Of a DNA stretch of 64,000 nt, positions 1 to 64,000 are shown one piece after another (within the stretch, counting starts at the first letter, position 1; every line of letters starts with the position of its first letter). The stretch is from Filomicrobium sp. (GTDB lineage: Bacteria; Pseudomonadota; Alphaproteobacteria; Rhizobiales; Hyphomicrobiaceae), in assembly GCA_017792465.1 (NCBI GenBank), contig CP051234.1:2296606-2360605 (forward strand), written 5' to 3'. Made by a program: the position numbers and the translations under genes. A model generated the notes under the pieces. That model saw only the letters and a program-made list of their open reading frames with translations, had not been told where the DNA came from and made no database searches.

Positions 1-91
1 AACAGCGTGATGACGGCTGTCCGGGCACATTGGTTTCAACAGACGGCGACAACAGCCGCACATCAAACCTCGAGACACCGGAGCCGAACCA

Positions 92-364
92 ATGACCAAC
101 ATCGCAACCAAGTCGATCATCGCCGCAGCAATCTTCGCAGCAACCGCAACCCAAGCTTTCGCCGTTTCCAGCTCAGTCAAGTATGCCTGCATGGGCGACT
201 ACCTCTCCTACTGCTCGCAGCACGCACCAGGCGGTTCGGCCGTTAAGCAGTGCATGCGCCGCAACGGTTCGAAGCTTTCCCGCGGTTGCGTCGGCGCCCT
301 CATCAAGGCCGGCTACGTTTCAAAGGCTGAAGTTTCGCGCCGCGCTGCAAGCCTCGGCCGCTAA
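92..364 (+). CDS. small secreted cysteine-containing protein, unknown function
   Basis: A 90-residue protein starting at an ATG preceded by GGAG about ten bases upstream. Residues 1-24 form a signal peptide ending in an AFA-type cleavage site, so the product is probably periplasmic or secreted. The mature part has four cysteines (YACMGDYLSYC, QCMRR, GCVGAL), a spacing that resembles small cysteine-rich repeat proteins of Hyphomicrobiales and could give two disulfides. It stands alone and is followed by a clear terminator. I do not recognise a function. Confidence 0.75.
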   Translation: MTNIATKSIIAAAIFAATATQAFAVSSSVKYACMGDYLSYCSQHAPGGSAVKQCMRRNGSKLSRGCVGALIKAGYVSKAEVSRRAASLGR

Positions 365-397
365 GTTCAGCTTCAAAACATTCAAAAATGGAAAAAC

Positions 398-430
398 CGG
401 CGGGCCTTAGCGGCTCGCCGTTTCGCGTTT
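398..430 (+). terminator. rho-independent terminator of the 92-364 gene
   Basis: A nine-base-pair stem (398-406 with 412-420, one G-T pair, loop TTAGC) is followed by TTTCGCGTTT. It lies 34 bases after the stop codon of the small secreted protein gene. Confidence 0.65.
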
Positions 431-466
431 CAGGTTCGGAGAAGGGGCTGGGTCGGGCCGGAAGCC

Positions 467-823
467 TCAGCGGAGGCTAAAGGTTGTACGTCCCGTGTGG
501 TGGTGATGCTCGGTCACGACGATCGGCTCGCCGGAGTGGATGACCTTGTCCTCGTTGGCCAGGACGAACACGTGGCGGCCGTCTTTCAGTTGCACGCCGA
601 CGCGCCAGCCGGGCTTGCCTCCCTTGGGCGGGACAAATCTTTCGACCAGATCGACGGTGCCGGGCAACTTCGCGTTGTCGACTTCGGAATCGAGGTTCAC
701 CCAGTACATGCCGGCGACGATGAACGCGGCCGCGATGACCGCGACACCAACCCAGCGCATGCGGCGGAGCCAAAGCTCACGCTGTAGCTTGCGCATGGTT
801 TCCTGCCGCATTTGTGCTCTCAT
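467..823 (-). CDS. small membrane-anchored protein, unknown function
   Basis: A 118-residue protein. The basic N-terminus (residues 1-24) is followed by one hydrophobic segment (about 25-42, WVGVAVIAAAFIVAGMYWV) and then a soluble domain of about 75 residues with a histidine run (EHHHHTG) near the end. This suggests a single-pass inner-membrane protein with a periplasmic domain. A second in-frame ATG lies four codons downstream. It is convergent with the preceding small gene and lies downstream of ecm on the same strand. No family was recognised; the His run might bind metal, but that is speculation. Confidence 0.65.
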   Translation of the reverse strand: MRAQMRQETMRKLQRELWLRRMRWVGVAVIAAAFIVAGMYWVNLDSEVDNAKLPGTVDLVERFVPPKGGKPGWRVGVQLKDGRHVFVLANEDKVIHSGEPIVVTEHHHHTGRTTFSLR

Positions 824-834
824 GGGGGCCTCGA

Positions 835-846
835 ATATCGCGATAT
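835..846. promoter_or_regulatory. 12-bp perfect palindrome upstream of the 467-823 gene
   Basis: The sequence ATATCGCGATAT is a perfect palindrome 12 bases upstream of the start codon of the small membrane protein gene, a place where a dimeric repressor could act. No regulator is assigned. Confidence 0.3.
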
Positions 847-1021
847 ATCGGAGAATCGTCGTGGACGATCAGATCCTGGGCTGCCTCATACAGAATATGA
901 CCGCGGCTGTTAAGTGGACATGAGGTCCCCATGCCGGGATGGCGATCCCGGCTCTGGAGCTGAACTTTGAGGTTTCCCTCGAAGCCGTAGTGGCGATGAC
1001 AGGCAACGGAGGCGCCTAGCT

Positions 1022-3037
1022 TCAAGCCGCCTTGGCGCGGCTGTTCACGAGCTTCACGATATCGGCCATGATGTCGTTCAACTGGAAGTCCTTGGGCGTG
1101 TAGACGGCGGCGACGCCCATGGCCTTCAACTGGGCCTCGTCTTCGGGCGGGATGATACCGCCGACGATGAGCGGGATATCGCCAATGCCTTCGGTGCGCA
1201 TCCGCTCCAGGACATCCTTGACGAGCGGCACGTGGCTTCCCGACAGGATCGACAGTCCGACGACGTGGACGCTTTCATCGACGGCGGCGCGGACGATCTG
1301 CGATGGGGTCAGGCGGATGCCTTCGTAGACGACTTCCATGCCGCAATCGCGGGCGCGGACGGCGATCTGTTCGGCGCCGTTGGAATGCCCGTCGAGACCC
1401 GGCTTGCCGACCAGGAACTTGAGACGGCGGCCGAGGCCTTCGGATACCGCATCGACGGAGGTGCGGACGGCGGAGATCTCAGCCCCGTCGGTGACACGAC
1501 CGGAGGCTGATACGCCGGTTGGGGCGCGGTAATCGCCGAAGATCTTGCGCAGGAGGCCGCCCCATTCGCCGCTGGTGACACCGGCTTTGGCGCAGGCGAT
1601 CGACGGCTCCATGACGTTGCGGCCTTCCTTGCAGGCGGCTTCCAGATCAGCAAGTGCTGCTTCGGCGGCTTTGTTGTCGCGGCTTTCACGCCAGGCTTTC
1701 AGCTTGGCGATCTGCTCGGCTTCGACGGCCGGGTCGACGACGAGGATCGCGCCTTCTCCCGCCGACAGCGGCGAGGTTTCAGTTTCGGTCCAGCGGTTGA
1801 CGCCGACAACGACCTGCTCGCCCGCTTCAATGGCGGCGAGGCGTTCGGAGTTGCTCTCGACCAGCTTGCGCTTCATGTAGTCGATGGCTGCAACTGCGCC
1901 GCCCATCTTGTCGATGGCTGCGAGTTCGGCGAGCGCCTCCTCTTTCAAGGCGGCGACCTTCAATTCGACTTCCTTCGAACCATCGAAGATATCGGCGTAG
2001 CCCAACAGGTCCGTTTCATAAGCGAGGATCTGCTGCATTCGAAGCGACCACTGCTGGTCCCACGGACGCGGCAGGCCCAAGGCTTCGTTCCAGGCAGGAA
2101 GCTGGACGGCGCGGGCGCGGGCGTTCTTCGACAGCGTCACAGCGAGCATCGAAATCAGGATGCGGTAGACGTTGTTTTCGGGCTGCTGCTCGGTGAGGCC
2201 GAGCGAGTTGACCTGGACGCCATAGCGGAAGCGGCGGAATTTCTCTTCCTTGACGCCATAGCGTTCGGCGGTGATTTCGTACCAAAGCTCGGTGAACGCC
2301 CGCATCTTGCAGATTTCGGTGACGAACTTGAGCCCGGCATTGACGAAGAACGAGACGCGGCCGACGACACGGCCGAAGTCTTCGTCAGCGACCACACCGG
2401 ATGCCTTCACCGTGTCGAGAACGGCGATGCCGGTTGCCAAAGCGAAGGCCAATTCCTGGACCGGCGTCGCGCCGGCTTCCTGCAAGTGGTAGGAGCAGAC
2501 GTTGGTCGGGTTCCACTTGGGAACTTCCTTATAGCCAAAGACGATGGTGTCCTTGATGAGCCGCAGCGACGGCTCGGGCGGGAACACGTAGGTCCCGCGC
2601 GAGAGGTATTCCTTGATGATGTCGTTCTGGATGGTGCCGGTCAGCTTGTCGCGCGAGGCGCCCTGTTCGTCGGCAAAGGCGATGTAGAGCGACCAAAGCC
2701 AAGCTGCGGTGGCGTTGATCGTCATCGAGGTATTCATCTGGTCGAGCGGGATACCGTCGAGCAGGGTGCGCATGTCGCCCAGGTGGCTGACCGGGACGCC
2801 GACCTTGCCGACTTCGCCGCGGGCCAGTTCATGGTCGCTATCATAACCCGTCTGGGTGGGCAGGTCGAAGGCGATGGAAAGCCCGGTTTGGCCCTTCGAA
2901 AGGTTCTTGCGGTAAAGCTCGTTCGACTTGGCGGCTGTGGAGTGACCGGCGTACGTCCGGAAGATCCAAGGTTTATCGCGCTCGCTCAGCGTTCCGGCTC
3001 CTGCCATGCCGCCTGCGCCCTTTTTGCTATCGGTCAT
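1022..3037 (-). CDS. ecm: ethylmalonyl-CoA mutase
   Basis: A 671-residue adenosylcobalamin-dependent mutase that converts (2R)-ethylmalonyl-CoA to (2S)-methylsuccinyl-CoA in the ethylmalonyl-CoA pathway. The N-terminal two thirds is the acyl-CoA mutase TIM barrel (GQTGLSIAFDLPTQTGYDSD near residues 49-68). The C-terminal part, from about residue 535, is the B12-binding domain with the base-off motif DGHSNG around 548-553 and the later GSH and GG signatures. The single-chain length and N-terminal sequence fit the Ecm/MeaA group better than two-subunit methylmalonyl-CoA mutase. ccr lies about 0.8 kb away on the other strand and mcd 6.4 kb away, which supports the assignment. Confidence 0.93.
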   Translation of the reverse strand: MTDSKKGAGGMAGAGTLSERDKPWIFRTYAGHSTAAKSNELYRKNLSKGQTGLSIAFDLPTQTGYDSDHELARGEVGKVGVPVSHLGDMRTLLDGIPLDQMNTSMTINATAAWLWSLYIAFADEQGASRDKLTGTIQNDIIKEYLSRGTYVFPPEPSLRLIKDTIVFGYKEVPKWNPTNVCSYHLQEAGATPVQELAFALATGIAVLDTVKASGVVADEDFGRVVGRVSFFVNAGLKFVTEICKMRAFTELWYEITAERYGVKEEKFRRFRYGVQVNSLGLTEQQPENNVYRILISMLAVTLSKNARARAVQLPAWNEALGLPRPWDQQWSLRMQQILAYETDLLGYADIFDGSKEVELKVAALKEEALAELAAIDKMGGAVAAIDYMKRKLVESNSERLAAIEAGEQVVVGVNRWTETETSPLSAGEGAILVVDPAVEAEQIAKLKAWRESRDNKAAEAALADLEAACKEGRNVMEPSIACAKAGVTSGEWGGLLRKIFGDYRAPTGVSASGRVTDGAEISAVRTSVDAVSEGLGRRLKFLVGKPGLDGHSNGAEQIAVRARDCGMEVVYEGIRLTPSQIVRAAVDESVHVVGLSILSGSHVPLVKDVLERMRTEGIGDIPLIVGGIIPPEDEAQLKAMGVAAVYTPKDFQLNDIMADIVKLVNSRAKAA

Positions 3038-3204
3038 TCCGCTCGCTCTTCTTGATATTGGTTCGAACCTTCAGTCCGAACTCTATATCGTCGATGCTGC
3101 AATGCGCAAACGGAACTCTAGTCCGAAGCAGATTCGGTTACAGGATGCTTTTGAGAACAGGGAGTCAGGCTGGAAACCGGCCTGAATTGGCTGCTTGTAT
3201 ACAG

Positions 3205-3612
3205 TTAGCGGCGCGGCTTGACGGCCGTCGACTGAGCTACTCGATTTGCCAACTTGCGCTTATTCACCATCCGGCCGACCTGCCAATCGGCAAAGGAGCG
3301 GCACAAGTCGAGGAAGATCACCGTCAACAGGAATACAATCGTGATGCCGACAATCGAAGCGATGATGGCCTCGACGGCAGGGTCGGACGTTGCAACCAAT
3401 TGATTCATGCGGGCGACGTACATGCAGATCAGTGCCGACGCGACATAAACCGGCACCGACGCAATTGCGAGATAGATGCCGCCGACGACTTCCCTGGTGA
3501 GCAGGGCCGCGATCACGCAAATCATGATGACAACGTTGAGCGTCAGCGGATTGACGTCCAAAATCCGTATGATTAGATCCGGCATTGCTTCGGCAACCTG
3601 CGTTTTTTCCAA
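3205..3612 (-). CDS. small integral membrane protein, unknown function
   Basis: Up to 135 residues if it starts at a TTG (MEKTQVAEAMPD); an ATG nine codons later (start at 3585) would give 126 residues. Three strongly hydrophobic stretches lie at about residues 24-42, 46-66 and 84-106, followed by a basic C-terminal tail. It resembles MrpF/PhaF-sized membrane proteins in length, but no specific family is evident. It lies between the divergent ecm and ccr genes, so a link to that pathway is possible but unproven. Confidence 0.6.
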   Translation of the reverse strand: MEKTQVAEAMPDLIIRILDVNPLTLNVVIMICVIAALLTREVVGGIYLAIASVPVYVASALICMYVARMNQLVATSDPAVEAIIASIVGITIVFLLTVIFLDLCRSFADWQVGRMVNKRKLANRVAQSTAVKPRR

Positions 3613-3824
3613 GGCGAAGATGGCACTATACTGCGGTTAGATAGCAGTGTTTCGGCTCAGTATCGCAGGCGTTGCTTAACTTTGCGTGAGTGTAACTCCT
3701 CCAAGAGGGCCCCTTGCAAGACATCAAGGGACTTGCCACAAACGTTGCGACGGTCTTTATTTCCGCACCGCAATAGAACGACACAGAACTCCATGAACAT
3801 ACTTAAACGGGAGCGATCAACCAC

Positions 3825-5153
3825 ATGACGAGCCAAAGCGCCTCCGCGCAGACAAATGTTGCCAACGAAAACGGGGCGGGGGCGTCAACTGCCGAATTCA
3901 AGGATCTTTATGAAGTCGGCGAGATCCCCCCACTCGGGCACGTGCCGAAGAACATGTACGCCTGGACGATCCGCCAAGATCGCGAAGGTCCGCCGGATAC
4001 CGCGATGCAGGTCGAGGTCGTCCCGACCTGGGAACTCGACAGTCACGATGTTCTCGTCCTGGTGATGGCCGCAGGCGTCAACTACAACGGCGTATGGGCC
4101 AGCCTCGGCACGCCGGTGTCGATGTTCGACGTCCATAAAAATCCATTCCACGTCGCAGGCTCGGATGCTTCGGGCATCGTCTGGGCCGTGGGCTCCAAGG
4201 TGAAGCGTTGGAAGGTCGGCGATGAAGTCGTCATCCACTGCAACCAGGACGATGGCGACGACGAAGAGTGCAACGGCGGCGATCCGATGTTCTCGACCTC
4301 GCAGCGCATCTGGGGCTATGAGACGCCGGACGGTTCGTTTGCGCAGTTCTGCCGCGTTCAGGACCGCCAGCTGCTGCCGCGTCCCAAGCATCTGACCTGG
4401 GAAGAAAGCGCCTGCTATACGCTGGTTCTGGCGACCGCCTACCGCATGCTTTTCGGTCACCGCCCGCACATTCTGCGTCCGGGTCACAACGTGCTGGTCT
4501 GGGGTGCGTCGGGTGGTTTGGGTTCGATGGCGATCCAGCTCTGCGCGACAACGGGGGCGAACGCAATCGGCGTCGTCTCGGAAGAAGACAAGCGCGACTT
4601 CGTCATGCAGCTCGGCGCCAAAGGCGTGCTCAACCGCAAGGACTACGATGGCTGCTGGGGTCAATTGCCGAAGGTGAATACGCCTGAATTCAACGAATGG
4701 GCCAAGGCGGCGCGAGGCTTCGGCAAGGCCATTTGGGGCGTCACGGGCAAGGGCAACAACGTTGACTTCGTCTTCGAACACCCCGGTGAGGCGACCTTCC
4801 CGCTGTCGGTCTTCATCGTGAAGCGCGGCGGCATGGTCGTCATCTGCGCAGGTACGACCGGTTATAACCTGACGATGGATGCGCGCTATCTCTGGATGCA
4901 CCAGAAGCGCGTTCAAGGTTCGCACTTCGCCAACCTCAAGCAGGCCGCGCAAGCGAACACGCTGGTTGTCGAACGGCGCATCGATCCGTGCATGTCGGAA
5001 GTTTTCCCGTGGGCACAGATCCCGAAAGCGCATATGCGCATGTGGAAGAACGAGCACAAGCCCGGCAACATGGCGGTGCTGGTTTCTGCTCCGACGACCG
5101 GTCTTCGCACGCTGGAAGATGCCCAGGAAGCGAGCCAGACCCGGTTCGGCTAA
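3825..5153 (+). CDS. ccr: crotonyl-CoA carboxylase/reductase
   Basis: A 442-residue NADPH-dependent enzyme of the medium-chain dehydrogenase/reductase superfamily. It reductively carboxylates crotonyl-CoA to (2S)-ethylmalonyl-CoA, the key step of the ethylmalonyl-CoA pathway. Seen here: a GroES-like N-terminal fold with a conserved AAGVNYNGVWASLG segment near residue 86; the Rossmann motif VWGASGGLGSMAIQ near 225-238; and the long acidic insert (HCNQDDGDDEECNGGDPM) typical of Ccr. GGAG lies 11 bases before the ATG. The gene ends in a strong terminator. Its neighbour ecm uses the downstream product after epimerisation; the epimerase is not in this window. Confidence 0.95.
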   Translation: MTSQSASAQTNVANENGAGASTAEFKDLYEVGEIPPLGHVPKNMYAWTIRQDREGPPDTAMQVEVVPTWELDSHDVLVLVMAAGVNYNGVWASLGTPVSMFDVHKNPFHVAGSDASGIVWAVGSKVKRWKVGDEVVIHCNQDDGDDEECNGGDPMFSTSQRIWGYETPDGSFAQFCRVQDRQLLPRPKHLTWEESACYTLVLATAYRMLFGHRPHILRPGHNVLVWGASGGLGSMAIQLCATTGANAIGVVSEEDKRDFVMQLGAKGVLNRKDYDGCWGQLPKVNTPEFNEWAKAARGFGKAIWGVTGKGNNVDFVFEHPGEATFPLSVFIVKRGGMVVICAGTTGYNLTMDARYLWMHQKRVQGSHFANLKQAAQANTLVVERRIDPCMSEVFPWAQIPKAHMRMWKNEHKPGNMAVLVSAPTTGLRTLEDAQEASQTRFG

Positions 5154-5210
5154 TCGACCCGCACGTAGCTGACATGTCGTAGTCGCATGTCAACGCGAAA
5201 GTGATTGATC

Positions 5211-5248
5211 AAGGCCCGTGTGCAGCTTGCATGCGGGCCTTGTTTTTG
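5211..5248 (+). terminator. rho-independent terminator of ccr
   Basis: The arms AAGGCCCG (5211-5218) and CGGGCCTT (5234-5241) extend inward through two wobble pairs and a TGCA/TGCA stem to a three-base loop, followed by GTTTTTG. It lies 57 bases after the ccr stop codon and decides the start of the next gene, whose longest possible reading frame would run through it. Confidence 0.85.
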
Positions 5249-5329
5249 CGATCCGGCAAGCCTCCGCCCGTGATGGGTCATCCGCCCTTCATCCCCTCCT
5301 TCCACGTCTTCCAGCTTGTTTGGTCCGTT

Positions 5330-6223
5330 ATGCTGCTGAGGCTCGCGCCTTTTCTGTTCGTCTTGTTCTGGTCGTCCGGCTTCATCGCCAACAAGGTCGT
5401 CTCAGGACATGGTGAGCCATTTACCCTGCTGGTTATCCGGTTTGGATTCGTGCTCGCGCTCTTTGGCCTCTGGATCTGGTGGACGAAGCCACAGTGGCCG
5501 ACGGCTTCCGAGACGCGGCAGGCGGCAATCACGGGGGTTCTCATCCACGGCATGTACCTGGGCGGAATGCTTTATGCGCTGCGCTCAGGGATGCCAGCGG
5601 GCGTCGCGGCGATCGTCGGGTCGACGCAGCCGATCTTGACGGCCGTTCTGGCCGGTCCGCTCCTTGGGGATTGGCCGGGGCGTAGGCATTGGTCCGGGCT
5701 TATCCTTGGGATGTTCGGCGTCATCCTCGTCTTATGGCCGCGCCTGGGGATTGATCCGGCCGCAGGTGGCATCGGCGTCCTTTCGGTCCTGGCAGTCACC
5801 GGCGCACTCGCCGGCATCACGCTTGGAACGCTCAATCAGAAGAAGCACGGGATGAGCGGGGATCTGGTCGTTCTGACGGCCGTGCAGTACGCCTCGGCCT
5901 TTACGGCGTCGCTGATCCTGGCGCTGGGGACCGAGACCATGGTCGTGCAATGGACAAGCGAATTCGTGCTGGCGTTGCTGTGGCTCGTCGTCGTCTTGTC
6001 GATCGGTGCAATCAGCCTGTTGCTGATGATGATCCGTGCGAGCGCGGTCTCGAAGGTAACGAGCCTGTTCTATCTGATCCCGGCGGTGACGGCCGTGATG
6101 GCCGCGATGTTCTTCGGCGAGAGCTTGAACTGGCTGCAACTGTTCGGGATCGCGTTGGTGATGGTGGCGGTGTTTCTCATCCGCTCGACGTCGCCAGCTC
6201 CGGCGCCCACGGCCCACGATTGA
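5330..6223 (+). CDS. EamA/DMT-family transporter
   Basis: A 297-residue inner-membrane protein with about ten transmembrane helices, starting MLLRLAPFLFVLFWSSGFIANK. The two-fold EamA repeat is recognisable: N-terminal half about 1-140 with GHGEPFTLLVIRF, C-terminal half about 145-290 ending in FFGESLNWLQLFGIALVMVAVFLI. The family exports metabolites such as amino acids; the substrate is unknown. An in-frame upstream start at 5201 would extend the protein by 43 polar residues, but it overlaps the ccr terminator, so the ATG at 5330 is preferred. The gene runs convergently into the yihY-like gene. Confidence 0.85.
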   Translation: MLLRLAPFLFVLFWSSGFIANKVVSGHGEPFTLLVIRFGFVLALFGLWIWWTKPQWPTASETRQAAITGVLIHGMYLGGMLYALRSGMPAGVAAIVGSTQPILTAVLAGPLLGDWPGRRHWSGLILGMFGVILVLWPRLGIDPAAGGIGVLSVLAVTGALAGITLGTLNQKKHGMSGDLVVLTAVQYASAFTASLILALGTETMVVQWTSEFVLALLWLVVVLSIGAISLLLMMIRASAVSKVTSLFYLIPAVTAVMAAMFFGESLNWLQLFGIALVMVAVFLIRSTSPAPAPTAHD

Positions 6224-6266
6224 TCCTGCGGCGGCGCAGTCGAGGGACAGGGATAGCGCTTCCGGG

Positions 6267-7148
6267 TTAAACGGAGCGATCGGGGATCAGATGGTCCTTG
6301 ACGTCGTTGCGGGCGGATTTGATCCGCATCTTTTTCAGCTCGATGAGGCCGCGGTTCAATTCCGCCCCGAGGATGATGATGACCGCGGTGACCTGGAAAA
6401 AGATGAGCGCGACCATCAGCTGCGACAGGCCTGCGTAGAAGCGCGAGTAGTCGCTGAACTCCAGATAATACGAGTATACGCCGGCCAGTGCGACCCAGAG
6501 GAAGGTCGAGAGGGCAACGCCGGGCAGCACATCGCGCACCGTTCGATCGCCGGCGGCCAGCCAGAGGTGCAGGCCCAGAAGCTGGGTGCCGATGACGCCG
6601 GCAGCCAGCAGGTAGCGCAGACCGAATGCGAGCCAGGTGGAATCAAGCAGCGACTTCAGCCACGACGGTTCGAAATGGGCGGCGACACCCGGGCCGACGA
6701 TGATCGCCCAGGTGAGGACGAGCATGCTGAGGGCGCTGACGAAAACGAAGAGCATGCTGCGCATCAGCACCAGCGGATACATCAGCGATTCATGCTCGCG
6801 ATAGGCGCCGTTCAAGGCTGCGCGGAGCGTTTCAATCGCGCTGGTTGCGAAGAAAAGAGCGATGACACCACCGACGGTCAGCAAGTCGATGCGGGTGCTG
6901 CCCATGATCGAAACGATCTGCGGGGCAAGAACCTTGGCGACATCTTTGGGCAGGATGTCGAACAGGTTGTTGACGGCTTCCTGCGCCAGTTCGGGCGTTC
7001 CGAGCAGACCGGCCAGGCCCGCCAGGAAGATGCAGAATGGGAAAATTGAAATAATGAAGGAGTAGGCGACGGCTCCGGCGAGAGAAAAACCTGAGTGTTC
7101 GTAAAGCCTGTAAAGCGCTTTGAGGAATTCGTTCTTTTCTTCGTTCAT
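6267..7148 (-). CDS. YihY/BrkB-family inner membrane protein
   Basis: A 293-residue membrane protein with six predicted helices and the family hallmarks: an amphipathic start (FLKALYRLYEHSGFSLAGAVAYSFIISIFPFCIFLAGL), an FDILPKDVAKVLAPQI segment, and a C-terminal GAELNRGLIELKKMRI that matches the conserved GAxLNR-type end of this family. Older literature called it a ribonuclease BN or virulence factor; the current family name is YihY/UPF0761, and its molecular role is not settled. The start ATG is followed by an acidic MNEEKNEF. The gene stands alone, convergent with the EamA gene. Confidence 0.85.
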   Translation of the reverse strand: MNEEKNEFLKALYRLYEHSGFSLAGAVAYSFIISIFPFCIFLAGLAGLLGTPELAQEAVNNLFDILPKDVAKVLAPQIVSIMGSTRIDLLTVGGVIALFFATSAIETLRAALNGAYREHESLMYPLVLMRSMLFVFVSALSMLVLTWAIIVGPGVAAHFEPSWLKSLLDSTWLAFGLRYLLAAGVIGTQLLGLHLWLAAGDRTVRDVLPGVALSTFLWVALAGVYSYYLEFSDYSRFYAGLSQLMVALIFFQVTAVIIILGAELNRGLIELKKMRIKSARNDVKDHLIPDRSV

Positions 7149-7381
7149 CCGTGCGGCCCAATTCCATTCCTTGCGCTTCTCATGTGGTTAACCACCGACA
7201 TCCCAGCGCGTTCCGGGACTGTTTAGAACGTTACCAAACATGACGAAACACCTAAATGAGGCAGCCTGCGGCATGGACGGGACCGCCGCACGATGCTTCA
7301 ATAGCGACGAATTAAGACTTCAATTGCAGGCAGTTAGGGTTGGGCGGCAGTTGGTTGTTCGCGTCGTTTCGGAGTGACATG

Positions 7382-9235
7382 ATGGACGTCGATACCGGCG
7401 AAAAGGGGATGGGTGCCGGTCCTGATCAAGCGCAAACGGCTGTCGGACCGTCGGCGGAACTTGCTCAGGCTTTGGCCGAACGTCGCGGAATGGCTCCGAA
7501 CGTCAAGATCCACGCCAGCCTGCCGCAAAGCCAAGGCAGTTCAAGGCTCCGCGTCTTGGCCGGGCCGGATGATCTCACCAAGATCCGCCGCATCAAGGCG
7601 CCGCTGGCTGAGAAGCTTCGGCGGATCGGCGTGCTTCATTTCGAGCAGATCGCAGCCTGGACCAGCGATGACGTCCGCAGCCTCAGTGCAGCGCTGGATC
7701 TGGGCTTGCGCATCTACCAGGAGAACTGGATTGAGCAGGCGGCCAAGCTGGCGCTGAAACGGAGTGCGACGGCAGTCACGACCTTGCCGGGAGTCGCGAC
7801 GACTGAGGTGCCGACAGATTTGGCGCAACCACAGGAAGTGCTTGCCGCCGTCGATCCGCAGAGGGCCGAGGTGCCCGATATTCCAAAGCCGCTGCCGCAG
7901 CTCGTAGCTGGCGCAGCTTCAGCAATCCTGGCCCGGGTTGCAGATCGGAATGGCCCGCAGCCTGTGACCGATGAGGCATCTGCGGCGGACAGCGAAAGTG
8001 GACCCTCGGTTGCTTCGTCGAAATCCGAGCCGCAGGTCGCACCGTTCACACCGCTAGAGCAGTTCGCGAAGCATCCTTCGCCGGGCGTTTTGGCGTTGGA
8101 GATCAATGCCGCTCTCGAAGCCATCCGGCCGACACTGGCCAAAACGACCGCATCGTTTCCCGTCGCGCGAGAGCCTGATCCGCCTTCAGCCGATGCGGTG
8201 GAGGCCCCGGCGCCTGCCGAAGCCGCACCGCCAGCGGCTGCAGACGACCTCACTCTCATCCGCAACATGCCAGCGCGCGTCGCCATTCGGCTTGAAGAAT
8301 TGGGGATCAGGCGGTTTGCCGATATTGCTGATTTCGATGCCGACGATGTCGCCGCACTGAGCGTGGATTGCGGACTGGGCGACCAGATCAACAAGGAATG
8401 CTGGATCGAGCAGGCGGCAATCCTGGCTAGCGGGCGGATGACCAAGGCGGCACTTGGAAGCTGGCGCGACCGTCAGATGCTCCTGGTTCCGCACCCCGGT
8501 GAGCCATTGGTGCAGGATCGCGGTCTGATCGCTGAGTTGACCTCGCGCGCAGCGGCCGCAGCTGAGCCGAAGACCGAGGAGACGTCGGCTGAAACTTCGG
8601 CCGCGGTGCTGACGGGACAAGCCGATGATGCGGTGGCGGAGGATTGCTCCGCATTGCTTTCGCCCTCAGCCAGGCCGGTGGTTACGGTCTTGCAACCACC
8701 GAAACCGAGAGAGTTTCACGTCGGGGCGATTTCGCCTTCAGGCTCCAACAGAATCCGTCCGACCGCTCGGCCGGATCGATTACCGGAAGTGCGGCCCGCT
8801 GCAGCCGTGGCACCCGTCGAGCCCGCTCCAGTCGATCCTCCGCCAGTGAGCCGACCGGAGCCTAGCCCGCGTGTCCAAGAAGAAGCCGAGGTCTATTTCA
8901 AGCCGAAGGTTGCTTCCCGCCTTTCGTCAATGGATGACGCGTTGGAGGCAAGCGGCGATGACGCCGGAAGTTGGTCCAATGGCCAGGGCCCCAAGTCTTC
9001 CGATCCGGGCTCCCTGCAATCGAAACTCGGCAAAGCCGGCGATCCGAGCGATGCGAACCCCGACGACTATGCGGCGTATCATCGCGACATCGAAGAGGCC
9101 TCGGTGGAGATTGTCCGGAACAAGTCCGGCGCCAGAATGCGCAATAGTGCAGCCGGTGCGCCCAATTCAGTTGCGGAAGATGCCGCCCAAAGTGGGTCGG
9201 TCAGCCGCTTTCTCAAGGCTTTGCGCGGTCATTGA
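7382..9235 (+). CDS. protein with two H3TH (FEN1-like) helix-hairpin domains joined by disordered linkers
   Basis: About 617 residues. ATG codons at 7379 and 7382 follow GGAG at 7371-7374; the second has the better spacing. Two related domains of about 65 residues lie near 62-127 (DDLTKIRRIKAPLAEKLRRI) and 288-350 (DDLTLIRNMPARVAIRLEEL), each ending in a CWIEQAA/NWIEQAA block. They match the small H3TH domain of COG3743 proteins (predicted FEN1-like 5' DNA nuclease). Between and after them are long Ala/Pro/Glu-rich segments without predicted fold. Only the helix-hairpin part is visible, with no nuclease active-site acids, so DNA or nucleic-acid binding is the safer inference. It lies upstream of mcd with its own stop 196 bases before it. 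Confidence 0.75.
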   Translation: MDVDTGEKGMGAGPDQAQTAVGPSAELAQALAERRGMAPNVKIHASLPQSQGSSRLRVLAGPDDLTKIRRIKAPLAEKLRRIGVLHFEQIAAWTSDDVRSLSAALDLGLRIYQENWIEQAAKLALKRSATAVTTLPGVATTEVPTDLAQPQEVLAAVDPQRAEVPDIPKPLPQLVAGAASAILARVADRNGPQPVTDEASAADSESGPSVASSKSEPQVAPFTPLEQFAKHPSPGVLALEINAALEAIRPTLAKTTASFPVAREPDPPSADAVEAPAPAEAAPPAAADDLTLIRNMPARVAIRLEELGIRRFADIADFDADDVAALSVDCGLGDQINKECWIEQAAILASGRMTKAALGSWRDRQMLLVPHPGEPLVQDRGLIAELTSRAAAAAEPKTEETSAETSAAVLTGQADDAVAEDCSALLSPSARPVVTVLQPPKPREFHVGAISPSGSNRIRPTARPDRLPEVRPAAAVAPVEPAPVDPPPVSRPEPSPRVQEEAEVYFKPKVASRLSSMDDALEASGDDAGSWSNGQGPKSSDPGSLQSKLGKAGDPSDANPDDYAAYHRDIEEASVEIVRNKSGARMRNSAAGAPNSVAEDAAQSGSVSRFLKALRGH

Positions 9236-9431
9236 GGTCGGCGCCCGCCGGGCGGTTCATGGCGGACTCAGCGCAAATACCCGAAATTCAGTTTGAAAAG
9301 CTTGTTGCCAGGAACGGGCCGCTGATTATCCTGCCTTTGATTTCGCTTGTGCGAACAGGCAATAGACGCACGACAAATTCCGCGCCACGCAGCGCCAACA
9401 AAAGACTCTTGGATTGAAAGGATAAGGATCG

Positions 9432-11102
9432 ATGAGCATCGCGAACGGTTTGAGCATGGATAACGCCGACGGAATTCTCGCTTCGTGCAAGGCCGCCGTC
9501 GATGCGGCTCAGGTCGTGCTCGATGCGGCCAAATCCGGTGTCCGCGAGAAGATTGCCGAGATGGGGGGCGATGCGGACAAGGCTCAGCACTGCGCGCATG
9601 GTCTCGCCTGGCTCGCGACCACCGTCGAGGGCATCCGCCAAATGCATGCCTGGGCTGACGCGCTGAAAGGCGAAGGCCGCCTCACCGAGATGGAACTCCT
9701 GCTGACGGGCGCAGCATTTGCCGAATACCTGGCGCAGATCTCCGGCGGCATCCCGATGAGCCAGTGCGAGATCATCCGTCCGGCGGACATGGGGGTCGGC
9801 AGCGATGTGGTGCGGACCTTCGAAGACGCCACCCGCGACGTGGTCGCGGCCGGATCGACGGCTGACGTCAAGGCGCGCTTGGCGCAGATGATCTCGGATG
9901 CCCAGGGCGCGACGACTTACGGCGATGCCGGTCTCGATGAGATGCACGCCGAAATCCATGAGCAGATGCGCAAGTTCTCGGACGCCGAAGTGGTGCCGCA
10001 TGCGCACGAGTGGCATCTGGCCAACGAATACATCCCGATGGAGGTCATTGAGAAAGTCGCCGAGCTTGGCGTCTTCGGCCTGACGATCCCCGAAGAACTC
10101 GGTGGCCTGGGGCTTGGCAAGCAGGCGATGTGCGTCGTCTCCGAGGAACTCTCGCGCGGATACATCGGTGTCGGATCGCTGGGCACGCGTTCGGAAATTG
10201 CCGGCGAGCTTATCCTGCACAACGGCACGCAGGAGCAGAAAGAAAAGTACCTGCCGAAGATCGCTTCGGGTGAAATCCTCCCCACCGCTGTCTTCACCGA
10301 ACCCAACACCGGCTCCGACCTTGCCTCGCTGAAAACGCGCGGCGTCAAGGACGGCGACACTTATAAGGTGACGGGGCAGAAGACCTGGATCACGCATCCC
10401 GTCCGCGCCGACCTGATGACCTTGCTGGTTCGCACCAACCCTGACGAAAAGGGCTATCGCGGGTTGTCGATGCTGCTGGTTGAAAAGCCGCGCGGGGATG
10501 ATGCCAATCCGTTCCCGGCCGAAGGCATGACGGGCGGCGAGATTGAAGTGCTCGGCTATCGCGGCATGAAGGAATACGACATCTCGTTCGACGGGTTCGA
10601 GGTTCCCGAAGCCAATCTTCTCGGCGGTGTCGAAGGCCAGGGCTTCAAGCAGCTGATGAATACGTTCGAAGGTGCACGCATTCAGACCGCCGCACGCGCA
10701 GTCGGCGTTGCGCAGTGCGCGATGGATCTGGGTTTGCGCTACGCGCTGGAGCGCGTGCAGTTCGGCAAGCCGATCTTCGCATTCCCGCGCGTTGCCAACA
10801 AGATCGTCATGATGGCGGTTGAAGTGATGGTCGCGCGTCAGCTCTCGTACTTCGCCGCCCGCGAAAAGGATCTCGGACATCGCTGCGACCTTGAAGCCGG
10901 GATGGCGAAGCTGCTCGGCGCACGCGTCGCCTGGGCCTGTGCGGATAACGCCTTGCAGATCCACGGTGGCAACGGTTTCGCGCTCGAATATCCGGTTTCG
11001 CGCGTCTTGTGCGATGCGCGCATCCTCAACATCTTCGAAGGCGCGGCCGAAATCCAGGCGCAGGTCATCGCCCGGCGGCTGCTGGAAGAACCCAAGGGTT
11101 GA
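9432..11102 (+). CDS. mcd: (2S)-methylsuccinyl-CoA dehydrogenase
   Basis: A 556-residue FAD-dependent acyl-CoA dehydrogenase that oxidises (2S)-methylsuccinyl-CoA to mesaconyl-CoA in the ethylmalonyl-CoA pathway. The first 160 or so residues form the extra helical domain characteristic of Mcd (KAQHCAHGLAWLATTVEGIR). The acyl-CoA dehydrogenase core follows, with FTEPNTGSDLASL and TGQKTWITHPVRAD (FAD/substrate region) and the C-terminal LQIHGGNGFALEYPVSR. A clear AAGGATCG precedes the ATG. The extended length and presence of ecm and ccr nearby make Mcd much more likely than a general fatty acyl-CoA dehydrogenase. Confidence 0.93.
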   Translation: MSIANGLSMDNADGILASCKAAVDAAQVVLDAAKSGVREKIAEMGGDADKAQHCAHGLAWLATTVEGIRQMHAWADALKGEGRLTEMELLLTGAAFAEYLAQISGGIPMSQCEIIRPADMGVGSDVVRTFEDATRDVVAAGSTADVKARLAQMISDAQGATTYGDAGLDEMHAEIHEQMRKFSDAEVVPHAHEWHLANEYIPMEVIEKVAELGVFGLTIPEELGGLGLGKQAMCVVSEELSRGYIGVGSLGTRSEIAGELILHNGTQEQKEKYLPKIASGEILPTAVFTEPNTGSDLASLKTRGVKDGDTYKVTGQKTWITHPVRADLMTLLVRTNPDEKGYRGLSMLLVEKPRGDDANPFPAEGMTGGEIEVLGYRGMKEYDISFDGFEVPEANLLGGVEGQGFKQLMNTFEGARIQTAARAVGVAQCAMDLGLRYALERVQFGKPIFAFPRVANKIVMMAVEVMVARQLSYFAAREKDLGHRCDLEAGMAKLLGARVAWACADNALQIHGGNGFALEYPVSRVLCDARILNIFEGAAEIQAQVIARRLLEEPKG

Positions 11103-11144
11103 TCGGTTGCGCCATTGAGGTGACAACAACTGGCATTTAAAAGG

Positions 11145-11175
11145 GGACGGTCATAGCGCTATGGCCGTCCTTGCC
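11145..11175 (+). terminator. terminator hairpin of mcd
   Basis: GGACGG at 11145-11150 and CCGTCC at 11165-11170 bracket a 26-base near-perfect hairpin with an AGCGCT centre. The following sequence is only weakly T-rich (TTGCCGTTTC). Its position, 40 bases after mcd, shows that translation of ispG starts beyond it. Confidence 0.6.
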
Positions 11176-11193
11176 GTTTCAAAAGGCTCATCC

Positions 11194-12429
11194 ATGTCGA
11201 CCGCATCTGATCTTCCCGCACCGCGCCGCAAATCGGTTGCCGTCGATGTCGGCGGTGTCACCGTCGGTGGCGATGCGCCGGTTGTCGTGCAATCGATGAC
11301 CAACACCGATACGGCCGACATCACCAAGACGGTCCTTCAGGTTGCTGCATTGGCGCGGGCGGGCTCGGAACTGGTGCGCATCACGGTTGACCGCGATGAA
11401 GCCGCGAAGGCGGTTCCGCATATTCGCGAGAAGCTCGATGCAATGGGCTGCGATGTGCCGCTCGTCGGGGACTTCCACTACATCGGCCACACGCTGCTTG
11501 GCGAGAACCCGGCTTGTGCCGAAGCGCTTGCCAAGTTCCGCATCAATCCGGGCAACGTCGGCTTCAAAGATAAAAAGGATCGGCAGTTCTCGGCCATCAT
11601 CGATCTGGCGCTGAAGTATCAAAAGCCGGTGCGGATCGGCGTCAACTGGGGTTCGCTCGACCAGGCCCTGCTGACGCGACTGATGGACGAAAATGCCAAT
11701 TCGCCGGAGCCCAAGGACGCACGCGCGGTCATGCATGATGCGATGGTTGTCTCAGGGCTTGAATCGGCGGCGCGGGCCGAGGAGCTTGGGCTAGGCGCCC
11801 AGCACATCATCATTTCCGCCAAGGTCTCGGCGATCCAGGATCTCGTGGCGGTTTATAGCGCGCTTGCCCGGCGCTGCGATTACGCGCTGCATCTGGGACT
11901 GACGGAAGCGGGCATGGGCTCGAAGGGCATCGTCGCGTCGTCGGCTGCGATGGGTATCCTTCTGCAACAGGGGATCGGCGATACCATCCGCTTCTCGCTG
12001 ACGCCGGAGCCCGGCGGCGACCGCACGCTCGAAGTGCAGACGGCGCAGGAGCTTCTTCAGACGATGGGGCTTCGATCTTTCGTGCCGGTGGTGGCCGCTT
12101 GTCCGGGTTGTGGACGCACGACGTCAACGGTTTTCCAGGAGCTGGCGCGCGATGTCCAGGACATGATCCGCGAGCGCATGCCAGAGTGGAAGTCGCGCTA
12201 TCCAGGCGTCGAGACGCTGAACCTTGCGGTTATGGGCTGCATCGTCAACGGCCCCGGCGAATCCAAGCATGCTGATGTCGGGATCTCGCTGCCGGGAACC
12301 GGTGAAACGCCCGCCGCGCCCGTCTTCATCGACGGCCAGAAGGCGATGACACTACGCGGGCCGAACATCGCGCAGGACTTCAAAGGCATTCTGGAAGACT
12401 ATATCGAGCAGCGCTTCGGTCGCGCCTGA
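11194..12429 (+). CDS. ispG: 4-hydroxy-3-methylbut-2-en-1-yl diphosphate synthase (GcpE)
   Basis: A 411-residue [4Fe-4S] enzyme that makes HMBPP from MEcPP in the non-mevalonate isoprenoid pathway. The N-terminal TIM barrel ([27 protein letters not shown]) is followed by the iron-sulfur domain with CPGCGRTT and [15 protein letters not shown], which hold the three cluster cysteines and the conserved NGPGE. The ATG at 11194, with AAGG seven bases upstream, is preferred over an ATG at 11161 because the latter lies inside the mcd terminator hairpin. A bidirectional terminator follows. The polyprenyl synthetase 0.7 kb away uses the pathway's products. Confidence 0.95.
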
Positions 12430-12472
12430 CGCGGGATCTTCCTGCCGTTCCAATTCAACAGCCCAAACAAAT

Positions 12473-12512
12473 GAAAAAGGCGCACCGCGGAAATCGCGGC
12501 ACGCCCTTTTTT
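12473..12512. terminator. bidirectional terminator between ispG and the 12548 gene
   Basis: A run of five A, a GGCG/CGCC stem, a CA/CA internal loop and a CCGCG/CGCGG stem with a GAAAT loop, then six T. It has the A-stem-T form of a two-way terminator and lies between two convergent genes. Confidence 0.85.
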
Positions 12513-12547
12513 CAAGAGAAGACCGATCGCTTGGTCAGCGAAACGTC

Positions 12548-12991
12548 TTACTTGTAGCTTGCACGTTCCCGACGCACGAACAGCGGCTTACGTTCGCGAG
12601 GTGCGAAGACGCGGGCCGGACGAGGCTCACGCGGCAGCAGCTTGAATAGCGGATCGCGTGGGGGAAGTTTGAAGACCGGGCGGGTGAAGACCGGGCGTTC
12701 GCGACGCTCTACGACGCGAGCCGGGCGCGGCTGGCGCGGAAGCAGCTTGAACAGCGGATCGCGCGGTGGGAGCTTGATTTTCGGCCATTCGAAAACGCGG
12801 CGCTCGCTGCGGACAGCGACAGGTGCCGGACGCGCGCGACGCTCGGCCAGCTTGGCACGAAAATCGGACATGGCTTTGCAGATACGGCAGTCGCGCGTGC
12901 GTTCGCCGCGCTCATGACCGGCTTCAGAAACTGCCGGCATGCCGGTAACAACAACGGCAGCGACCGCAGCAGCGGCTACAAACTTCAGCAT
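12548..12991 (-). CDS. secreted basic protein with two tandem 35-residue repeats
   Basis: A 147-residue protein starting at an ATG preceded by GGAGG six bases upstream; a longer in-frame start at 13078 lacks such a site. Residues 1-24 form a signal peptide (MLKFVAAAAVAAVVVTGM, cleavage near VSEA). The mature protein has a CRICKA motif and is very rich in Arg and Pro. Two 35-residue units begin KLPPRDPLFKLLPR and are nearly identical. The isoelectric point must be very high. No family was recognised; binding to an acidic partner such as LPS, DNA or teichoic-type polymer is only a guess. Confidence 0.75.
   Translation of the reverse strand: MLKFVAAAAVAAVVVTGMPAVSEAGHERGERTRDCRICKAMSDFRAKLAERRARPAPVAVRSERRVFEWPKIKLPPRDPLFKLLPRQPRPARVVERRERPVFTRPVFKLPPRDPLFKLLPREPRPARVFAPRERKPLFVRRERASYK
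12608..12817. repeat. two tandem 105-bp units inside the 12548-12991 gene
   Basis: The stretch beginning GACGCG at 12608 recurs at 12713 with high identity, a period of 105 bases or 35 codons. Differences are mostly silent or conservative, indicating an in-frame duplication kept under selection. Confidence 0.8.
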
Positions 12992-13170
12992 AAATGACCT
13001 CCACATAGGTTTGTCGGACTCATGATGTAAATCCTGAGCCTGTATGCCCAAAATGCTGTGATCAAATATAAAATTCACCGTCCGTCTGTCCGTATAGTTA
13101 GTTGTCGTGGTTAATTATCGGTGAGCGTGCGACCGAGGCTGGACTCCTTAACGCTGAGGCTATGGCGAAT

Positions 13171-14070
13171 TCAGCTATCGCGTTCGGCGACGAAATCGGC
13201 TGCGGCGAGCAACGTTGCGGCCTTGCCGCCGAAGGGTGCCAGCGCCGCTTTCGCTGCGGCGACGGTGCGCGATAGCTCGGATTGGGCGTCGGAAATTCCC
13301 ATTAACGAAACAAGCGTCGCTTTGCCGGCAGCGGCGTCCTTGGCGACAGCTTTGCCGACGGTTTCGGCATCGCCTTGAACGTCGAGCAGGTCGTCGGCGA
13401 TCTGGAATGCGTAACCGAGATGCCGGCCGTAAGACGCGAGCGCGGCGCGCTGATCGGCCGGGGCGTCGGCCAGGATTGCGCCGGCTTCGCAGGAAAAGGC
13501 GATAATGGCCCCGGTCTTCATGGCCTGCAGGCTCTTGACATGAGTTGCATCGGCTTCCTGCGGGTGATTGAGCTTATCGGCCTCAAGATCCATGGCCTGG
13601 CCGCCGACCATGCCTGCTGCACCGCTAGCCTTGGCCAGTTCGCTGATCAGTTTGACGCGGGTGGCCGGAGCGATCTCATTACAATCAGCCAGGATCTGAA
13701 ACGCCAGCGCCTGCAGGCCATCGCCCGCCAGGATCGCCGTCCAGTCGTCGAAGGCCGCCCAGACGGTGGGCCTTCCGCGGCGCTGGGTGTCGTTATCCAT
13801 GGACGGCAAATCGTCGTGCGCGAGCGAATAGCCGTGGATCAGCTCGACAGCGAGTGCGGGCGCCATGGCTTCGGCTTCGGGGACGTCGAACAGGGCGGCG
13901 GTCTCCAGAACCAGGAACGGGCGCAGCCTTTTGCCGCCCCCGAGCATGGCATGGCGCATGGCCTTGAGCAGGCGCTCAGGTGTATTTGCCAGATGCGGTC
14001 CGTCGAGCAGCGCGACCAGCGCGCCTTCGATATTACCGGCTGTTTTCAGCAACTTATCGCGAAATTGCAT
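13171..14070 (-). CDS. ispA: polyprenyl synthetase, farnesyl/geranylgeranyl diphosphate synthase type
   Basis: A 299-residue short-chain isoprenyl diphosphate synthase. Both aspartate-rich motifs are present: DDLPSMDND (about 93-101) and DDLLDVQGD (about 225-233). GGGKRLRPFLVL marks the first lysine/arginine substrate site. Length and the residues before the first motif (HGYSLAHDD) fit the bacterial IspA group, making farnesyl diphosphate from IPP and DMAPP; chain length cannot be fixed from sequence alone. It is divergent from rpmF, an arrangement often seen in Hyphomicrobiales. Confidence 0.88.
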   Translation of the reverse strand: MQFRDKLLKTAGNIEGALVALLDGPHLANTPERLLKAMRHAMLGGGKRLRPFLVLETAALFDVPEAEAMAPALAVELIHGYSLAHDDLPSMDNDTQRRGRPTVWAAFDDWTAILAGDGLQALAFQILADCNEIAPATRVKLISELAKASGAAGMVGGQAMDLEADKLNHPQEADATHVKSLQAMKTGAIIAFSCEAGAILADAPADQRAALASYGRHLGYAFQIADDLLDVQGDAETVGKAVAKDAAAGKATLVSLMGISDAQSELSRTVAAAKAALAPFGGKAATLLAAADFVAERDS

Positions 14071-14384
14071 CGCGTTTCCCGAGACTTCTGGCGTTGATTG
14101 GTGTGGAGCGGCGATATAGAAGGGGCGCTAGCAGGTCAAGTTCCAGAAGACCTTGTTTGCCGAAAGTACCGGAAGCGCCAAAAAACCTTGAAATAGAGGG
14201 CTGGCGCAGCGCCAATTTTGCGATTATAACCCCGCGTTCAAGCCCCCGTTCCGAGGTGGGCACCATAGAATCGATTCCAGCGCCGCCTGTTAACGTCGCA
14301 CGACTGCCGAGCCCAATTGCGGGCCGCGGCAAGGTTTAAGCGTTAACCGGGCCGGCGCAGCATTTTTGCCCAGGAGACACGACC
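14071..14384. promoter_or_regulatory. divergent promoter region of ispA and rpmF
   Basis: No gene was seen in these 314 bases. The region holds a small hairpin (TGGCG-CAG-CGCCA at 14202-14214 followed by ATTTTG) that might be a leader structure for rpmF, and two back-to-back GANTC sites at 14268-14277, the target of the CcrM methyltransferase in alphaproteobacteria. AGGAGA lies nine bases before the rpmF start. Confidence 0.4.
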
Positions 14385-14570
14385 ATGGCAGTGCCAATGA
14401 AAAAGGTCTCGCGCCAGAAACGCGGGTCACGACGTTCTCATGACACGCTTTCAGCGCCGACCTATGTGGAAGACAAAGAATCCGGCGAGCGTCGCCGTCC
14501 GCACCACATCGATCTGAAATCGGGAAAATACCGCGGCCGTCAGATCCTTGAGCCGAAATCCGACGTTTGA
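14385..14570 (+). CDS. rpmF: 50S ribosomal protein L32
   Basis: A 61-residue basic protein starting [20 protein letters not shown], the conserved N-terminus of bacterial L32. It lacks the C-terminal zinc cysteines, as usual in alphaproteobacteria (ends ILEPKSDV). The start follows a strong AGGAGA site. It is a structural component of the large ribosomal subunit near the peptidyl-transferase region. Confidence 0.96.
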
Positions 14571-14724
14571 AACTGACGTCGCGCCGCGAAAGACCTGATC
14601 AGCATGGCTGATAGCATTGCCAGGTGCGCAAAAATCTTTGTGCGCCTGTTGCGGCCGGTGAAGTTAAACCGCCACAATGGCGCGCTATAGCCACACGCGA
14701 AAACGACTGTCGAGGGAGTAACGC

Positions 14725-15177
14725 ATGTCGATTAGGTCTTTGCCGCTTATCATCTTCGCCTTCATTCTTTACAACGCCGTGGTTCTGCTTGGCGTAGCTG
14801 GCGACGGAGGAAGCGCGGACAGCATCCTGCGCACCGAGATCTTCTCGCTGCCATCGTTCCGCGGAACGCCAGACGGCGCGACACCGGTCGCTTGGAGCTT
14901 TAACTGGGGTGACCTGATCCTGCTGGTCACGATGCTCTTGCTGTTCGTCGAGATCCTGAAGGCGACCTACACGTCGACATCTTCTCTCCTTGACCACGGA
15001 CTTTCGATGTTGGTCTTCATTGCCTGCCTCATCGAATTCCTGATGGTCGATGCCGCGTTCACGAGCGTGTTCTTCCTGTTGATGATTGCGACGCTGATCG
15101 ACGTCGTCGCCGGATACACGATCGGTATTCGCGTGGCCCGTCGCGACATCGGTTTTGGCGGTATGGCGCCACACTAA
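14725..15177 (+). CDS. four-helix membrane protein, unknown function
   Basis: A 150-residue protein, with GAGGGAG about eight bases before the ATG. Four hydrophobic segments lie at about residues 6-24, 62-78, 92-112 and 115-135, and a polar periplasmic or cytoplasmic loop at 25-58. The segment LLDHGLSMLVFIACLIEFLMVDAAFTSVFFLL is widely conserved among Hyphomicrobiales membrane proteins of unknown role, as far as I recall. It is followed by a strong terminator, so rpmF and this gene may form a short transcription unit. Confidence 0.7.
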   Translation: MSIRSLPLIIFAFILYNAVVLLGVAGDGGSADSILRTEIFSLPSFRGTPDGATPVAWSFNWGDLILLVTMLLLFVEILKATYTSTSSLLDHGLSMLVFIACLIEFLMVDAAFTSVFFLLMIATLIDVVAGYTIGIRVARRDIGFGGMAPH

Positions 15178-15233
15178 TTCTACGATGACGCTGGGGTTCG
15201 CCTCAGACCATTAAAAACGAAATTCAATTTGGC

Positions 15234-15275
15234 GGCCGGTTCAATCAATTTGAACCGGCCGTTTTTGTTTTTATT
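15234..15275 (+). terminator. strong rho-independent terminator
   Basis: A perfect 11-bp stem (15234-15244 with 15250-15260), five-base loop, then GTTTTTGTTTTTATT. It lies 56 bases after the 14725-15177 gene and separates it from the following two-gene module. Confidence 0.92.
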
Positions 15276-15480
15276 GCTGCACTTTTGAGCAGGCGCAAAA
15301 AGTTCTCCAAATGCGTTTTTTCCCCAGGGGTTGGAACTCTCTGCGACTTCCAGCAGTATGCAGCTTGAAGTCCGGTGATTCGCGCGTCCGGATGATCATC
15401 ACGCCAGAGTGTGCGCGTGGCCGGACGCAATTCGGCTGGCGCTGGTTCCTGGCGATGGACTGATTGGGGACAGCGAAACG

Positions 15481-16650
15481 ATGCCTGCCGCGCAAGTCAC
15501 TGTTGATGTGCCAGATGGAGCAGCCGCAGATCTATCTCTGCGCAGTTCGCTTATCCTGACGCGCATTGCCTGTGCGCAGGGCGCGACGCGAGCGCAGATC
15601 ATGCGCGACCTTTCAAATCTTTTTTCTCACAAACTTTCTCCGGCGGAATGGCGCAAGTTCGCTTTGTCGGATTTGGAAGCTTTGTGCGCAGCCGGTCTGG
15701 CAAAAGAATCGCGCGGTCGTTTGACGGCGACGGAAGCTGGAAACGAATACGTCGATCAGTTTCTTGGGCGCAAAGGATCTAGCGGCGGGGCCTGGGCGGA
15801 AACACGCGATGGTCGTCTTGTTGCCAAAGGTCTCGGTGTCGAGCCGATCGGACCGAAAAAACTCAAAGCGCTGTTGACGCCCGATGGTCTGCGCGCCTTC
15901 ATTCTGCAGAAAGCCTACGGGCTTCCGGTCAACGGCACGCAGACGACTGCGAAGCTGAGAGCGCAGCTTGCCGTCGTCGCGCTCGAACGGGCATTCGGCA
16001 ACAAGATCAAGACCGGTCTTGGCGCGGGTTCTGGCTTTTCAGCAAAAGCCGGCCGTCTTCTGGCCGGGCAGCTTTCATCGCGGCCTCGCGACCTTGGATC
16101 AGACGGAAAGCTCGTCGCGACGCTGGCTGCGGAAGTCGTCGATGCGCGGCAGCCCGACGCGGATGCGTTGCGTGCGGCCATCCTGCGCAAGCTGGCCGAT
16201 CAGGCCTTGCAGGAAAATCGCAAGGACACCGCAGCTGCGCCGGCGAAGTCACCTTCTGCCAGGACCGTTGCGGCGCAAACGATTGAGAAACCTTTTGCAG
16301 CGAATGATGCAGGACTGCCTGGTGCCGCATTGCCGCCGACGCGCCGGCCAGACCCGGCTGGTTTTGCCAAGGTGGTGCAGGGTGTCGCTGCGACTTGCGC
16401 CGATGGCTGGGCGGGAAACCGCAAGGCTCTGATTGCAAGAGTCTGGAACAAGCTTGCTGCGCTACATCCTGAATGGGGCCTCAGCGAAATCGAATTCAAA
16501 TGCATGCTCGCCGAAGCGCATCGCACCGGACACCTTCTGCTGGCAACGGCGGACCTGAAGGACAAGTCCCAGCGCGAGGAAATCGAAGCCTCGGCGATTA
16601 CCTACAAAAACACTCAGTGGCATCTGATCCGCGTCGTCGAGCCACAGTAG
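15481..16650 (+). CDS. winged-helix-like partner of the downstream dual ATPase, unknown function
   Basis: A 389-residue protein from the ATG at 15481 (an in-frame ATG at 15409 is possible). Residues about 15-95 look like a helix-turn-helix or winged-helix region: SLILTRIACAQGATRAQIMR, then LSDLEALCAAGLAKESRGRL and TATEAGNEYV, the pattern of a wing with a recognition helix. The middle (about 110-260) is helical and basic, with PKKLKALLTPDGLRAFILQK. The end contains a second small helical domain. It precedes the dual-ATPase gene by 48 bases on the same strand, so the two are probably co-transcribed and may form a complex. No known family was recognised. Confidence 0.7.
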   Translation: MPAAQVTVDVPDGAAADLSLRSSLILTRIACAQGATRAQIMRDLSNLFSHKLSPAEWRKFALSDLEALCAAGLAKESRGRLTATEAGNEYVDQFLGRKGSSGGAWAETRDGRLVAKGLGVEPIGPKKLKALLTPDGLRAFILQKAYGLPVNGTQTTAKLRAQLAVVALERAFGNKIKTGLGAGSGFSAKAGRLLAGQLSSRPRDLGSDGKLVATLAAEVVDARQPDADALRAAILRKLADQALQENRKDTAAAPAKSPSARTVAAQTIEKPFAANDAGLPGAALPPTRRPDPAGFAKVVQGVAATCADGWAGNRKALIARVWNKLAALHPEWGLSEIEFKCMLAEAHRTGHLLLATADLKDKSQREEIEASAITYKNTQWHLIRVVEPQ

Positions 16651-16698
16651 CCGCTCGCGTTGAAGGGCCATTTCAATAGCGTAAGGACCACGTGATTT

Positions 16699-19600
16699 AT
16701 GCAATCGCTTGCACAAGAGGCTAATTCGCCTGAAGGGTTGTCGGAGGCTTTCGAGCATTCCATCACCTGGGAGGATGATATCTGGCGGGTTGATCCTGTC
16801 GATGTCGATGGCGTGCACGCGAAAGCGAGAACGAAGTTCCTCGATCTGTTGACGACGGTGCGCGAGGAAGGCAGCGCGCAAGCAAGAATTCTGCTGTTTC
16901 ACGGTCAGTCGGGCGCGGGCAAGACGCACTTGATCCGCGCATTGCGCACGCAGGCTCATCGCAGCAAGCAGGCCTATTTCGGCTATGCGCAGATGACGCC
17001 GGATGTTTCCAACTATGCTGATTATTTTCTGCGCCGACTGGTGCATTCGCTGGAAAAACCGTTCGATCCCGACAATGGCGGAGAGAGCGGTCTGCAGCGG
17101 TTGACGGACCGGTTGATGGCGCATTGCACGGGCATTGTCGCCGAAGACCTCGATGAATTGCGCGATGGCGATCTTTCCAACGAGGATCTGGCGCGGCTCG
17201 TCTTGCGGCTCGCCGATGAGATCGTCGCCGAGCCCGGCTTTGCGGAATGCGAGCCTGACGTCAATATCGTTCGCGCGCTTCTTTATCTCCAGCGGCGCGA
17301 CCCACGCATCGATCAGCGCGTGCGGCAATACCTTTACGGGCGGCAGCTGACCGCGCTGGCGCATGAAGCCGTTGCGGCGCTTGATCCGAACGAGGGCGAA
17401 GGGCGCGCTTTTGAAATCATTGCAGCGCTTGGCCAGCTGATGTGGGTGGTCGACGGTGCGGCGATGGTCTTCTGCATCGACCAGGTCGAAGACCTCGTGA
17501 ACTTCTCCGATCCCGAACAGCGCTTCCAGAAAGCCGTCGGCGATCTGATGCAGATCACCAACCGCGTTCCAAGCAGCATCGTCATCATCTCGTGTCTGGA
17601 TGATTTCTACGACCGCGTGCGTGAACCGCTGGCGCAGTCGTTCCGCGACAGGATCGAGAAGTCTGGTCCCGTGCCACTTTATGAAAGCCGCACGGCGGAG
17701 GAAGCGCGCCAGATCATCGCCAAGCGGCTGGAATACTTCGCCGAGACCTCCGGCGGTCAGGTCGATGTTGGCGATCCGAGCGCCTATTTCGGACCGACAT
17801 TCTTTGAAGAGTTTGCCGGTTTGTCGACGCGGCGCCTCCTGGAACATGCGCAAGCGCGTCTCAACACGATGACGGGCGCAGGCGTCGAAGAACCCGAAGA
17901 CGACAGCGCAGGCGGTTTCATATCGCAGCTCGCGCGTGCGCTTGGCGGGTTCTCGTTTGATTCAGAGCCGGTCGCTCCGCTGGCGCCGACAATCGACTAC
18001 CGCGATCTTTGGGAACGCTTCCAGAGCCAGTCGGAAGCCGAAATGCCCTCGGATGATAACGAGCTGATGGATGCGCTCGTTGCCGCTCTGCCGCTGGCCG
18101 CTGATGAGTGGGACGGTGCGCTGACGGTTAACGTCGAGCGGGTTGAAGTTGCCGATGATCTTCCGGTCTTCGATCTGACTTTGAAGCACGCTTCCGGTCT
18201 TGATCAGCAATCGCGCATCTTCTTGTGCAACAAGCCGACGCAAGGCGGCGGCCTCAAGCGTCAGCTGGAAAAGGTTCTGGCGGCGATGGGGCCGAAGCAG
18301 AGCTTCATGCTGCGCGCTTCGGACTTCCCGCCCAACAAGAAGAACCAGACGGCGCAAGCTTTCCGCAAATATCGCGATCAAGGCGGACGCTCGTTGCTGG
18401 TTCCGATCCCCGAGTGGGAGCGGATGATCATGGTGCGCGAGTTCCATCACCATCATCGCAACGATCCTGGTTTCTCGCGCTGGTTCGCTGGCAGCAAGCT
18501 GTTGTCGAACGTCATTGCCATTATCCAGCTTCTTCGTCTCGACCTGCTTGGGCGGCCGCTGCCGGCTCCGACCGACGGCGTTCGGCCGCGCACCAAGCCG
18601 CTGCTTAGATCCATAGAGGGCGGCGAGACGGAAGCGGTTGCCGGATTCGATCTGACCGATCCGGACCAAATCCAGCCCGGTGCTCCGCAGGCGATCGCGG
18701 AGCTGACCGGTGCGGTCGAAAACCAGATGATGGCACCTTGGGGCGCACCTGACGCTATCGGCGAGGCTGGCGAGCAGACGGCGCAGCCGTCATTTGAAGA
18801 ATTCGACGCCGACGAATTCGATGCGACCGACCTGACTGGCCGTATCGATGTCGGGCGTGAATTGAGCAGTTCGGGCCGCCAGATTGCTCTTAAAAAGAGC
18901 ATCATGAAACGGCACTCGGCGGTGCTCGGTGGTTCGGGTTCGGGTAAGACAACCTTGGCTCTGAGCATGATCGAGCAGCTCCTGCTGGAAGGCATTCCGG
19001 CGATCCTGATCGACCGCAAGGGTGACCTTTGCTCGTATGCCAATCCGGATGTCTGGCGCACGCACGTCGATGAGATCGCCGAGCGCCACAACATGCGCGA
19101 GAAGCTGGCTGATGCGATTGACGTCGCGGTCTATACGCCAGGGCGCGCGTCGGGCAGGCCGATCTCGATTACGCTTTTGCCGAACGGTATCGCCGAACTG
19201 CCGGAACACGAGCAACAGCTTCTGGCCAACCTGTCGTCGGCGGCGTTGGGCGAGATGCTGCATTTGAAGAACTCGGCCACGCACCAAAAGCAGTCGGGTA
19301 CGCTTTCAGTTGCCTTGAAGATTCTTGGCAGCCGTTCGGTCTCGGAAGTCACGCTGACCGATCTCATCGGCCTCCTGGAGGACGAAGACCCCGAACTGAC
19401 CGATCAGACGCAGCGCATGGACCCCTCGGGCAAGATCCGCCGCGACCTCGTCGCCCAGCTCGACAGTCTGAGGCACCGCAACGCCGCATTGTTCGATGGC
19501 GGCGGAGAGCCGATGAGCATGGAGTCGTTCCTGGGCCTTGGTCCGTTCGAGCGGCCCGGACGCACGCGTCTGTCGATCATCTACACCGGCTTCCTCGGCG

Positions 19601-20127
19601 ACAACGAGAATATCCTGTTCTGGGTCTCGCAGTTCCTTTCAGAAGCGCTGCGCTTCTGCCAGCGCAACCCGAACGACGAACTGCAGTCGATCGTCATGTT
19701 CGACGAAGCGGATCTTTACATCCCCGCCAACGCCAAGCCGGCGACAGCGGAACCGTTGCAGAGCCTTTTGAAGCGGGCACGTTCTGCCGGCTTGGGCCTG
19801 ATGCTGGCGACCCAGTCTCCAGGCGACCTCGATTATAAGAGCCGCGATCAGATCACCAGCTGGTTCATCGGGCGCGTGCGTGAAGATACGGCTTTGAGGA
19901 AACTCAAGGCGGCCTTCCAGAGCGAAAGCGGGCTTGATCCAGCGGCTGTTCTACCAGGTCAGACGGTCGGTGAGTTCCACCTCGTACAGGAAGGCTTGGT
20001 GCGTCCGCTCAAAGCGCAGCGTTCGTTGATCACGGCCGAACAGGTTCCATTCGACCGTATCGAACAACTTGCGCGCGAAACGCGGGGGCAAGATGAAAAG
20101 CAGCTTCCGTTGTTTGAGCGACGCTAA
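16699..20127 (+). CDS. large protein with two P-loop ATPase domains, the second HerA/FtsK-like
   Basis: An 1142-residue protein. N-terminal ATPase: Walker A GQSGAGKTH at 69-77 and Walker B VFCIDQVEDL at 257-266, resembling AAA/STAND ATPases. A middle region (about 480-700) contains a helical section and an acidic linker (FEEFDADEFDATDL). C-terminal ATPase: Walker A GGSGSGKTT near 744-752, Walker B IVMFDEADLY near 997-1006, then LATQSPGDLDY and an arginine-finger-like ITSWFIGRVRED, the pattern of HerA-type DNA translocases. Two motors in one chain suggest loading or regulation by the first and DNA pumping by the second. ATP-driven action on DNA is likely; defence or repair is inference. Some defence systems (for example Dpt and BREX) also carry HerA-like or large ATPases. 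Confidence 0.8.
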   Translation: MQSLAQEANSPEGLSEAFEHSITWEDDIWRVDPVDVDGVHAKARTKFLDLLTTVREEGSAQARILLFHGQSGAGKTHLIRALRTQAHRSKQAYFGYAQMTPDVSNYADYFLRRLVHSLEKPFDPDNGGESGLQRLTDRLMAHCTGIVAEDLDELRDGDLSNEDLARLVLRLADEIVAEPGFAECEPDVNIVRALLYLQRRDPRIDQRVRQYLYGRQLTALAHEAVAALDPNEGEGRAFEIIAALGQLMWVVDGAAMVFCIDQVEDLVNFSDPEQRFQKAVGDLMQITNRVPSSIVIISCLDDFYDRVREPLAQSFRDRIEKSGPVPLYESRTAEEARQIIAKRLEYFAETSGGQVDVGDPSAYFGPTFFEEFAGLSTRRLLEHAQARLNTMTGAGVEEPEDDSAGGFISQLARALGGFSFDSEPVAPLAPTIDYRDLWERFQSQSEAEMPSDDNELMDALVAALPLAADEWDGALTVNVERVEVADDLPVFDLTLKHASGLDQQSRIFLCNKPTQGGGLKRQLEKVLAAMGPKQSFMLRASDFPPNKKNQTAQAFRKYRDQGGRSLLVPIPEWERMIMVREFHHHHRNDPGFSRWFAGSKLLSNVIAIIQLLRLDLLGRPLPAPTDGVRPRTKPLLRSIEGGETEAVAGFDLTDPDQIQPGAPQAIAELTGAVENQMMAPWGAPDAIGEAGEQTAQPSFEEFDADEFDATDLTGRIDVGRELSSSGRQIALKKSIMKRHSAVLGGSGSGKTTLALSMIEQLLLEGIPAILIDRKGDLCSYANPDVWRTHVDEIAERHNMREKLADAIDVAVYTPGRASGRPISITLLPNGIAELPEHEQQLLANLSSAALGEMLHLKNSATHQKQSGTLSVALKILGSRSVSEVTLTDLIGLLEDEDPELTDQTQRMDPSGKIRRDLVAQLDSLRHRNAALFDGGGEPMSMESFLGLGPFERPGRTRLSIIYTGFLGDNENILFWVSQFLSEALRFCQRNPNDELQSIVMFDEADLYIPANAKPATAEPLQSLLKRARSAGLGLMLATQSPGDLDYKSRDQITSWFIGRVREDTALRKLKAAFQSESGLDPAAVLPGQTVGEFHLVQEGLVRPLKAQRSLITAEQVPFDRIEQLARETRGQDEKQLPLFERR

Positions 20128-20240
20128 AACGACCCCGGTCCTATACAGAAATTGCTGATGCGGCGCTGCAACAAATTCGGCAATCCGCGGCATCCTGGAC
20201 TAGAACTTTTGGGCTGATTTTGTCTATTCGCTTGCGATTC

Positions 20241-20268
20241 AGGCAGTTTTTCCACCTGCCTATTTTTG
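20241..20268 (+). terminator. rho-independent terminator after the dual-ATPase gene
   Basis: The arms AGGCAG (20241-20246) and CTGCCT (20256-20261) enclose a nine-base loop and are followed by ATTTTTG. It lies 114 bases past the stop codon. Confidence 0.75.
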
Positions 20269-20471
20269 TTGCGCACCGTTGATTTTGTTGAGTTTTTTGT
20301 GTTCCGCAAAGACTTATACGTACACAACTCTGTCAAAAGCGGACAAAATCATAAAATCTTCAAAAATGTGGCTGTCAAAACAGCTTTTCCGTACTAAGCT
20401 CCAGGTTGTGTTGCAGCTAAGAACTGCTCTTGTTTTAGTTGCACTCAGAAGTTGTATTGCGGGGTATAGTC

Positions 20472-20564
20472 GTGGCTGCGAAGTCTTTCGTTATGGTGGT
20501 TTTGGCCACCTTGGCGGGACCAGCAATCGGTATCGGGTTGTTCGTCCTGTTCAATAATCTATAG
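20472..20564 (+). CDS. possible 30-residue single-pass membrane microprotein
   Basis: A GTG-started frame with GGGG seven bases upstream encodes a 30-residue peptide: a short N-terminus with one lysine (VAAKSF) and then an unbroken hydrophobic helix (VMVVLATLAGPAIGIGLFVL) ending FNNL. The pattern of a small transmembrane peptide with a plausible ribosome site is not expected by chance often, but codon bias cannot be judged at this length. An internal ATG (eighth codon) is an alternative start. Function is unknown. Confidence 0.35.
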   Translation: MAAKSFVMVVLATLAGPAIGIGLFVLFNNL

Positions 20565-20857
20565 CGCTGAGATCCTTTACCAGGACAATGATTGTTCTTG
20601 GAGCCTTGATATTCGCTCCAACCGGTTTCGCTTGGTCTTTTTCCTTCCTCAAAATTTGGTTTGTAAGGCTTCTGCCGAGGGCTCGGCATGAGGGCGCGCG
20701 TGGTGTATTCCATTGGACGACGCGCTCAAGTCGTCGGATAATTTCGCAAGCTCCCAGATCTGCAGCCTTTCGCGCCTCGGAGCAAATGAGAGCCGGCTGA
20801 TTTGACCGACATGCCGCTGGTCCGCGATACCACAAGACGCCCACGCTACGAGACCCA

Positions 20858-22141
20858 ATGCAGAACCCTGTCCCGAACGATTGCTTTGCTCCAAGTGCCG
20901 CACTGATGGCGCATCAGGAAGCTGTCGGTCTTTTGAAAGCTCGCATCGCTCCTGTTGCAGCAAAAGAGAGGGTGGCGCTCAAGGAGTCCGGCGGGCGGAT
21001 TTTGTCTGCGCCCGTCATCGCGCCGCACAACGTCCCCAGACACACCAACTCAGCTGTCGACGGCTATGCGTTTGCTTTTGCGGTCTATGACGCGGCCAAG
21101 GGTGCCGAGATGCCGGTTGTCGGGCGCGCAGCTGCCGGGCACCCGATCGAGGGTTCGGTTGAGCCCGGCCAATCCATTCGCATCCTCACCGGAGCAGTGC
21201 TGCCGGAAGGTGTCGACACGGTCGTGATGCAGGAAGACGTCACTGTTTCGGGCGACGGCGAGCCGCAGGTCGTGAAGCTTCCGGCAGGATTGAAACGGGG
21301 CGCGAATGTCCGCAAGGCGGGCGAGGACCTGAAAGAGGGCGCGGAGATTTTTGGCGTCGGGCACATCCTGAGGCCGCAGGATTTGGCGGCGTTGGCGTCG
21401 ATCGGGCAGGGGCAGGTGGACTGCTTCAAGCGTTTGAAGGTCGGCATCGTTTCTTCAGGCGATGAGATCGTCGAGCCCGGCGCAGGCGAACTTCAGGTCG
21501 GGCAAGTCTATGACGCCAATTCGCCGATGCTTGAAGCGCTCGTCAGACTGGCAGGTTGCGATCCTGTCGACCTCGGCATCTGGCCTGACAAAGGCGAAGA
21601 AGTCCGCACGCGGCTTGCCGACGCGGCTCGCTCTCTTGATGTGATTTTGACGTCGGGTGGCGCCAGTGTCAGCGAGGAAGACCATATGTCGGCTGCACTT
21701 GACGCGCTTGGGTCGCGGCACTTCTGGCGCATCGCCGTCAAGCCCGGCCGGCCGATGATGTTTGGGCAGATCGGCTCGACGATGATGATCGGTTTGCCGG
21801 GCAATCCGGTGGCCGTCTTCGTCTGCTTCCTCGTCTACGTCTACCCGCTGTTGCGCCGCTTATCGGGCGGAGATTGGCCGGAACCGCAGGCTATTCAGTT
21901 GCCGGCGGCGTTCGATCAGCCAAAGCGCAAGACCGGACGCAGGGAATTTTGGCGGGCGAGCCTCGTTCAGGGTGAGCATGGCTTGGCGGCCGAGAAATTC
22001 GCGCGCGACGGCTCGGGGTTGATTTCCGGTCTGCGCGCTGCCGACGGTCTGATCGAGGTCGACGAAGACACACCTGCGATCGCACGCGGCGATCTCGTCA
22101 GCTTCATTCCCTTCGCGGATTTCGGCATTCTGAGCAAATGA
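20858..22141 (+). CDS. moeA: molybdopterin molybdenumtransferase
   Basis: A 427-residue MoeA/gephyrin-E-type protein that inserts molybdenum into adenylylated molybdopterin in molybdenum cofactor synthesis. Seen: NSAVDGYAFAF (domain I), RILTGAVLPEGVDTVVMQED (domain II), KVGIVSSGDEIVEPGAGELQ and the MoCF-binding-fold signatures TSGGASVSEEDHM and MMIGLPGNPVAVFVCFLVY, and a C-terminal domain IV of about 75 residues. Length matches the family. It stands alone between an AT-rich gap and a shared terminator. The MoaD-like gene at 36173 could be in the same cofactor pathway but is not linked. Confidence 0.95.
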   Translation: MQNPVPNDCFAPSAALMAHQEAVGLLKARIAPVAAKERVALKESGGRILSAPVIAPHNVPRHTNSAVDGYAFAFAVYDAAKGAEMPVVGRAAAGHPIEGSVEPGQSIRILTGAVLPEGVDTVVMQEDVTVSGDGEPQVVKLPAGLKRGANVRKAGEDLKEGAEIFGVGHILRPQDLAALASIGQGQVDCFKRLKVGIVSSGDEIVEPGAGELQVGQVYDANSPMLEALVRLAGCDPVDLGIWPDKGEEVRTRLADAARSLDVILTSGGASVSEEDHMSAALDALGSRHFWRIAVKPGRPMMFGQIGSTMMIGLPGNPVAVFVCFLVYVYPLLRRLSGGDWPEPQAIQLPAAFDQPKRKTGRREFWRASLVQGEHGLAAEKFARDGSGLISGLRAADGLIEVDEDTPAIARGDLVSFIPFADFGILSK

Positions 22142-22151
22142 CGAATAGAAG

Positions 22152-22188
22152 AAAGGCAGCACCGGGATTGCCGGAACTGCCTTTTTCT
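22152..22188. terminator. bidirectional terminator between moeA and the universal stress protein gene
   Basis: An AAGGCAG/CTGCCTT stem with an inner CCGG/CCGG stem, then CTTTTTC on the + strand; on the - strand it is followed by TTTCTTC. It lies between two convergent genes. Confidence 0.8.
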
Positions 22189-22247
22189 AAATTGCTATGC
22201 GCATGCCAGCAGTCAGCATGCGTGCAACATCTGGATTGCTGCCGTCG

Positions 22248-23084
22248 TTAGTGAGACAGCAAGACTGGGACGTTCTGCTTTTCTAGAATTGTCCGCGTCA
22301 AGCTGCCGAACAACGCCGAAGAGAAGTTGCCGCGGCCATAGGCGCCCATGACGAGGACGTCCGGAGCGGTCTTGGCGCAATGGTCGAGAATTTGTTCGGC
22401 GATCTTGCCGGCACTCAACGTCACTTCGTTGGCCGTGATGCCGTGGCGCCTGAGGTGGACGAGAATATCGAGGCCCGGCATGCGGGAGACGGCATCGTCC
22501 TTGCCGACTTCATCCGTCATCAGCACATCGAGCGTTGTTTTGGTTTCCAGGATCTGCATGGCGTCGGTCAACGCACGCGCCGCAAAGCGGCTGCCATCCC
22601 AGGCGACGGCTGCGGTTTCCTTGAAATCTGCAACAGCGTGGTTTTTCGGGACGATGATCACCGGCTTACCAGCGCGCAGGAGCAGTTCCTTCGGGTCGAC
22701 GGTCCGATGCATTTCGGATCGGAAAACGGATTCGAATTGGCCTATGACCAGGAGATCGAAGAAACGGGCGGAGCGCGCCAGCATGATGTCAGGCTGACCC
22801 TCTTCGACCTGCCAGCCAACCTCGCCGGTGAACCCTGAGGCTTTGACCTGGGCGTCGAACTTATCCTTGATGGCGGCGGACGCCTCTTCCATGGCCAGGC
22901 TCATGCCCTTCAAGGCGTCCTGCGGGATCCAGCGCTTGATGTGACTATCGAATTTATGCGGAGAATTGACCTTCAGGCCCGTGACCATCGCGCCGTACTT
23001 GGTGCCCATTCTCAGCGCGAATTCCAGTGCCTTTACAGAGGCTTCATTGCCGTCATAAGCAACGAGCAGATCTTTGATCGCCAT
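22248..23084 (-). CDS. tandem-domain universal stress protein
   Basis: A 278-residue protein with two UspA folds. The N-terminal domain (about 1-145) begins IKDLLVAYDGNEASVKALEF and lacks a clear nucleotide motif. The second (about 160-278) has VAWDGSRFAARAL and the ATP-binding signature GAYGRGNFSSALFGSLT near its end. Such proteins bind ATP or AMP and promote survival under stress. The start codon follows GGAGGAAACC. It has its own 300-base promoter region with a TGGTATACCA palindrome, suggesting dedicated regulation. Confidence 0.9.
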   Translation of the reverse strand: MAIKDLLVAYDGNEASVKALEFALRMGTKYGAMVTGLKVNSPHKFDSHIKRWIPQDALKGMSLAMEEASAAIKDKFDAQVKASGFTGEVGWQVEEGQPDIMLARSARFFDLLVIGQFESVFRSEMHRTVDPKELLLRAGKPVIIVPKNHAVADFKETAAVAWDGSRFAARALTDAMQILETKTTLDVLMTDEVGKDDAVSRMPGLDILVHLRRHGITANEVTLSAGKIAEQILDHCAKTAPDVLVMGAYGRGNFSSALFGSLTRTILEKQNVPVLLSH

Positions 23085-23388
23085 ACTTGGTTTCCTCCTT
23101 ACAGCCCAACGTCACTTCCGACGGATGTGGGCGAGCCCAATTTCGAGGCCTGTTCTTTCGCTTTGTCGACAGCTCTCAGGCTGCCTTTCAAACGCGAGCA
23201 GCAACCGCTGCAGTCATTGGTATACCACATACCAGGGGTGGCACTCCAGCGTCTTTGACAAGGATCATCTATCCGGAAATATCGACGGTCCTTGGACAGA
23301 AACGAAGCTGTGCGAGGAGCATATTGGAGTTTGGAGGCGCCGTCAGTCGCAAGGTGAGCGGATCGGCAGATCATTAGGCTAACGAACG
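23085..23388. other. promoter region of the universal stress protein gene
   Basis: 304 bases between argE and the stress protein gene, both on the - strand. No protein gene is supported. It contains the ribosome site just before the stress protein gene and the palindrome at 23218-23234. Confidence 0.5.
23218..23234. promoter_or_regulatory. TGGTATACCA palindrome with an extra half-site
   Basis: TGGTATACCA (23218-23227) is a perfect palindrome, followed directly by CATACCA, so that TGGTAT and ATACCA are also paired at a five-base spacing. The form resembles operators of FadR/FCD-type GntR regulators. It is about 135 bases upstream of the stress protein start. Confidence 0.4.
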
Positions 23389-24567
23389 TCAGTCGCGGCT
23401 CGCCCAATCCGCCAGACGACGCATGAACTTCATGCAGTTTTCCAGTTCGCTCTCGGCGATCCATTCGTTGGCCGTGTGGGCTTGTTCGATGTAGCCGGGT
23501 CCGCAGACGACGGTATCGGGGCCCTTCGTTTGGAAGAGGCCGGCTTCGGTGGCGTAGGAGACGGCAGAGGTCTCATTGCCACCAACTAACTGCATCGCCA
23601 GCGTCGTTGCTGCTGATTGCGGCCGCGCCTCGAACGGCGGGACGTAGTTGACGAGCTTGATATCGATGGAGGCTTCCGGCGCGATCTCGTGCATGGCGGG
23701 CAGGCAGCGGGTTTCGGCAAACTCTTTCAGGCGGGCTTCGATGGCATAGACATCGAGGCCGGGCACTGCCCTGACATCGAAGCAGAACCAGCAGGAAACC
23801 GGAACGATGTTGGTTGCCGTTCCGCCCTTGATGGAATTCACCTGAAGTGTCGGATAGGGCGGATCGAAACGGTCGTGGCGCTGTTCTTTCAGCTCGCGTT
23901 CGATGTTGCGCAGTTCTGCGATCAGCTCGCAAGCGATGTGCACGGCATTCACCCCGAGCGGGGCCATGCTGGAATGAGCGGCGCGGCCGTTGACCGTCAC
24001 TTCCCAGCGCGCGGGGCCCTTATGGGCATCGACGACGCCCATGCCGGTGGGTTCGCCGACGAAGATGATGTCGGGCGTCGGCAGGTCCTCGCCGAGGCGC
24101 GCAATCATTGGGCGCACGCCGACACAGCCGATCTCCTCGTCGTAGGAGAAGAGGATGTGGATCGGACGGGCGAGATTGCGTGAGACGAAATCGGGAACCG
24201 CGGCGAGGACGCACGCCAGATATCCCTTCATGTCGGTGGTGCCGCGGCCATAGAGGCGGCCATCGCGGGCGGTGAGCTTGAAGGGATCGGTGTCCCAGTC
24301 CTGCCCGGTGACGGGGACGACGTCGGTGTGGCCCGATAGCCCAATGCCGCCGCCGGCTTCCAGCGGGCCGATCGTGGCGCAAAGGTTGATCTTTTCGCCG
24401 GTCTGATTGGGCAACAAGTGTGAGTGAATGCCGTGGCTGGCAAGATATCCGGATACGAAGTCGATCAGGTGGGCGTTGGACTTGTGGCTGGTGGTGTCGA
24501 AGCTGACGAGGCGCTCAAGCAGGTCCAGGTGCAGGGCTTGTCGCGACGGATCATTCGAGGTTGGCAT
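23389..24567 (-). CDS. argE: acetylornithine deacetylase
   Basis: A 392-residue M20-family zinc hydrolase that removes the acetyl group from N-acetylornithine in arginine synthesis. Metal and catalytic residues are visible: GLSGHTDVVP, GRGTTDMKGYLACV, FSYDEEIGCVG (the catalytic and metal glutamates) and the final HTANEW histidine. The text VDAHKGPARWEVTVNGRAAHSSM in the dimerisation domain matches ArgE rather than DapE, and a separate DapE is encoded at 28385. It follows apaG by 11 bases, so they share an operon. Confidence 0.9.
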   Translation of the reverse strand: MPTSNDPSRQALHLDLLERLVSFDTTSHKSNAHLIDFVSGYLASHGIHSHLLPNQTGEKINLCATIGPLEAGGGIGLSGHTDVVPVTGQDWDTDPFKLTARDGRLYGRGTTDMKGYLACVLAAVPDFVSRNLARPIHILFSYDEEIGCVGVRPMIARLGEDLPTPDIIFVGEPTGMGVVDAHKGPARWEVTVNGRAAHSSMAPLGVNAVHIACELIAELRNIERELKEQRHDRFDPPYPTLQVNSIKGGTATNIVPVSCWFCFDVRAVPGLDVYAIEARLKEFAETRCLPAMHEIAPEASIDIKLVNYVPPFEARPQSAATTLAMQLVGGNETSAVSYATEAGLFQTKGPDTVVCGPGYIEQAHTANEWIAESELENCMKFMRRLADWASRD

Positions 24568-24578
24568 GATTTCCGGGC

Positions 24579-24974
24579 TCAGTTGACTGTCGGGACGTCA
24601 AACGGGCTATCGAGGGAGAAGGCCGGGACGGCCACGTCGAAGAGGCGGCCTTCTTCGTCGACCATCTGGTAGCTGCCGACCATGATGCCTGACGAGGTGC
24701 GCAGCGGGCAGCCCGAGGTGTAAGTGAAGGTTTCGCCCGGTTCGATTTTCGGGGTTTGGCCGACGACCCCGGCTCCGCGGACTTCTTCGCGGCGACCGTC
24801 GGCGTCGGTGATCTGCCAAAGGCGCGATCTCAATTCCACAGCGACCTTGCTGTCGTTGGAAATCTCGACCGTGTAGGACCAGAAGAAATAGCCTTCTTCG
24901 GGCGACGATTGCTCGTCTACAAATTCGGGTTCGACACGAACGCGAACGCCATCGGTCACGGCCTCGTAGAACAT
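24579..24974 (-). CDS. apaG: ApaG-domain protein
   Basis: A 131-residue protein with the whole ApaG beta-sandwich: VRVRVEPEFVDEQSSPEEGYFFWSYTVEISN, the GAGVVGQTPKIEPGETFTYTSGC core and SGIMVGSYQMVDEEGRLFDV. The ATG at 24974 follows CAGGAATAAGC and gives the standard family length; a longer in-frame extension upstream is Arg-rich and lacks support. ApaG is linked to Co2+/Mg2+ resistance in enterobacteria, but its molecular role is uncertain. It is upstream of argE in the same transcription unit. Confidence 0.92.
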   Translation of the reverse strand: MFYEAVTDGVRVRVEPEFVDEQSSPEEGYFFWSYTVEISNDSKVAVELRSRLWQITDADGRREEVRGAGVVGQTPKIEPGETFTYTSGCPLRTSSGIMVGSYQMVDEEGRLFDVAVPAFSLDSPFDVPTVN

Positions 24975-25182
24975 GCTTATTCCTGATACTTTTGGCCCAA
25001 TACCGCGAGACGGACTTCCTGCGCCCACGCTTTTATTGCGCGTGGTTCGCCGGCCTGCGGTGAGGCGGGACCGGCCAAGCGTGCGATTTCGTCCAGCGCG
25101 CGAGTCTACGCAACACGCGCGGCGGGTCAACCGCCACGCCATTCATTCTGCCCGGGACTGAGCCGGATTTACGCCGCGTGCG

Positions 25183-26394
25183 TCAGGATGAGGCAGCGAG
25201 CGCCATGTCGAGATCGGCGATCAGGTCGCCTGCATCTTCCAATCCGACCGACAAGCGCACCAGACCATCGCAGATGCCGAGTTCGGCGCGGACTTCCGGC
25301 TTCAGGCGCTGATGCGTTGTGGTTGCGGGATGGGTGATGAGGCTTTTGGCATCGCCCAGGTTATTGGAGATCTTGATGATCTTGAGCGCGTTGAGGAACC
25401 TGAAAGCGCCCTCTTTGCCGCCTTTGACGGCGAAGGCCACGATCTGTCCGGGGCCCGACATCTGGCGGGCGGCGAGCTCTGCCTGCGGGTGATCGGAGCG
25501 ACCGGGGAATAAGATGCGATCGATGGCTGGATGACTGGCGAGATGGTCGGCGATGGTGCTGGCGGTTTCGCATTGCGCCTTGACCCTCAGCGGCAGCGTT
25601 TCGAGGCCTTTAAGCAGCACCCAGGCGTTAAACGGGCTCATCGATGGCCCGGTCTGGCGTAGGAAAACCGAGAGGTGATCGTCGAGGAACTGCTGCGTAC
25701 AGCATACCGCACCGCCCAGACAGCGGCCCTGGCCGTCGATGTGCTTGGTTGCCGAATACATGACGACGTCGGCGCCGAGTTGTAATGGCCGCTGCAACAT
25801 CGGGGTGGCGAAGACGTTGTCGACGAACACGAGTGCGCCGACGGCATGCGCCAGTTCGCTCACGGCTTTGATGTCGACGAGATCGAGCGTCGGGTTGGAG
25901 GGCGTTTCGAAGAAGACGGCCTTGGTGCCGGGCCGGATGGCGGCCTTCCAGGCCTCGATGTCGGTGCCGTCGATCAGGGTCGAGGCGATGCCGAAGCGGG
26001 GCGCCAAATCTTCAACGACATAACGGCAGGAGCCGAAAAGAGCGCGGGCGGCGACGACGTGATCGCCGGCCGACAGGTAAGACATCAGTGCGGAGGTGAC
26101 GGCGGCCATGCCGGTGGCGGTGGCGCGGCAGGCTTCGGAGCCTTCGAGAAGGCGGACGCGCTCCTCGAACATGGTGACGGTCGGGTTGGCAAATCGCGAA
26201 TACTGGTAGCCGGGCTCTTCGTTCTTGAAGCGGGCTTCGGCTTGTTCGGCAGATTCGTAGACGTAGCCCTGCGTTAGAAAGAGGCCTTCGGACGTCTCGC
26301 CGAACTGCGAGCGCAACGTGCCCCCATGAACGAGGCGGGTGGCCGGAGCCCAGTCTTCAGCTGCATCAGTATTTTCATCAGGTTTCGCGGTCAT
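25183..26394 (-). CDS. metZ: O-succinylhomoserine sulfhydrylase
   Basis: A 403-residue PLP enzyme of the Cys/Met metabolism family that makes homocysteine directly from O-succinylhomoserine and sulfide. Signatures: YQYSRFANPTVTMFEERV, the PLP-lysine segment MYSATKHIDGQGRCLGG, and RLSVGLEDAGDLIADLDMAL near the end. The ATG at 26394 is preceded by AGGAAAGGACC. The upstream leader contains a SAM-II riboswitch, which independently supports a methionine-pathway role. O-acetylhomoserine or cystathionine substrates cannot be excluded from sequence alone. Confidence 0.92.
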   Translation of the reverse strand: MTAKPDENTDAAEDWAPATRLVHGGTLRSQFGETSEGLFLTQGYVYESAEQAEARFKNEEPGYQYSRFANPTVTMFEERVRLLEGSEACRATATGMAAVTSALMSYLSAGDHVVAARALFGSCRYVVEDLAPRFGIASTLIDGTDIEAWKAAIRPGTKAVFFETPSNPTLDLVDIKAVSELAHAVGALVFVDNVFATPMLQRPLQLGADVVMYSATKHIDGQGRCLGGAVCCTQQFLDDHLSVFLRQTGPSMSPFNAWVLLKGLETLPLRVKAQCETASTIADHLASHPAIDRILFPGRSDHPQAELAARQMSGPGQIVAFAVKGGKEGAFRFLNALKIIKISNNLGDAKSLITHPATTTHQRLKPEVRAELGICDGLVRLSVGLEDAGDLIADLDMALAASS

Positions 26395-26496
26395 GCGCGG
26401 TCCTTTCCTCATCTTGCCGCGGACGCGAGGTGCGCGGACGGGCCGGCAAATGGGGCCGGGCGCCACAAGATTTGCGAGCAAAAGGTGGAGCGCGCG

Positions 26497-26553
26497 GCCT
26501 TTTAGCGAATTGTTTTACGTGGCTGCAAGCCGGCCAGCCAAATCACCACGGAT
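26497..26553 (-). promoter_or_regulatory. SAM-II riboswitch in the metZ leader
   Basis: Read on the - strand, the leader has CGTGGTGATTTGGC, then GGCTTGCAGCCACG, an A-rich linker (TAAAACAATTC) and GCTAAAAGG. This is the order and spacing of the SAM-II (SAM-alpha) class: a P1 stem GTGG/CCAC, a U-rich loop with GATTT, and a 3' GCTAAA that forms the pseudoknot. Binding of S-adenosylmethionine should lower metZ expression. The aptamer ends about 100 bases before the metZ start codon, further than usual. Confidence 0.88.
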
Positions 26554-26676
26554 CAACGTTCTTGGGACTACAGGCAATTCGGCCTTGGCGTCAAGGCGCG
26601 GTTGGTCTAGCCCTTTTCGTGTGACTTGCTGCTAAAACCGCAGGAAGATGCCCCAAAACGGCCAGAAGAGGCGAAG

Positions 26677-27783
26677 TTGCAAGAAGAAGCCAAGACCCCG
26701 AGCTTTGCTGACGGCGTATTTCCCGCCCAGGCGATTGAGCGCCTGATCGATGATGGCGGAATATTGCTGGACAAGCCGGTTGCTGAAAACCAGCTGCAGC
26801 CGGCGAGCCTGGATTTGCGCCTTGGTGATTTCGCCTACCGGGTGCGCGCGAGTTTCCTGCCTGGACCTGGGGTTTCGGTCGCTGAGCGTTTGCAGGACGT
26901 GCAGTTGCATATGATCGACATCCAGGACGGCGCTGTTTTGGAGACAGGCTGCGTCTATGTCGTGCCGTTGCAGGAAGCGTTGGCACTGCCGAAAGGGATC
27001 TCTGCCTCGGCCAACCCGAAAAGCTCAACGGGTCGGCTTGATGTTTTCACGCGGGTGATTGCCGATAGCGTGACGGCCTTCGACCAGATTCCCGATGGCT
27101 ATAAAGGTCCGCTTTACGCAGAGATCTGCCCGCAGACCTTCCCGATCGTGGTGCGCGCCGGCTCCAGGCTGTCGCAGATCCGCTTCCGGAGCGGGCAACC
27201 GATGTTGAAAGATCAAGAGCTTTCGGCGCTGCATGCCGAAGCGCGGCTTGTCAGCTCGGCTTCGGCTGATATCGACGCGGGGCTTGCGCTGTCTGTGGAT
27301 CTCGATCAGGCCGAAGGCGGGCTTATCGGATATCGCGCCAAACGGCATTCGGGCGTTGTCGATGTCGACAAGCCGGGGGCGTGTGCCGTGCTCGACTACT
27401 GGGAGCCGATCCACCTGCGCGGGGCCAAGCGGCTGATCCTCGATCCCGACCAGTTCTATATCCTCGCCTCTAAGGAAGCTGTGCACGTGCCGCCGACCTA
27501 TGCGGCCGAGATGGTTCCGTTCAATCCGCTGGTCGGTGAATTTCGGGTGCATTATGCGGGCTTCATGGATCCTGGCTTCGGGCATGAACCGGCGGGTGGT
27601 GCGGGTTCGCGCGTCGTGCTGGAAGTGCGCAGCCACAAAGTTCCGTTCATCCTGGAAGACGGGCAGATCATCGGACGGCTCGTTTATGAGCGCTTAAGCG
27701 AAACCCCGCGCCTTCTCTATGGTCGCGATCTGGGTTCGAACTATCAGGCGCAGGGCTTGAAGCTTTCCAAGCATTTCGCGTGA
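26677..27783 (+). CDS. dcd: dCTP deaminase, alphaproteobacterial two-domain form
   Basis: About 368 residues, roughly twice the size of enterobacterial Dcd. The N-terminal half has PASLDLRLGD and NPKSSTGRLDVFTRVIAD, the trimeric dCTP deaminase/dUTPase signature with the serine-arginine-aspartate substrate residues. The C-terminal half repeats the fold (EPIHLRGAKRLILDPDQFYILASKEAVHVPP). It deaminates dCTP to dUTP for dTMP synthesis. The start is a TTG with GAGG five bases upstream; an in-frame TTG at 26626 without a ribosome site is possible. No in-frame ATG lies nearby. Confidence 0.88.
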   Translation: MQEEAKTPSFADGVFPAQAIERLIDDGGILLDKPVAENQLQPASLDLRLGDFAYRVRASFLPGPGVSVAERLQDVQLHMIDIQDGAVLETGCVYVVPLQEALALPKGISASANPKSSTGRLDVFTRVIADSVTAFDQIPDGYKGPLYAEICPQTFPIVVRAGSRLSQIRFRSGQPMLKDQELSALHAEARLVSSASADIDAGLALSVDLDQAEGGLIGYRAKRHSGVVDVDKPGACAVLDYWEPIHLRGAKRLILDPDQFYILASKEAVHVPPTYAAEMVPFNPLVGEFRVHYAGFMDPGFGHEPAGGAGSRVVLEVRSHKVPFILEDGQIIGRLVYERLSETPRLLYGRDLGSNYQAQGLKLSKHFA

Positions 27784-27858
27784 GATGGGGGTCGGTCGGC
27801 CGACGAACGAATGAGAGCTTTAGGCCCGGCGGTCCGGTGCCACGCAAGCAAAGAGCGC

Positions 27859-28359
27859 ATGAGCGAAGACGATCACACCAGCGAAGGCCTGAAACTCTGC
27901 ATCTTTGTCGATGCGGATGCCTGCCCCGTCAAAGAAGAGGTCTACAAAGTGGCGATGCGCACGCGCGTGCCGGTCGTGATCGTCGCCAATAGCTACATGC
28001 GCATTCCGATGCATCCGCTTGTGCGGCAGGTGGCAGTCGAGATGGACCCCGACGCGGCGGATGATTACATCGCCGAACGCGTTGGACCGATGTCGATTGT
28101 GGTGACGGCCGACATCCCGCTTGCCGACCGTTCACTCAAGAAAGGCGCGACCGTGCTCGCGCCCAATGGCAAGCCGTTCACGCACGATATGATCGGATCG
28201 GCGATGGCGACGCGTTCGCTCATGCAGGATTTGCGGGCCGGTGGCGATCAAGTCGGCGGACCACCTCCGTTCGATAAGCGCGACCGCTCTCGCTTCTTGT
28301 CGTCGCTTGATGAAGCGATCGTGCGGCTGCGGCGGGTCAATCCTCCGGCGGCCTCTTGA
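27859..28359 (+). CDS. YaiI/YqxD-family (DUF188) protein
   Basis: A 166-residue protein with the DUF188 signatures FVDADACPVKEEVYKVA, VVVTADIPLADRSLKKGATVLAPNG and GGPPPFDKRDRSRFLSSLD. The acidic residues (DADACP, TADIPLAD) fit the PIN-like nuclease fold proposed for the family, but no activity is established. An ATG 16 codons upstream (27811) is possible; the later one matches the usual family start. It lies 75 bases after dcd on the same strand and may be co-transcribed. Confidence 0.85.
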   Translation: MSEDDHTSEGLKLCIFVDADACPVKEEVYKVAMRTRVPVVIVANSYMRIPMHPLVRQVAVEMDPDAADDYIAERVGPMSIVVTADIPLADRSLKKGATVLAPNGKPFTHDMIGSAMATRSLMQDLRAGGDQVGGPPPFDKRDRSRFLSSLDEAIVRLRRVNPPAAS

Positions 28360-28384
28360 ACCCAAGCACGCCCCACTTCCTTAC

Positions 28385-29584
28385 TTAAGCGAGCTGGAAA
28401 TAGCGCTCGATGAAGCGGCGGTAGATCCGAGTCAGGTCTTCGATGTCCTTCAGTGGCACGTGCTCGTCGACCTTGTGGATCATCTCGTTGACGAGACCGA
28501 ATTCGACGACGGGGCAGGCGTCCTTGATGAAGCGCGCGTCTGAGGTGCCGCCGCCGGTCGTCAGCTCGGGCGTGCGTCCGGTGACGTCTTTAACCGCCGC
28601 CGAAATGGTTTCAACGAGCGGGCCGGCTTTGGTGCAGAAAACATCGCCGGTGCCGGAGAAGGTGAGGTCGAATTCGGCCGACATGTCCTTGGCGACGGCT
28701 TCGATTTCGCCGCGCGCCCAGTCCTGCAAGCGCTGCTTTGTCCAGCTATCGTTATAGCGGATGTTGAAGAGCGCGCGCGCCTCACCGGGAATGACGTTGG
28801 TTGCGGTGTTGGGCACCGAGATCACCGTCACGGCGAGGTGGGAGGGCAGGAACCGGTCGGTGCCGTCATCGAGATGAGCGCCGGAGAGCCTGTCGATAAT
28901 GCGGGCGAGTTTCGGAACCGGGTTGTCGGCCTTGGCGGGATAAGCCGAATGGCCCTGGCGGCCGTGGACGATCAACTCGCCGTTTAACGATCCGCGGCGT
29001 CCGATCTTGATTTCGTCGCCCAGCGCCTTGGGGTTGGAGGGTTCGCCGACGAGGCAGGCATCGAGCGTTTCGCCGTTGACCTTCAGCCAGTCGAGCATCT
29101 TGACGGTGCCGTTGATGGCGGGACCTTCTTCGTCGCCGGTGATGAGCAGGGAGAGCGAGCCGGGAAGCTTGCCGCCGCGCTCTTGCAGCAGGTCTGCGAG
29201 TGCTGCGATGAAGCAGGCGATTTCCGTCTTCATGTCGACGGCGCCGCGGCCGTAGAGGATGCCGTCGCGGATTTCGGCGGCAAACGGCGGGACGCTCCAG
29301 GCGGCTTCGTTGCCCGGCGGGACGACATCGGTATGCCCGGCAAAGCAGAGGTTCGGACCTTCGGTGCCCCAACGGGCATAGAGGTTATCGACGTCGGGCG
29401 TGCCGAGCTGCGTGAACGGCAAGCGATGGCAGGTGAAGCCAAGCGGTTCGAGGACCCGCTGGAGCAGGTCGAGCGCACCGCCTTCGGCCGGCGTCACGGA
29501 ATGGCAGCGGATGAGCGCCTGGGCGAGCGCGACGGCATCGCCCGGGGCGGGATCGTTCTGAGCGGAAGTGGTGTTGTCGGTCAT
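28385..29584 (-). CDS. dapE: succinyl-diaminopimelate desuccinylase
   Basis: A 399-residue M20 peptidase-family zinc enzyme that hydrolyses N-succinyl-LL-diaminopimelate in lysine and cell-wall precursor synthesis. Metal-site motifs are FAGHTDVVPPG, GRGAVDMKTEIACF, LITGDEEGPA and EFGLVNEMIHKVDEHV; the TTGGGTSDARF segment is typical of DapE. With DapD at 40212 and LysA at 44337 it belongs to the succinylase route. The upstream DUF805 gene is on the same strand 78 bases away. Confidence 0.94.
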   Translation of the reverse strand: MTDNTTSAQNDPAPGDAVALAQALIRCHSVTPAEGGALDLLQRVLEPLGFTCHRLPFTQLGTPDVDNLYARWGTEGPNLCFAGHTDVVPPGNEAAWSVPPFAAEIRDGILYGRGAVDMKTEIACFIAALADLLQERGGKLPGSLSLLITGDEEGPAINGTVKMLDWLKVNGETLDACLVGEPSNPKALGDEIKIGRRGSLNGELIVHGRQGHSAYPAKADNPVPKLARIIDRLSGAHLDDGTDRFLPSHLAVTVISVPNTATNVIPGEARALFNIRYNDSWTKQRLQDWARGEIEAVAKDMSAEFDLTFSGTGDVFCTKAGPLVETISAAVKDVTGRTPELTTGGGTSDARFIKDACPVVEFGLVNEMIHKVDEHVPLKDIEDLTRIYRRFIERYFQLA

Positions 29585-29662
29585 GCCAGTTCAATAGCAG
29601 ATCTGGCGTCGGCGTGAAGCTTAACCCATGCCGCAGCCCGCCGGGCGGGCTCAGCTGGCTGA

Positions 29663-30109
29663 TCATCCGGGCGGCGCGCCATATTTGTTGGGCCCGGGCG
29701 TGCCGCGGTAAAGGCCGAGCCGCACCAGAAACCAGATGCCGGCAGCCCCGGTCCACCAACCAAGGATCTGTGTCACCCAAAGCGCCTGATCAATCTGCGG
29801 ACGCCAGCCGGTGAAGAAACTGGCGGCGGTCAGGGCGGCGGGGGCATAGAAGAGCAGGCCCAGCAGTCCGGTCTCGTGCAGGCGCTTGGTGTTCAACGCA
29901 GCAAGCGGCAGCAGCAGCGCGATCGACCAAGCAAGTCCGCCCACCCCGGTCTGGCGGGTCAGCAGGATCGCCTCTTCGAAAGGGTTATCGGAAAAAACTG
30001 CCCAGAACGAAAACGGACTGACCGCGATCAACACGATCAGCCCGAACCAGTAGGCGAACCTGCCGATACGACCGCGGAAGCCGAGAAACAGATTTATGGG
30101 GTTCCACAT
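29663..30109 (-). CDS. DUF805-family membrane protein
   Basis: A 148-residue protein with four predicted helices. The start (INLFLGFRGRIGRFAYWFGLIVLIA) matches the FxGRIxRxxYW hallmark of DUF805. The C-terminal LGLYRGTPGPNKYGAPPG matches the usual ending of the family, in which the GxxGxNxYG motif is common. Function is unknown. It may be transcribed with dapE downstream. Confidence 0.85.
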   Translation of the reverse strand: MWNPINLFLGFRGRIGRFAYWFGLIVLIAVSPFSFWAVFSDNPFEEAILLTRQTGVGGLAWSIALLLPLAALNTKRLHETGLLGLLFYAPAALTAASFFTGWRPQIDQALWVTQILGWWTGAAGIWFLVRLGLYRGTPGPNKYGAPPG

Positions 30110-30168
30110 CGTTTAAGGACACACGCGCCTATCAGTTGTAAGTGCTGCAGAAGGGCACGTGTGTTGCG

Positions 30169-30867
30169 TCAATTCAAGTGGAACGTCAGACCGCCACGGA
30201 CGAGGGTCGTTTCGACATCGAAATCTGGGATGTTGATACGATCGCTTTCGAAGTCGTCTTCGAAACGATAGTGCTGCACTTCGATCCGAGCGCTGGCGAA
30301 TTTCATGAACCGATATTCGGCACCGCCTCCAACTGTCCAGCCAACCAAGGTGTCTTTTTCTTTGTAGTCGTCGGACACAAAGGTTTGGCCATTGACGGTC
30401 AAGCTATCGAAGAAGGACAGCTCCATCCTGTTCCAGGCGACGCCGCCGGAAGCAAAAACAAGAAGCGGGCCTGCAGCGTACCCGATGCGCGCCTTCAGGC
30501 TGGCAAGAGTGTTGATTTCCGATCCGAACTTGGTCGTCGCCGTCGCATTAAAGCCGGGAAAAGAGAACCTTTCGACAAAGACCTGCTCGTCATCGAGCTT
30601 GCCGAACGATGCATCCGCTTCGATGCCGAGGACCAGGTTTCCGAACTGGTGCTGATAGCCACCGTGGAGACCTCCGACCGCGCCATTGGTATCGAAGTCC
30701 AGCGGTGTTCCGTCGATGGAAGCGCTGCCCCAGCCGCCACCGCCATGGGCACCGACGTAAAAACCGGTCCAGATTGGTGCGGGCGCCTGAGCGCTTGCAG
30801 GCGATGAGCCAATTACAGACCAAATAGACGCTGCAACCAGCACGTTCAAAAATACGCTTTTACTCAT
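30169..30867 (-). CDS. outer-membrane beta-barrel protein, Omp25/31-like (copy 1)
   Basis: A 232-residue protein with a signal peptide ending near ASAQA, then APIWTGFYVGAHGGGGWG, the standard opening strand of the rhizobial Omp25/RopB family. Eight alternating strands end in RGGLTFHLN. The ATG at 30867 follows GGGGA. The neighbour at 31043 has the same length and similar strands, so they are tandem paralogues. It is expected in the outer membrane as a structural barrel rather than a channel. Confidence 0.85.
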   Translation of the reverse strand: MSKSVFLNVLVAASIWSVIGSSPASAQAPAPIWTGFYVGAHGGGGWGSASIDGTPLDFDTNGAVGGLHGGYQHQFGNLVLGIEADASFGKLDDEQVFVERFSFPGFNATATTKFGSEINTLASLKARIGYAAGPLLVFASGGVAWNRMELSFFDSLTVNGQTFVSDDYKEKDTLVGWTVGGGAEYRFMKFASARIEVQHYRFEDDFESDRINIPDFDVETTLVRGGLTFHLN

Positions 30868-31042
30868 CAAATCCCCGCAACAATACCAAACGCTGAAATT
30901 AATCCGTGGCAGTTCTAAAAACCATCCAGGTTGATGGGTCAAGAGGACAAAATCAGCGCAAAGATGCTATCGGTCAGGCCTGTCGTTTTTCAGCACTTTC
31001 TATATAGTTTTCAATGGATTCCAGTCAGCGCGCTTAGCCTTG

Positions 31043-31741
31043 TCAGTTCAGCTGAAAGGACAGGCCGACGCGGACGACGGTGAAGTCGAGGTCGACGTCG
31101 TTGATGTGCAAATTGCCGTCGCTGAAGTCGTCCTGGAAGTTGTAGTGCGAGACGTCGATGCGGCCGCTGATCGATTGCGTGAATTTCATTTCCGCACCAC
31201 CGCCGACGGTCCAGCCGGAGAGCATGTCGCTGCCGCTCAAGCCGTCTGAATAGCGAAAACCGTTGCCGCTAACCGTCGCGTTGGCTTCGACGTCGAACCA
31301 TGTCCAGGCGAGACCACCGGAGGCGTAAAGCATGACCGGGCCGAAGGCGTAGCCAATGCGGCCTTTGAGGCTTGCCAGCATGTTGGCGCTCAGATCGAGC
31401 CTGCCGTTGAAGGTTGCGTTCTGGCCGAAAAGGATTGGATCGAGCGCGTAGGAATCGCTGAGCCCGCCCGTCACATCGCCGAAGGTCAGCTCGCCTTCGA
31501 CGCCGTAAACGAGGCTGCCGGATTGAAACTGATAGCCGGAATGAATGCCGCCCAACCCGCCGCTCAGATCGACCGTTTCAGAACCCGATCCAGCTCCGCC
31601 CCAGGAGCCGCCGCCATGGACGCCCCAATAGACCCCGTTCCAGATCGGGGCCAAGACCTGCGCATTGGCAGGCACCGTTGCCAAAATCGACACGCAACAG
31701 AACACGGCGGCGCTGAGGGCCGCTGACAAACCACGATACAT
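31043..31741 (-). CDS. outer-membrane beta-barrel protein, Omp25/31-like (copy 2)
   Basis: A 232-residue paralogue of the 30169-30867 gene: a signal peptide ending VPANAQ, then APIWNGVYWGVHGGGSWG, and a final strand ending RVGLSFQLN. The predicted start at 31741 follows GGGGAAAA. The two copies differ throughout the loops, so the duplication is old. Each has its own leader of about 100 bases, so they may be expressed separately. Confidence 0.85.
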   Translation of the reverse strand: MYRGLSAALSAAVFCCVSILATVPANAQVLAPIWNGVYWGVHGGGSWGGAGSGSETVDLSGGLGGIHSGYQFQSGSLVYGVEGELTFGDVTGGLSDSYALDPILFGQNATFNGRLDLSANMLASLKGRIGYAFGPVMLYASGGLAWTWFDVEANATVSGNGFRYSDGLSGSDMLSGWTVGGGAEMKFTQSISGRIDVSHYNFQDDFSDGNLHINDVDLDFTVVRVGLSFQLN

Positions 31742-31903
31742 TTTTCCCCGCCACACTACGCAATACTACAAATCCAAATTGGCAATGGCGCGCCAAACGG
31801 ATGAATTCTTCGCTCAGCAACGGCTCGTGCCGACGCTCACCGCAATCTTTCTTGGTGCCCGCCAGACGGCGCAGCCCCCTCGCGAACCCACAGCCTGATG
31901 AAC

Positions 31904-32656
31904 TCAGCCGGCAGGCGCATTTGCCAGCGCTTCGACCTCCATCGTTTCGGGTGGCTCGGTCGCGACCTGGCGTTGAACGAGCGTGATCTTCTGCCAGATC
32001 TTGCCGGAGATGTTGGACGTGATCTGCCCCAGATCGCTGGACGTTTCGATGATCAGCGGGTCGCGGGTGCCCTGGGCGTAAAGCGCGGCGATCTTGGCGG
32101 CCAGCGACAGCATCTCGGAGCAGTAATCCAGATAGCGTGAGAGCTCAAAGGGGCTCATCACGCGTTGCGGCGAAGAGGGCGTCGATGTCCCGACTGTCGA
32201 CACGCGGCTTGGATCCTTGGTGAGCTGGTGCATGTCGATGACGTGAACAATCGAACGCAGCTCGTGCAGATCTTTCAAAGCCATTTCACGATGCCAACGA
32301 CCTTCGAGCGTCGTCAGGAAGTAGATGCCGGCGCCGGTGACGATCAGCGTATTCACCGCCGCGTCGATGCCTTCTATGATGCCAAATATACTTTCCGATC
32401 CGTTTCTGAACTGGATGCTCGAGCCAACGTAGGCGAGCAACGCCAAGCCAATCGCAACAACGATGCCGACGCCGATGCGCAATGGGATGTTGGCTCTTGA
32501 AGCGGTGGCGACCTTCTGGCGACTTTCGCGCGCGATGACGGTGAGTTCCGCGCACACCTTCGATAGGCCGCAGCCAGGGAAGCGCTCTTCAATGCGGCGC
32601 TCCAGCTTTTCGACCGTCGTGATCAGATGGTCGGAATTTAGCGTGCGATAGGGCAT
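31904..32656 (-). CDS. two-helix membrane protein, unknown function
   Basis: A 250-residue protein. An N-terminal helical segment (1-55, charged) is followed by two transmembrane helices at about 62-82 and 92-117 (IFGIIEGIDAAVNTLIVTGAGIYFLTTLE) and a C-terminal helical cytoplasmic domain (118-250) with a conserved-looking FELSRYLDYCSEMLSLAAKIAALYAQ. The layout resembles small membrane proteins that scaffold or sense at the inner membrane. No family was recognised. Confidence 0.7.
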   Translation of the reverse strand: MPYRTLNSDHLITTVEKLERRIEERFPGCGLSKVCAELTVIARESRQKVATASRANIPLRIGVGIVVAIGLALLAYVGSSIQFRNGSESIFGIIEGIDAAVNTLIVTGAGIYFLTTLEGRWHREMALKDLHELRSIVHVIDMHQLTKDPSRVSTVGTSTPSSPQRVMSPFELSRYLDYCSEMLSLAAKIAALYAQGTRDPLIIETSSDLGQITSNISGKIWQKITLVQRQVATEPPETMEVEALANAPAG

Positions 32657-32706
32657 CAGGCGGGTTCCGGATATTGTTGTCTCGAAGACAACTCAGAGGG
32701 CTGAAG

Positions 32707-32732
32707 GGGCAAGAATAAGTCCTGCCCCTTCC
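32707..32732. other. hairpin between two envelope genes
   Basis: AAGGGGCA and TGCCCCTT form an eight-base-pair perfect stem with a ten-base loop. There is no T-run on either side, so it may be a processing or weak termination structure downstream of the 32804 gene. Confidence 0.35.
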
Positions 32733-32803
32733 AAGCGCCTTAAATGCTTCCACGGATCGGGCGCCAACCCGTGGAATTCACAAGGCGCAACGCGACCCAG
32801 CGG

Positions 32804-33559
32804 TTAGTTCACCGGGTTTAATTTGTGCAGTTTGACGAGGAGGTTGGAGACGTCTTTCGACAGCGCTGCGACCGTCGGCATGCCCTCGTAGATGTCGGAC
32901 ATTTGCACGACGAGAGGGCGCTTTTTCACCAACGTTGAGGCGAACACCGTGGCGAGCAATCGCGGCTTGCCGTCCGGTCCCATAATCTTGCGGACGAAAC
33001 TCGCATAGCAACCATCAAGCCGCTTTGGAAGCGCGCCCAGATACTGGTTGGTGTTGACCGGCATGGCTTCAAGTCCGGCATCGACTTTCGCCGCGACGGC
33101 TTTTGAAACCTTGTTTGGATCGAAGACGTTTTTGGCCTCATCCTGGCAGGCCCAGTTGGCAAACTGCTGGGTGGTGACCGGCAGGTCGACGTCTTTGGTC
33201 GAGACGGCCGATTGATATTGAACGGAGCGGGAGAAACCGGGAAAGCGGCCCTTGCGAATGTTTTGAAGCGCGTCGCAGGTCATCGTGAGGCCGAGCAGAT
33301 GATAACTGCCGGCAATCGACTTCGATATGTGCTGCATCAGAGCTTTGTCGGAGGCATTCGACGGATCTGCGCGGCATTGGCCGGGCGACAGCGCGAACTT
33401 CACCGGTTTGGTTCCCAGCCTGCCTTCGAATTGCGTGACCGGTGCTGCCTGGAGCCGCCAAGGCAGAAGCGCCATCACGCCGAACAAGGTCAGCGAGAGG
33501 AGCAGCCGGAGGACGCTCGTTTTCTTTTTGGGAGACGAGAAAAGCGGGAGGAAACGCAT
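32804..33559 (-). CDS. secreted or membrane-anchored protein, unknown function
   Basis: A 251-residue protein. Residues 1-40 hold a basic start (PKKKTS) and a hydrophobic segment (VLRLLLSLTLFGVMALLPW) with a possible cleavage site at LQAA. The mature part has four cysteines (GQCRAD, MTCDAL, WACQDE, DGCYAS) that could form two disulfides in the periplasm. It is divergent from the ArsR-type regulator gene. No known family was recognised. Confidence 0.65.
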   Translation of the reverse strand: MRFLPLFSSPKKKTSVLRLLLSLTLFGVMALLPWRLQAAPVTQFEGRLGTKPVKFALSPGQCRADPSNASDKALMQHISKSIAGSYHLLGLTMTCDALQNIRKGRFPGFSRSVQYQSAVSTKDVDLPVTTQQFANWACQDEAKNVFDPNKVSKAVAAKVDAGLEAMPVNTNQYLGALPKRLDGCYASFVRKIMGPDGKPRLLATVFASTLVKKRPLVVQMSDIYEGMPTVAALSKDVSNLLVKLHKLNPVN

Positions 33560-33652
33560 AAACCTGAAACCTTCACTTTGATGTACTCGCTGAAACTAGA
33601 AGGTTGGAATTAACAACTTGCTAACTCTGTTTAAGTCTATTAACTTAGGTAG

Positions 33653-34000
33653 ATGCCTAACCATTCTGACGACCTCGATCATGTCTTTCGGGCGCTATCG
33701 GATCCGACTCGGCGTGCCGTTGTGCAGCGGCTGAGCGAAGGCCCGGCGTCAGTTTCGCAGCTGGCCGAACCTTTTGAGATGGCGCTTCCGTCCTTCCTGC
33801 AGCATCTGCGCGTGCTGGAAGACAGCGGGCTCGTTCAATCAAAGAAATCGGGCCGCGTCAGAACGTTTGAGATTTCGCCCAAGCCTCTGGCGGACGCAGA
33901 ATCCTGGCTCGGTCATCAGCGGGCGATCTGGGAAGGCCGGCTGGATCGCATCGAGAAGCTGATCGCAAAAATGAAAGCTGCGGAGGACAAGAATGGCTGA
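33653..34000 (+). CDS. ArsR-family transcriptional regulator
   Basis: A 115-residue winged-helix protein. LDHVFRALSDPTRRAVVQRL is the standard first helix pair; SVSQLAEPFEMALPSFLQHLRVLEDSGLV holds the recognition helix; KSGRVRTFEIS is the wing. There are no metal-binding cysteines, so it belongs to the metal-independent group that typically precedes an AHSA1 gene. Its stop codon overlaps the start of the SRPBCC gene, so they are translationally coupled. Confidence 0.92.
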   Translation: MPNHSDDLDHVFRALSDPTRRAVVQRLSEGPASVSQLAEPFEMALPSFLQHLRVLEDSGLVQSKKSGRVRTFEISPKPLADAESWLGHQRAIWEGRLDRIEKLIAKMKAAEDKNG

Positions 34001-34481
34001 CAGTTCCGGAGACATCCTCGAAGGCGATCGCGTTCTTGTCTTCTCGCGCACGATCGATGCGCCGCGCGAACTCGTCTGGCGGGTCTGGACGACGCCGGAA
34101 TGCGTTGCCGAATGGTGGGGTCCGCCGGGCTGCGCCAATTTCGATTGCGAAATCGATCTGCAGGTGGGCGGCGAGTTTCGTCTCAACATGCAGGTGCCCA
34201 ACGGCGAGACCTATCCTTGCACGGGCCGCTTCAAGGAGATCGATCCACCGAACAGGTTTGTGCTGGAAGGCGATGGTGAGGACGATCATCCCTGTGGTGC
34301 AGGAATTCCGCCGGGCTCGCTCGTCATCCTGACACTTGAAGAAGTGGGCGATCAAACGGTGCTGAAGCTCGAAACGCAATTCCCATCAGCTACTGCGCAG
34401 AAAGCAGCCAACGAAGCGGGTTACTCGACGAGTTGGAGCCCGTGTCTCGACCGGATGGAAACGTTCATCGCTGCTCAATAG
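33993..34481 (+). CDS. SRPBCC/AHSA1-family protein
   Basis: A 162-residue protein with the START-like fold of the AHSA1 family: FSRTIDAPRELVWRVWTTPECVAEWWGPPGC, and the C-terminal GYSTSWSPCLDRMETFIA. Such proteins bind hydrophobic ligands in a cavity. The gene overlaps the ArsR regulator by eight bases, and the VOC gene follows, a cassette common in Hyphomicrobiales whose ligand is unknown. Confidence 0.9.
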   Translation: MADSSGDILEGDRVLVFSRTIDAPRELVWRVWTTPECVAEWWGPPGCANFDCEIDLQVGGEFRLNMQVPNGETYPCTGRFKEIDPPNRFVLEGDGEDDHPCGAGIPPGSLVILTLEEVGDQTVLKLETQFPSATAQKAANEAGYSTSWSPCLDRMETFIAAQ

Positions 34482-34526
34482 TTCTGCCTCGCAACTACCG
34501 ATCAGGTATCGCCCGGGAGCCGATCC

Positions 34527-35006
34527 ATGCCGTCTCAACTTCGCACCTGCCTATGGTTCGCCAACAGAAATGGGAAAGAAGCCGCCGAGTTCTACGTCTC
34601 GCTTTTGCCGGACAGTCAGATCGAGGGAACATTTGGTCAGGTTCCCAGTGGCGCGCCGCTCGTCGTCAATTTCACACTGATGGGAACGCCCTATCAGGCG
34701 CTCAATGGCGGACCGCCGTACGAGCTCAGTGAAGCCGTTTCGATTTCGCTGACGACACGCGACCAGAAAGAGACCGACAAGCTTTGGGACGCGCTCATTG
34801 CGGATGGTGGTGAGCCGCTGCGCTGCGGCTGGCTCAAAGACCGTTTTGGGCTCTGCTGGCAGATTATTCCTGAAGCGTTGATGCGCTGCATTGGTGCTCC
34901 GGATCAGGAAGCCTCAACGCGGGCGACGCAGGCGATGTTTGAGATGCAGAAGATCGACATCGCAGCGTTGGAAGCGGCGTTTCGCGGAGAGACCGCAACC
35001 AATTGA
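34527..35006 (+). CDS. VOC-superfamily protein, PhnB/3-demethylubiquinone-methyltransferase-like
   Basis: A 159-residue protein of two beta-alpha-beta-beta-beta units: LRTCLWFANRNGKEAAEFYVSLLPDSQIEGT, then LMGTPYQALNGGPPYELSEAVSISL and LKDRFGLCWQIIPEALMRCI. The match is to the PhnB-like glyoxalase family. GGGAG lies before the ATG. Despite a common database name, no methyltransferase motif is present. It completes the ArsR-AHSA1-VOC cassette. Confidence 0.9.
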   Translation: MPSQLRTCLWFANRNGKEAAEFYVSLLPDSQIEGTFGQVPSGAPLVVNFTLMGTPYQALNGGPPYELSEAVSISLTTRDQKETDKLWDALIADGGEPLRCGWLKDRFGLCWQIIPEALMRCIGAPDQEASTRATQAMFEMQKIDIAALEAAFRGETATN

Positions 35007-35088
35007 ACTGCAATCGCGTTTCTTGCCCACGACAAACAACGGTGCCAATGCGCGCCTATAATTCACAAAATGCTCAGGGAGTTGCTTC

Positions 35089-36171
35089 ATGTCCAAGCGT
35101 GTAATGGTGCTGATCGGAACCAAGAAGGGCGTCTTTATTCTCGACGGCGACGAAGGCCGCCAATCATTCGACCTGCGCGGTCCTTATTGCGAAGCTTGGC
35201 CGGTCAATCACGTGATCGCCAATCCATCCGAGGGTGCGATCTATGCGACCGGCGGCAACGAATGGTTCGGGCCGGCTGTGTGGAAATCGACCGACCTGGG
35301 CGAGACCTGGACGCATTCGAGCGAAGGCTTGAAGTATGAGGAAGGCGAGGCACCGATCAAGACCGGCTGGAGCCTTTCGCCTGGAAACGACGAGATCTAC
35401 GTCGGTGTCGAACCGGCCGGGCTTTTCAAAAGCACCGATGGCGGCCAGACCTTCGAGCACGTGCAGGGCTTGCGCGATCATCCTTCGCGCGAACATTGGA
35501 TGCCGGGCGGCGGCGGGCTGAACCTGCACACCATCCTTCGCCATCCCGGCGACGCGAACCAGTTGTGGGTTGGCATGTCGTCGGTCGGTGTCTTCCATAC
35601 CGCCGATGGTGGCCAGTCATGGACGCCGCGCAACCAGGGTACGCGCAACGACTACATGCCGGAAGGGATGTCGAAATACCCCGAATATGGCCAGTGCGTG
35701 CATTCGATGGCGATGGCGGCTGGCGATCCGGACCGGCTCTATCAACAAAACCACTGCGGCATGTATCGCAGCGATGACGGCGGCCGGAGCTGGTTGAGTA
35801 TTGAGGCGGGGCTGCCCTCGACGTTCGGTTTTCCCTCAGCAGCGCATCCGCGCGATACCGATACGCTTTATCTGATCCCGCTCAACGGCGACATCCTCGG
35901 CCGGTTCGTGCCAGATGGCGCGGCAGCCGTGTGGCGTACGCGCGATGGCGGCAAGACGTGGGAAGACCTGCGCAAAGGGCTGCCGCAGGAGAAAGCCTTC
36001 TTCGGCGTGCTGCGCCAGGGCATGGCGACCGACAGCCTGCCGCAGACGGGGGTCTATTTCGGCACCAGTACGGGTTCGGTTTTCGTCAGCAGCGACGAGG
36101 GCGAGAGCTGGGTCGAAGCGGCCACGCACTTGCCGACGATCACCTCGGTCGAGACACTGGTGGTCAACTGA
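35089..36171 (+). CDS. Asp-box (BNR) beta-propeller protein, sialidase/VPS10-like
   Basis: A 360-residue protein without a signal peptide. Six Asp boxes of the form SxDxGxTW are visible: STDLGETW, STDGGQTF, TADGGQSW, SDDGGRSW, TRDGGKTW and SSDEGESW, spaced about 50-60 residues, fitting a six- or seven-bladed propeller. No sialidase catalytic triad was recognised. The N-terminus KRVMVLIGTKKGVFIL is typical of cytoplasmic members of this family. The MoaD-like gene starts two bases past its stop codon, suggesting co-expression and possibly a sulfur-carrier partnership. Confidence 0.85.
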   Translation: MSKRVMVLIGTKKGVFILDGDEGRQSFDLRGPYCEAWPVNHVIANPSEGAIYATGGNEWFGPAVWKSTDLGETWTHSSEGLKYEEGEAPIKTGWSLSPGNDEIYVGVEPAGLFKSTDGGQTFEHVQGLRDHPSREHWMPGGGGLNLHTILRHPGDANQLWVGMSSVGVFHTADGGQSWTPRNQGTRNDYMPEGMSKYPEYGQCVHSMAMAAGDPDRLYQQNHCGMYRSDDGGRSWLSIEAGLPSTFGFPSAAHPRDTDTLYLIPLNGDILGRFVPDGAAAVWRTRDGGKTWEDLRKGLPQEKAFFGVLRQGMATDSLPQTGVYFGTSTGSVFVSSDEGESWVEAATHLPTITSVETLVVN

Positions 36172-36172
36172 C

Positions 36173-36487
36173 GTGGCGGGCGTTGGACATAACAGTGGCT
36201 CTGAGAGCCAGGAAGGCGCGGTCGTCGTGCGCATTTCGCTACCGACGGCGTTATTACGGCTCTTTCCTGGTTCGCCGGGTCAGCTTAAGATCGAGGCGCG
36301 CGATGTGCGCGGCGTTATCGACGAACTCGACAAGCGCTGGCCGGGGATGCGCGACAGGCTAATGGATTCCAGTCCGAAGATCAGGCGGCATCTCAACATT
36401 TTTGTCGGCGAAGACAGGGCGAAGCTCGAGACTCCATTAAGGAGCGGGGATCGGGTGACGATTATGACGGCGATGAGTGGGGGGTGA
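36173..36487 (+). CDS. MoaD/ThiS-family small sulfur-carrier-like protein
   Basis: A 104-residue protein from a GTG immediately after the upstream stop codon; a GTG at 36227 would give 86 residues, closer to the usual size. VRISLPTALLRLFPG, the LDKRWPGMRDRL segment and LNIFVGEDRAKLETPLRSGD match the ubiquitin-like MoaD/ThiS fold. It ends in the required MSGG di-glycine, which is adenylated and thiocarboxylated in this family. No activating enzyme is adjacent. The 3' end is duplicated downstream (see 36440-36648). Confidence 0.85.
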   Translation: MAGVGHNSGSESQEGAVVVRISLPTALLRLFPGSPGQLKIEARDVRGVIDELDKRWPGMRDRLMDSSPKIRRHLNIFVGEDRAKLETPLRSGDRVTIMTAMSGG

Positions 36488-36648
36488 GACAGGACGGACT
36501 AAAATTTCACCCAGAACTCCCGCTCCTCCTTCTTGTGCTGAACACGGCGCAAGCTTGTGTCGGACGCTCTATTGCTGAACACTGCGCAGGCTTGTGTTCA
36601 GGAGCGGGGATCGCGTGACGATCATGACGGCGATGAGTGGGGGGTAAG
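36440..36648 (+). repeat. duplicated 3' end of the MoaD-like gene flanking a 112-bp insert
   Basis: Bases 36440-36487 recur at 36600-36647 with three differences, each silent: CGG/CGC for Arg, ATT/ATC for Ile and TGA/TAA stop. Between them are 112 bases carrying two copies (36541-36560, 36578-36598) of a 21-base repeat also found near 54.7 kb. CCCGCTCCT at 36519-36527 is the inverse of AGGAGCGGG at 36600-36608. Confidence 0.8.
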
Positions 36649-36649
36649 T

Positions 36650-37450
36650 TCACCAGACGCGGCGCGTGAAGCCATACCAGAGATACTGCCAGATCGTCGG
36701 CGCGTAGTATTGTTTGGATGGCAGATCGGCAGCCTTCGGCTTGAGGTTCCCGGCGAGCGCATCGTTCACAGCTTGTGCGAAGAGCGGCAGGGAATCGCCC
36801 AGTTGCAGCCACTGATAGGTTTGGATGTTATCGCTGGCGGTGAACTTTGACGGACCCTGATAGAGGACGCGCCCGGTATCGACACCTTCATCGACAAGGT
36901 GGATCGTAACGCCGACGTTTTCGACGTCGCCTTCAACGAGCGCCCAATAGGCCGGGTCGATGCCGCGATACTTCGGATTGATGCCTGGATGACAATTGAT
37001 AAACGGCGCGTCGACGCTTGAGAGCGTGGCGCGGCGCAGAAGACGCGTTCCGAAGACAGCGACGACGGTCGGCGCAATCGTTCTTAGCAACGCGTGGCAT
37101 TCAGGAGCGTTGACGTTAGAAACCTGATGGACTTCGCAGTTTGCTGGCGCTTCCGTTTTGAGATCGAGTGCCGCGAGGATTTGTTGGCGTCGCCTGTTCG
37201 TGCCTCGCAGCAGCACCTTTTGCACAACCGACGCCGCCAATTGTCCAAGCGCATAGAATGCGCCGAGATATCGTGCGCGCCGTCGCACCAACGCGAAACG
37301 GCCTTCGCCCTTTTCGACGATGATGGTGAGCGGTCCTAATCTGCGGACCAGTTCATTGGCGACAGCCCAGCCGATGGGGCCCGCCGCAATCAACAGAACG
37401 ATGCCACCGCGCTGGCTGGGCGCTGGGACTGACTGGTGCGACTCTGCCAT
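36650..37450 (-). CDS. formyltransferase-family protein
   Basis: A 266-residue protein with the formyltransferase fold: LIAAGPIGWAVANELVRR at the start, the catalytic Asn-His segment INCHPGINPKYRG, and GVTIHLVDEGVDTG holding the catalytic aspartate. It lacks the C-terminal tRNA-binding domain of Fmt, so it probably acts on a small metabolite or nucleotide-sugar rather than on Met-tRNA. The start at 37450 follows GGAGCAAAA. It stands alone. Confidence 0.85.
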   Translation of the reverse strand: MAESHQSVPAPSQRGGIVLLIAAGPIGWAVANELVRRLGPLTIIVEKGEGRFALVRRRARYLGAFYALGQLAASVVQKVLLRGTNRRRQQILAALDLKTEAPANCEVHQVSNVNAPECHALLRTIAPTVVAVFGTRLLRRATLSSVDAPFINCHPGINPKYRGIDPAYWALVEGDVENVGVTIHLVDEGVDTGRVLYQGPSKFTASDNIQTYQWLQLGDSLPLFAQAVNDALAGNLKPKAADLPSKQYYAPTIWQYLWYGFTRRVW

Positions 37451-37543
37451 TTTTGCTCCATCGGGGGCGGCCACCTCTCAAGAGGAGGCCCCCTTACTTA
37501 GCGAATGCAATGGCGGAGCGCGACCGTGGTTTGTCTGGAAAGC

Positions 37544-39529
37544 TCATGGCTGAGAGGCGAACGGGTTCGTCGGCGTGCGTGCCACAAGCTGGGCGGCGCG
37601 TCGCAGCTCCTGGAGGACGTCGGGCTGCAGGTGCTCGTAAGCGCCTTTGCAAGTTGGGCGTGTCAAGTGCGCGAAGAGGTTTGCGACATCGCCGTTGAAA
37701 GTCGGCTGGAATAGGAAGACCGCGCCCGCGCGCCGGCCGATTGCATTGGCGACGGCTTTGCCGGTGGTCAAGTCGGTGCAGGCCAATTCGGCGACGTATG
37801 CGGTCGTTGCGGTCTGATGGGGATCATCCCACTGGGTGTTACTCAACAACTGCTGCCATGCGCTCGCTTCCGCCGACGTCGACCAATCCTCCGACGGGTT
37901 CTTTTGCAGGAGGCCCGCAACGCGCGCCTCGACCTTCTTCTTGAGGTCGGGGTCGTCGAGATCGGCGACCGACTTCTTAATTGTAGCCCGGATGTCGTCG
38001 CTCGGCTTGGTGATCATCCTGAAACGCACGTCGAGATTTTCGGCAGCCTGCGGTGGCGCGCTCATCCAGATGAGGCCTTGGCGCAGATCGGCGCCTGCTA
38101 GATCGGTGCCGGAAAAGTTCGTGCCGACAAGCCAGGCGCCTTGGAAGTCGGCACCGGCGGCACGCGCTTGTGAGAAGTCGCTGGCGAAAAGCTTGGCGCC
38201 ATTCAGTCTGGCTGCGGTGACGTCAGCGCTTGTCAGGTTCACCGCCGTCAGATCGGCGAACTGAAAGTTGGCACCTTGCAGCTGAGCGGCCAGCAGGACC
38301 GCGCCTGTCAGTTCGGCTTTGGAGAAGTTAGCGCCAGAGCCGATCGCCGCGTGCAGGTTGGCGCCCTGCATTTTGGCGCGGCGGAAGTTGGCCCAAGAGA
38401 GGCGCGCAGGTGTGAAGTCGGCATCTTCTTCGCCGAGCCGCCAGAATTTCGCGCCACGCAGATCTGCTCCGACGAGTTGCGCGCCCTGCAGTCGAATGCC
38501 CGACAGGCTTGCCTCGCGCAGTGTGGCGCCGGTCAGATCCGCGCCATGAAGATCGCTGCGGTCAAGCGTTGCGTAGCGCAAATCGCGGCCGCGCAGGTTG
38601 AGGCTGACTTCGCCGTTCTGCCCTTTGTCTTCGGGAACAAGATCGGCATCGGTGACGATCAGGTTACGGCTGAAGAGCGCTGAATTCTCTCCCGTCACTT
38701 GATCGACTTCGCCTTCAAACAGGAAAGCGGTCGGGACGAAGGCCGAGCGCTCAACGCCTGGGAGCGGCTTGCTCCATTTCAGGGCCTGAGCTGCGAACTT
38801 GTCGAGGTCGCTGTCGGGGATCGTGGCAATCAAGAAAGAAAAGAAAACGGCTGCCACATTGACGAGTATGGAAATGAGAATGCGTACCGGAAATTCCAGA
38901 ATCGAAAACAGCACCGCGGACCAGAAGGGCCGCAATGGTGCTGCGAAATAGACGCCGGTCAGGCTGATGAGGCCCAGGTCTGTCAGCAGGAAGGCTCGAT
39001 GAGCCCATGTCGAGTTTTGATCATGATAGGGCAGGAACGCCGTCTGGAAATACAAAAGCAGGATGATCGGAATGATCGCCAATGACAGCCAGGTCATGTA
39101 GTCGAGCATAAGCCCGATAAGGCTACCGCGAGACGGACCGGCTACCGCCTGGGTGATGAAATACGGGTGCAGCTCAAAGCGGCCGGGGTGCGTCTCGAAG
39201 CCTTCGATGACTTCCTGTCGCTCGAAAAATCCGTTCAGCAATTCGATCTTCTGGGCCAGTGCGACGTGCTGCACGAGCACACCGAAATGGAAGAAGACGT
39301 AAACGAGTGGCGCAAACAGGAAGAACTGATCGAGCGAGATGTCTACTTGCAGCAGCGGCAGCGCGACGGGAGCATTGGTGAGAAGATCGGTGTGGCCAAT
39401 GCCGGCGATGGCGATGAACAGGTAGGCCGTGAGCGCCAGAAAGCCGAGCCAGGCGGTGCGGGCGGCAATCGAGGCTGAGTTGACGGCTTCGATCAACAGA
39501 CGCGGGACTTCGCTCGTATTCACGCCCAT
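37544..39529 (-). CDS. membrane protein with pentapeptide repeats
   Basis: A 661-residue protein. The N-terminal half (about 1-255) has five or six hydrophobic segments. The C-terminal half (about 310-500) is a run of A(D/N)Lxx pentapeptides (LRYATLDRSDLHGADLTGAT, then LQGAQLVGADLRGAKF and others) that fold as a right-handed quadrilateral beta helix. After it comes a 150-residue globular tail. The ATG at 39529 follows AGGAGATCG. Similar membrane-pentapeptide proteins are known in alphaproteobacteria but their role is not established; the beta helix should face the cytoplasm. Confidence 0.82.
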   Translation of the reverse strand: MGVNTSEVPRLLIEAVNSASIAARTAWLGFLALTAYLFIAIAGIGHTDLLTNAPVALPLLQVDISLDQFFLFAPLVYVFFHFGVLVQHVALAQKIELLNGFFERQEVIEGFETHPGRFELHPYFITQAVAGPSRGSLIGLMLDYMTWLSLAIIPIILLLYFQTAFLPYHDQNSTWAHRAFLLTDLGLISLTGVYFAAPLRPFWSAVLFSILEFPVRILISILVNVAAVFFSFLIATIPDSDLDKFAAQALKWSKPLPGVERSAFVPTAFLFEGEVDQVTGENSALFSRNLIVTDADLVPEDKGQNGEVSLNLRGRDLRYATLDRSDLHGADLTGATLREASLSGIRLQGAQLVGADLRGAKFWRLGEEDADFTPARLSWANFRRAKMQGANLHAAIGSGANFSKAELTGAVLLAAQLQGANFQFADLTAVNLTSADVTAARLNGAKLFASDFSQARAAGADFQGAWLVGTNFSGTDLAGADLRQGLIWMSAPPQAAENLDVRFRMITKPSDDIRATIKKSVADLDDPDLKKKVEARVAGLLQKNPSEDWSTSAEASAWQQLLSNTQWDDPHQTATTAYVAELACTDLTTGKAVANAIGRRAGAVFLFQPTFNGDVANLFAHLTRPTCKGAYEHLQPDVLQELRRAAQLVARTPTNPFASQP

Positions 39530-39692
39530 CGATCTCCTCATGTACTATCATGCAAAACGCCGTGCAGACGTTTTGTCAGTTCCGGACAAAGCCAGTTGGC
39601 GGATGATGCCGAGATCCAGCAACCGCATTGCGCACATGCACAAGATTTTTGTCACGGAGCGACGCGGAGTTGCCACATGTTTCTGCGCGCTC

Positions 39693-39719
39693 CGGATGCC
39701 CACCGCTTCGCGGCATCCG
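39693..39719. repeat. covarying stem-loop, family 1, CGGATGC/GCATCCG form
   Basis: CGGATGC (39693-39699) pairs with GCATCCG (39713-39719). Other CGGATGC copies: 39798-39834, 39965-40032 and 57451-57485. The family also has CGGGTGC/GCACCCG (54237-54256, 54423-54442) and CGGTTGC/GCAACCG (54190-54210, 56699-56719) forms. Imperfect copies are at 40060-40079 and 54838-54864. The flanks GCGC before and CGCGCC or GGGCC after are shared. Confidence 0.8.
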
Positions 39720-39857
39720 CGCTATGACAATTCTCCGCAGCCCCTGAGCTGGCCCTTCGGTTGCCCACTGCGCGCCCGAAGTTTTTCCTGCGCGCTTCGG
39801 ATGCCCACCGCTTCGGCTTCGCCTCGCGCATCCGCGCGCCGGACTATTCTCCGCAAT

Positions 39858-39950
39858 CGGTCCGAAGGACCGGGGAGCAAAGCGACCCGGCGTGAGCGCC
39901 GCCCCGTCGGAGTGGCCCGCGCTGAGAGCGCGGAACAGCCACGTGAGACA
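39858..39950. repeat. three-hairpin element, copy 1
   Basis: Hairpins: CGGTCC-GAA-GGACCG (39858-39872), CGGCG-TGAG-CGCCG (39888-39901) and CCGCGC-TGAGA-GCGCGG (39917-39933). It ends in AACAGCCACGTGAGACA. Copies 2 and 3 at 54279 and 56742 share sequence and order, with base changes that keep pairing. Confidence 0.8.
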
Positions 39951-39991
39951 TTATTTTAACGCTTCGGATGCCCACCGCTCAAACAATTTGG

Positions 39992-40016
39992 CGCACACTT
40001 CCTAAAGTCGTGTGCG
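39992..40016. repeat. TTCCTAAAGTC stem-loop, copy A
   Basis: CGCACAC (39992-39998) and GTGTGCG (40010-40016) enclose the loop TTCCTAAAGTC. The same loop, with CCACAC/GTGTGG-type arms, recurs at 54162-54186, 57603-57625 (inverted) and 63468-63492, and interrupted near 54740-54794. Confidence 0.8.
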
Positions 40017-40142
40017 GCTCGTGCGGCATCCGCGCGCCGGAAATTTTTCCTGCGCGCTTCAGGTGCCGACCCGCACCCGCGTAATGACAACTCTCCCCAG
40101 CCGCGCAGTTTCCCCTCGGTGCCACTGTCTGACCGGGTTCCA

Positions 40143-40175
40143 AATAGAAAACGGCACGCGCGGTAGGCGCATGCC
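40143..40175 (-). terminator. rho-independent terminator of dapD
   Basis: On the - strand, GGCATGCGC (40175-40167) and GCGCGTGCC (40161-40153) pair over nine bases (one T-G) with a five-base loop, followed by GTTTTCTATT. It lies 37 bases after the dapD stop codon. Confidence 0.78.
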
Positions 40176-40211
40176 GATTCCTCCGATAGTTCTGGTGCTA
40201 GGCGCTCGACC

Positions 40212-41072
40212 TTAATCGCGCAGCAGTTCGTTGATGCCGGTTTTGGAGCGCGTTTTTTCATCGACCGTTTTGACGATGACAGCGCAGTAGAGGCTTGGGC
40301 CAGGGGTACCGTCCGGCAGTGGCTTGCCAGGCATCGCACCGGGCACGACCACCGAATAGGGCGGTACGCGGCCCATGTGCACTTCGCCTGTCGCACGGTC
40401 GACGATCTTGGTGGATGCACCGATATAAACGCCCATAGACAAGACCGAACCTTCGCAAACGATGACGCCCTCAGCGACCTCGGCACGGGCACCGATGAAG
40501 CAGTTGTCTTCGATGATGACTGGGCCGGCCTGCAGCGGCTCTAGCACCCCGCCAATACCGGCGCCGCCGGAGAGGTGGACGTTCTTGCCGATCTGCGCGC
40601 AGGAGCCGACGGTGGCCCAGGTATCGACCATGGTGCCGCTATCGACATATGCGCCGAGGTTAACGAACGAGGGCATCAGCACGACGCCTGGAGCGATGAA
40701 GGCGGAATGGCGAACGACGGCGCCGGGAACAGCGCGGAAACCGGCTTCCTTGAATTGCTCGGGCTGCCACTCATCGAATTTTAGAGGGACCTTATCCCAG
40801 CCGTGCACGCGGCTGGCGTAGGTGCCGGACTTCTGGAACGGAATGATGACGTTGTCGGAGAGCCGGAACGACAACAGGACGGCCTTTTTCGCCCACTGGT
40901 TCACAACCCACTCACCGGCATCGTTTTTCTCGGCGACCCGGACCTTGCCAGAATCCATCAGGTTGAGCGCCGTCTCGACAGCATCCCGAACCGGCCCCTT
41001 GGTGCCCGTATTGACGGTGTCGCGCGCTTCGAAGGCTTCCTCGATGGTCTTGATCAGATCGGCGTGGCTCAT
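40212..41072 (-). CDS. dapD: tetrahydrodipicolinate N-succinyltransferase
   Basis: A 286-residue left-handed beta-helix acyltransferase that succinylates tetrahydrodipicolinate in lysine and meso-diaminopimelate synthesis. The N-terminal helical domain ([39 protein letters not shown]) leads into hexapeptide repeats ([52 protein letters not shown]). The motifs and length match DapD. It belongs to the same route as dapE and lysA in this window, though each is in a separate unit. Confidence 0.95.
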
Positions 41073-41298
41073 CTTTTTGGCGTTCCAATTGCTTTGTTGA
41101 TCGTTTCAGACACGGCTTGTCGCCTCTTGGAGAGGTCAAGTCAATGTTCTGAAGGGATCCACTTTGCTCCCCACCGGTTGGAAACATTTGGAGGCTGAAA
41201 CTGGGCGCGGGCGGACGCTCAGCAGCTGAGAACGTGATATTCCTGCCAAGAACTAACGGCAGAGTACTGCCAATTCGATGCGAGCCAGAGGCTGAAAA

Positions 41299-41667
41299 AT
41301 GGCAACAGAACGGTCTTTAAGTTACTCATTCATCGCGGCACTGGGGGCGACGGTCGGTGTGTTCGCATGGTCGCTTGTGCTGGTCGTGGTCGAGCTGATG
41401 GCGGCCTTGCTGACCTATTTCTACCTCTCCATTTTCCAGCGGGAATGGTTCGGGTCGCTCATCGGCTTTTCGCGGGAGGTTTTGAACTTCTGCATCGGCC
41501 AGCTGGAACTGTGGTTTCCGGCCTTTACCAACCAAGCCAACGCGACGCTCATCGGCGAATTGGCGCCAAAATCAATGCTTTTGCTGCTGATCGGGCTCGT
41601 TGTCGGCGCGCTGATCCGGGCCCTGTTTTGGGTTGCCAGCCGCACCTACCATGCGCTTGCGGGCTAA
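41299..41667 (+). CDS. three-helix membrane protein, unknown function
   Basis: A 122-residue protein with GAGG seven bases before the ATG. Hydrophobic segments lie at about residues 8-42 (long, perhaps two helices) and 90-113 (SMLLLLIGLVVGALIRALFWVA). The polar middle (45-88) includes several aromatic residues. It is convergent with the tlpA gene. No family was recognised. Confidence 0.65.
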   Translation: MATERSLSYSFIAALGATVGVFAWSLVLVVVELMAALLTYFYLSIFQREWFGSLIGFSREVLNFCIGQLELWFPAFTNQANATLIGELAPKSMLLLLIGLVVGALIRALFWVASRTYHALAG

Positions 41668-41710
41668 AGATCGAGACGGAAGCGGCAGGTTTCTGCTCAC
41701 GTGACCGGCG

Positions 41711-42367
41711 CTATTCCAGTTCGGCGATGATCAGCTTTTTTGCTTCTTCGCTGTCCCACTCTGCGGGGCCGACGAGACGGCCGATTTCGCGGCCCTCAGG
41801 GTCGATGAGCAGCGTTGTCGGCATGCCGATGATGCGCAACGGCTTGGACGACTTGCCAGACTTGTCGACGTAGGTTGCCAGCGACGAGACCTTGATCTGC
41901 TCAAAGAAGCGCTTCGAGGCTTCAACCCCGCCACGATCGACGCTGAGGGCCACAACCTCGAATTTGTCGCCGCCCAATTCGGCCTGAAGGCGGTCGAGGG
42001 CCGGCATTTCCTTGCGGCAAGGCGTGCACCAGGTGGCCCACATGTTGAGCAGGACGGTCTTGCCTTTGAAGTCGGCGAGCGTCTTTTCCTTGCCGTCGGC
42101 GTCAGTGAAAGTGATTTCAGGAAGGTCTGAGGGTTCAGGTCGGCGAATAAAGGCGGCCAGCCCGCTTTTGGAGTTGTCGGCGGCCGGGCCAACCGAGCTA
42201 TCAACCGTTTCGGCACCAATTCGCGTCACGGCGTTGTCAGGTGGGGCGCCAGTAAAGTATACCGCGCCAAGTCCGATCAGGACGAGCGATGACGCGATCC
42301 AAGCGTACATGGACGGAGACATTCTCCAAGATTGGCTGCGAACTTCTTGCTGCCTATGCGAAGTCAT
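41711..42367 (-). CDS. tlpA: TlpA-family thiol:disulfide oxidoreductase, membrane-anchored
   Basis: A 218-residue protein with an N-terminal membrane anchor (about 18-40, MYAWIASSLVLIGLGAVYF) and a periplasmic thioredoxin domain. The active site is WCTPC, in LLNMWATWCTPCRKEMPALD; the cis-proline loop is RIIGMPTTLLID. Such proteins keep periplasmic cysteines reduced, for example for cytochrome oxidase assembly. It is divergent from argH, an arrangement conserved in Hyphomicrobiales. An internal ATG 15 codons downstream is a possible start. Confidence 0.9.
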   Translation of the reverse strand: MTSHRQQEVRSQSWRMSPSMYAWIASSLVLIGLGAVYFTGAPPDNAVTRIGAETVDSSVGPAADNSKSGLAAFIRRPEPSDLPEITFTDADGKEKTLADFKGKTVLLNMWATWCTPCRKEMPALDRLQAELGGDKFEVVALSVDRGGVEASKRFFEQIKVSSLATYVDKSGKSSKPLRIIGMPTTLLIDPEGREIGRLVGPAEWDSEEAKKLIIAELE

Positions 42368-42468
42368 CGTTTCGTATTACCTGGACTGTTGATCCCAAAT
42401 TCGCCGTCAGACGGGCGCGATCATAATTCCGCACCGACGATGCGCCATGCAAACTGGAGCACAAAGCC

Positions 42469-43878
42469 GTGACCGAAAAAGACGCCAACCAAATGTGGGG
42501 CGGCCGCTTCCAAATGTCACCTGCCGAAATCATGGAAGTCATTAACGCATCCATAGATTTCGACAAGCGCATGGCGCGAGAAGATATTGCTGGGTCGCGC
42601 GCGCATGCCGAGATGCTGGCCGCTTCCGGTATTATAACGCAGGATGACCGGGCTGCGATTGATAAAGGTTTGGTCCAGATCCAGTCGGAAATCGAAGCCG
42701 GAACGTTCCAGTATTCGCGTGCGCTGGAAGATGTGCACATGAATATCGAGGCGCGGCTGAAAGAAATTGTCGGGGAAGCCGCAGGCCGCCTGCACACGGC
42801 AAGATCACGCAACGATCAGGTTGCCACCGACTTCCGGCTTTACGTTCGGGCGCAAATCGATGAATTTGACGCGGCGCTTGCCAAGTTGCAGTTCGCACTT
42901 GCGAAAAAGGCGCTGGTCAACGCCGCTACCGTCATGCCCGGTTTCACGCATCTGCAGCCGGCCCAGCCGGTGACGTTCGGGCACCATTTGCTGGCCTATG
43001 TCGAGATGTTTGGGCGGGACCGTGGGCGTTTCCAGGATGCGCGCAAGCGGCTTAACGAATGCCCGCTGGGGGCGGCCGCGCTCGCAGGCACGTCATTTCC
43101 GATCGATCGCGAGAAAACCGCCAAGGCGCTTGGGTTCGACCGGCCGACGGCGAATTCGCTCGATTCAGTCTCAGACCGGGATTTCGTTATTGAGACGCTG
43201 GCCGCGGCGTCGCTGTGCGCCGTCCATATTTCCCGGTTCTCCGAAGAGATCGTCCTGTGGGTGACCCCACAATTCGGCTTCCTGAAGCTTTCCGACAGGT
43301 TCACGACCGGCTCTTCGATCATGCCGCAGAAGCGCAATCCGGATGCTGCCGAGCTGTGCCGGGCGAAGGTCGGGCGGATCGCGGGGGCGATGCAAAGTCT
43401 GATGATGGTCATAAAAGGGCTGCCGCTGGCCTATTCAAAGGACATGCAGGAAGACAAGGAAGTCGCGTTTGACGCGCTCGACAGCCTGCGCGTGGCGGTT
43501 TCGGCGCTTTCGGGCATGGTCGATGACATGGAGCCCGTCGCCGAAAACATGCAAAAGGCGGCCGGATATGGCTTTTCAACAGCCACCGACCTTGCGGACT
43601 GGCTGGTTCGCGAACTCAAGATGCCGTTCCGTCAGGCGCATCACGTGACCGGCTCAATCGTCGCGGCGGCCGAAAAACGCGGGGTTGACCTGGGCGAACT
43701 GCCGCTCAAAGCCATGCAGGAGGTCGAGCCGAGCATCAATGACAGCGTCTTTAGCGTGCTCAGCGTCGAAAACTCGGTGGCCAGCCGCACCAGCTATGGT
43801 GGAACCGCGCCACACAATGTGGAGAAAATGGCCAAGCGCTGGATCGCACAGTTGGACAGCGAGGTCGCCGGGGGCTAA
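42469..43878 (+). CDS. argH: argininosuccinate lyase
   Basis: A 469-residue enzyme of the fumarase/aspartase superfamily that cleaves argininosuccinate to arginine and fumarate. Signature [12 protein letters not shown] lies near 283-294, with [18 protein letters not shown] near 108 and [13 protein letters not shown] near 162. It starts with GTG, with GGAG about ten bases upstream. It is the first gene of argH-lptM-lysA. Confidence 0.95.
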
Positions 43879-43978
43879 GTCTGGGTTTAAAGCTGCGGTC
43901 TGCCGAGTGAGTTATTGCCCGGCGGGCCAGAGGATTGGTGTTTCCGGCTTCCGATCCGAAAGCGAACAGCATCCGAGG

Positions 43979-44200
43979 ATGATACTGAAGCGCATGTCGA
44001 GCGTTGCCAAAACCTTCTTTCTCGCGACCCTTCTGGCGGTAACGCTGGCAGGCTGCGGCGTGCGCGGTTCGCTGGAAGCGCCAGCTCAGGCCAAGGCCGA
44101 AGGTACGGCGGCTTCGCCTGATTCCAAAGGCAGCGCCAAAGGAACAGCGGGCCCCAAGAAACAGCACCGGCCTTTCGTTCTCGACAGCCTCTTGCGCTAA
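43979..44200 (+). CDS. lptM: small LptM-like lipoprotein
   Basis: A 73-residue protein with a lipoprotein signal: FFLATLLAVTLAGC ends in the LAGC lipobox, so the mature protein is acylated at cysteine 22. The tail GVRGSLEAPAQ continues the conserved CGxxGxLxxP-type motif of LptM (YifL), which stabilises the LptDE lipopolysaccharide translocon in enterobacteria. Start at 43979 or five codons later (43994). Location between argH and lysA matches the family in alphaproteobacteria. Confidence 0.75.
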   Translation: MILKRMSSVAKTFFLATLLAVTLAGCGVRGSLEAPAQAKAEGTAASPDSKGSAKGTAGPKKQHRPFVLDSLLR

Positions 44201-44230
44201 CGCGGTCTCCTTCCCTGGACGCGGGCATCT

Positions 44231-44268
44231 GCGCTAAACGCAATCTCACGCGCTAAACGCAATCTGGC
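44231..44268. repeat. tandem 19-bp repeat before lysA
   Basis: GCGCTAAACGCAATCT occurs twice in a row (44231 and 44250), at a 19-base spacing, 69-106 bases upstream of the lysA start. Confidence 0.7.
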
Positions 44269-44336
44269 GCTTTCTTTTCCACATCGGCTGAGGCAACCTG
44301 CGGCTTCGCTTCAGGACTGACCGAATAACGACATCC

Positions 44337-45605
44337 ATGCATCACTTCTCTTACAAAGCCGGCGTGCTTCACGCTGAAGACGTCGACCTGTCGAGCCTTG
44401 CGGCGAGCGTCGGGACCCCGTTCTATTGCTATTCTTCGGCAACGCTTGAGCATCACTACCGCGTTCTGAGCGAGGCATTTCGCGACCTTAACGCGCTAAT
44501 TTGCTTCGCCGTCAAAGCCAATTCGAACCAGGCGGTTTTGGCGACGCTGGGCGCGCAAGGCGCCGGGATGGACGTCGTCTCCGAGGGTGAACTCCGGCGC
44601 GCGCGGGCAGTCGGTGTTCCGGCCAACAAAATCATTTTTGCGGGTGTGGGCAAAACCCGAGAAGAGATGGCTTATGCTCTCGGCGAGGGCATTTTGGGTT
44701 TCAACGTCGAGAGCGAGCCGGAGCTTTTGGCGCTCAGTTCCGTTGCCAGCGAGCTGGGCAAGGCCGCGCCGATCGCGATCCGCGTCAATCCGGATGTCGA
44801 TGCCAAGACGCATGCGAAAATCTCGACCGGCAAGTCGGAGAACAAGTTCGGTGTGCCCTATGTCGACGCGCGGGCGCTCTATCAGAAGGCGCGCGAGCTG
44901 CCAGGCATCGATATCGCCGGCATCCATATGCATATCGGCAGCCAGATCACCGATCTGAGCCCGATGCGGTCGGCGTTCACGCTGCTGGCGGATCTTGCCA
45001 AAGACCTGATGAGCGACGGCATCGCCTTGCGCCATCTCGATCTGGGCGGCGGGCTCGGCATCCCCTATGACGCGACTGCGCCGATGCCGCCGTCGCCGGA
45101 AGATTACGCCGGGGTCGTTCGCGACTGCTTGGGCGATCTCGGTCTGAAAGTCGTCCTCGAGCCAGGCCGGATGATTGCCGGCAACGCCGGGATCCTGGTG
45201 ACGCGGGTCATCCACGTCAAAGAGGGCGCCGACAAGACGTTCCTTATCGTCGACGCGGCGATGAACGATCTGATCCGGCCGACGCTTTATGAAGCGCATC
45301 ACGATATCTGGCCGGTCGCCCAGGAGCTGCGCTCGATGCCGCCCGTTGTCCAGGACGTTGTCGGGCCGGTGTGCGAAACCGGAGATTATCTGGCGCTCGA
45401 CCGGTCGCTGCCGCCGTTCAGCGAAGGCGGGCTTATGGCGGTGATGTCGGCTGGTGCTTACGGATCTGTGATGGCCTCGACCTACAACAGCCGATTGCTG
45501 ATCACCGAAGTCATGGTTCATGGTGAGGAATTTGCCGTCATCCGGCCGCGGCCGACGTATGAGGATCTGATCGCTCAGGACCGGCTGCCGAAGTGGCTTG
45601 GGTGA
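44337..45605 (+). CDS. lysA: diaminopimelate decarboxylase
   Basis: A 422-residue fold-type III PLP enzyme that makes lysine from meso-diaminopimelate. Seen: the PLP lysine in CFAVKANSNQ, HMHIGSQITD, the LDLGGGLGIPY phosphate loop, VLEPGRMIAGNAG and the C-terminal GPVCETGDYLALDRSLPP with the active-site cysteine. Length is standard. It is followed by the TIGR02302 gene, a linkage common in Hyphomicrobiales. Confidence 0.95.
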   Translation: MHHFSYKAGVLHAEDVDLSSLAASVGTPFYCYSSATLEHHYRVLSEAFRDLNALICFAVKANSNQAVLATLGAQGAGMDVVSEGELRRARAVGVPANKIIFAGVGKTREEMAYALGEGILGFNVESEPELLALSSVASELGKAAPIAIRVNPDVDAKTHAKISTGKSENKFGVPYVDARALYQKARELPGIDIAGIHMHIGSQITDLSPMRSAFTLLADLAKDLMSDGIALRHLDLGGGLGIPYDATAPMPPSPEDYAGVVRDCLGDLGLKVVLEPGRMIAGNAGILVTRVIHVKEGADKTFLIVDAAMNDLIRPTLYEAHHDIWPVAQELRSMPPVVQDVVGPVCETGDYLALDRSLPPFSEGGLMAVMSAGAYGSVMASTYNSRLLITEVMVHGEEFAVIRPRPTYEDLIAQDRLPKWLG

Positions 45606-45750
45606 GGCACGGGCTGATCGATCCAAGCTGCGCTGGTCGAGTTGGTCAAAGGCGGAATCGATTGGCCTCAATCCCTTTGAAACACATCGTGAACAAAAGC
45701 CTTCCGAAATTTGAGGATTGTCGGCTCAGCGTCGTGCTAATATCGGGCCC

Positions 45751-48411
45751 ATGACAGATGTTCGCCCTAGCAAGACCGGCGGGGCCCGTTCGCATGCAGA
45801 ACGCGCCATGGCCGACCAGGCTCTCGAAAAGAAAATCGAACGCAGCCTGTGGATGCTGTTTCTCGAACGGCTTTGGCCGCGACTTTGGCTGGTAGTCGGG
45901 GTCGTTGGGCTATTCGTAGCCTTTTCGATGCTGGGCTTGTGGCCCGTCATCGGCGATCTGCCGCAGAAAATTTTGCTGGGTGCATTCGGCGTTGCGCTGG
46001 TTGCTGCTCTCATTTGGGCGCTACGCACGCCATGGCCAGGTCGCGACCAAGGTATCCGGCGTCTGGAACGGTTGTCAGGACTGCCGCATCGGCCCGCCTC
46101 TTCCTACGACGACACGTTGAGCGCTGGCTCTGACGATCCGGCGACGCGCGCGATCTGGGTTGCGCATCGCAAGCGGCTGTCTGACCTGCTTGGACGGCTG
46201 CGCGTTGCAGGTCCGCGTCCTGACACGCCCCGGCATGACCCATGGGCGTTGCGCGCCGGGCTGTTGGTTGGCGTTACGGCGCTGACGGCGCTGGCGGGCG
46301 ATCACTGGTCGGACCGGCTGGCGGCTGCCTTCCGATTTGCGGACCCGATCACGGCGGCTTCCCGGTTGAGGATCGACGCCTGGGTGACGCCGCCGGCCTA
46401 TACCGGCAAGCCCCCGGTGCTGCTGGCTGATGGCGGGCGTGATGGCGATGGCAAAGCGACGGCCGCCGTCGCCGATGGTCTTGTCGAAATCCCGCAAGGC
46501 AGTGAGCTTATCGTGCGTGCCAGTGGCGAAGCCGCCGGCGGATTGCGCCTCGACATCATGGATTCAAACGGGCCGACGCACAGCATCGCCTCAGAGGCTG
46601 CCAAGACGCCGGGCGGTGTCGTCGAAGATATCGCCGAAGTGCGAACGACGCTGAAAACCTCGGCCCGCGTTTTGCTGATGCACGATACCACCCAGGTCGA
46701 TGCGTGGACGTTCTCGGTGACGCCGGACCAAGTCCCGACGATCGAGTTGACCAAGACGCCGAAGCCATCACAGCGCGGCTCGATGAAGCTCGAATACAAG
46801 ATCGGAGATGACTACGGCGTTGCTTCGGCGCGGGTGAAAATCGTCAAGGCGGCCAAGGAAGAACAGGACCCGGCGACGGCCTGGGCGCGCAAAGACGTGC
46901 TCAAAGGCCCGCGTCTGCCGTTGTCGCGCCCGCCCGAACTGAGCTTGCGGCTGCCCAAGACCAACGCGACCGAAGGGACTTCGGTGACGCATCTGGAGCT
47001 GGGCTCGCATCCCTGGGCGGGCCTCAACGTCGTCATGACGCTTGAAGCGACTGACGGGGCGGGCCAAGTCGGCAGTTCCAAGCCAATCGAGATGGAATTG
47101 CCGCAACGGGTTTTCCGTAAGCCGTTGGCGCGCGCGGTCATCGAACAACGCCGTCAGCTTGTCGACGATTCACGGTATCGCAATCAGGTCGTTACAGCGC
47201 TCGATGCGCTGACGCTGGCGCCGGAAGGCTTCATCGACGACGTGCAGGTTTATCTGGGGCTGAGGACCGCGTCTTATCGCTTGCAGCGCGATTTCACCAA
47301 GCCCGGTCTCGACAGCGTCGTCGAGCAGCTTTGGAATGTTGCGTTACGCATCGAAGATGGCGATCTGAGCGATGCCGAACGCCGCTTGCGTGAGGCGCAA
47401 GACAAGCTTGCCAAGCTCTTGGAGCAAGGCGCCTCGGATCAGGAGATCCAGGATGCGATGCAGGAGCTTAAGACCGCGCTCAACGAATATCTGCAGCAGA
47501 TGGCGCGCGAAGCCAAAAACAATCCGACGATGCCCGATGGGCAGAACTCGCAGCAACAGCAATTGAGCCAGCAAGACCTCGACCGGATGATGAAGCAGAT
47601 CGAGGAAATGGCTAAAAGCGGGGCGCGCGATGCTGCGCAGCAGATGCTGAGCGAGCTGCGCGACCTCCTCGACCGGCTGCAATCTGCCGAACAGCAAAAC
47701 GCTCAAGGTCAGCAAAGCCAGCAGATGATGGAGATGATGAGCGAGCTGGGCGATATCGTCGGGCAGCAGCAAAGGCTGATGGACGATACGTTTTCTGAGC
47801 AGCGCCAAGAGGGACAGCAAGGGCAACAAGGCCAGCAGGGTCAGCAAGGGCAAATGCCGCAACGCGGTCCGCAAAGCGGTCAGCGCGGACCTCAGCAAGG
47901 GCAGGGCCAGCCGCAGCAAGGCCAAGGCAAAGGCAAAGGTCAGATGGGCAAGGGCCAGCTTGGTTCTCGTCAGCGCGAGTTGCGCAACCGGCTCGGCCAG
48001 CTGCAGCGTGATATGCAGGGTAACGGCATGGGCCAGCCCGACCAGATCACTGAAGCGCAGGAAGCGATGCGCAACGCCGAGCGCGCGCTGCAAGACGGCG
48101 ATCTTGAAGGCGCGATGCAGGAGCAATCACGGGCGCTCGATCAGCTGCGCAAAGGCGCGCAGCAAATGGCGCAGCAGATGATGCAGAATATGCCGCGCCG
48201 TTACGGTCAGAACGGCGATTCACCGCGCGATCCACTCGGCCGGCCGCAACGTTCGCAAGGCCCTGACCAGGGCACGTCCGTCAAGGTTCCCGATGAGATC
48301 GATACGCAGCGCGCACGCGAGCTTCTGAACGAACTGCGCCGCAGGCTTGGTGATGCACAGCGCCCGACCGAGGAACTAGAGTACCTGGAGCGCCTGCTTC
48401 AGTTCTATTGA
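45751..48411 (+). CDS. TIGR02302/DUF4175-family membrane protein
   Basis: An 886-residue protein with two transmembrane helices near 35-80 and a third hydrophobic stretch near 165-180, then a large periplasmic or cytoplasmic domain, and a C-terminal helical tail. From about residue 600 the sequence is Gln-rich; about 685-735 it is almost only Gln and Gly (GQQGQQGQQGQMPQRGPQ). This matches TIGR02302, long alphaproteobacterial proteins with low-complexity ends, usually beside lysA. Function is unknown. An upstream TTG (45718) with GAGGA close by is a possible alternative start. Confidence 0.88.
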   Translation: MTDVRPSKTGGARSHAERAMADQALEKKIERSLWMLFLERLWPRLWLVVGVVGLFVAFSMLGLWPVIGDLPQKILLGAFGVALVAALIWALRTPWPGRDQGIRRLERLSGLPHRPASSYDDTLSAGSDDPATRAIWVAHRKRLSDLLGRLRVAGPRPDTPRHDPWALRAGLLVGVTALTALAGDHWSDRLAAAFRFADPITAASRLRIDAWVTPPAYTGKPPVLLADGGRDGDGKATAAVADGLVEIPQGSELIVRASGEAAGGLRLDIMDSNGPTHSIASEAAKTPGGVVEDIAEVRTTLKTSARVLLMHDTTQVDAWTFSVTPDQVPTIELTKTPKPSQRGSMKLEYKIGDDYGVASARVKIVKAAKEEQDPATAWARKDVLKGPRLPLSRPPELSLRLPKTNATEGTSVTHLELGSHPWAGLNVVMTLEATDGAGQVGSSKPIEMELPQRVFRKPLARAVIEQRRQLVDDSRYRNQVVTALDALTLAPEGFIDDVQVYLGLRTASYRLQRDFTKPGLDSVVEQLWNVALRIEDGDLSDAERRLREAQDKLAKLLEQGASDQEIQDAMQELKTALNEYLQQMAREAKNNPTMPDGQNSQQQQLSQQDLDRMMKQIEEMAKSGARDAAQQMLSELRDLLDRLQSAEQQNAQGQQSQQMMEMMSELGDIVGQQQRLMDDTFSEQRQEGQQGQQGQQGQQGQMPQRGPQSGQRGPQQGQGQPQQGQGKGKGQMGKGQLGSRQRELRNRLGQLQRDMQGNGMGQPDQITEAQEAMRNAERALQDGDLEGAMQEQSRALDQLRKGAQQMAQQMMQNMPRRYGQNGDSPRDPLGRPQRSQGPDQGTSVKVPDEIDTQRARELLNELRRRLGDAQRPTEELEYLERLLQFY

Positions 48412-48862
48412 TACCGAAATCGGGCAAACGGGGAAGCGTTGCGCCTCGTCCTGCGAAAAATTACGGCGCCGGAAACGCCTCTTTGTACGCTAGAGCACAT
48501 TGATGGCCGGCAGGTGCCCGGCATTATCGCTGTTTTGGCCACAGCTCTTTAGCCAATCGCGGCATGGCGCTTTCGCATCGATTGACGCGTCGCCAAAGCT
48601 TTGTAGATTTGCGCCAGTGTCGTGGGGCCAATGCCAACGCGTTGCGGTAAATCAGCGGACAAGCAGACTTAAACCACCGCTGCGAGGCTTCGTCGTTAAG
48701 CCCGCCAAGCGTTCCAGACAGACAATTTAGGAACTGCCTTTTTGGGGCACCTGCTCCAATTGGCCGGGGTTTTATTGCTGTAGGACAAGGACGGGGGGCT
48801 TCAACGGCTATACGACCTGTTCGCACGAGGTTATCTCACTGCGACAGCACTAAGGTTGGGTA
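48412..48862. other. 451-bp intergenic region before the LysR gene
   Basis: No convincing gene was seen. Short frames of 76 and 100 codons overlap on opposite strands and look random. A weak GGCG-CGCC hairpin with TCTTTG near 48468-48485 may end the TIGR02302 transcript, and GCCGG-CAGGTG-CCGGC lies near 48514. Confidence 0.4.
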
Positions 48863-49936
48863 ATGGACATCCAAGATCTTCGCGTTTTTACGCGCGTCGC
48901 AGCGGTACAGAACCTGTCTTCAGTCGGGCAGGAATTTTCGCTCACTCCCGGAACGATTTCGAAGCGCCTGCAGGCCCTCGAAGATGAACTCGGCGTCAGG
49001 CTTTTTGTTCGTTCGACGCGATCCATCCGGATCACCGAAGAAGGCCGCATTCTTCTCGGGCACGCTCAGCGGATGCTTGAAGAATTCGATACGGCCAAAG
49101 CCAGCGTCGATGGAAATATCGCCAGCCCGCGCGGCCTTCTCAAGGTCATCGCGCCAAGACGGCTTGGCGGTCACGATGTCGGCAAGTTGCTGAGCGCGTT
49201 TCTGGTCTCCTACCCGGAAATCGAAGTGCAGGCGGAACTTTGCGATTCCGCGCATGCGCTGCACGAAGATGGTTTCGACATCACGCTGCGAACCGGCGAA
49301 CTCACCGATAGCTCGCTGATTGCCAAACGTCTCGCCGATGATCCGATGATCATTGTTGCCTCACCGGACTATCTTAAACAAAAGGGTTCGCCGGTTGCCC
49401 CGCAGGATCTCGACAAGCACTCATGCCTGATCCAGGGCGACACCTGCCATTGGCCCTTCAAGCGCCGATCGCAGGAAAAGTCGGTGCGGATCAACGGACG
49501 CTTGCGTTGCAATGATTTTCAGACGCTGCATGCCGCGGCGCTCGATGGCCATGGGCTGTTGCGGGCGTCGACGGCCTGCGTCAATGACGATATCCAAAAA
49601 GGTCTGCTGGTACCGGTTCTGACGGATTTCGACACCACCGGCGGCAGCGCCATCTGGGCGGTCTTTCCCAAGAGCCGAAACATGCTGCCGCGACTGCGCG
49701 TGTTGATCGATTTCTTCGGCGAACGCCTGAAAGGCTCGACGGGCAACGTCAAGACTGGCGCCGTTGAACGGCTCAACGGTTCGCGACGTTCGCTCGGGCG
49801 GGAAAATGGCCTTCCCAAAGCAATGCACGTCAATGGCTCGGGCCCGTCATCGGAAGTTGAAGTGCCGCCGAAAAAGAAACCGAAACAGAACGGCAAGGGT
49901 GGCAATGCAGGGCTCTCAAGGTCGCGTTTGGTCTAA
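48863..49936 (+). CDS. LysR-family transcriptional regulator with a long basic C-terminal tail
   Basis: A 357-residue protein. The DNA-binding domain is residues 1-60: MDIQDLRVFTRVAAVQNLSS, then FSLTPGTISKRLQALEDELG. The co-inducer domain runs from about 90 to 290 and resembles the group that controls dehydrogenases and aromatic catabolism. The last 65 residues are an unusual tail, rich in Lys, Gly, Ser and Asn (PPKKKPKQNGKGGN). No neighbour is an obvious target; the gene upstream is on the same strand and the genes downstream are convergent. Confidence 0.85.
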   Translation: MDIQDLRVFTRVAAVQNLSSVGQEFSLTPGTISKRLQALEDELGVRLFVRSTRSIRITEEGRILLGHAQRMLEEFDTAKASVDGNIASPRGLLKVIAPRRLGGHDVGKLLSAFLVSYPEIEVQAELCDSAHALHEDGFDITLRTGELTDSSLIAKRLADDPMIIVASPDYLKQKGSPVAPQDLDKHSCLIQGDTCHWPFKRRSQEKSVRINGRLRCNDFQTLHAAALDGHGLLRASTACVNDDIQKGLLVPVLTDFDTTGGSAIWAVFPKSRNMLPRLRVLIDFFGERLKGSTGNVKTGAVERLNGSRRSLGRENGLPKAMHVNGSGPSSEVEVPPKKKPKQNGKGGNAGLSRSRLV

Positions 49937-50047
49937 TGCGAAATTGGGGCCACTTGGCCAGACGCCCTGAATTGCCGAATATCAATCCAGTCCTCGCCCC
50001 CCGCCGCAAGATGGCGACGGGCTGCTTGAGGAGCGATAGCCTCAGAA

Positions 50048-51469
50048 CTAGAACGGGTTCCAGGTCTGCTCAGGCGTGAAGCGCACGTAACCAATGTTTG
50101 CGCCAAGTCTCAGCCCCAATCCTGAGCGGATCGGCGCCAGAATGATCGGTCCGCCCTTCAACAGCGTGACTCCGACCCCGCCGACCAGATACGCCGACCC
50201 GTCGACACCTGTGAAATTGCGAAACAGACCCTCCGGGCTGTGCAATGAGTAGATGAGAAACAGCGTCCGCGAGCCTTCGGCGCCGAAGTCGTAACCGACC
50301 GAGGGTCCATGCCAATAGATTTGCCGGCGTAGACCGTTGCGCATGAACAAAGTGCCTTTGCCATAGCGCACGCCGGCGAGAAAGGCGCCGCCGCCTTCCT
50401 TTCCCATAACGTATCCGGTCGGCTGTCCCCATTGCCGGAACGCATGCTCAAGGACGGTCGCGAGGTTTGTCGAAATGGTGCCGAAGAACCCACGCGTCGC
50501 GTCGCGGATCTCTTCGATCGTATAGCCTTCTTCGGGCCCGGCGAAGGCACCCGGCGGCGGCTCGATCACCGGGGATGCATCGGCATATTGCGGATCTGCG
50601 GGAAGGTGAGGCCCGTTCTGCTCCATCGGGGGAGCAGCTTCGGTCACCGTCTCCCACGAACTGCCGTGGCGTTGAGGCTCCGGTTTTCTGGCCGCAAGCT
50701 TTTTGCTCTCTGGCTTTTTCGGCTCCGACTTTTGGGGCTCAGATTTCTTGAGCTCCGGCTTTTCGGTTGCTGGCTTGGATTTCAGGATAGCGGTCTTTTC
50801 TTCAATGGCCTTGGGCTTTGATGCTTCAGCCTGCTTTTTAGGGGCGTCAGCCTGCTTTGGCGGTTTGGTTGTCTTGGAGACCTTCGGCTTGCTTTTTTCC
50901 GGCTGGGGCGTCTTGGCAGCATCGGCGAAAGGTTCAGCCGGTGCGCCGTCAGGCAAATGAAGCTCGGTTCTGCCGCGCGAAGATGAGTCCGTCGTTACTC
51001 CGCGGCCGGCGGAGATCTCCTCATCAATCCGCGCCAGCGTATAGGACGATTTGGCCTTCATGACCGCCAGAAGCTCGACGCCGGTCGCCTTCAATTCATC
51101 AAGGCGGGCGCAATCGGCACCGCCTTTTTCACCGTGTTCGCCCAGTTCGTCCAAGCGCATCAGCAATGAATTGGCTTTGCCGTCGAGCGCGGCGGTGCGC
51201 GCGTCGAACAGATAATCCTGGGCCAGGCTTTGATAGTTGTCGTCAGACCAGCCTTTGGCAGTCTTGAGCTGGGCGATGCGCGACTGCAGCACCGGCGACA
51301 TTTCGGAGTTGAAGGAACGCAGTGCCGCGGCGGCAGCATCAACTTCGCGGGAGAAGGCGGAGGCTGCACATTGTTTCGACTGCGCTGGCGAGAACGATCC
51401 GGCCAGTGCCAACGTCAAACAAACGAGCAGCGCTGTGGCTGCTTGTTTCGTGCTCGAGATCGTGTGCAA
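50048..51469 (-). CDS. EipA-type (DUF1134) envelope protein with a long N-terminal extension
   Basis: A 473-residue protein from a TTG start with AGGG eight bases upstream. A signal peptide (about 1-31) is followed by a helical region, a Lys/Pro/Glu-rich linker of about 100 residues (PKKQAEASKPKAIEEK, KSEPQKSEPKKPESKK) and the DUF1134 domain (about 310-473): YTIEEIRDATRGFFGTIST, GKGTLFMRNG, GPSVGYDFGAEGSRTLFLIY and GLRLGANIGYVRFTPEQ. EipA in Brucella is a periplasmic protein needed for envelope integrity. The typical EipA is near 200 residues, so the N-terminal half here is extra. Confidence 0.82.
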   Translation of the reverse strand: MHTISSTKQAATALLVCLTLALAGSFSPAQSKQCAASAFSREVDAAAAALRSFNSEMSPVLQSRIAQLKTAKGWSDDNYQSLAQDYLFDARTAALDGKANSLLMRLDELGEHGEKGGADCARLDELKATGVELLAVMKAKSSYTLARIDEEISAGRGVTTDSSSRGRTELHLPDGAPAEPFADAAKTPQPEKSKPKVSKTTKPPKQADAPKKQAEASKPKAIEEKTAILKSKPATEKPELKKSEPQKSEPKKPESKKLAARKPEPQRHGSSWETVTEAAPPMEQNGPHLPADPQYADASPVIEPPPGAFAGPEEGYTIEEIRDATRGFFGTISTNLATVLEHAFRQWGQPTGYVMGKEGGGAFLAGVRYGKGTLFMRNGLRRQIYWHGPSVGYDFGAEGSRTLFLIYSLHSPEGLFRNFTGVDGSAYLVGGVGVTLLKGGPIILAPIRSGLGLRLGANIGYVRFTPEQTWNPF

Positions 51470-51580
51470 CTTGGCACCCTTTCACTGTGCGGCAGTCCTG
51501 CGATGCAAGGGCTACTGACCCTAGCCCATTGATTGCATCGCGAAAGGACATCGCAGAGACGTAGAGCGCCGTCCCTTGCG

Positions 51581-52444
51581 TTATTTGCCGGTTATAGTTT
51601 TGACAACGCTTGCAAGCGGCTTTGCGTTGGCTGCTCCCGTCCCACCGAATTCCTTCTTAATTTGCTCGTCGTAGGCAGCGAGCGACGTGGCCGGTGACTT
51701 AGCAGTCAAATGGACCACCTTGAAGCCTTTTTTCTTCAGCTCGTTCAATAGCTTCGGCATCGCTTTGGCGGTTGCCTTCTGGAAGTCGTGCATCAAGATG
51801 ATGCCTTTGCCCTTCTTGGTGATCTTCGACATCACTGTCTTCACGACCCTATCGGGATTGCGGTGTTTGAAATCGAAGGAATCAACATCCATCGAGAAGA
51901 TCGCAACATTGCGGCTGCCCAGGTAGCTGACGGCGTCTTTGGGGTCTTGCAGGTAAGGAAAGCGGAAAAACGGCGATGGAGCAGCACCGAGTGCGAATTT
52001 CACGCCACTCAAGCCCTTCTCGATCTCGGCGCGGCCGGCTTCTCCAGCCATCTTCTTTTTACCTAGGTTGGCGTGGGAGAATGTGTGGGTGCCGATCGTA
52101 TGACCTTCGGCGGCGACCTTTTTCAGGATCAGCGGGTGCCAAAGCGCATGTTTGCCGATGGTAAAGAACGTGGCTTTGGTGCAGTGGTCTTTCAAAGCAT
52201 TCAACACGGCCTCGGTATTGTGCGGCCATGGGCCGTCGTCGAAGGTCAGCACGACTTCTCCAGGCTGCAGGAAATCGTAGATCTTGTACTGTTCAAGACC
52301 GAAGGCCGGCCCGCCAGTCGTATCGATTTCCACCGTGCGGCCGACGCCGAGAGCATTCGGATTGCCGGGGCATTCCTCGGATAGCGCAGGCGATGCGAAG
52401 GCAAGCCCTGCGAGTGCGGCGGCGAGCATGGTACGGATCGACAT
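51581..52444 (-). CDS. secreted polysaccharide deacetylase (NodB family)
   Basis: A 287-residue protein with a signal peptide (about 1-22, ending PALS) and a NodB carbohydrate-esterase domain: VVLTFDDGPWPHNTEAV (catalytic Asp and metal Asp), GTHTFSHANLG (metal His pair), FRFPYLQDPKD and GIILMHDFQKAT. It probably removes acetyl groups from peptidoglycan or an exopolysaccharide in the periplasm. The ATG at 52444 follows AGGAGG six bases upstream. It lies beside a lytic transglycosylase-like gene, giving a small envelope cluster. Confidence 0.92.
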   Translation of the reverse strand: MSIRTMLAAALAGLAFASPALSEECPGNPNALGVGRTVEIDTTGGPAFGLEQYKIYDFLQPGEVVLTFDDGPWPHNTEAVLNALKDHCTKATFFTIGKHALWHPLILKKVAAEGHTIGTHTFSHANLGKKKMAGEAGRAEIEKGLSGVKFALGAAPSPFFRFPYLQDPKDAVSYLGSRNVAIFSMDVDSFDFKHRNPDRVVKTVMSKITKKGKGIILMHDFQKATAKAMPKLLNELKKKGFKVVHLTAKSPATSLAAYDEQIKKEFGGTGAANAKPLASVVKTITGK

Positions 52445-52689
52445 TGGTTGCCTCCTGATTGCGACTGACGTCACACTTTGGGTTTCCGGTCCGGCGGAAC
52501 AAGTTCTGCAGACTTTGCCGTGATTCTGTCTGGGCGGATAATGGGCTCTTGCAACCTTAGAGTTCAAGCCCCTCGGCGGCGAACTTCCCGAAAACGCTGT
52601 TCATGTCGCTTCGAGGGCTCACAAGACTGCGGCTGGGTGAGTGTTTCCGGACGCAGGCGGTGCGAACTCCGGTTTTGCTCAACGTCTGG

Positions 52690-53508
52690 CTAACGGGCTC
52701 GCGCGAGTTTCCGTTTGCGCAACGCCAGCCACTTGCGGCAGCTCGGGCGGGCGAGATTGCAGCGGATTTTGATTTTCGGGCCGGCCGTCTTGTTACGCCG
52801 CGCCTTCGCGCTCCAATTTCCCAAGTCGGTCAAGACTTTCGAGCGGTCCATTGCGATCTCGCGATTGGCACGGGCGATGATATCGCTGGCGGACATCGCG
52901 CTCATGAACGGATTGGCGCGTATGGCAGCTGGAGATATCAAGCGGCGCAGCGGCGTCTTGGGAGTTGCCTTGAGGACTTTGGTCGCGCCATTGGGACCGA
53001 GCAGGTAGGCGAGGCGCAAATGGCCATAGGTGGCTTTGAGCTCGTTGCGGATGAGATGGGCGGCGAGTTCGCGGCTATATTGCGCAATGACCTTTCGGGA
53101 GAAGGCGCGGTTGGTGCGCAAAGCGAGGATTTCAGCTTCGCTTTTGTCGGGGATTTCATCGATGAAGTGCCGGCGGACAACGTACAGAAACGTACCCTTG
53201 ATGAACTGAAAGGGCCCGAGCGCGGTTGAGCGCGGGTTTTTCAGATAATCCCGGCCATCGGATTCGGCCATCATGAGGCGGTCGAGATAGGTCTCAAAAT
53301 CGGCGTTGCCGCGCTTCATTTTAGTTGCATCAGCTTGCTTTTGCGCAATGGAGGCTGGCTTGAGCTTGGGCTTTTCGAGGCTCAACGCACCATCGGGCGA
53401 TGCAGTGGCGAAGGCCAGGCAGACGAGCCCGAACGCCCGCCAATGCCAATTTCGCTGGCCCGTTCGGCCAGTCCTTTGAGGTGAACGGATCAGTAAACGT
53501 TTTCCCAT
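52690..53508 (-). CDS. lytic transglycosylase-like (SLT) protein
   Basis: A 272-residue protein. A hydrophobic segment near 24-42 may be a signal sequence. The SLT-like motif FETYLDRLMMAESDGRDYLK with the catalytic glutamate (MAESDG), then STALGPFQFIKGTFL, lies at about 71-105. The remainder is helical and strongly basic (RRNKTAGPKIKIRC, final KWLALRKRKLARAR), which suggests binding to an acidic surface. The usual second lysozyme-fold motifs are not all visible, so activity is unproven. Confidence 0.78.
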   Translation of the reverse strand: MGKRLLIRSPQRTGRTGQRNWHWRAFGLVCLAFATASPDGALSLEKPKLKPASIAQKQADATKMKRGNADFETYLDRLMMAESDGRDYLKNPRSTALGPFQFIKGTFLYVVRRHFIDEIPDKSEAEILALRTNRAFSRKVIAQYSRELAAHLIRNELKATYGHLRLAYLLGPNGATKVLKATPKTPLRRLISPAAIRANPFMSAMSASDIIARANREIAMDRSKVLTDLGNWSAKARRNKTAGPKIKIRCNLARPSCRKWLALRKRKLARAR

Positions 53509-53731
53509 GGCGCTAAATTAACCGGATGCGGGAAAGTTTGCTCGCCCCTTGCTTGAAAAATCACTCTCATAATTTCAGTGTTAATCGCAGTTTCAGAGCC
53601 AAAATCGACGCCGATCAAGCCAAAATCTGGGTCTTGTTACGTCTGGAACAGACCTGCTCGCGCCTCGGAGCTAACTTCACCTCATCAAACGGACGGGCCG
53701 GGACGGCCACAAACTCAATGGGAGACCAACC

Positions 53732-54007
53732 ATGACAACCAACATGATCAACACCGCAATCTTCGCCGGCGCTGCAGCCGCCGTTGCAGTTCTCGCTTTC
53801 GCCGCCACCGACGCCGAAGCCGGCAATGGCCGTGAAATCTACCAGAAGTCTTACACCTTCGATAAGCCGATGCACGGTTACGAAGGCCACGCCGACCGCA
53901 ACTACTACTGCACCTACAAGCGCTTCCCGATCCGGAAGTGCAAATACAAAAACGGTCGTGAAGTCTGCAAGGTCGTGAAGTGGGAACTTGAGCAGACCTG
54001 CTACTGA
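53732..54007 (+). CDS. small secreted protein, unknown function
   Basis: A 91-residue protein with GGGAG nine bases before the ATG. Residues 1-30 form a signal peptide (IFAGAAAAVAVLAFAATDAEA). The mature part is basic and aromatic with four cysteines (YYCTYK, RKCKYK, EVCKVV, QTCY), which could form two disulfides. A strong terminator lies about 100 bases downstream. It resembles the small cysteine-bearing protein at 92-364 in size and export, but not clearly in sequence. Confidence 0.75.
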   Translation: MTTNMINTAIFAGAAAAVAVLAFAATDAEAGNGREIYQKSYTFDKPMHGYEGHADRNYYCTYKRFPIRKCKYKNGREVCKVVKWELEQTCY

Positions 54008-54110
54008 TCTTCCATCCAAAGCGCAGAGCGCCCTTCTTAGCGGATGCGGCGCCGCGCTCCCCTAAAATTTTACTTGTTTGACTATCGTTTTGCTCCCCTC
54101 GAGCCAAACT

Positions 54111-54142
54111 GGCCCCGGAACCTTCTCCCGGGGCCTTTTTTT
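54111..54142 (+). terminator. rho-independent terminator of the 53732 gene
   Basis: GGCCCCGG (54111-54118) pairs with CCGGGGCC (54128-54135), followed by seven T. It marks the start of the repeat-rich gap. Confidence 0.9.
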
Positions 54143-54161
54143 CTTGGCGCGCTTGTTCGTG

Positions 54162-54186
54162 CCCACACTTCCTAAAGTCGTGCGGG
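54162..54186. repeat. TTCCTAAAGTC stem-loop, copy B
   Basis: CCCACAC...GTGCGGG arms around TTCCTAAAGTC, with one A-C mismatch. It is followed at 54190-54210 by a CGGTTGC/GCAACCG copy of the covarying stem-loop. Confidence 0.75.
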
Positions 54187-54236
54187 GCTCGGTTGCCCAC
54201 TTGGCAACCGGGCCATGACATTTTTTTCTGCGCCTT

Positions 54237-54256
54237 CGGGTGCCGACCAGCACCCG
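54237..54256. repeat. covarying stem-loop, family 1, CGGGTGC/GCACCCG form
   Basis: CGGGTGC and GCACCCG enclose CGACCA. An identical copy is at 54423-54442. Compared with the CGGATGC/GCATCCG copies, the A-T pair has become G-C on both arms. Confidence 0.8.
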
Positions 54257-54278
54257 GCGCCGTACTATTCTCTGCAAT

Positions 54279-54406
54279 CGGCCCGGAGGGTCGGGGAGCA
54301 AGGCGACCTGGCGTGAGCGCCGCCCCGTCGGAGCGGCTCGCGCGCTGTGTGGATGCGAGTGGGCATCTGGAACACGACCAAGGAGCGCAGAACAGCCGCG
54401 TGAGAT
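54279..54406. repeat. three-hairpin element, copy 2, with an enlarged third hairpin
   Basis: CGGCCC-GGA-GGGTCG (54279-54293) and TGGCG-TGAG-CGCCG (54309-54322) match copies 1 and 3. The third hairpin region is longer (about 54335-54390). It ends in AACAGCCGCGTGAGA, as in the other copies. Confidence 0.75.
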
Positions 54407-54508
54407 ATCTTTGCTGCGCCTTCGGGTGCCGACCAGCACCCGGCGCCGGATAATTCTCCGCAATCGGCCCGAAGAGCAATCTTGTTCGCCAGTGCCAGAT
54501 ATCAACAT

Positions 54509-54616
54509 GTCATCCCAGGCTTTATGCCTGGGATCCATCGTGATGCGAATGCTGGAGTTCTCCTAAATACTCGACCATGCCGCGCTCTGGGTCCCAGGGA
54601 CAAGCCCTGGGATGAC
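54509..54616. repeat. 108-bp GTCATCCCAGG element, copy 1
   Basis: It begins GTCATCCCAGG and ends CCTGGGATGAC, exact inverted ends. Inside are ATCCCAGGC-TTTAT-GCCTGGGAT and CCCAGGG-ACAAG-CCCTGGG hairpins. A second copy of the same length is at 56922-57029, differing mostly in the middle. Confidence 0.85.
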
Positions 54617-54684
54617 AGGAGGGCGGGTGATTGAAAGCGTTGGCAGACACGATCCGTAGCATTTCCAATTGGCGCTTCGTTCGT

Positions 54685-54707
54685 CAACACTGCGCAAGCT
54701 TGTGTTG
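54685..54707. repeat. 23-bp AACAC...GTGTT palindromic repeat
   Basis: CAACACTGCGCAAG followed by CTTGTGTTG. An identical copy lies at 54753-54775; two related copies lie at 36541-36560 and 36578-36598. Confidence 0.85.
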
Positions 54708-54739
54708 AGCTACGATGCCCACCGCTCTCTCTTTGCCGA

Positions 54740-54794
54740 CACTTCCTTTGCGCAACACTGCGCAAGCTTGTGTTGCCGTCCTAAAGTCGTGTGG
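54740..54794. repeat. TTCCTAAAGTC stem-loop interrupted by a 23-bp repeat
   Basis: CACTTCC (54740-54746) and TCCTAAAGTCGTGTGGG (54778-54794) are the two parts of the stem-loop seen intact elsewhere. Between them lies TTTGCG, the 23-bp repeat at 54753-54775, and CCG. TCC is present on both sides of the insert. Confidence 0.7.
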
Positions 54795-54915
54795 GATGGT
54801 CGCGGCAACCGGCGCCGTGCATTTTCCATTCGCGCTTCGAATGCCCACGCCTTCGGCGCATCCGCGCGCCGGACAACCAGCCATAATCGGCCCATTGATG
54901 ATTTCTAACTGGTTC

Positions 54916-55020
54916 GTCATCCCCGCGTAGGCGGGGATCCGTACACGTGCAGGCCTTGGCAATAGGGTTTTCACTTTGCATCATCTTGGATAGATCCCCG
55001 ACCAAGTCGGGGATTACGAC
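54916..55020. repeat. 105-bp GTCATCCCCGC element
   Basis: It begins GTCATCCCCGCGTAGGCGGGGATCC and ends GATCCCCGACCAAGTCGGGG then ATTACGAC when read in two blocks. Both ends are hairpins. It is a relative of the 108-bp elements with a different stem sequence, and belongs to a class of GTCATCCC repeats widespread in proteobacteria. Confidence 0.75.
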
Positions 55021-55073
55021 AAAGGGGCCGGCATCCGATTCCGCTCGGGCTGGAAATGATCTATCCTTGCCTC

Positions 55074-55424
55074 ATGACCGATGAACTCGATCTCGAGCAT
55101 TTCCGTGGACGGCTGCTGGCGCGACGAGACGAACTACAAGCGCTGCAGTCGATGAGTTCGGGCAGTCGCGATGCGGTTGAACTCGACCAGACCAGCGTCG
55201 GTCGCGTATCGCGGATCGATGCCATTCAGCAGCAGCAAATGGCACTTGCCTCGCAGCGCCAGCGCGAGGAAGAACTGGTACGTATCGATGCCGCGCTTCA
55301 GCGCATCGAAGATGGGTCTTATGGTGAGTGTCTAATCTGCGAGGAACCCATCGCGATCAAAAGGCTCGAATTCGATCCGGCGATCGCGACGTGCGTGACA
55401 TGCGCTGCGCAACGCAGCCGATAG
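55074..55424 (+). CDS. TraR/DksA-type C4 zinc-finger protein
   Basis: A 116-residue protein from the second of two possible ATGs (55056 is the other). The N-terminal two thirds is a helical hairpin (LDLEHFRGRLLARRDELQAL, LDQTSVGRVSRIDAIQQQQM) and the C-terminus is the zinc finger CLICEEPI...CVTCAAQ with four cysteines. The coiled coil tip lacks an obvious DxxDxA motif, so it may not act on RNA polymerase in the DksA manner. It is preceded by the repeat-rich gap and stands alone. Confidence 0.88.
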   Translation: MTDELDLEHFRGRLLARRDELQALQSMSSGSRDAVELDQTSVGRVSRIDAIQQQQMALASQRQREEELVRIDAALQRIEDGSYGECLICEEPIAIKRLEFDPAIATCVTCAAQRSR

Positions 55425-55604
55425 GCCAGCCTCTGCGAAACCACCAAGCCTTTAACCCTAGCCGCATTCGCGCCGCTAACGATGTTGCGCTGGAGACATG
55501 CAGTGCGCGCCCTTTTTGCTATTCTCTCGATTGAAGCATCGCGCCGCGTGACGTTTCCTGATCCTGCCTGCACCCCAACAGCGAACCCAAAGAGGATTGA
55601 GACG

Positions 55605-56666
55605 GTGAGCCTGTTTGAGAAACCGCCTGAAGAGTTCCCCTTCTCCGCCGACGTCAAATCCCGGCCCGCGCATTACCAGATTAAGTCGTGCCCATCGGAC
55701 TGGGGATCTATCTTGATCGTCGCGGGAATGTGGGCGTTGGTCGGGTCGTTCCTCACTTTGCTCATCATCGGGACGGTGGTTGTGGAGAGTCTGGGCCTCG
55801 GCGCTTACGAGCCATTGGTTTCGATTGGCATCGTCGTTGTCTTCCTGGCCTGCGTCGTCTGGTACTACCTGCCCGAATTGCTCGACAATATGCGCACGGT
55901 CGATGTGACGATCGCAGACGACGAAGTTTCAGTCCGGGTGACGTCGCCGCTTGGCGAAAAATCCTGGAGCGATCCGCTGTCGGTCTACCAAGGCGTGGCG
56001 CAGCTCGATCACGGCATGCAGGATCTCGGTGGCTCCAAGGCGATAATCGGCAGCGTTGTCCTGAAGCATCCCGACCCCAAGAAGTCAGTGCCGCTTACCA
56101 TTCGTGCGCAGAAGGACCTGGGCAAGAAAACTGTCAAGCGTTTTGCCGAGCAGCTCGGCGTGCCAGCACTCGAAGGCATCGGCGATGACAGCGGCGACAA
56201 GGCGCTGCCGGAAGGCACGTTGCTGGTCAACACGCGCCAGAGCCTCATTCTCAAATTGTTCTACTGGGGTTGCGTGATTGTGGCCGTTGGGCTTGGAATG
56301 GTGACCGGTTACAAGGTGTTCTTCGATGGCGGCGATCCGGCGCTTCTATCACTGCCTCTCGTCTTCGGCGTCACGGCGTGGCTCTTGAGAATGTATTCGT
56401 CGATTTACGTGACGGCGATGCGCGAATGGCAGGGCGAGATCTGGCTGCGCTGCGACGCGATCTCGAATTACGAATACCGCTTCAAGCCGGGCGAGATCAA
56501 TATGGCCAGCCGCAACGAAGGCAAGTCGAGCTACGTCTCGCGTCAGCAAGTGCACACGCCCTACATCACGATGGGCGTCAAAGGCCGCAAGCTTCCGTTC
56601 ATCCTCGACCTGCAGGGCGATTACGTGAACGAGAAAGAGGTCTACCGGTTGGCGCGGAGAAGGTAG
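55605..56666 (+). CDS. four-helix membrane protein, unknown function
   Basis: A 353-residue protein from a GTG with AGAGGA eight bases upstream. Two helices lie near 36-58 and 72-90 (WGSILIVAGMWALVGSFLTLLIIG), a globular segment with beta character follows (VTIADDEVSVRV), then two helices near 222-244 and 250-270, and a C-terminal domain (AISNYEYRFKPGEINMASRN). The paired helix/globular layout suggests an internal duplication. No known family was identified. Confidence 0.7.
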   Translation: MSLFEKPPEEFPFSADVKSRPAHYQIKSCPSDWGSILIVAGMWALVGSFLTLLIIGTVVVESLGLGAYEPLVSIGIVVVFLACVVWYYLPELLDNMRTVDVTIADDEVSVRVTSPLGEKSWSDPLSVYQGVAQLDHGMQDLGGSKAIIGSVVLKHPDPKKSVPLTIRAQKDLGKKTVKRFAEQLGVPALEGIGDDSGDKALPEGTLLVNTRQSLILKLFYWGCVIVAVGLGMVTGYKVFFDGGDPALLSLPLVFGVTAWLLRMYSSIYVTAMREWQGEIWLRCDAISNYEYRFKPGEINMASRNEGKSSYVSRQQVHTPYITMGVKGRKLPFILDLQGDYVNEKEVYRLARRR

Positions 56667-56741
56667 TTATTTCGATCAAAAGTTTTTAGTGGACCCTTCG
56701 GTTGCCCACCCGGCAACCGGGCCATGACAACCAGCCATCAT

Positions 56742-56833
56742 CGGCCCGAAGGGCCGCGGGAGCAAGGCGACCCGCTGCTTGCAGCGCCTGTCGGAGCGGC
56801 CCGCGCGTCAGCGCGGAACAGCCGCGTGAGACA
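56742..56833. repeat. three-hairpin element, copy 3
   Basis: Hairpins CGGCCC-GAA-GGGCCG (56742-56756), CGCTG-CTTG-CAGCG (56773-56786) and CCGCGC-GTCA-GCGCGG (56801-56816). The second stem differs from copies 1 and 2 on both arms but still pairs. A covarying stem-loop (56699-56719, CGGTTGC/GCAACCG) precedes it. Confidence 0.8.
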
Positions 56834-56921
56834 TATTAGTGGGCGCTTCGATTGCCCAATGCCAACCGCGCCATGACAATTCTCCATGAGGGCATTGCTT
56901 GCGACTGACGCAACTCTAATT

Positions 56922-57029
56922 GTCATCCCAGGCTTTATGCCTGGGATCCAGCGCAATGCAAAGTTCTGGGTTCTCCAAGATATTCGACCGTGCCGCGCCC
57001 TGGGTCCCAGGGACAAGCCCTGGGATGAC
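56922..57029. repeat. 108-bp GTCATCCCAGG element, copy 2
   Basis: Same length and same ends as copy 1 at 54509-54616. The terminal hairpins are nearly identical, while the central 40 bases differ more. Confidence 0.85.
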
Positions 57030-57037
57030 AGGGAAGA

Positions 57038-57361
57038 TTATCTCGGAAGCTCGCCGCATTTGCCGGGGTGGGCGAGGGGCTGTTTGGCGGCACGGCGACC
57101 GCAGTCATTGGAATAGGTCTTCCCGTTGCAGCCGCAGACGGGCTTGTACTCGCGGGTGCAGATTTTCGTTGAGCGCGCGCACTTGCCGAGCGTCGCCGGA
57201 GTGATCGCGCCGCAAATGCCGGCTGGCGGATCGCACCATAGTCCCTCGCCGCAGGCGTTCTCGTCGATCACGGCGCAGACGTCACCGACCGTTGCTGCGT
57301 AGCCGGGGACGGCGGTGAGGGCGAGGATTGCGGAGGTGAGGATGAGGGCGAAACTGCGCAA
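57038..57361 (-). CDS. secreted protein with a Kazal-type domain
   Basis: A 107-residue protein with a signal peptide ending PGYA. The C-terminal half fits a Kazal serine-protease-inhibitor domain: YKPVCGCNGKTYSNDCGRRAA, with flanking KICTRE and HPGKC cysteines in the Kazal spacing. The N-terminal half (CAVIDENACGEGLWCDPPAG) is a second small disulfide-rich segment. In animals such domains block trypsin-like proteases. Bacterial examples are few, and the target here is unknown. It lies between two repeat-bearing gaps. Confidence 0.8.
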   Translation of the reverse strand: MRSFALILTSAILALTAVPGYAATVGDVCAVIDENACGEGLWCDPPAGICGAITPATLGKCARSTKICTREYKPVCGCNGKTYSNDCGRRAAKQPLAHPGKCGELPR

Positions 57362-57602
57362 GACGGGGCTCCGGTCGGGTTGGCTGGTAGGGCTGGCAAC
57401 TTATCGCAGAGCGAGGGTTTGTCACGCGGGCTCTTTTTTCTTGCGCGCTCCGGATGCCCATGGCTCCCGTTGGTCGCCGCATCCGCGCGCCTGACAACCA
57501 GCCATCTATGGGCCGACTAGCCGATGGGGCCAAGAAAAAGCTGGCTGCATCGATCTCAAACCCTGCGGAGGATAGTACGGCGCCGGATGCGCGAGGCATG
57601 CT

Positions 57603-57625
57603 CCACACGACTTTAGGACGTGTGG
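57603..57625. repeat. TTCCTAAAGTC stem-loop, inverted copy D
   Basis: CCACAC (57603-57608), loop GACTTTAGGAC, GTGTGG (57620-57625), a perfect six-base-pair stem. It is the reverse-complement orientation of the copies at 39992, 54162 and 63468. Confidence 0.85.
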
Positions 57626-57687
57626 ACGGATAATGCCGAAGCGTGGGCATCCGAAGGCGTAACGAAAAAGCACAGAGGTTTGCCCAC

Positions 57688-57777
57688 CCCCACTGATGCG
57701 AGCGGTCCAAGCTGAAGGCTTGGCCCGCGTTCGAGCTGGCGCCGCGCTTTGCGCGGCGACCGCTCGCATCAGTGGGG
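57688..57777. repeat. three-way inverted repeat: perfect 19-bp stem enclosing two perfect hairpins
   Basis: The outer arms 57688-57706 and 57759-57777 are perfect 19-base complements (CCCCACTGATGCGAGCGGT and its inverse). Inside, CCAAGC/GCTTGG (57707-57723, loop TGAAG) and CGCCGCGC/GCGCGGCG (57740-57758, loop TTT) are also perfect. A 16-base single-stranded linker (57724-57739) joins them. No T-run follows on either side. Confidence 0.9.
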
Positions 57778-57793
57778 CGGGGAGTGGAGGGGA

Positions 57794-59146
57794 CTAGTCT
57801 TCTTTCTCAAAAGCCAATCCAAGGCACGAAACTACATACTGAGCCATCGTATCCCAAATTGCTACCAAATGGTCAGGAGATGGCGCCAAGGTCGTTGAGT
57901 GAACGTACCGATGCATAGTATCAGACGATATAATTCGTTCTCCGTGACTTAATTTCTTTATTTCACGAAAATACTTCTCATCTATAATTTTCCGATCTAA
58001 CAGGAAGTTTGCGGTTTTCTCGATTTTCGTAGAAAGCTTGTCATTCCTATGGACAGTATCGATCCCCGCGTCCTTAATACATAAATCAGTGGAAACCTCC
58101 ACAAGAACCCGCAACAGCACGGAAATCGCATTCACATGCCTGTCAAACGTCAGGTTGAATTGGAGTTCGCCCCAAATCGATTTTATCCGTTGCGCGCTAG
58201 ATGACCACTTTAGCTTGAAATCCACATCTGAAGGTATCAGGGTTTTTCTCTGAGCGTGCGGTTTGACTGTCGTTGTTGCGACTCCGCCAACCTTCGCACT
58301 AGCCCCCTTGCCTCTTGGTCGGACTGCTGATGCCTTAAAGGCCTGAGGTGACACGAGAAGATTATCTTGATTGGGAAGCAAATTATCCTGCTCCAGCATA
58401 TCGAGATATCTCATTTTTGCTGAATTATCCCATATGTCACCGAGTACAACTCTTCGAGCACACATATCGTCTGCGATTCTGTGCAAAGTCGCCATCACAT
58501 CTTCAGGATCATGCGTGAAGTAAAGGCCTTTGCTTGTTAAACTAAGTCCTACACGATTGCGTGTCGCTTCTCCTGATAGCAATCTGTTGAAATTTGATCT
58601 TGGCAGCGCTTGCGCTTTTTCAACATCTCCGGATTCCCGGAAACTCTTTTCAACAAGTTCGGCAATATTTATTTTCTGATGTTTTCCGGTGCGCCCTACA
58701 AAGTTGGCTTTTGCCCTATCATCCCAGTCAGATTGACCGACTCCTTTTTGGGCTCCGGTGTGTCGTCTGTACAGTATTTCATCAATGCGCTCTAAGTCCG
58801 TTTCAACTTGGCATTGGACTATTTCCCAGATCGGCCGAGCACACTTTCTTCGCAAATCTGCGAAAAACTCAATAAGGTCCGTTGTGGCTCGACCAGGCTC
58901 GCTAAGTAATTTCAGGCAAGTTACGCGACGATTGCCATCCCAGACCATAAAATGGTCTCCGTCCGGGGAGACTAGAGGGCGCTCGTAGACTTCGCCTCGC
59001 TCAACGATATCCCGTGCGAGGTTCTTCATTTGCTCTTTCTTGTTTTTTAGCAGCCATACTATCGCTGCCTCTTCGGCTTTTAGATCACCGTGTCGGTCAT
59101 TGGCTGCATTTACCAGAAGAGCTTCAAGAGAAATAACTTCCTCCAT
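57794..59146 (-). CDS. ParB/Srx-fold protein of AT-rich, probably acquired, DNA
   Basis: A 450-residue protein. The N-terminus has the ParB-like nuclease fold: VISLEALLVNAANDRHG, YERPLVSPDGDHFMVWDGNRRVTCLKLL, with the GNRR signature near 71-74. A helix-turn-helix-like section follows (about 165-200) and then a domain of about 150 residues (MFNLTFD-type region near 330-420) of unknown family. The gene is clearly lower in GC than its neighbours (about 45% by eye), suggesting recent transfer. Chromosome-type ParB boxes II and III are not seen, so it is not a segregation ParB. Defence or plasmid-related function is possible. Confidence 0.75.
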   Translation of the reverse strand: MEEVISLEALLVNAANDRHGDLKAEEAAIVWLLKNKKEQMKNLARDIVERGEVYERPLVSPDGDHFMVWDGNRRVTCLKLLSEPGRATTDLIEFFADLRRKCARPIWEIVQCQVETDLERIDEILYRRHTGAQKGVGQSDWDDRAKANFVGRTGKHQKINIAELVEKSFRESGDVEKAQALPRSNFNRLLSGEATRNRVGLSLTSKGLYFTHDPEDVMATLHRIADDMCARRVVLGDIWDNSAKMRYLDMLEQDNLLPNQDNLLVSPQAFKASAVRPRGKGASAKVGGVATTTVKPHAQRKTLIPSDVDFKLKWSSSAQRIKSIWGELQFNLTFDRHVNAISVLLRVLVEVSTDLCIKDAGIDTVHRNDKLSTKIEKTANFLLDRKIIDEKYFREIKKLSHGERIISSDTMHRYVHSTTLAPSPDHLVAIWDTMAQYVVSCLGLAFEKED

Positions 59147-59163
59147 TATTCATTCCTTCAAAT

Positions 59164-62193
<3,030 letters not shown>

Positions 62194-62294
62194 GGAACTT
62201 CGTTACTCGAAGCAGCCGAAATCGGCAATCAGCAGCGGGCGCTCTGGCACCGATCAGGTTGCGGTTTAGTGGCGCGCTCAACGGCTGACCGGCG

Positions 62295-62317
62295 GGCTGC
62301 CTAGCGGCTAGGCAGCC
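62295..62317. other. 11-bp hairpin between uvrA and the OmpV gene
   Basis: GGCTGCCTAGC and GCTAGGCAGCC are exact complements one base apart. GTTTT follows on the + strand; there is no T-run on the - strand, where both neighbours are transcribed. Confidence 0.5.
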
Positions 62318-62344
62318 GTTTTAGGGCATTCGGCCGCGATCGGA

Positions 62345-63166
62345 TCAGCGCTGGAAATCGAACCGGTAGGTTGCCCCAAGGACACCGATGAACTGGTCTT
62401 CGCTCTCGACGATGGGGCTGTCGGCGGCATCGCCGACGAGGCGGGCATATTGGCCGGTCGCTTTCAGCGTGATGCGTTCGGTTAGCTCATATTTGGCGCC
62501 AAGCTCGACGTGGACGTCCTTGATCCCGGCTTCGGCGTCATAGGCCGACAGTCCGGCGACCGAATTCAGGGCCTGAACTCCGGAAATACCGAAATAGGAG
62601 CGCATGTAGACATCGTCGGCGTAAGTTGCACCGACACGCAGGGTTCCGATGAAGCCGGGGCGCAGTTCCTGTTCAAGGCTGCCGCCGAAACGGATCTGAT
62701 AGCCGTCGTCATCGCCGGTGACGATCTGATGGTAGGAAACATCGAGCAGGACGGGGCCGAAGCGATATCCTGCATAGGCGCCGAGCACGAGGCCGTCGTC
62801 GACATCGCCCAACCCGCGGAGGAGATCACCGTCATCCTCGTCGCGGCCGAAGGCGTAACCAGCCAGCGGACCAAGCTCGAAACCGCTGAATTCTACCAGT
62901 CTGAAGCGGACATCGTCAGCACCGCGCACGGTGACGCGATCGCCAAGCCCACCACCGCCAAAGTCCGGGAAAACGACGGGAAAACCGAAAACTTCGTATT
63001 CGTCCGAGCCTTCGTACTTCGGCTTGATGCCGACCGCGCCGCCGATATCAGCGCTGAAGCCCGGGCCTGCGCCATAGCCATCCTGCGCCTGAGCCGGCAC
63101 GAATGCCGTGGCAAAGACGGCAGCTGCTGCCGAGACCGCGATAGCAAAGAATGACAATGGGCGCAT
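62345..63166 (-). CDS. MipA/OmpV-family outer-membrane protein
   Basis: A 273-residue protein with a signal peptide ending PAQAQ. The mature part begins with GFSADIGGAVGIKPKYEGSDEYEVFGFPVV, the conserved opening of the MipA/OmpV family, and ends in the strand LGATYRFDFQR. Members form outer-membrane barrels; MipA of Escherichia coli scaffolds murein synthesis. The start at 63166 follows AAGG six bases upstream. An in-frame upstream ATG (63202) lacks support. Confidence 0.9.
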   Translation of the reverse strand: MRPLSFFAIAVSAAAAVFATAFVPAQAQDGYGAGPGFSADIGGAVGIKPKYEGSDEYEVFGFPVVFPDFGGGGLGDRVTVRGADDVRFRLVEFSGFELGPLAGYAFGRDEDDGDLLRGLGDVDDGLVLGAYAGYRFGPVLLDVSYHQIVTGDDDGYQIRFGGSLEQELRPGFIGTLRVGATYADDVYMRSYFGISGVQALNSVAGLSAYDAEAGIKDVHVELGAKYELTERITLKATGQYARLVGDAADSPIVESEDQFIGVLGATYRFDFQR

Positions 63167-63493
63167 GATCGACCTTTTGGCTCTTATCTCGACCATCCTC
63201 ATAGCAGCTGATGGTTTCCCTAGGTTAACCGATCACGAAAAACCCACAGGGCAAAATTCGAATTCATGGGACTGTTGCGGAATTGTCCCGGACGAATCAG
63301 CTGGGCTGGAACGGCATTCTATGAACAAGCGGTCCAGACCTGCGCTGGCGTCAGCATGGCAAACTGGCGCGTTTGGCGCTGCCCCATATGCGAGAAACTC
63401 CGGCCGAGCCGGGATTTCTGCAGCATAGAGGTAGTTTTTGAGCGTGTTTGCGGGGCTGTCATATCTGCCCACAGTTCCTAAAGTCCTGTGGGG
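63167..63493. other. 327-bp gap between the OmpV gene and phaC
   Basis: It probably holds the promoter for the OmpV gene. Small overlapping frames on the + strand do not look like genes. The TTCCTAAAGTC stem-loop copy at 63468-63492 ends one base before the phaC stop codon. Confidence 0.5.
63468..63492. repeat. TTCCTAAAGTC stem-loop, copy E, next to the phaC stop codon
   Basis: CCCACAG (63468-63474) and CTGTGGG (63486-63492) form a seven-base-pair stem around TTCCTAAAGTC. It lies directly downstream of phaC on the - strand and may end its transcript, although no T-run follows. Confidence 0.75.
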
Positions 63494-64000
63494 CTAACCC
63501 TTCGTTTTGACGTAGGAGCCGGGAGCGTCCTCAATCGGCTCCAGGATCTGTCCTGGCTCACGGGCGGTGACATGCTCACCGGATTGCTTGCTCAGCCATT
63601 CGATCCAGTAAGGCCACCACGAGCCCGGATTTTCGCGGGCCATGTCGATCCAGTCTTCAAGGGTTTCGGCGGCGGCCTTGGACGCCGTCCAATACTGGTA
63701 TTTGACCTTCGCCGGCGGGTTGACGACGCCTGCGATGTGGCCGGAGCCTGCCAGCACCAGTTCGACCGGTCCGCCGAACAACTGCGCGCCGATGAACACG
63801 GACTTCGCCGGGGCGATGTGGTCTTCCTTGGTGGCAAGGTCAAAGACCGGGATCTTGATATCGCTAAGGCAAACCGTCTCGCCGGCGATCTCGAGCTTCC
63901 CCTTGGCGAGCTTGTTCTCGTGGTAGAACTCACGCAGATAATAGCGGTGGTTGGCCGCCGGCATGCGCGTCGAATCCTGGTTCCAATAGAGGAGGTCGAA
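63494..64000 (-). CDS. phaC: poly(3-hydroxyalkanoate) synthase, class I, 3' part only
   Basis: The last 168 codons of a larger gene that runs off the end of the window; the frame is open to base 64000 with FDLLYWNQDSTRMPAANHRYYLREFY. It contains the C-terminal catalytic parts: DLATKEDHIAP with the catalytic aspartate, and VLAGSGHIAGVVNPP with the catalytic histidine. The active-site cysteine lies outside the window. PhaC polymerises hydroxybutyryl-CoA into storage granules, and in organisms using the ethylmalonyl-CoA pathway both draw on the same acetoacetyl-CoA pool. Confidence 0.93.
   Translation of the reverse strand, partial: FDLLYWNQDSTRMPAANHRYYLREFYHENKLAKGKLEIAGETVCLSDIKIPVFDLATKEDHIAPAKSVFIGAQLFGGPVELVLAGSGHIAGVVNPPAKVKYQYWTASKAAAETLEDWIDMARENPGSWWPYWIEWLSKQSGEHVTAREPGQILEPIEDAPGSYVKTKG

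Follow-up and report, generated by a model that had tools for sequence, protein, structure and literature searches.

REP-like repeats are common, and AIMS and KOPS are oriented along replication, as would be, with GC skew as the guide, the hairpin family that we describe here. The REP, GTAG and CGTC super-families were treated by Di Nocera et al. 2013 (PMC3733652), and in the parts of that paper which concern us the GTAG and CGTC repeats are short extragenic palindromes, present in high copy number, mainly behind genes and with several stem/loop subtypes per genome, and the CGTC repeats seem to have no dedicated transposase; "Hyphomicrobi" is not mentioned in its main text. In the relevant sections of Quentin et al. 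2018 (PMC6006769) the hairpins of TnpA-REP/RAYT and of IS200/IS605 are bulged, TnpA-REP needs single-stranded DNA, IS200/IS605 has a lagging-strand habit, and the lagging strand is an important source of ssDNA; such a source would give the orientation seen in our hairpins. AIMS, in the portion of PMC5993296 that deals with them, are 8-base sequences.

The family occurs in the window, that is the whole stretch of 64,000 nucleotides of Filomicrobium sp. which was analysed, and shares with the GTAG and CGTC REPs the short palindromes of high copy number outside genes, the location mainly behind genes and the several stem and loop subtypes per genome. Unlike them it has no GTAG or CGTC foot in its consensus and possesses a CTT bulge, head-to-tail neighbours and an orientation tied to GC skew. 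Unlike TnpA-REP/RAYT and IS200/IS605, it has no gene within the unit, no GTAG/GTGG tetranucleotide in the consensus and no Y1 transposase in the genome that carries it, and it differs from the 8-base AIMS in being a structured unit of at least 47 bases with a patchy presence. The features of the window are as follows.

39680..39733, + strand: hairpin unit, outer arm GCG/CGC, A-T type, 13-nt loop
39751..39777, + strand: left half of a unit, degenerate or truncated
39785..39849, + strand: hairpin unit, outer arm GCGCG/CGCGC, A-T type, 23-nt loop
39850..39951, + strand: structured linker ("tail") separating two hairpins
39952..40046, + strand: hairpin unit, A-T type, 54-nt loop with a second palindrome inside
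39992..40016, + strand: companion palindrome CGCACACTTCCTAAAGTCGTGTGCG, within the loop of the 39952..40046 unit
40047..40093, + strand: hairpin unit with CAG arm, G-C type, 6-nt loop
54164..54184, + strand: companion palindrome CACACTTCCTAAAGTCGTGCG
54185..54222, + strand: hairpin of T-A type, left flank altered, 7-nt loop
54224..54270, + strand: hairpin unit, outer CGC/GCG, G-C type, 6-nt loop
54271..54409, + strand: structured linker separating two hairpins
54410..54456, + strand: hairpin unit, outer CGC/GCG, G-C type, 6-nt loop
54685..54707, + strand: third palindrome CAACACTGCGCAAGCTTGTGTTG, which splits the left arm of a unit
54753..54775, + strand: second copy of the third palindrome, within a companion palindrome
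54825..54879, + strand: hairpin unit, A-T type, CGA arm
56686..56733, + strand: hairpin unit, T-A type, 7-nt loop, GGCC-type outer arm with one change
56734..56835, + strand: structured linker separating two hairpins
56836..56882, + strand: degenerate hairpin unit (CGATTGC..CCAACCG)
57438..57500, + strand: hairpin unit, outer GCGCG/CGCGC, A-T type, 21-nt loop
57570..57666, - strand: minority-orientation hairpin unit, A-T type, 56-nt loop with companion palindrome (57603-57625)

The initial annotation listed ten copies of the form CGGNTGC..GCANCCG, and a stem-loop of the family does stand at all ten coordinates, exact in eight cases and with one off-pattern base in two, namely the copy at 40060, which begins CAGGTGC, and that at 54838, which begins CGAATGC; each has one A.C mismatch, which on the complement reads as a G.T wobble. 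The variable position is paired (A-T, G-C or T-A) in 10/10 of these copies, as had been said, and the flanks are indeed common to them, with a conservation of the unit that extends further than was seen before. A ninth exact pair, at 57584, was absent from that list; it has the opposite orientation and a loop of 56 bases, and the loops of the exact copies span 6-56 bases. Degenerate copies at 39755 and 56846 were also overlooked. If the loop may measure 3-70 bases, the window contains 9 complementary CGGNTGC/GCANCCG pairs, against a mean of 0.38 (maximum 3) in 100 first-order Markov versions of it.

The unit has a two-part stem with paired changes and sharp ends. It runs from T5nnTTG through an outer arm, the CTT bulge, the inner stem CGGNTGC/GCANCCG and the second outer arm to about 13 conserved bases, and is 47-65 bases long in model matches with short loops. 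The left foot has the consensus TTTTTnnTTG (83 of the 90 copies used) and the right foot [CA]TGACAATTCTCC (88 of 90), and neither a GTAG nor a CGTC tag is found in the consensus of the aligned hairpin feet. Both outer and inner stem pairs vary on both sides, and three outer and three inner types occur in all nine combinations, paired. The variable pair is Watson-Crick in 73 of the 89 copies counted, which remain from 123 left anchors after 34 without a right anchor. In the alignment fitted to the covariance model, paired cells make up 94.2% vs 78.6% in shuffles, and the covariation score is 0.327 vs 0.085, with none of 500 shuffles as high and slid controls at 0.067 or below. The model, R1, was trained on 26 copies picked by hand from 47 candidates, which had no more than two inner mismatches, and from the surroundings of these, and since this alignment (A2) was fitted to R1 and includes most training copies, the 73 of 89 is the cleaner figure.

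Our analysis confirms the stem-loop family and extends it to the whole genome. The model gives 101 matches in its own genome (G000), scored from 150 of 3772 first-look candidates, with 94 on the + strand and 7 on the - strand, two of these seven being one place read twice at overlapping contig ends; the exact pattern, which is independent of the model, occurs 73 times on + vs 8 on -, and a reversed-pattern control 2 and 3 times. All 90 matches examined in the fetched stretches of this genome lie outside the genes predicted by a purpose-made codon-usage caller trained on G000 (overlap limit 20 bases), which agrees with the intergenic location proposed earlier, and in this the family is, as REPs are, a small extragenic multi-copy palindrome. 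The initial annotation had named a lack of covariation and confinement of copies to the window as outcomes that would speak against it; neither was seen, because covariation is supported across the own genome and in relatives from two other genera.

The elements are oriented along GC skew. In the own genome 94 of the 101 matches are on the G-rich strand; of 43 stretches of this chromosome, some of which were picked at elements, 38 have a positive skew, and, oddly, no clear sign change was met across the stretches sampled. In four relatives, with the elements masked and the contigs in arbitrary orientation, the elements follow the sign of the local skew in 54 of 69 stretches (p=2.6e-6 pooled; the events are not independent where units form tandem arrays, palindromes are nested or several stretches share a contig). 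The share is 19/20 in G003, of the same genus (p=4e-5; stretches mostly on one side of the element), 15/20 in G020 (p=0.04, weak), 8/10 in G008 (p=0.11, alone not significant) and 12/19 in G027, the weakest (p=0.36, alone not significant; 14/21 counted by clusters). One stretch without a pattern match (L131) was dropped, and stretches of G007 were taken as a yardstick for the skew. The majority coding strand agrees with the orientation at chance level, in 33/69 stretches (G003 10/20, G008 4/10, G020 10/20, G027 9/19), and where coding and skew conflict, skew prevails in 30 cases and coding in 9. CGTC-like repeats, taken as an orientation control, gave 20 to 33, a weak control because inverted pairs cancel. 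The companion palindrome has the same bias: its exact matches stand at 22 to 0, and a large part of these lie inside hairpin clusters.

Orientation relative to GC skew is the strongest feature of the family, and it had escaped the initial annotation, as had the composite and nested arrangement.

With GC skew read as a proxy for fork direction, the figures above (54/69 stretches in the relatives, 94/101 own matches) would amount to a lagging-strand-template bias, and we propose, at a probability of about 0.5, that these are non-autonomous REP-like hairpin elements which spread or are retained as ssDNA at replication forks. If GC skew marks the direction of replication, the G-rich element strand would be the lagging-strand template, and the hairpin formed on it may be recognised as ssDNA by a putative enzyme that copies or moves it; slippage at the fork would produce the tandem arrays, and pairing would be maintained since it is the folded single strand that such an enzyme recognises. 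In this reading they form, within the Hyphomicrobiaceae, a family of short elements without coding capacity, which differ in place and number from species to species, as the comparison of relatives given below supports. Such elements would behave as REPs do, staying mostly behind genes, remaining paired and multiplying, so that composite elements arise as well as arrays of head-to-tail units. Several points count against this reading, among them the weak or non-significant skew results of G020, G008 and G027 taken singly, the odd skew of the own chromosome and the lack of a Y1 match. The placement of the units may be due to selection instead of an insertion mechanism, the complement folds slightly more stably than the element strand in 7/7 copies tested, and in G020 12 of 32 copies lie inside predicted genes (by the caller trained on G000). 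Wobble cells, 9 G.T on the element strand vs 23 A.C (G.T on the complement), show an excess toward the complement that is only suggestive, because 13 of the 23 come from CAG arms. A bolder version, in which the hairpins and their nested companion palindromes are mobile, locked to the replication strand and moved by a putative ssDNA enzyme other than Y1/RAYT, is offered tentatively.

It is possible to suggest, though we think it unlikely, that the orientation is selected and not made, and that the hairpins are polar chromosome marks in the manner of the FtsK-orienting KOPS or of architecture-imparting sequences. The bias does track GC skew and not genes, and the copies keep out of genes and of divergent gaps (2 divergent clusters vs 15 convergent ones), but a shared chromosome function would be expected to be more constant than a family with 0 to 81 pattern matches per genome within the genus and counts near background in many genera. 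Pattern matches are many in G000, G003, G020, G027 and G070 and few in G001, G005 and G007. No hairpin was found by eye in the spacer orthologous to 54009-55056 in G005, G006 and G008, where both flanks are present, or in the available part of G003. Inspection by eye revealed a right arm, whether unaltered or changed, in 12 of 26 contig stretches, all of them Hyphomicrobiaceae, Hyphomicrobium, Rhizobiales/Hyphomicrobiales or alphaproteobacterial records; it is missing in 13, and L030 ends too soon.

The position of the elements would also suit RNA elements of 3' untranslated regions, terminators or mRNA stabilisers with pairing selected at the RNA level, since 35 of 37 clusters adjoin at least one 3' end, in 11 of the 25 clusters with a plus-strand left neighbour the stop codon is no more than 20 bases from the start of the first unit, and the linker between hairpins carries paired changes too. 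We hold this reading improbable, the terminator form in particular, because the orientation ignores the strand of the genes (between two minus-strand genes it is + in 8/10 clusters) and in the consensus no T-run follows the stem immediately, whichever strand is read; besides, the gene ending at 54007 retains its own conserved terminator ahead of the array. Rfam gave five matches at E<=1 over 39500-58000 and eight at E<=10 over 56680-56890, all below the gathering score, none of the former on the hairpins and none of the latter convincing. The weak Rfam candidates WsnRNA46 and FtrB lie on other repeats, and asponA inside a gene, and were rejected.

The possibility that these are REPs of the classical kind, mobilised by a RAYT (Y1) transposase since lost from the own genome, is more doubtful still, in spite of a bulged, high-copy and extragenic hairpin. 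The RAYT link put forward earlier was not borne out: the Pfam Y1_Tnp profile (PF01797, E<=0.001) had no match in G000, in a search whose control was positive in 5/14 genomes, and the arrangement of RAYT-dependent REPINs, a RAYT gene flanked by repeats, is absent from this genome. Among nine relatives searched two, G002 and G003, have Y1_Tnp matches, but the copy-rich G020 and G027 have none, and the left-arm motif is absent from the three Y1 loci within the 1.8-3.2 kb retrieved for each of them, partly at contig ends; with no Y1 match in the own genome, G020 or G027, there is therefore no enzyme in hand for the proposed movement. The consensus, as noted, has neither foot of the known super-families, and 47 of 51 neighbouring pairs less than 400 bases apart in the own genome are head-to-tail, unlike the mainly inverted BIME/REPIN dimers. 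Neutral remains, with paired changes from arm-to-arm quasi-palindrome repair and strand bias from the history of a few duplications, are very improbable: loop class does correlate with the variable pair, the arrays are duplicates and mispaired chimeric copies occur (e.g. L005:1656), but the skew coupling recurs across separate genomes and nine of nine stem combinations were found paired.

The open-licence literature on Hyphomicrobium repeats and on replication-oriented palindromic repeats yielded no recognised description of this hairpin family. An orientation tied to the replication strand and indifferent to transcription suggests ssDNA of the fork as the substrate, which makes the spread of RAYT-less REP-like repeats a testable question. 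If this is true, such repeats could also serve as natural markers that show the direction of forks in genomes not yet closed.

The ten stem-loops of the form CGGNTGC..GCANCCG that the initial annotation located in the window are all correctly placed; the form is exact in eight, and one left-arm base differs at each of 40060 and 54838, where the variable pair (N of both arms) is complementary despite the change. The window holds nine complementary CGGNTGC/GCANCCG pairs, against a mean of 0.38 and a maximum of 3 in 100 random first-order versions of it, and the ninth, at 57584, lies in the opposite orientation.

The claim that the two arms change together is supported in this genome and in two genomes of other genera. 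Among 90 own-genome matches to a covariance model, 94.2% of stem cells are paired versus 78.6% in shuffles, and the covariation score is 0.327 versus 0.085, a value reached by 0 of 500 shuffles; slid control alignments score at most 0.067. Because that alignment was fitted to the model, we made a second count with anchors that leave the variable pair free. From 123 left anchors, 34 without a right anchor within 100 bases were dropped, and the 89 copies counted comprise 33 A-T, 24 T-A, 16 G-C and 16 non-Watson-Crick pairs. The same pair types occur in the relatives G027 (58/62 paired, 30/92 anchors dropped) and G020 (28/36 paired, 33/69 dropped). The fourth possible inner pair, CGGCTGC..GCAGCCG, was seen in 0/89, 0/62 and 1/36 copies of our genome (G000), G027 and G020, respectively. 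Three outer-arm types (CGC/GCG, GCC/GGC, GCG/CGC) are each found with all three inner types, and for every combination two or more copies pair both at the variable position and throughout the three outer positions, so the stem changes are more than three frozen lineages. Counting against this are an association of loop class with the variable pair and the mismatches or gaps that affect the outer stem in 22 and the inner stem in 8 of 90 own-genome copies.

As first described the unit was too short, and comparison of copies gives a longer conserved one. It opens with the T-rich TTTTTnnTTG; the left side then has an outer arm, unpaired CTT and the inner CGGNTGC arm, and after the loop come the inner arm GCANCCG, the outer arm and a conserved stretch of about 13 bases, [CA]TGACAATTCTCC. 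Conservation begins sharply 13 bases before CTT (83/90 copies used) and fades about 17 bases past the inner right arm (88/90 copies used). Seven window copies were folded in silico as single-stranded DNA, each on both strands. For the element strand the prediction is a pair of stems with a 3-nt bulge for four copies, with a 5-nt bulge for copies 39680 and 40047, and a different form for copy 54825; z-scores of the 14 folds span -0.77 to -4.03. The complement is predicted to be slightly more stable in all seven, by 0.2 to 3 kcal/mol. In the aligned copies the left-arm CGG has 25 varied letters while the right-arm CCG is invariant (the model being trained on such right arms), which suggests that the right arm is recognised in addition to the fold.

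The model finds 101 matches (E<=0.1) in the 4.47 Mb contig; copies extend genome-wide and occur in relatives too, rather than being confined to the window. All 90 examined own-genome copies lie outside genes predicted by our caller, trained on this genome; of their 37 clusters, 15 sit in convergent gaps, only 2 in divergent ones, and 10 each in plus-plus and minus-minus gaps. In G020 (stretches L107-L126), in contrast to our genome, 12/32 hairpins fall within genes predicted by the same G000-trained caller. Neighbours are head-to-tail in 47 of 51 own-genome pairs, and copies form arrays and composites. Tandem hairpin arrays with periods of about 32-78 bases are present in G003 (C117, C118, C175) and G027 (C9, C15), and G002:C234 carries a tandem array, period 71 bases, of a part resembling window 54675-54795.

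Two hairpins are often joined by a linker, mostly 102-216 bases long, with conserved GGGAGCAAGGCGACCC..GTCGGAGYGGCC..GCGGAACAGCCRCGTGAGACAT, which in the window is found as follows:

39850-39951, structured linker between two hairpins
54271-54409, structured linker between two hairpins
56734-56835, structured linker between two hairpins

With 11 copies aligned, 5 of its 21 predicted pairs show changes on both sides, the covariation term being only -0.81; some copies carry additional palindromes in the linker loops, and a search of Rfam gave no convincing match to the linker. A second, companion palindrome, ..CACTTCCTAAAGTCGTG.., lies within many long hairpin loops, and some left arms are broken up by a third, CAACACTGCGCAAGCTTGTGTTG. 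At 54753-54775 the third sits within a companion palindrome with TCCT on either side, resembling an insertion with a 4-base repeat. Other palindromic repeats, (C)GTCATCCC..GGGAT, partly in inverted pairs (54509-54617, 54911-54940, 56921-57030), look like CGTC-type REPs, and the weak Rfam matches WsnRNA46 and FtrB fall on them.

Across 103 genomes of the family, pattern matches number 0 to 95 per genome and exceed background in our genus as well as in g13, g20, g6 and part of g11; among the named records that carry hairpins are Hyphomicrobium sp. bin.114, Hyphomicrobiaceae Bin_29_3 and Rhizobiales Ga0077537. Beyond the family, 24 genomes from the rest of the order gave 14 matches, as many as the reversed pattern gave. 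At spacer 54009-55056 our array begins directly behind the upstream gene's terminator, which is present in G005, G006, G008 and G003; since the equivalent spacer of G005, G006 and G008 is short, with no hairpins by eye, the copies at this one compared place look specific to our lineage.

Orientation is strongly biased. Of the 101 model matches, 94 are on the plus strand; among the remaining seven, two are a single site counted at both of the overlapping contig ends. An exact pattern independent of the model counts 73 versus 8 by strand (reversed-pattern control 2 and 3), and the companion palindrome 22 to 0. The contig-end overlap is 100% identical over 17,455 checked bases on the same strand, implying a circle of about 4,428,359 bp. 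GC skew is positive in 38/43 stretches all round the chromosome, with no clear two-replichore flip, which may reflect replication mainly one way or one half having been inverted in the assembly. The bias and the skew together predict that the element strand follows local skew in relatives, whose contigs are in arbitrary orientation. With elements masked, strand and skew sign agree in 19/20 stretches of G003, 15/20 of G020, 8/10 of G008 and 12/19 of G027 (neither of the last two significant alone), that is 54/69 pooled (p=2.6e-6, stretches sharing a contig being not fully independent). Agreement with the coding strand, 33/69, is no better than chance, and where coding strand and skew conflict, skew prevails 30 to 9. 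Relative G007 has contigs of both skew signs and a sign change inside contig C8.

In size, number and place the family is like REPs (PMC3733652), but it lacks, when tested, both the REP tag and REP-type inverted pairing of neighbours. The RAYT-type (Y1) transposase suggested as its possible mover, the enzyme type of the IS200/IS605 and TnpA-REP systems, was not found in our genome, G020 or G027. According to PMC6006769, those systems need single-stranded DNA, for which the lagging strand is an important source. We infer fork direction from GC skew only, and the folding and wobble results, if they favour either strand as the one that folds, favour the complement. Since a hairpin has almost the same appearance on either strand, a fixed orientation requires that sequence be recognised on one of them. 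The preference for the G-rich strand, the independence from transcription, the uneven copy number, the abrupt ends and the growth in tandem all fit an element that is acted on in single-stranded form on the template of the lagging strand.
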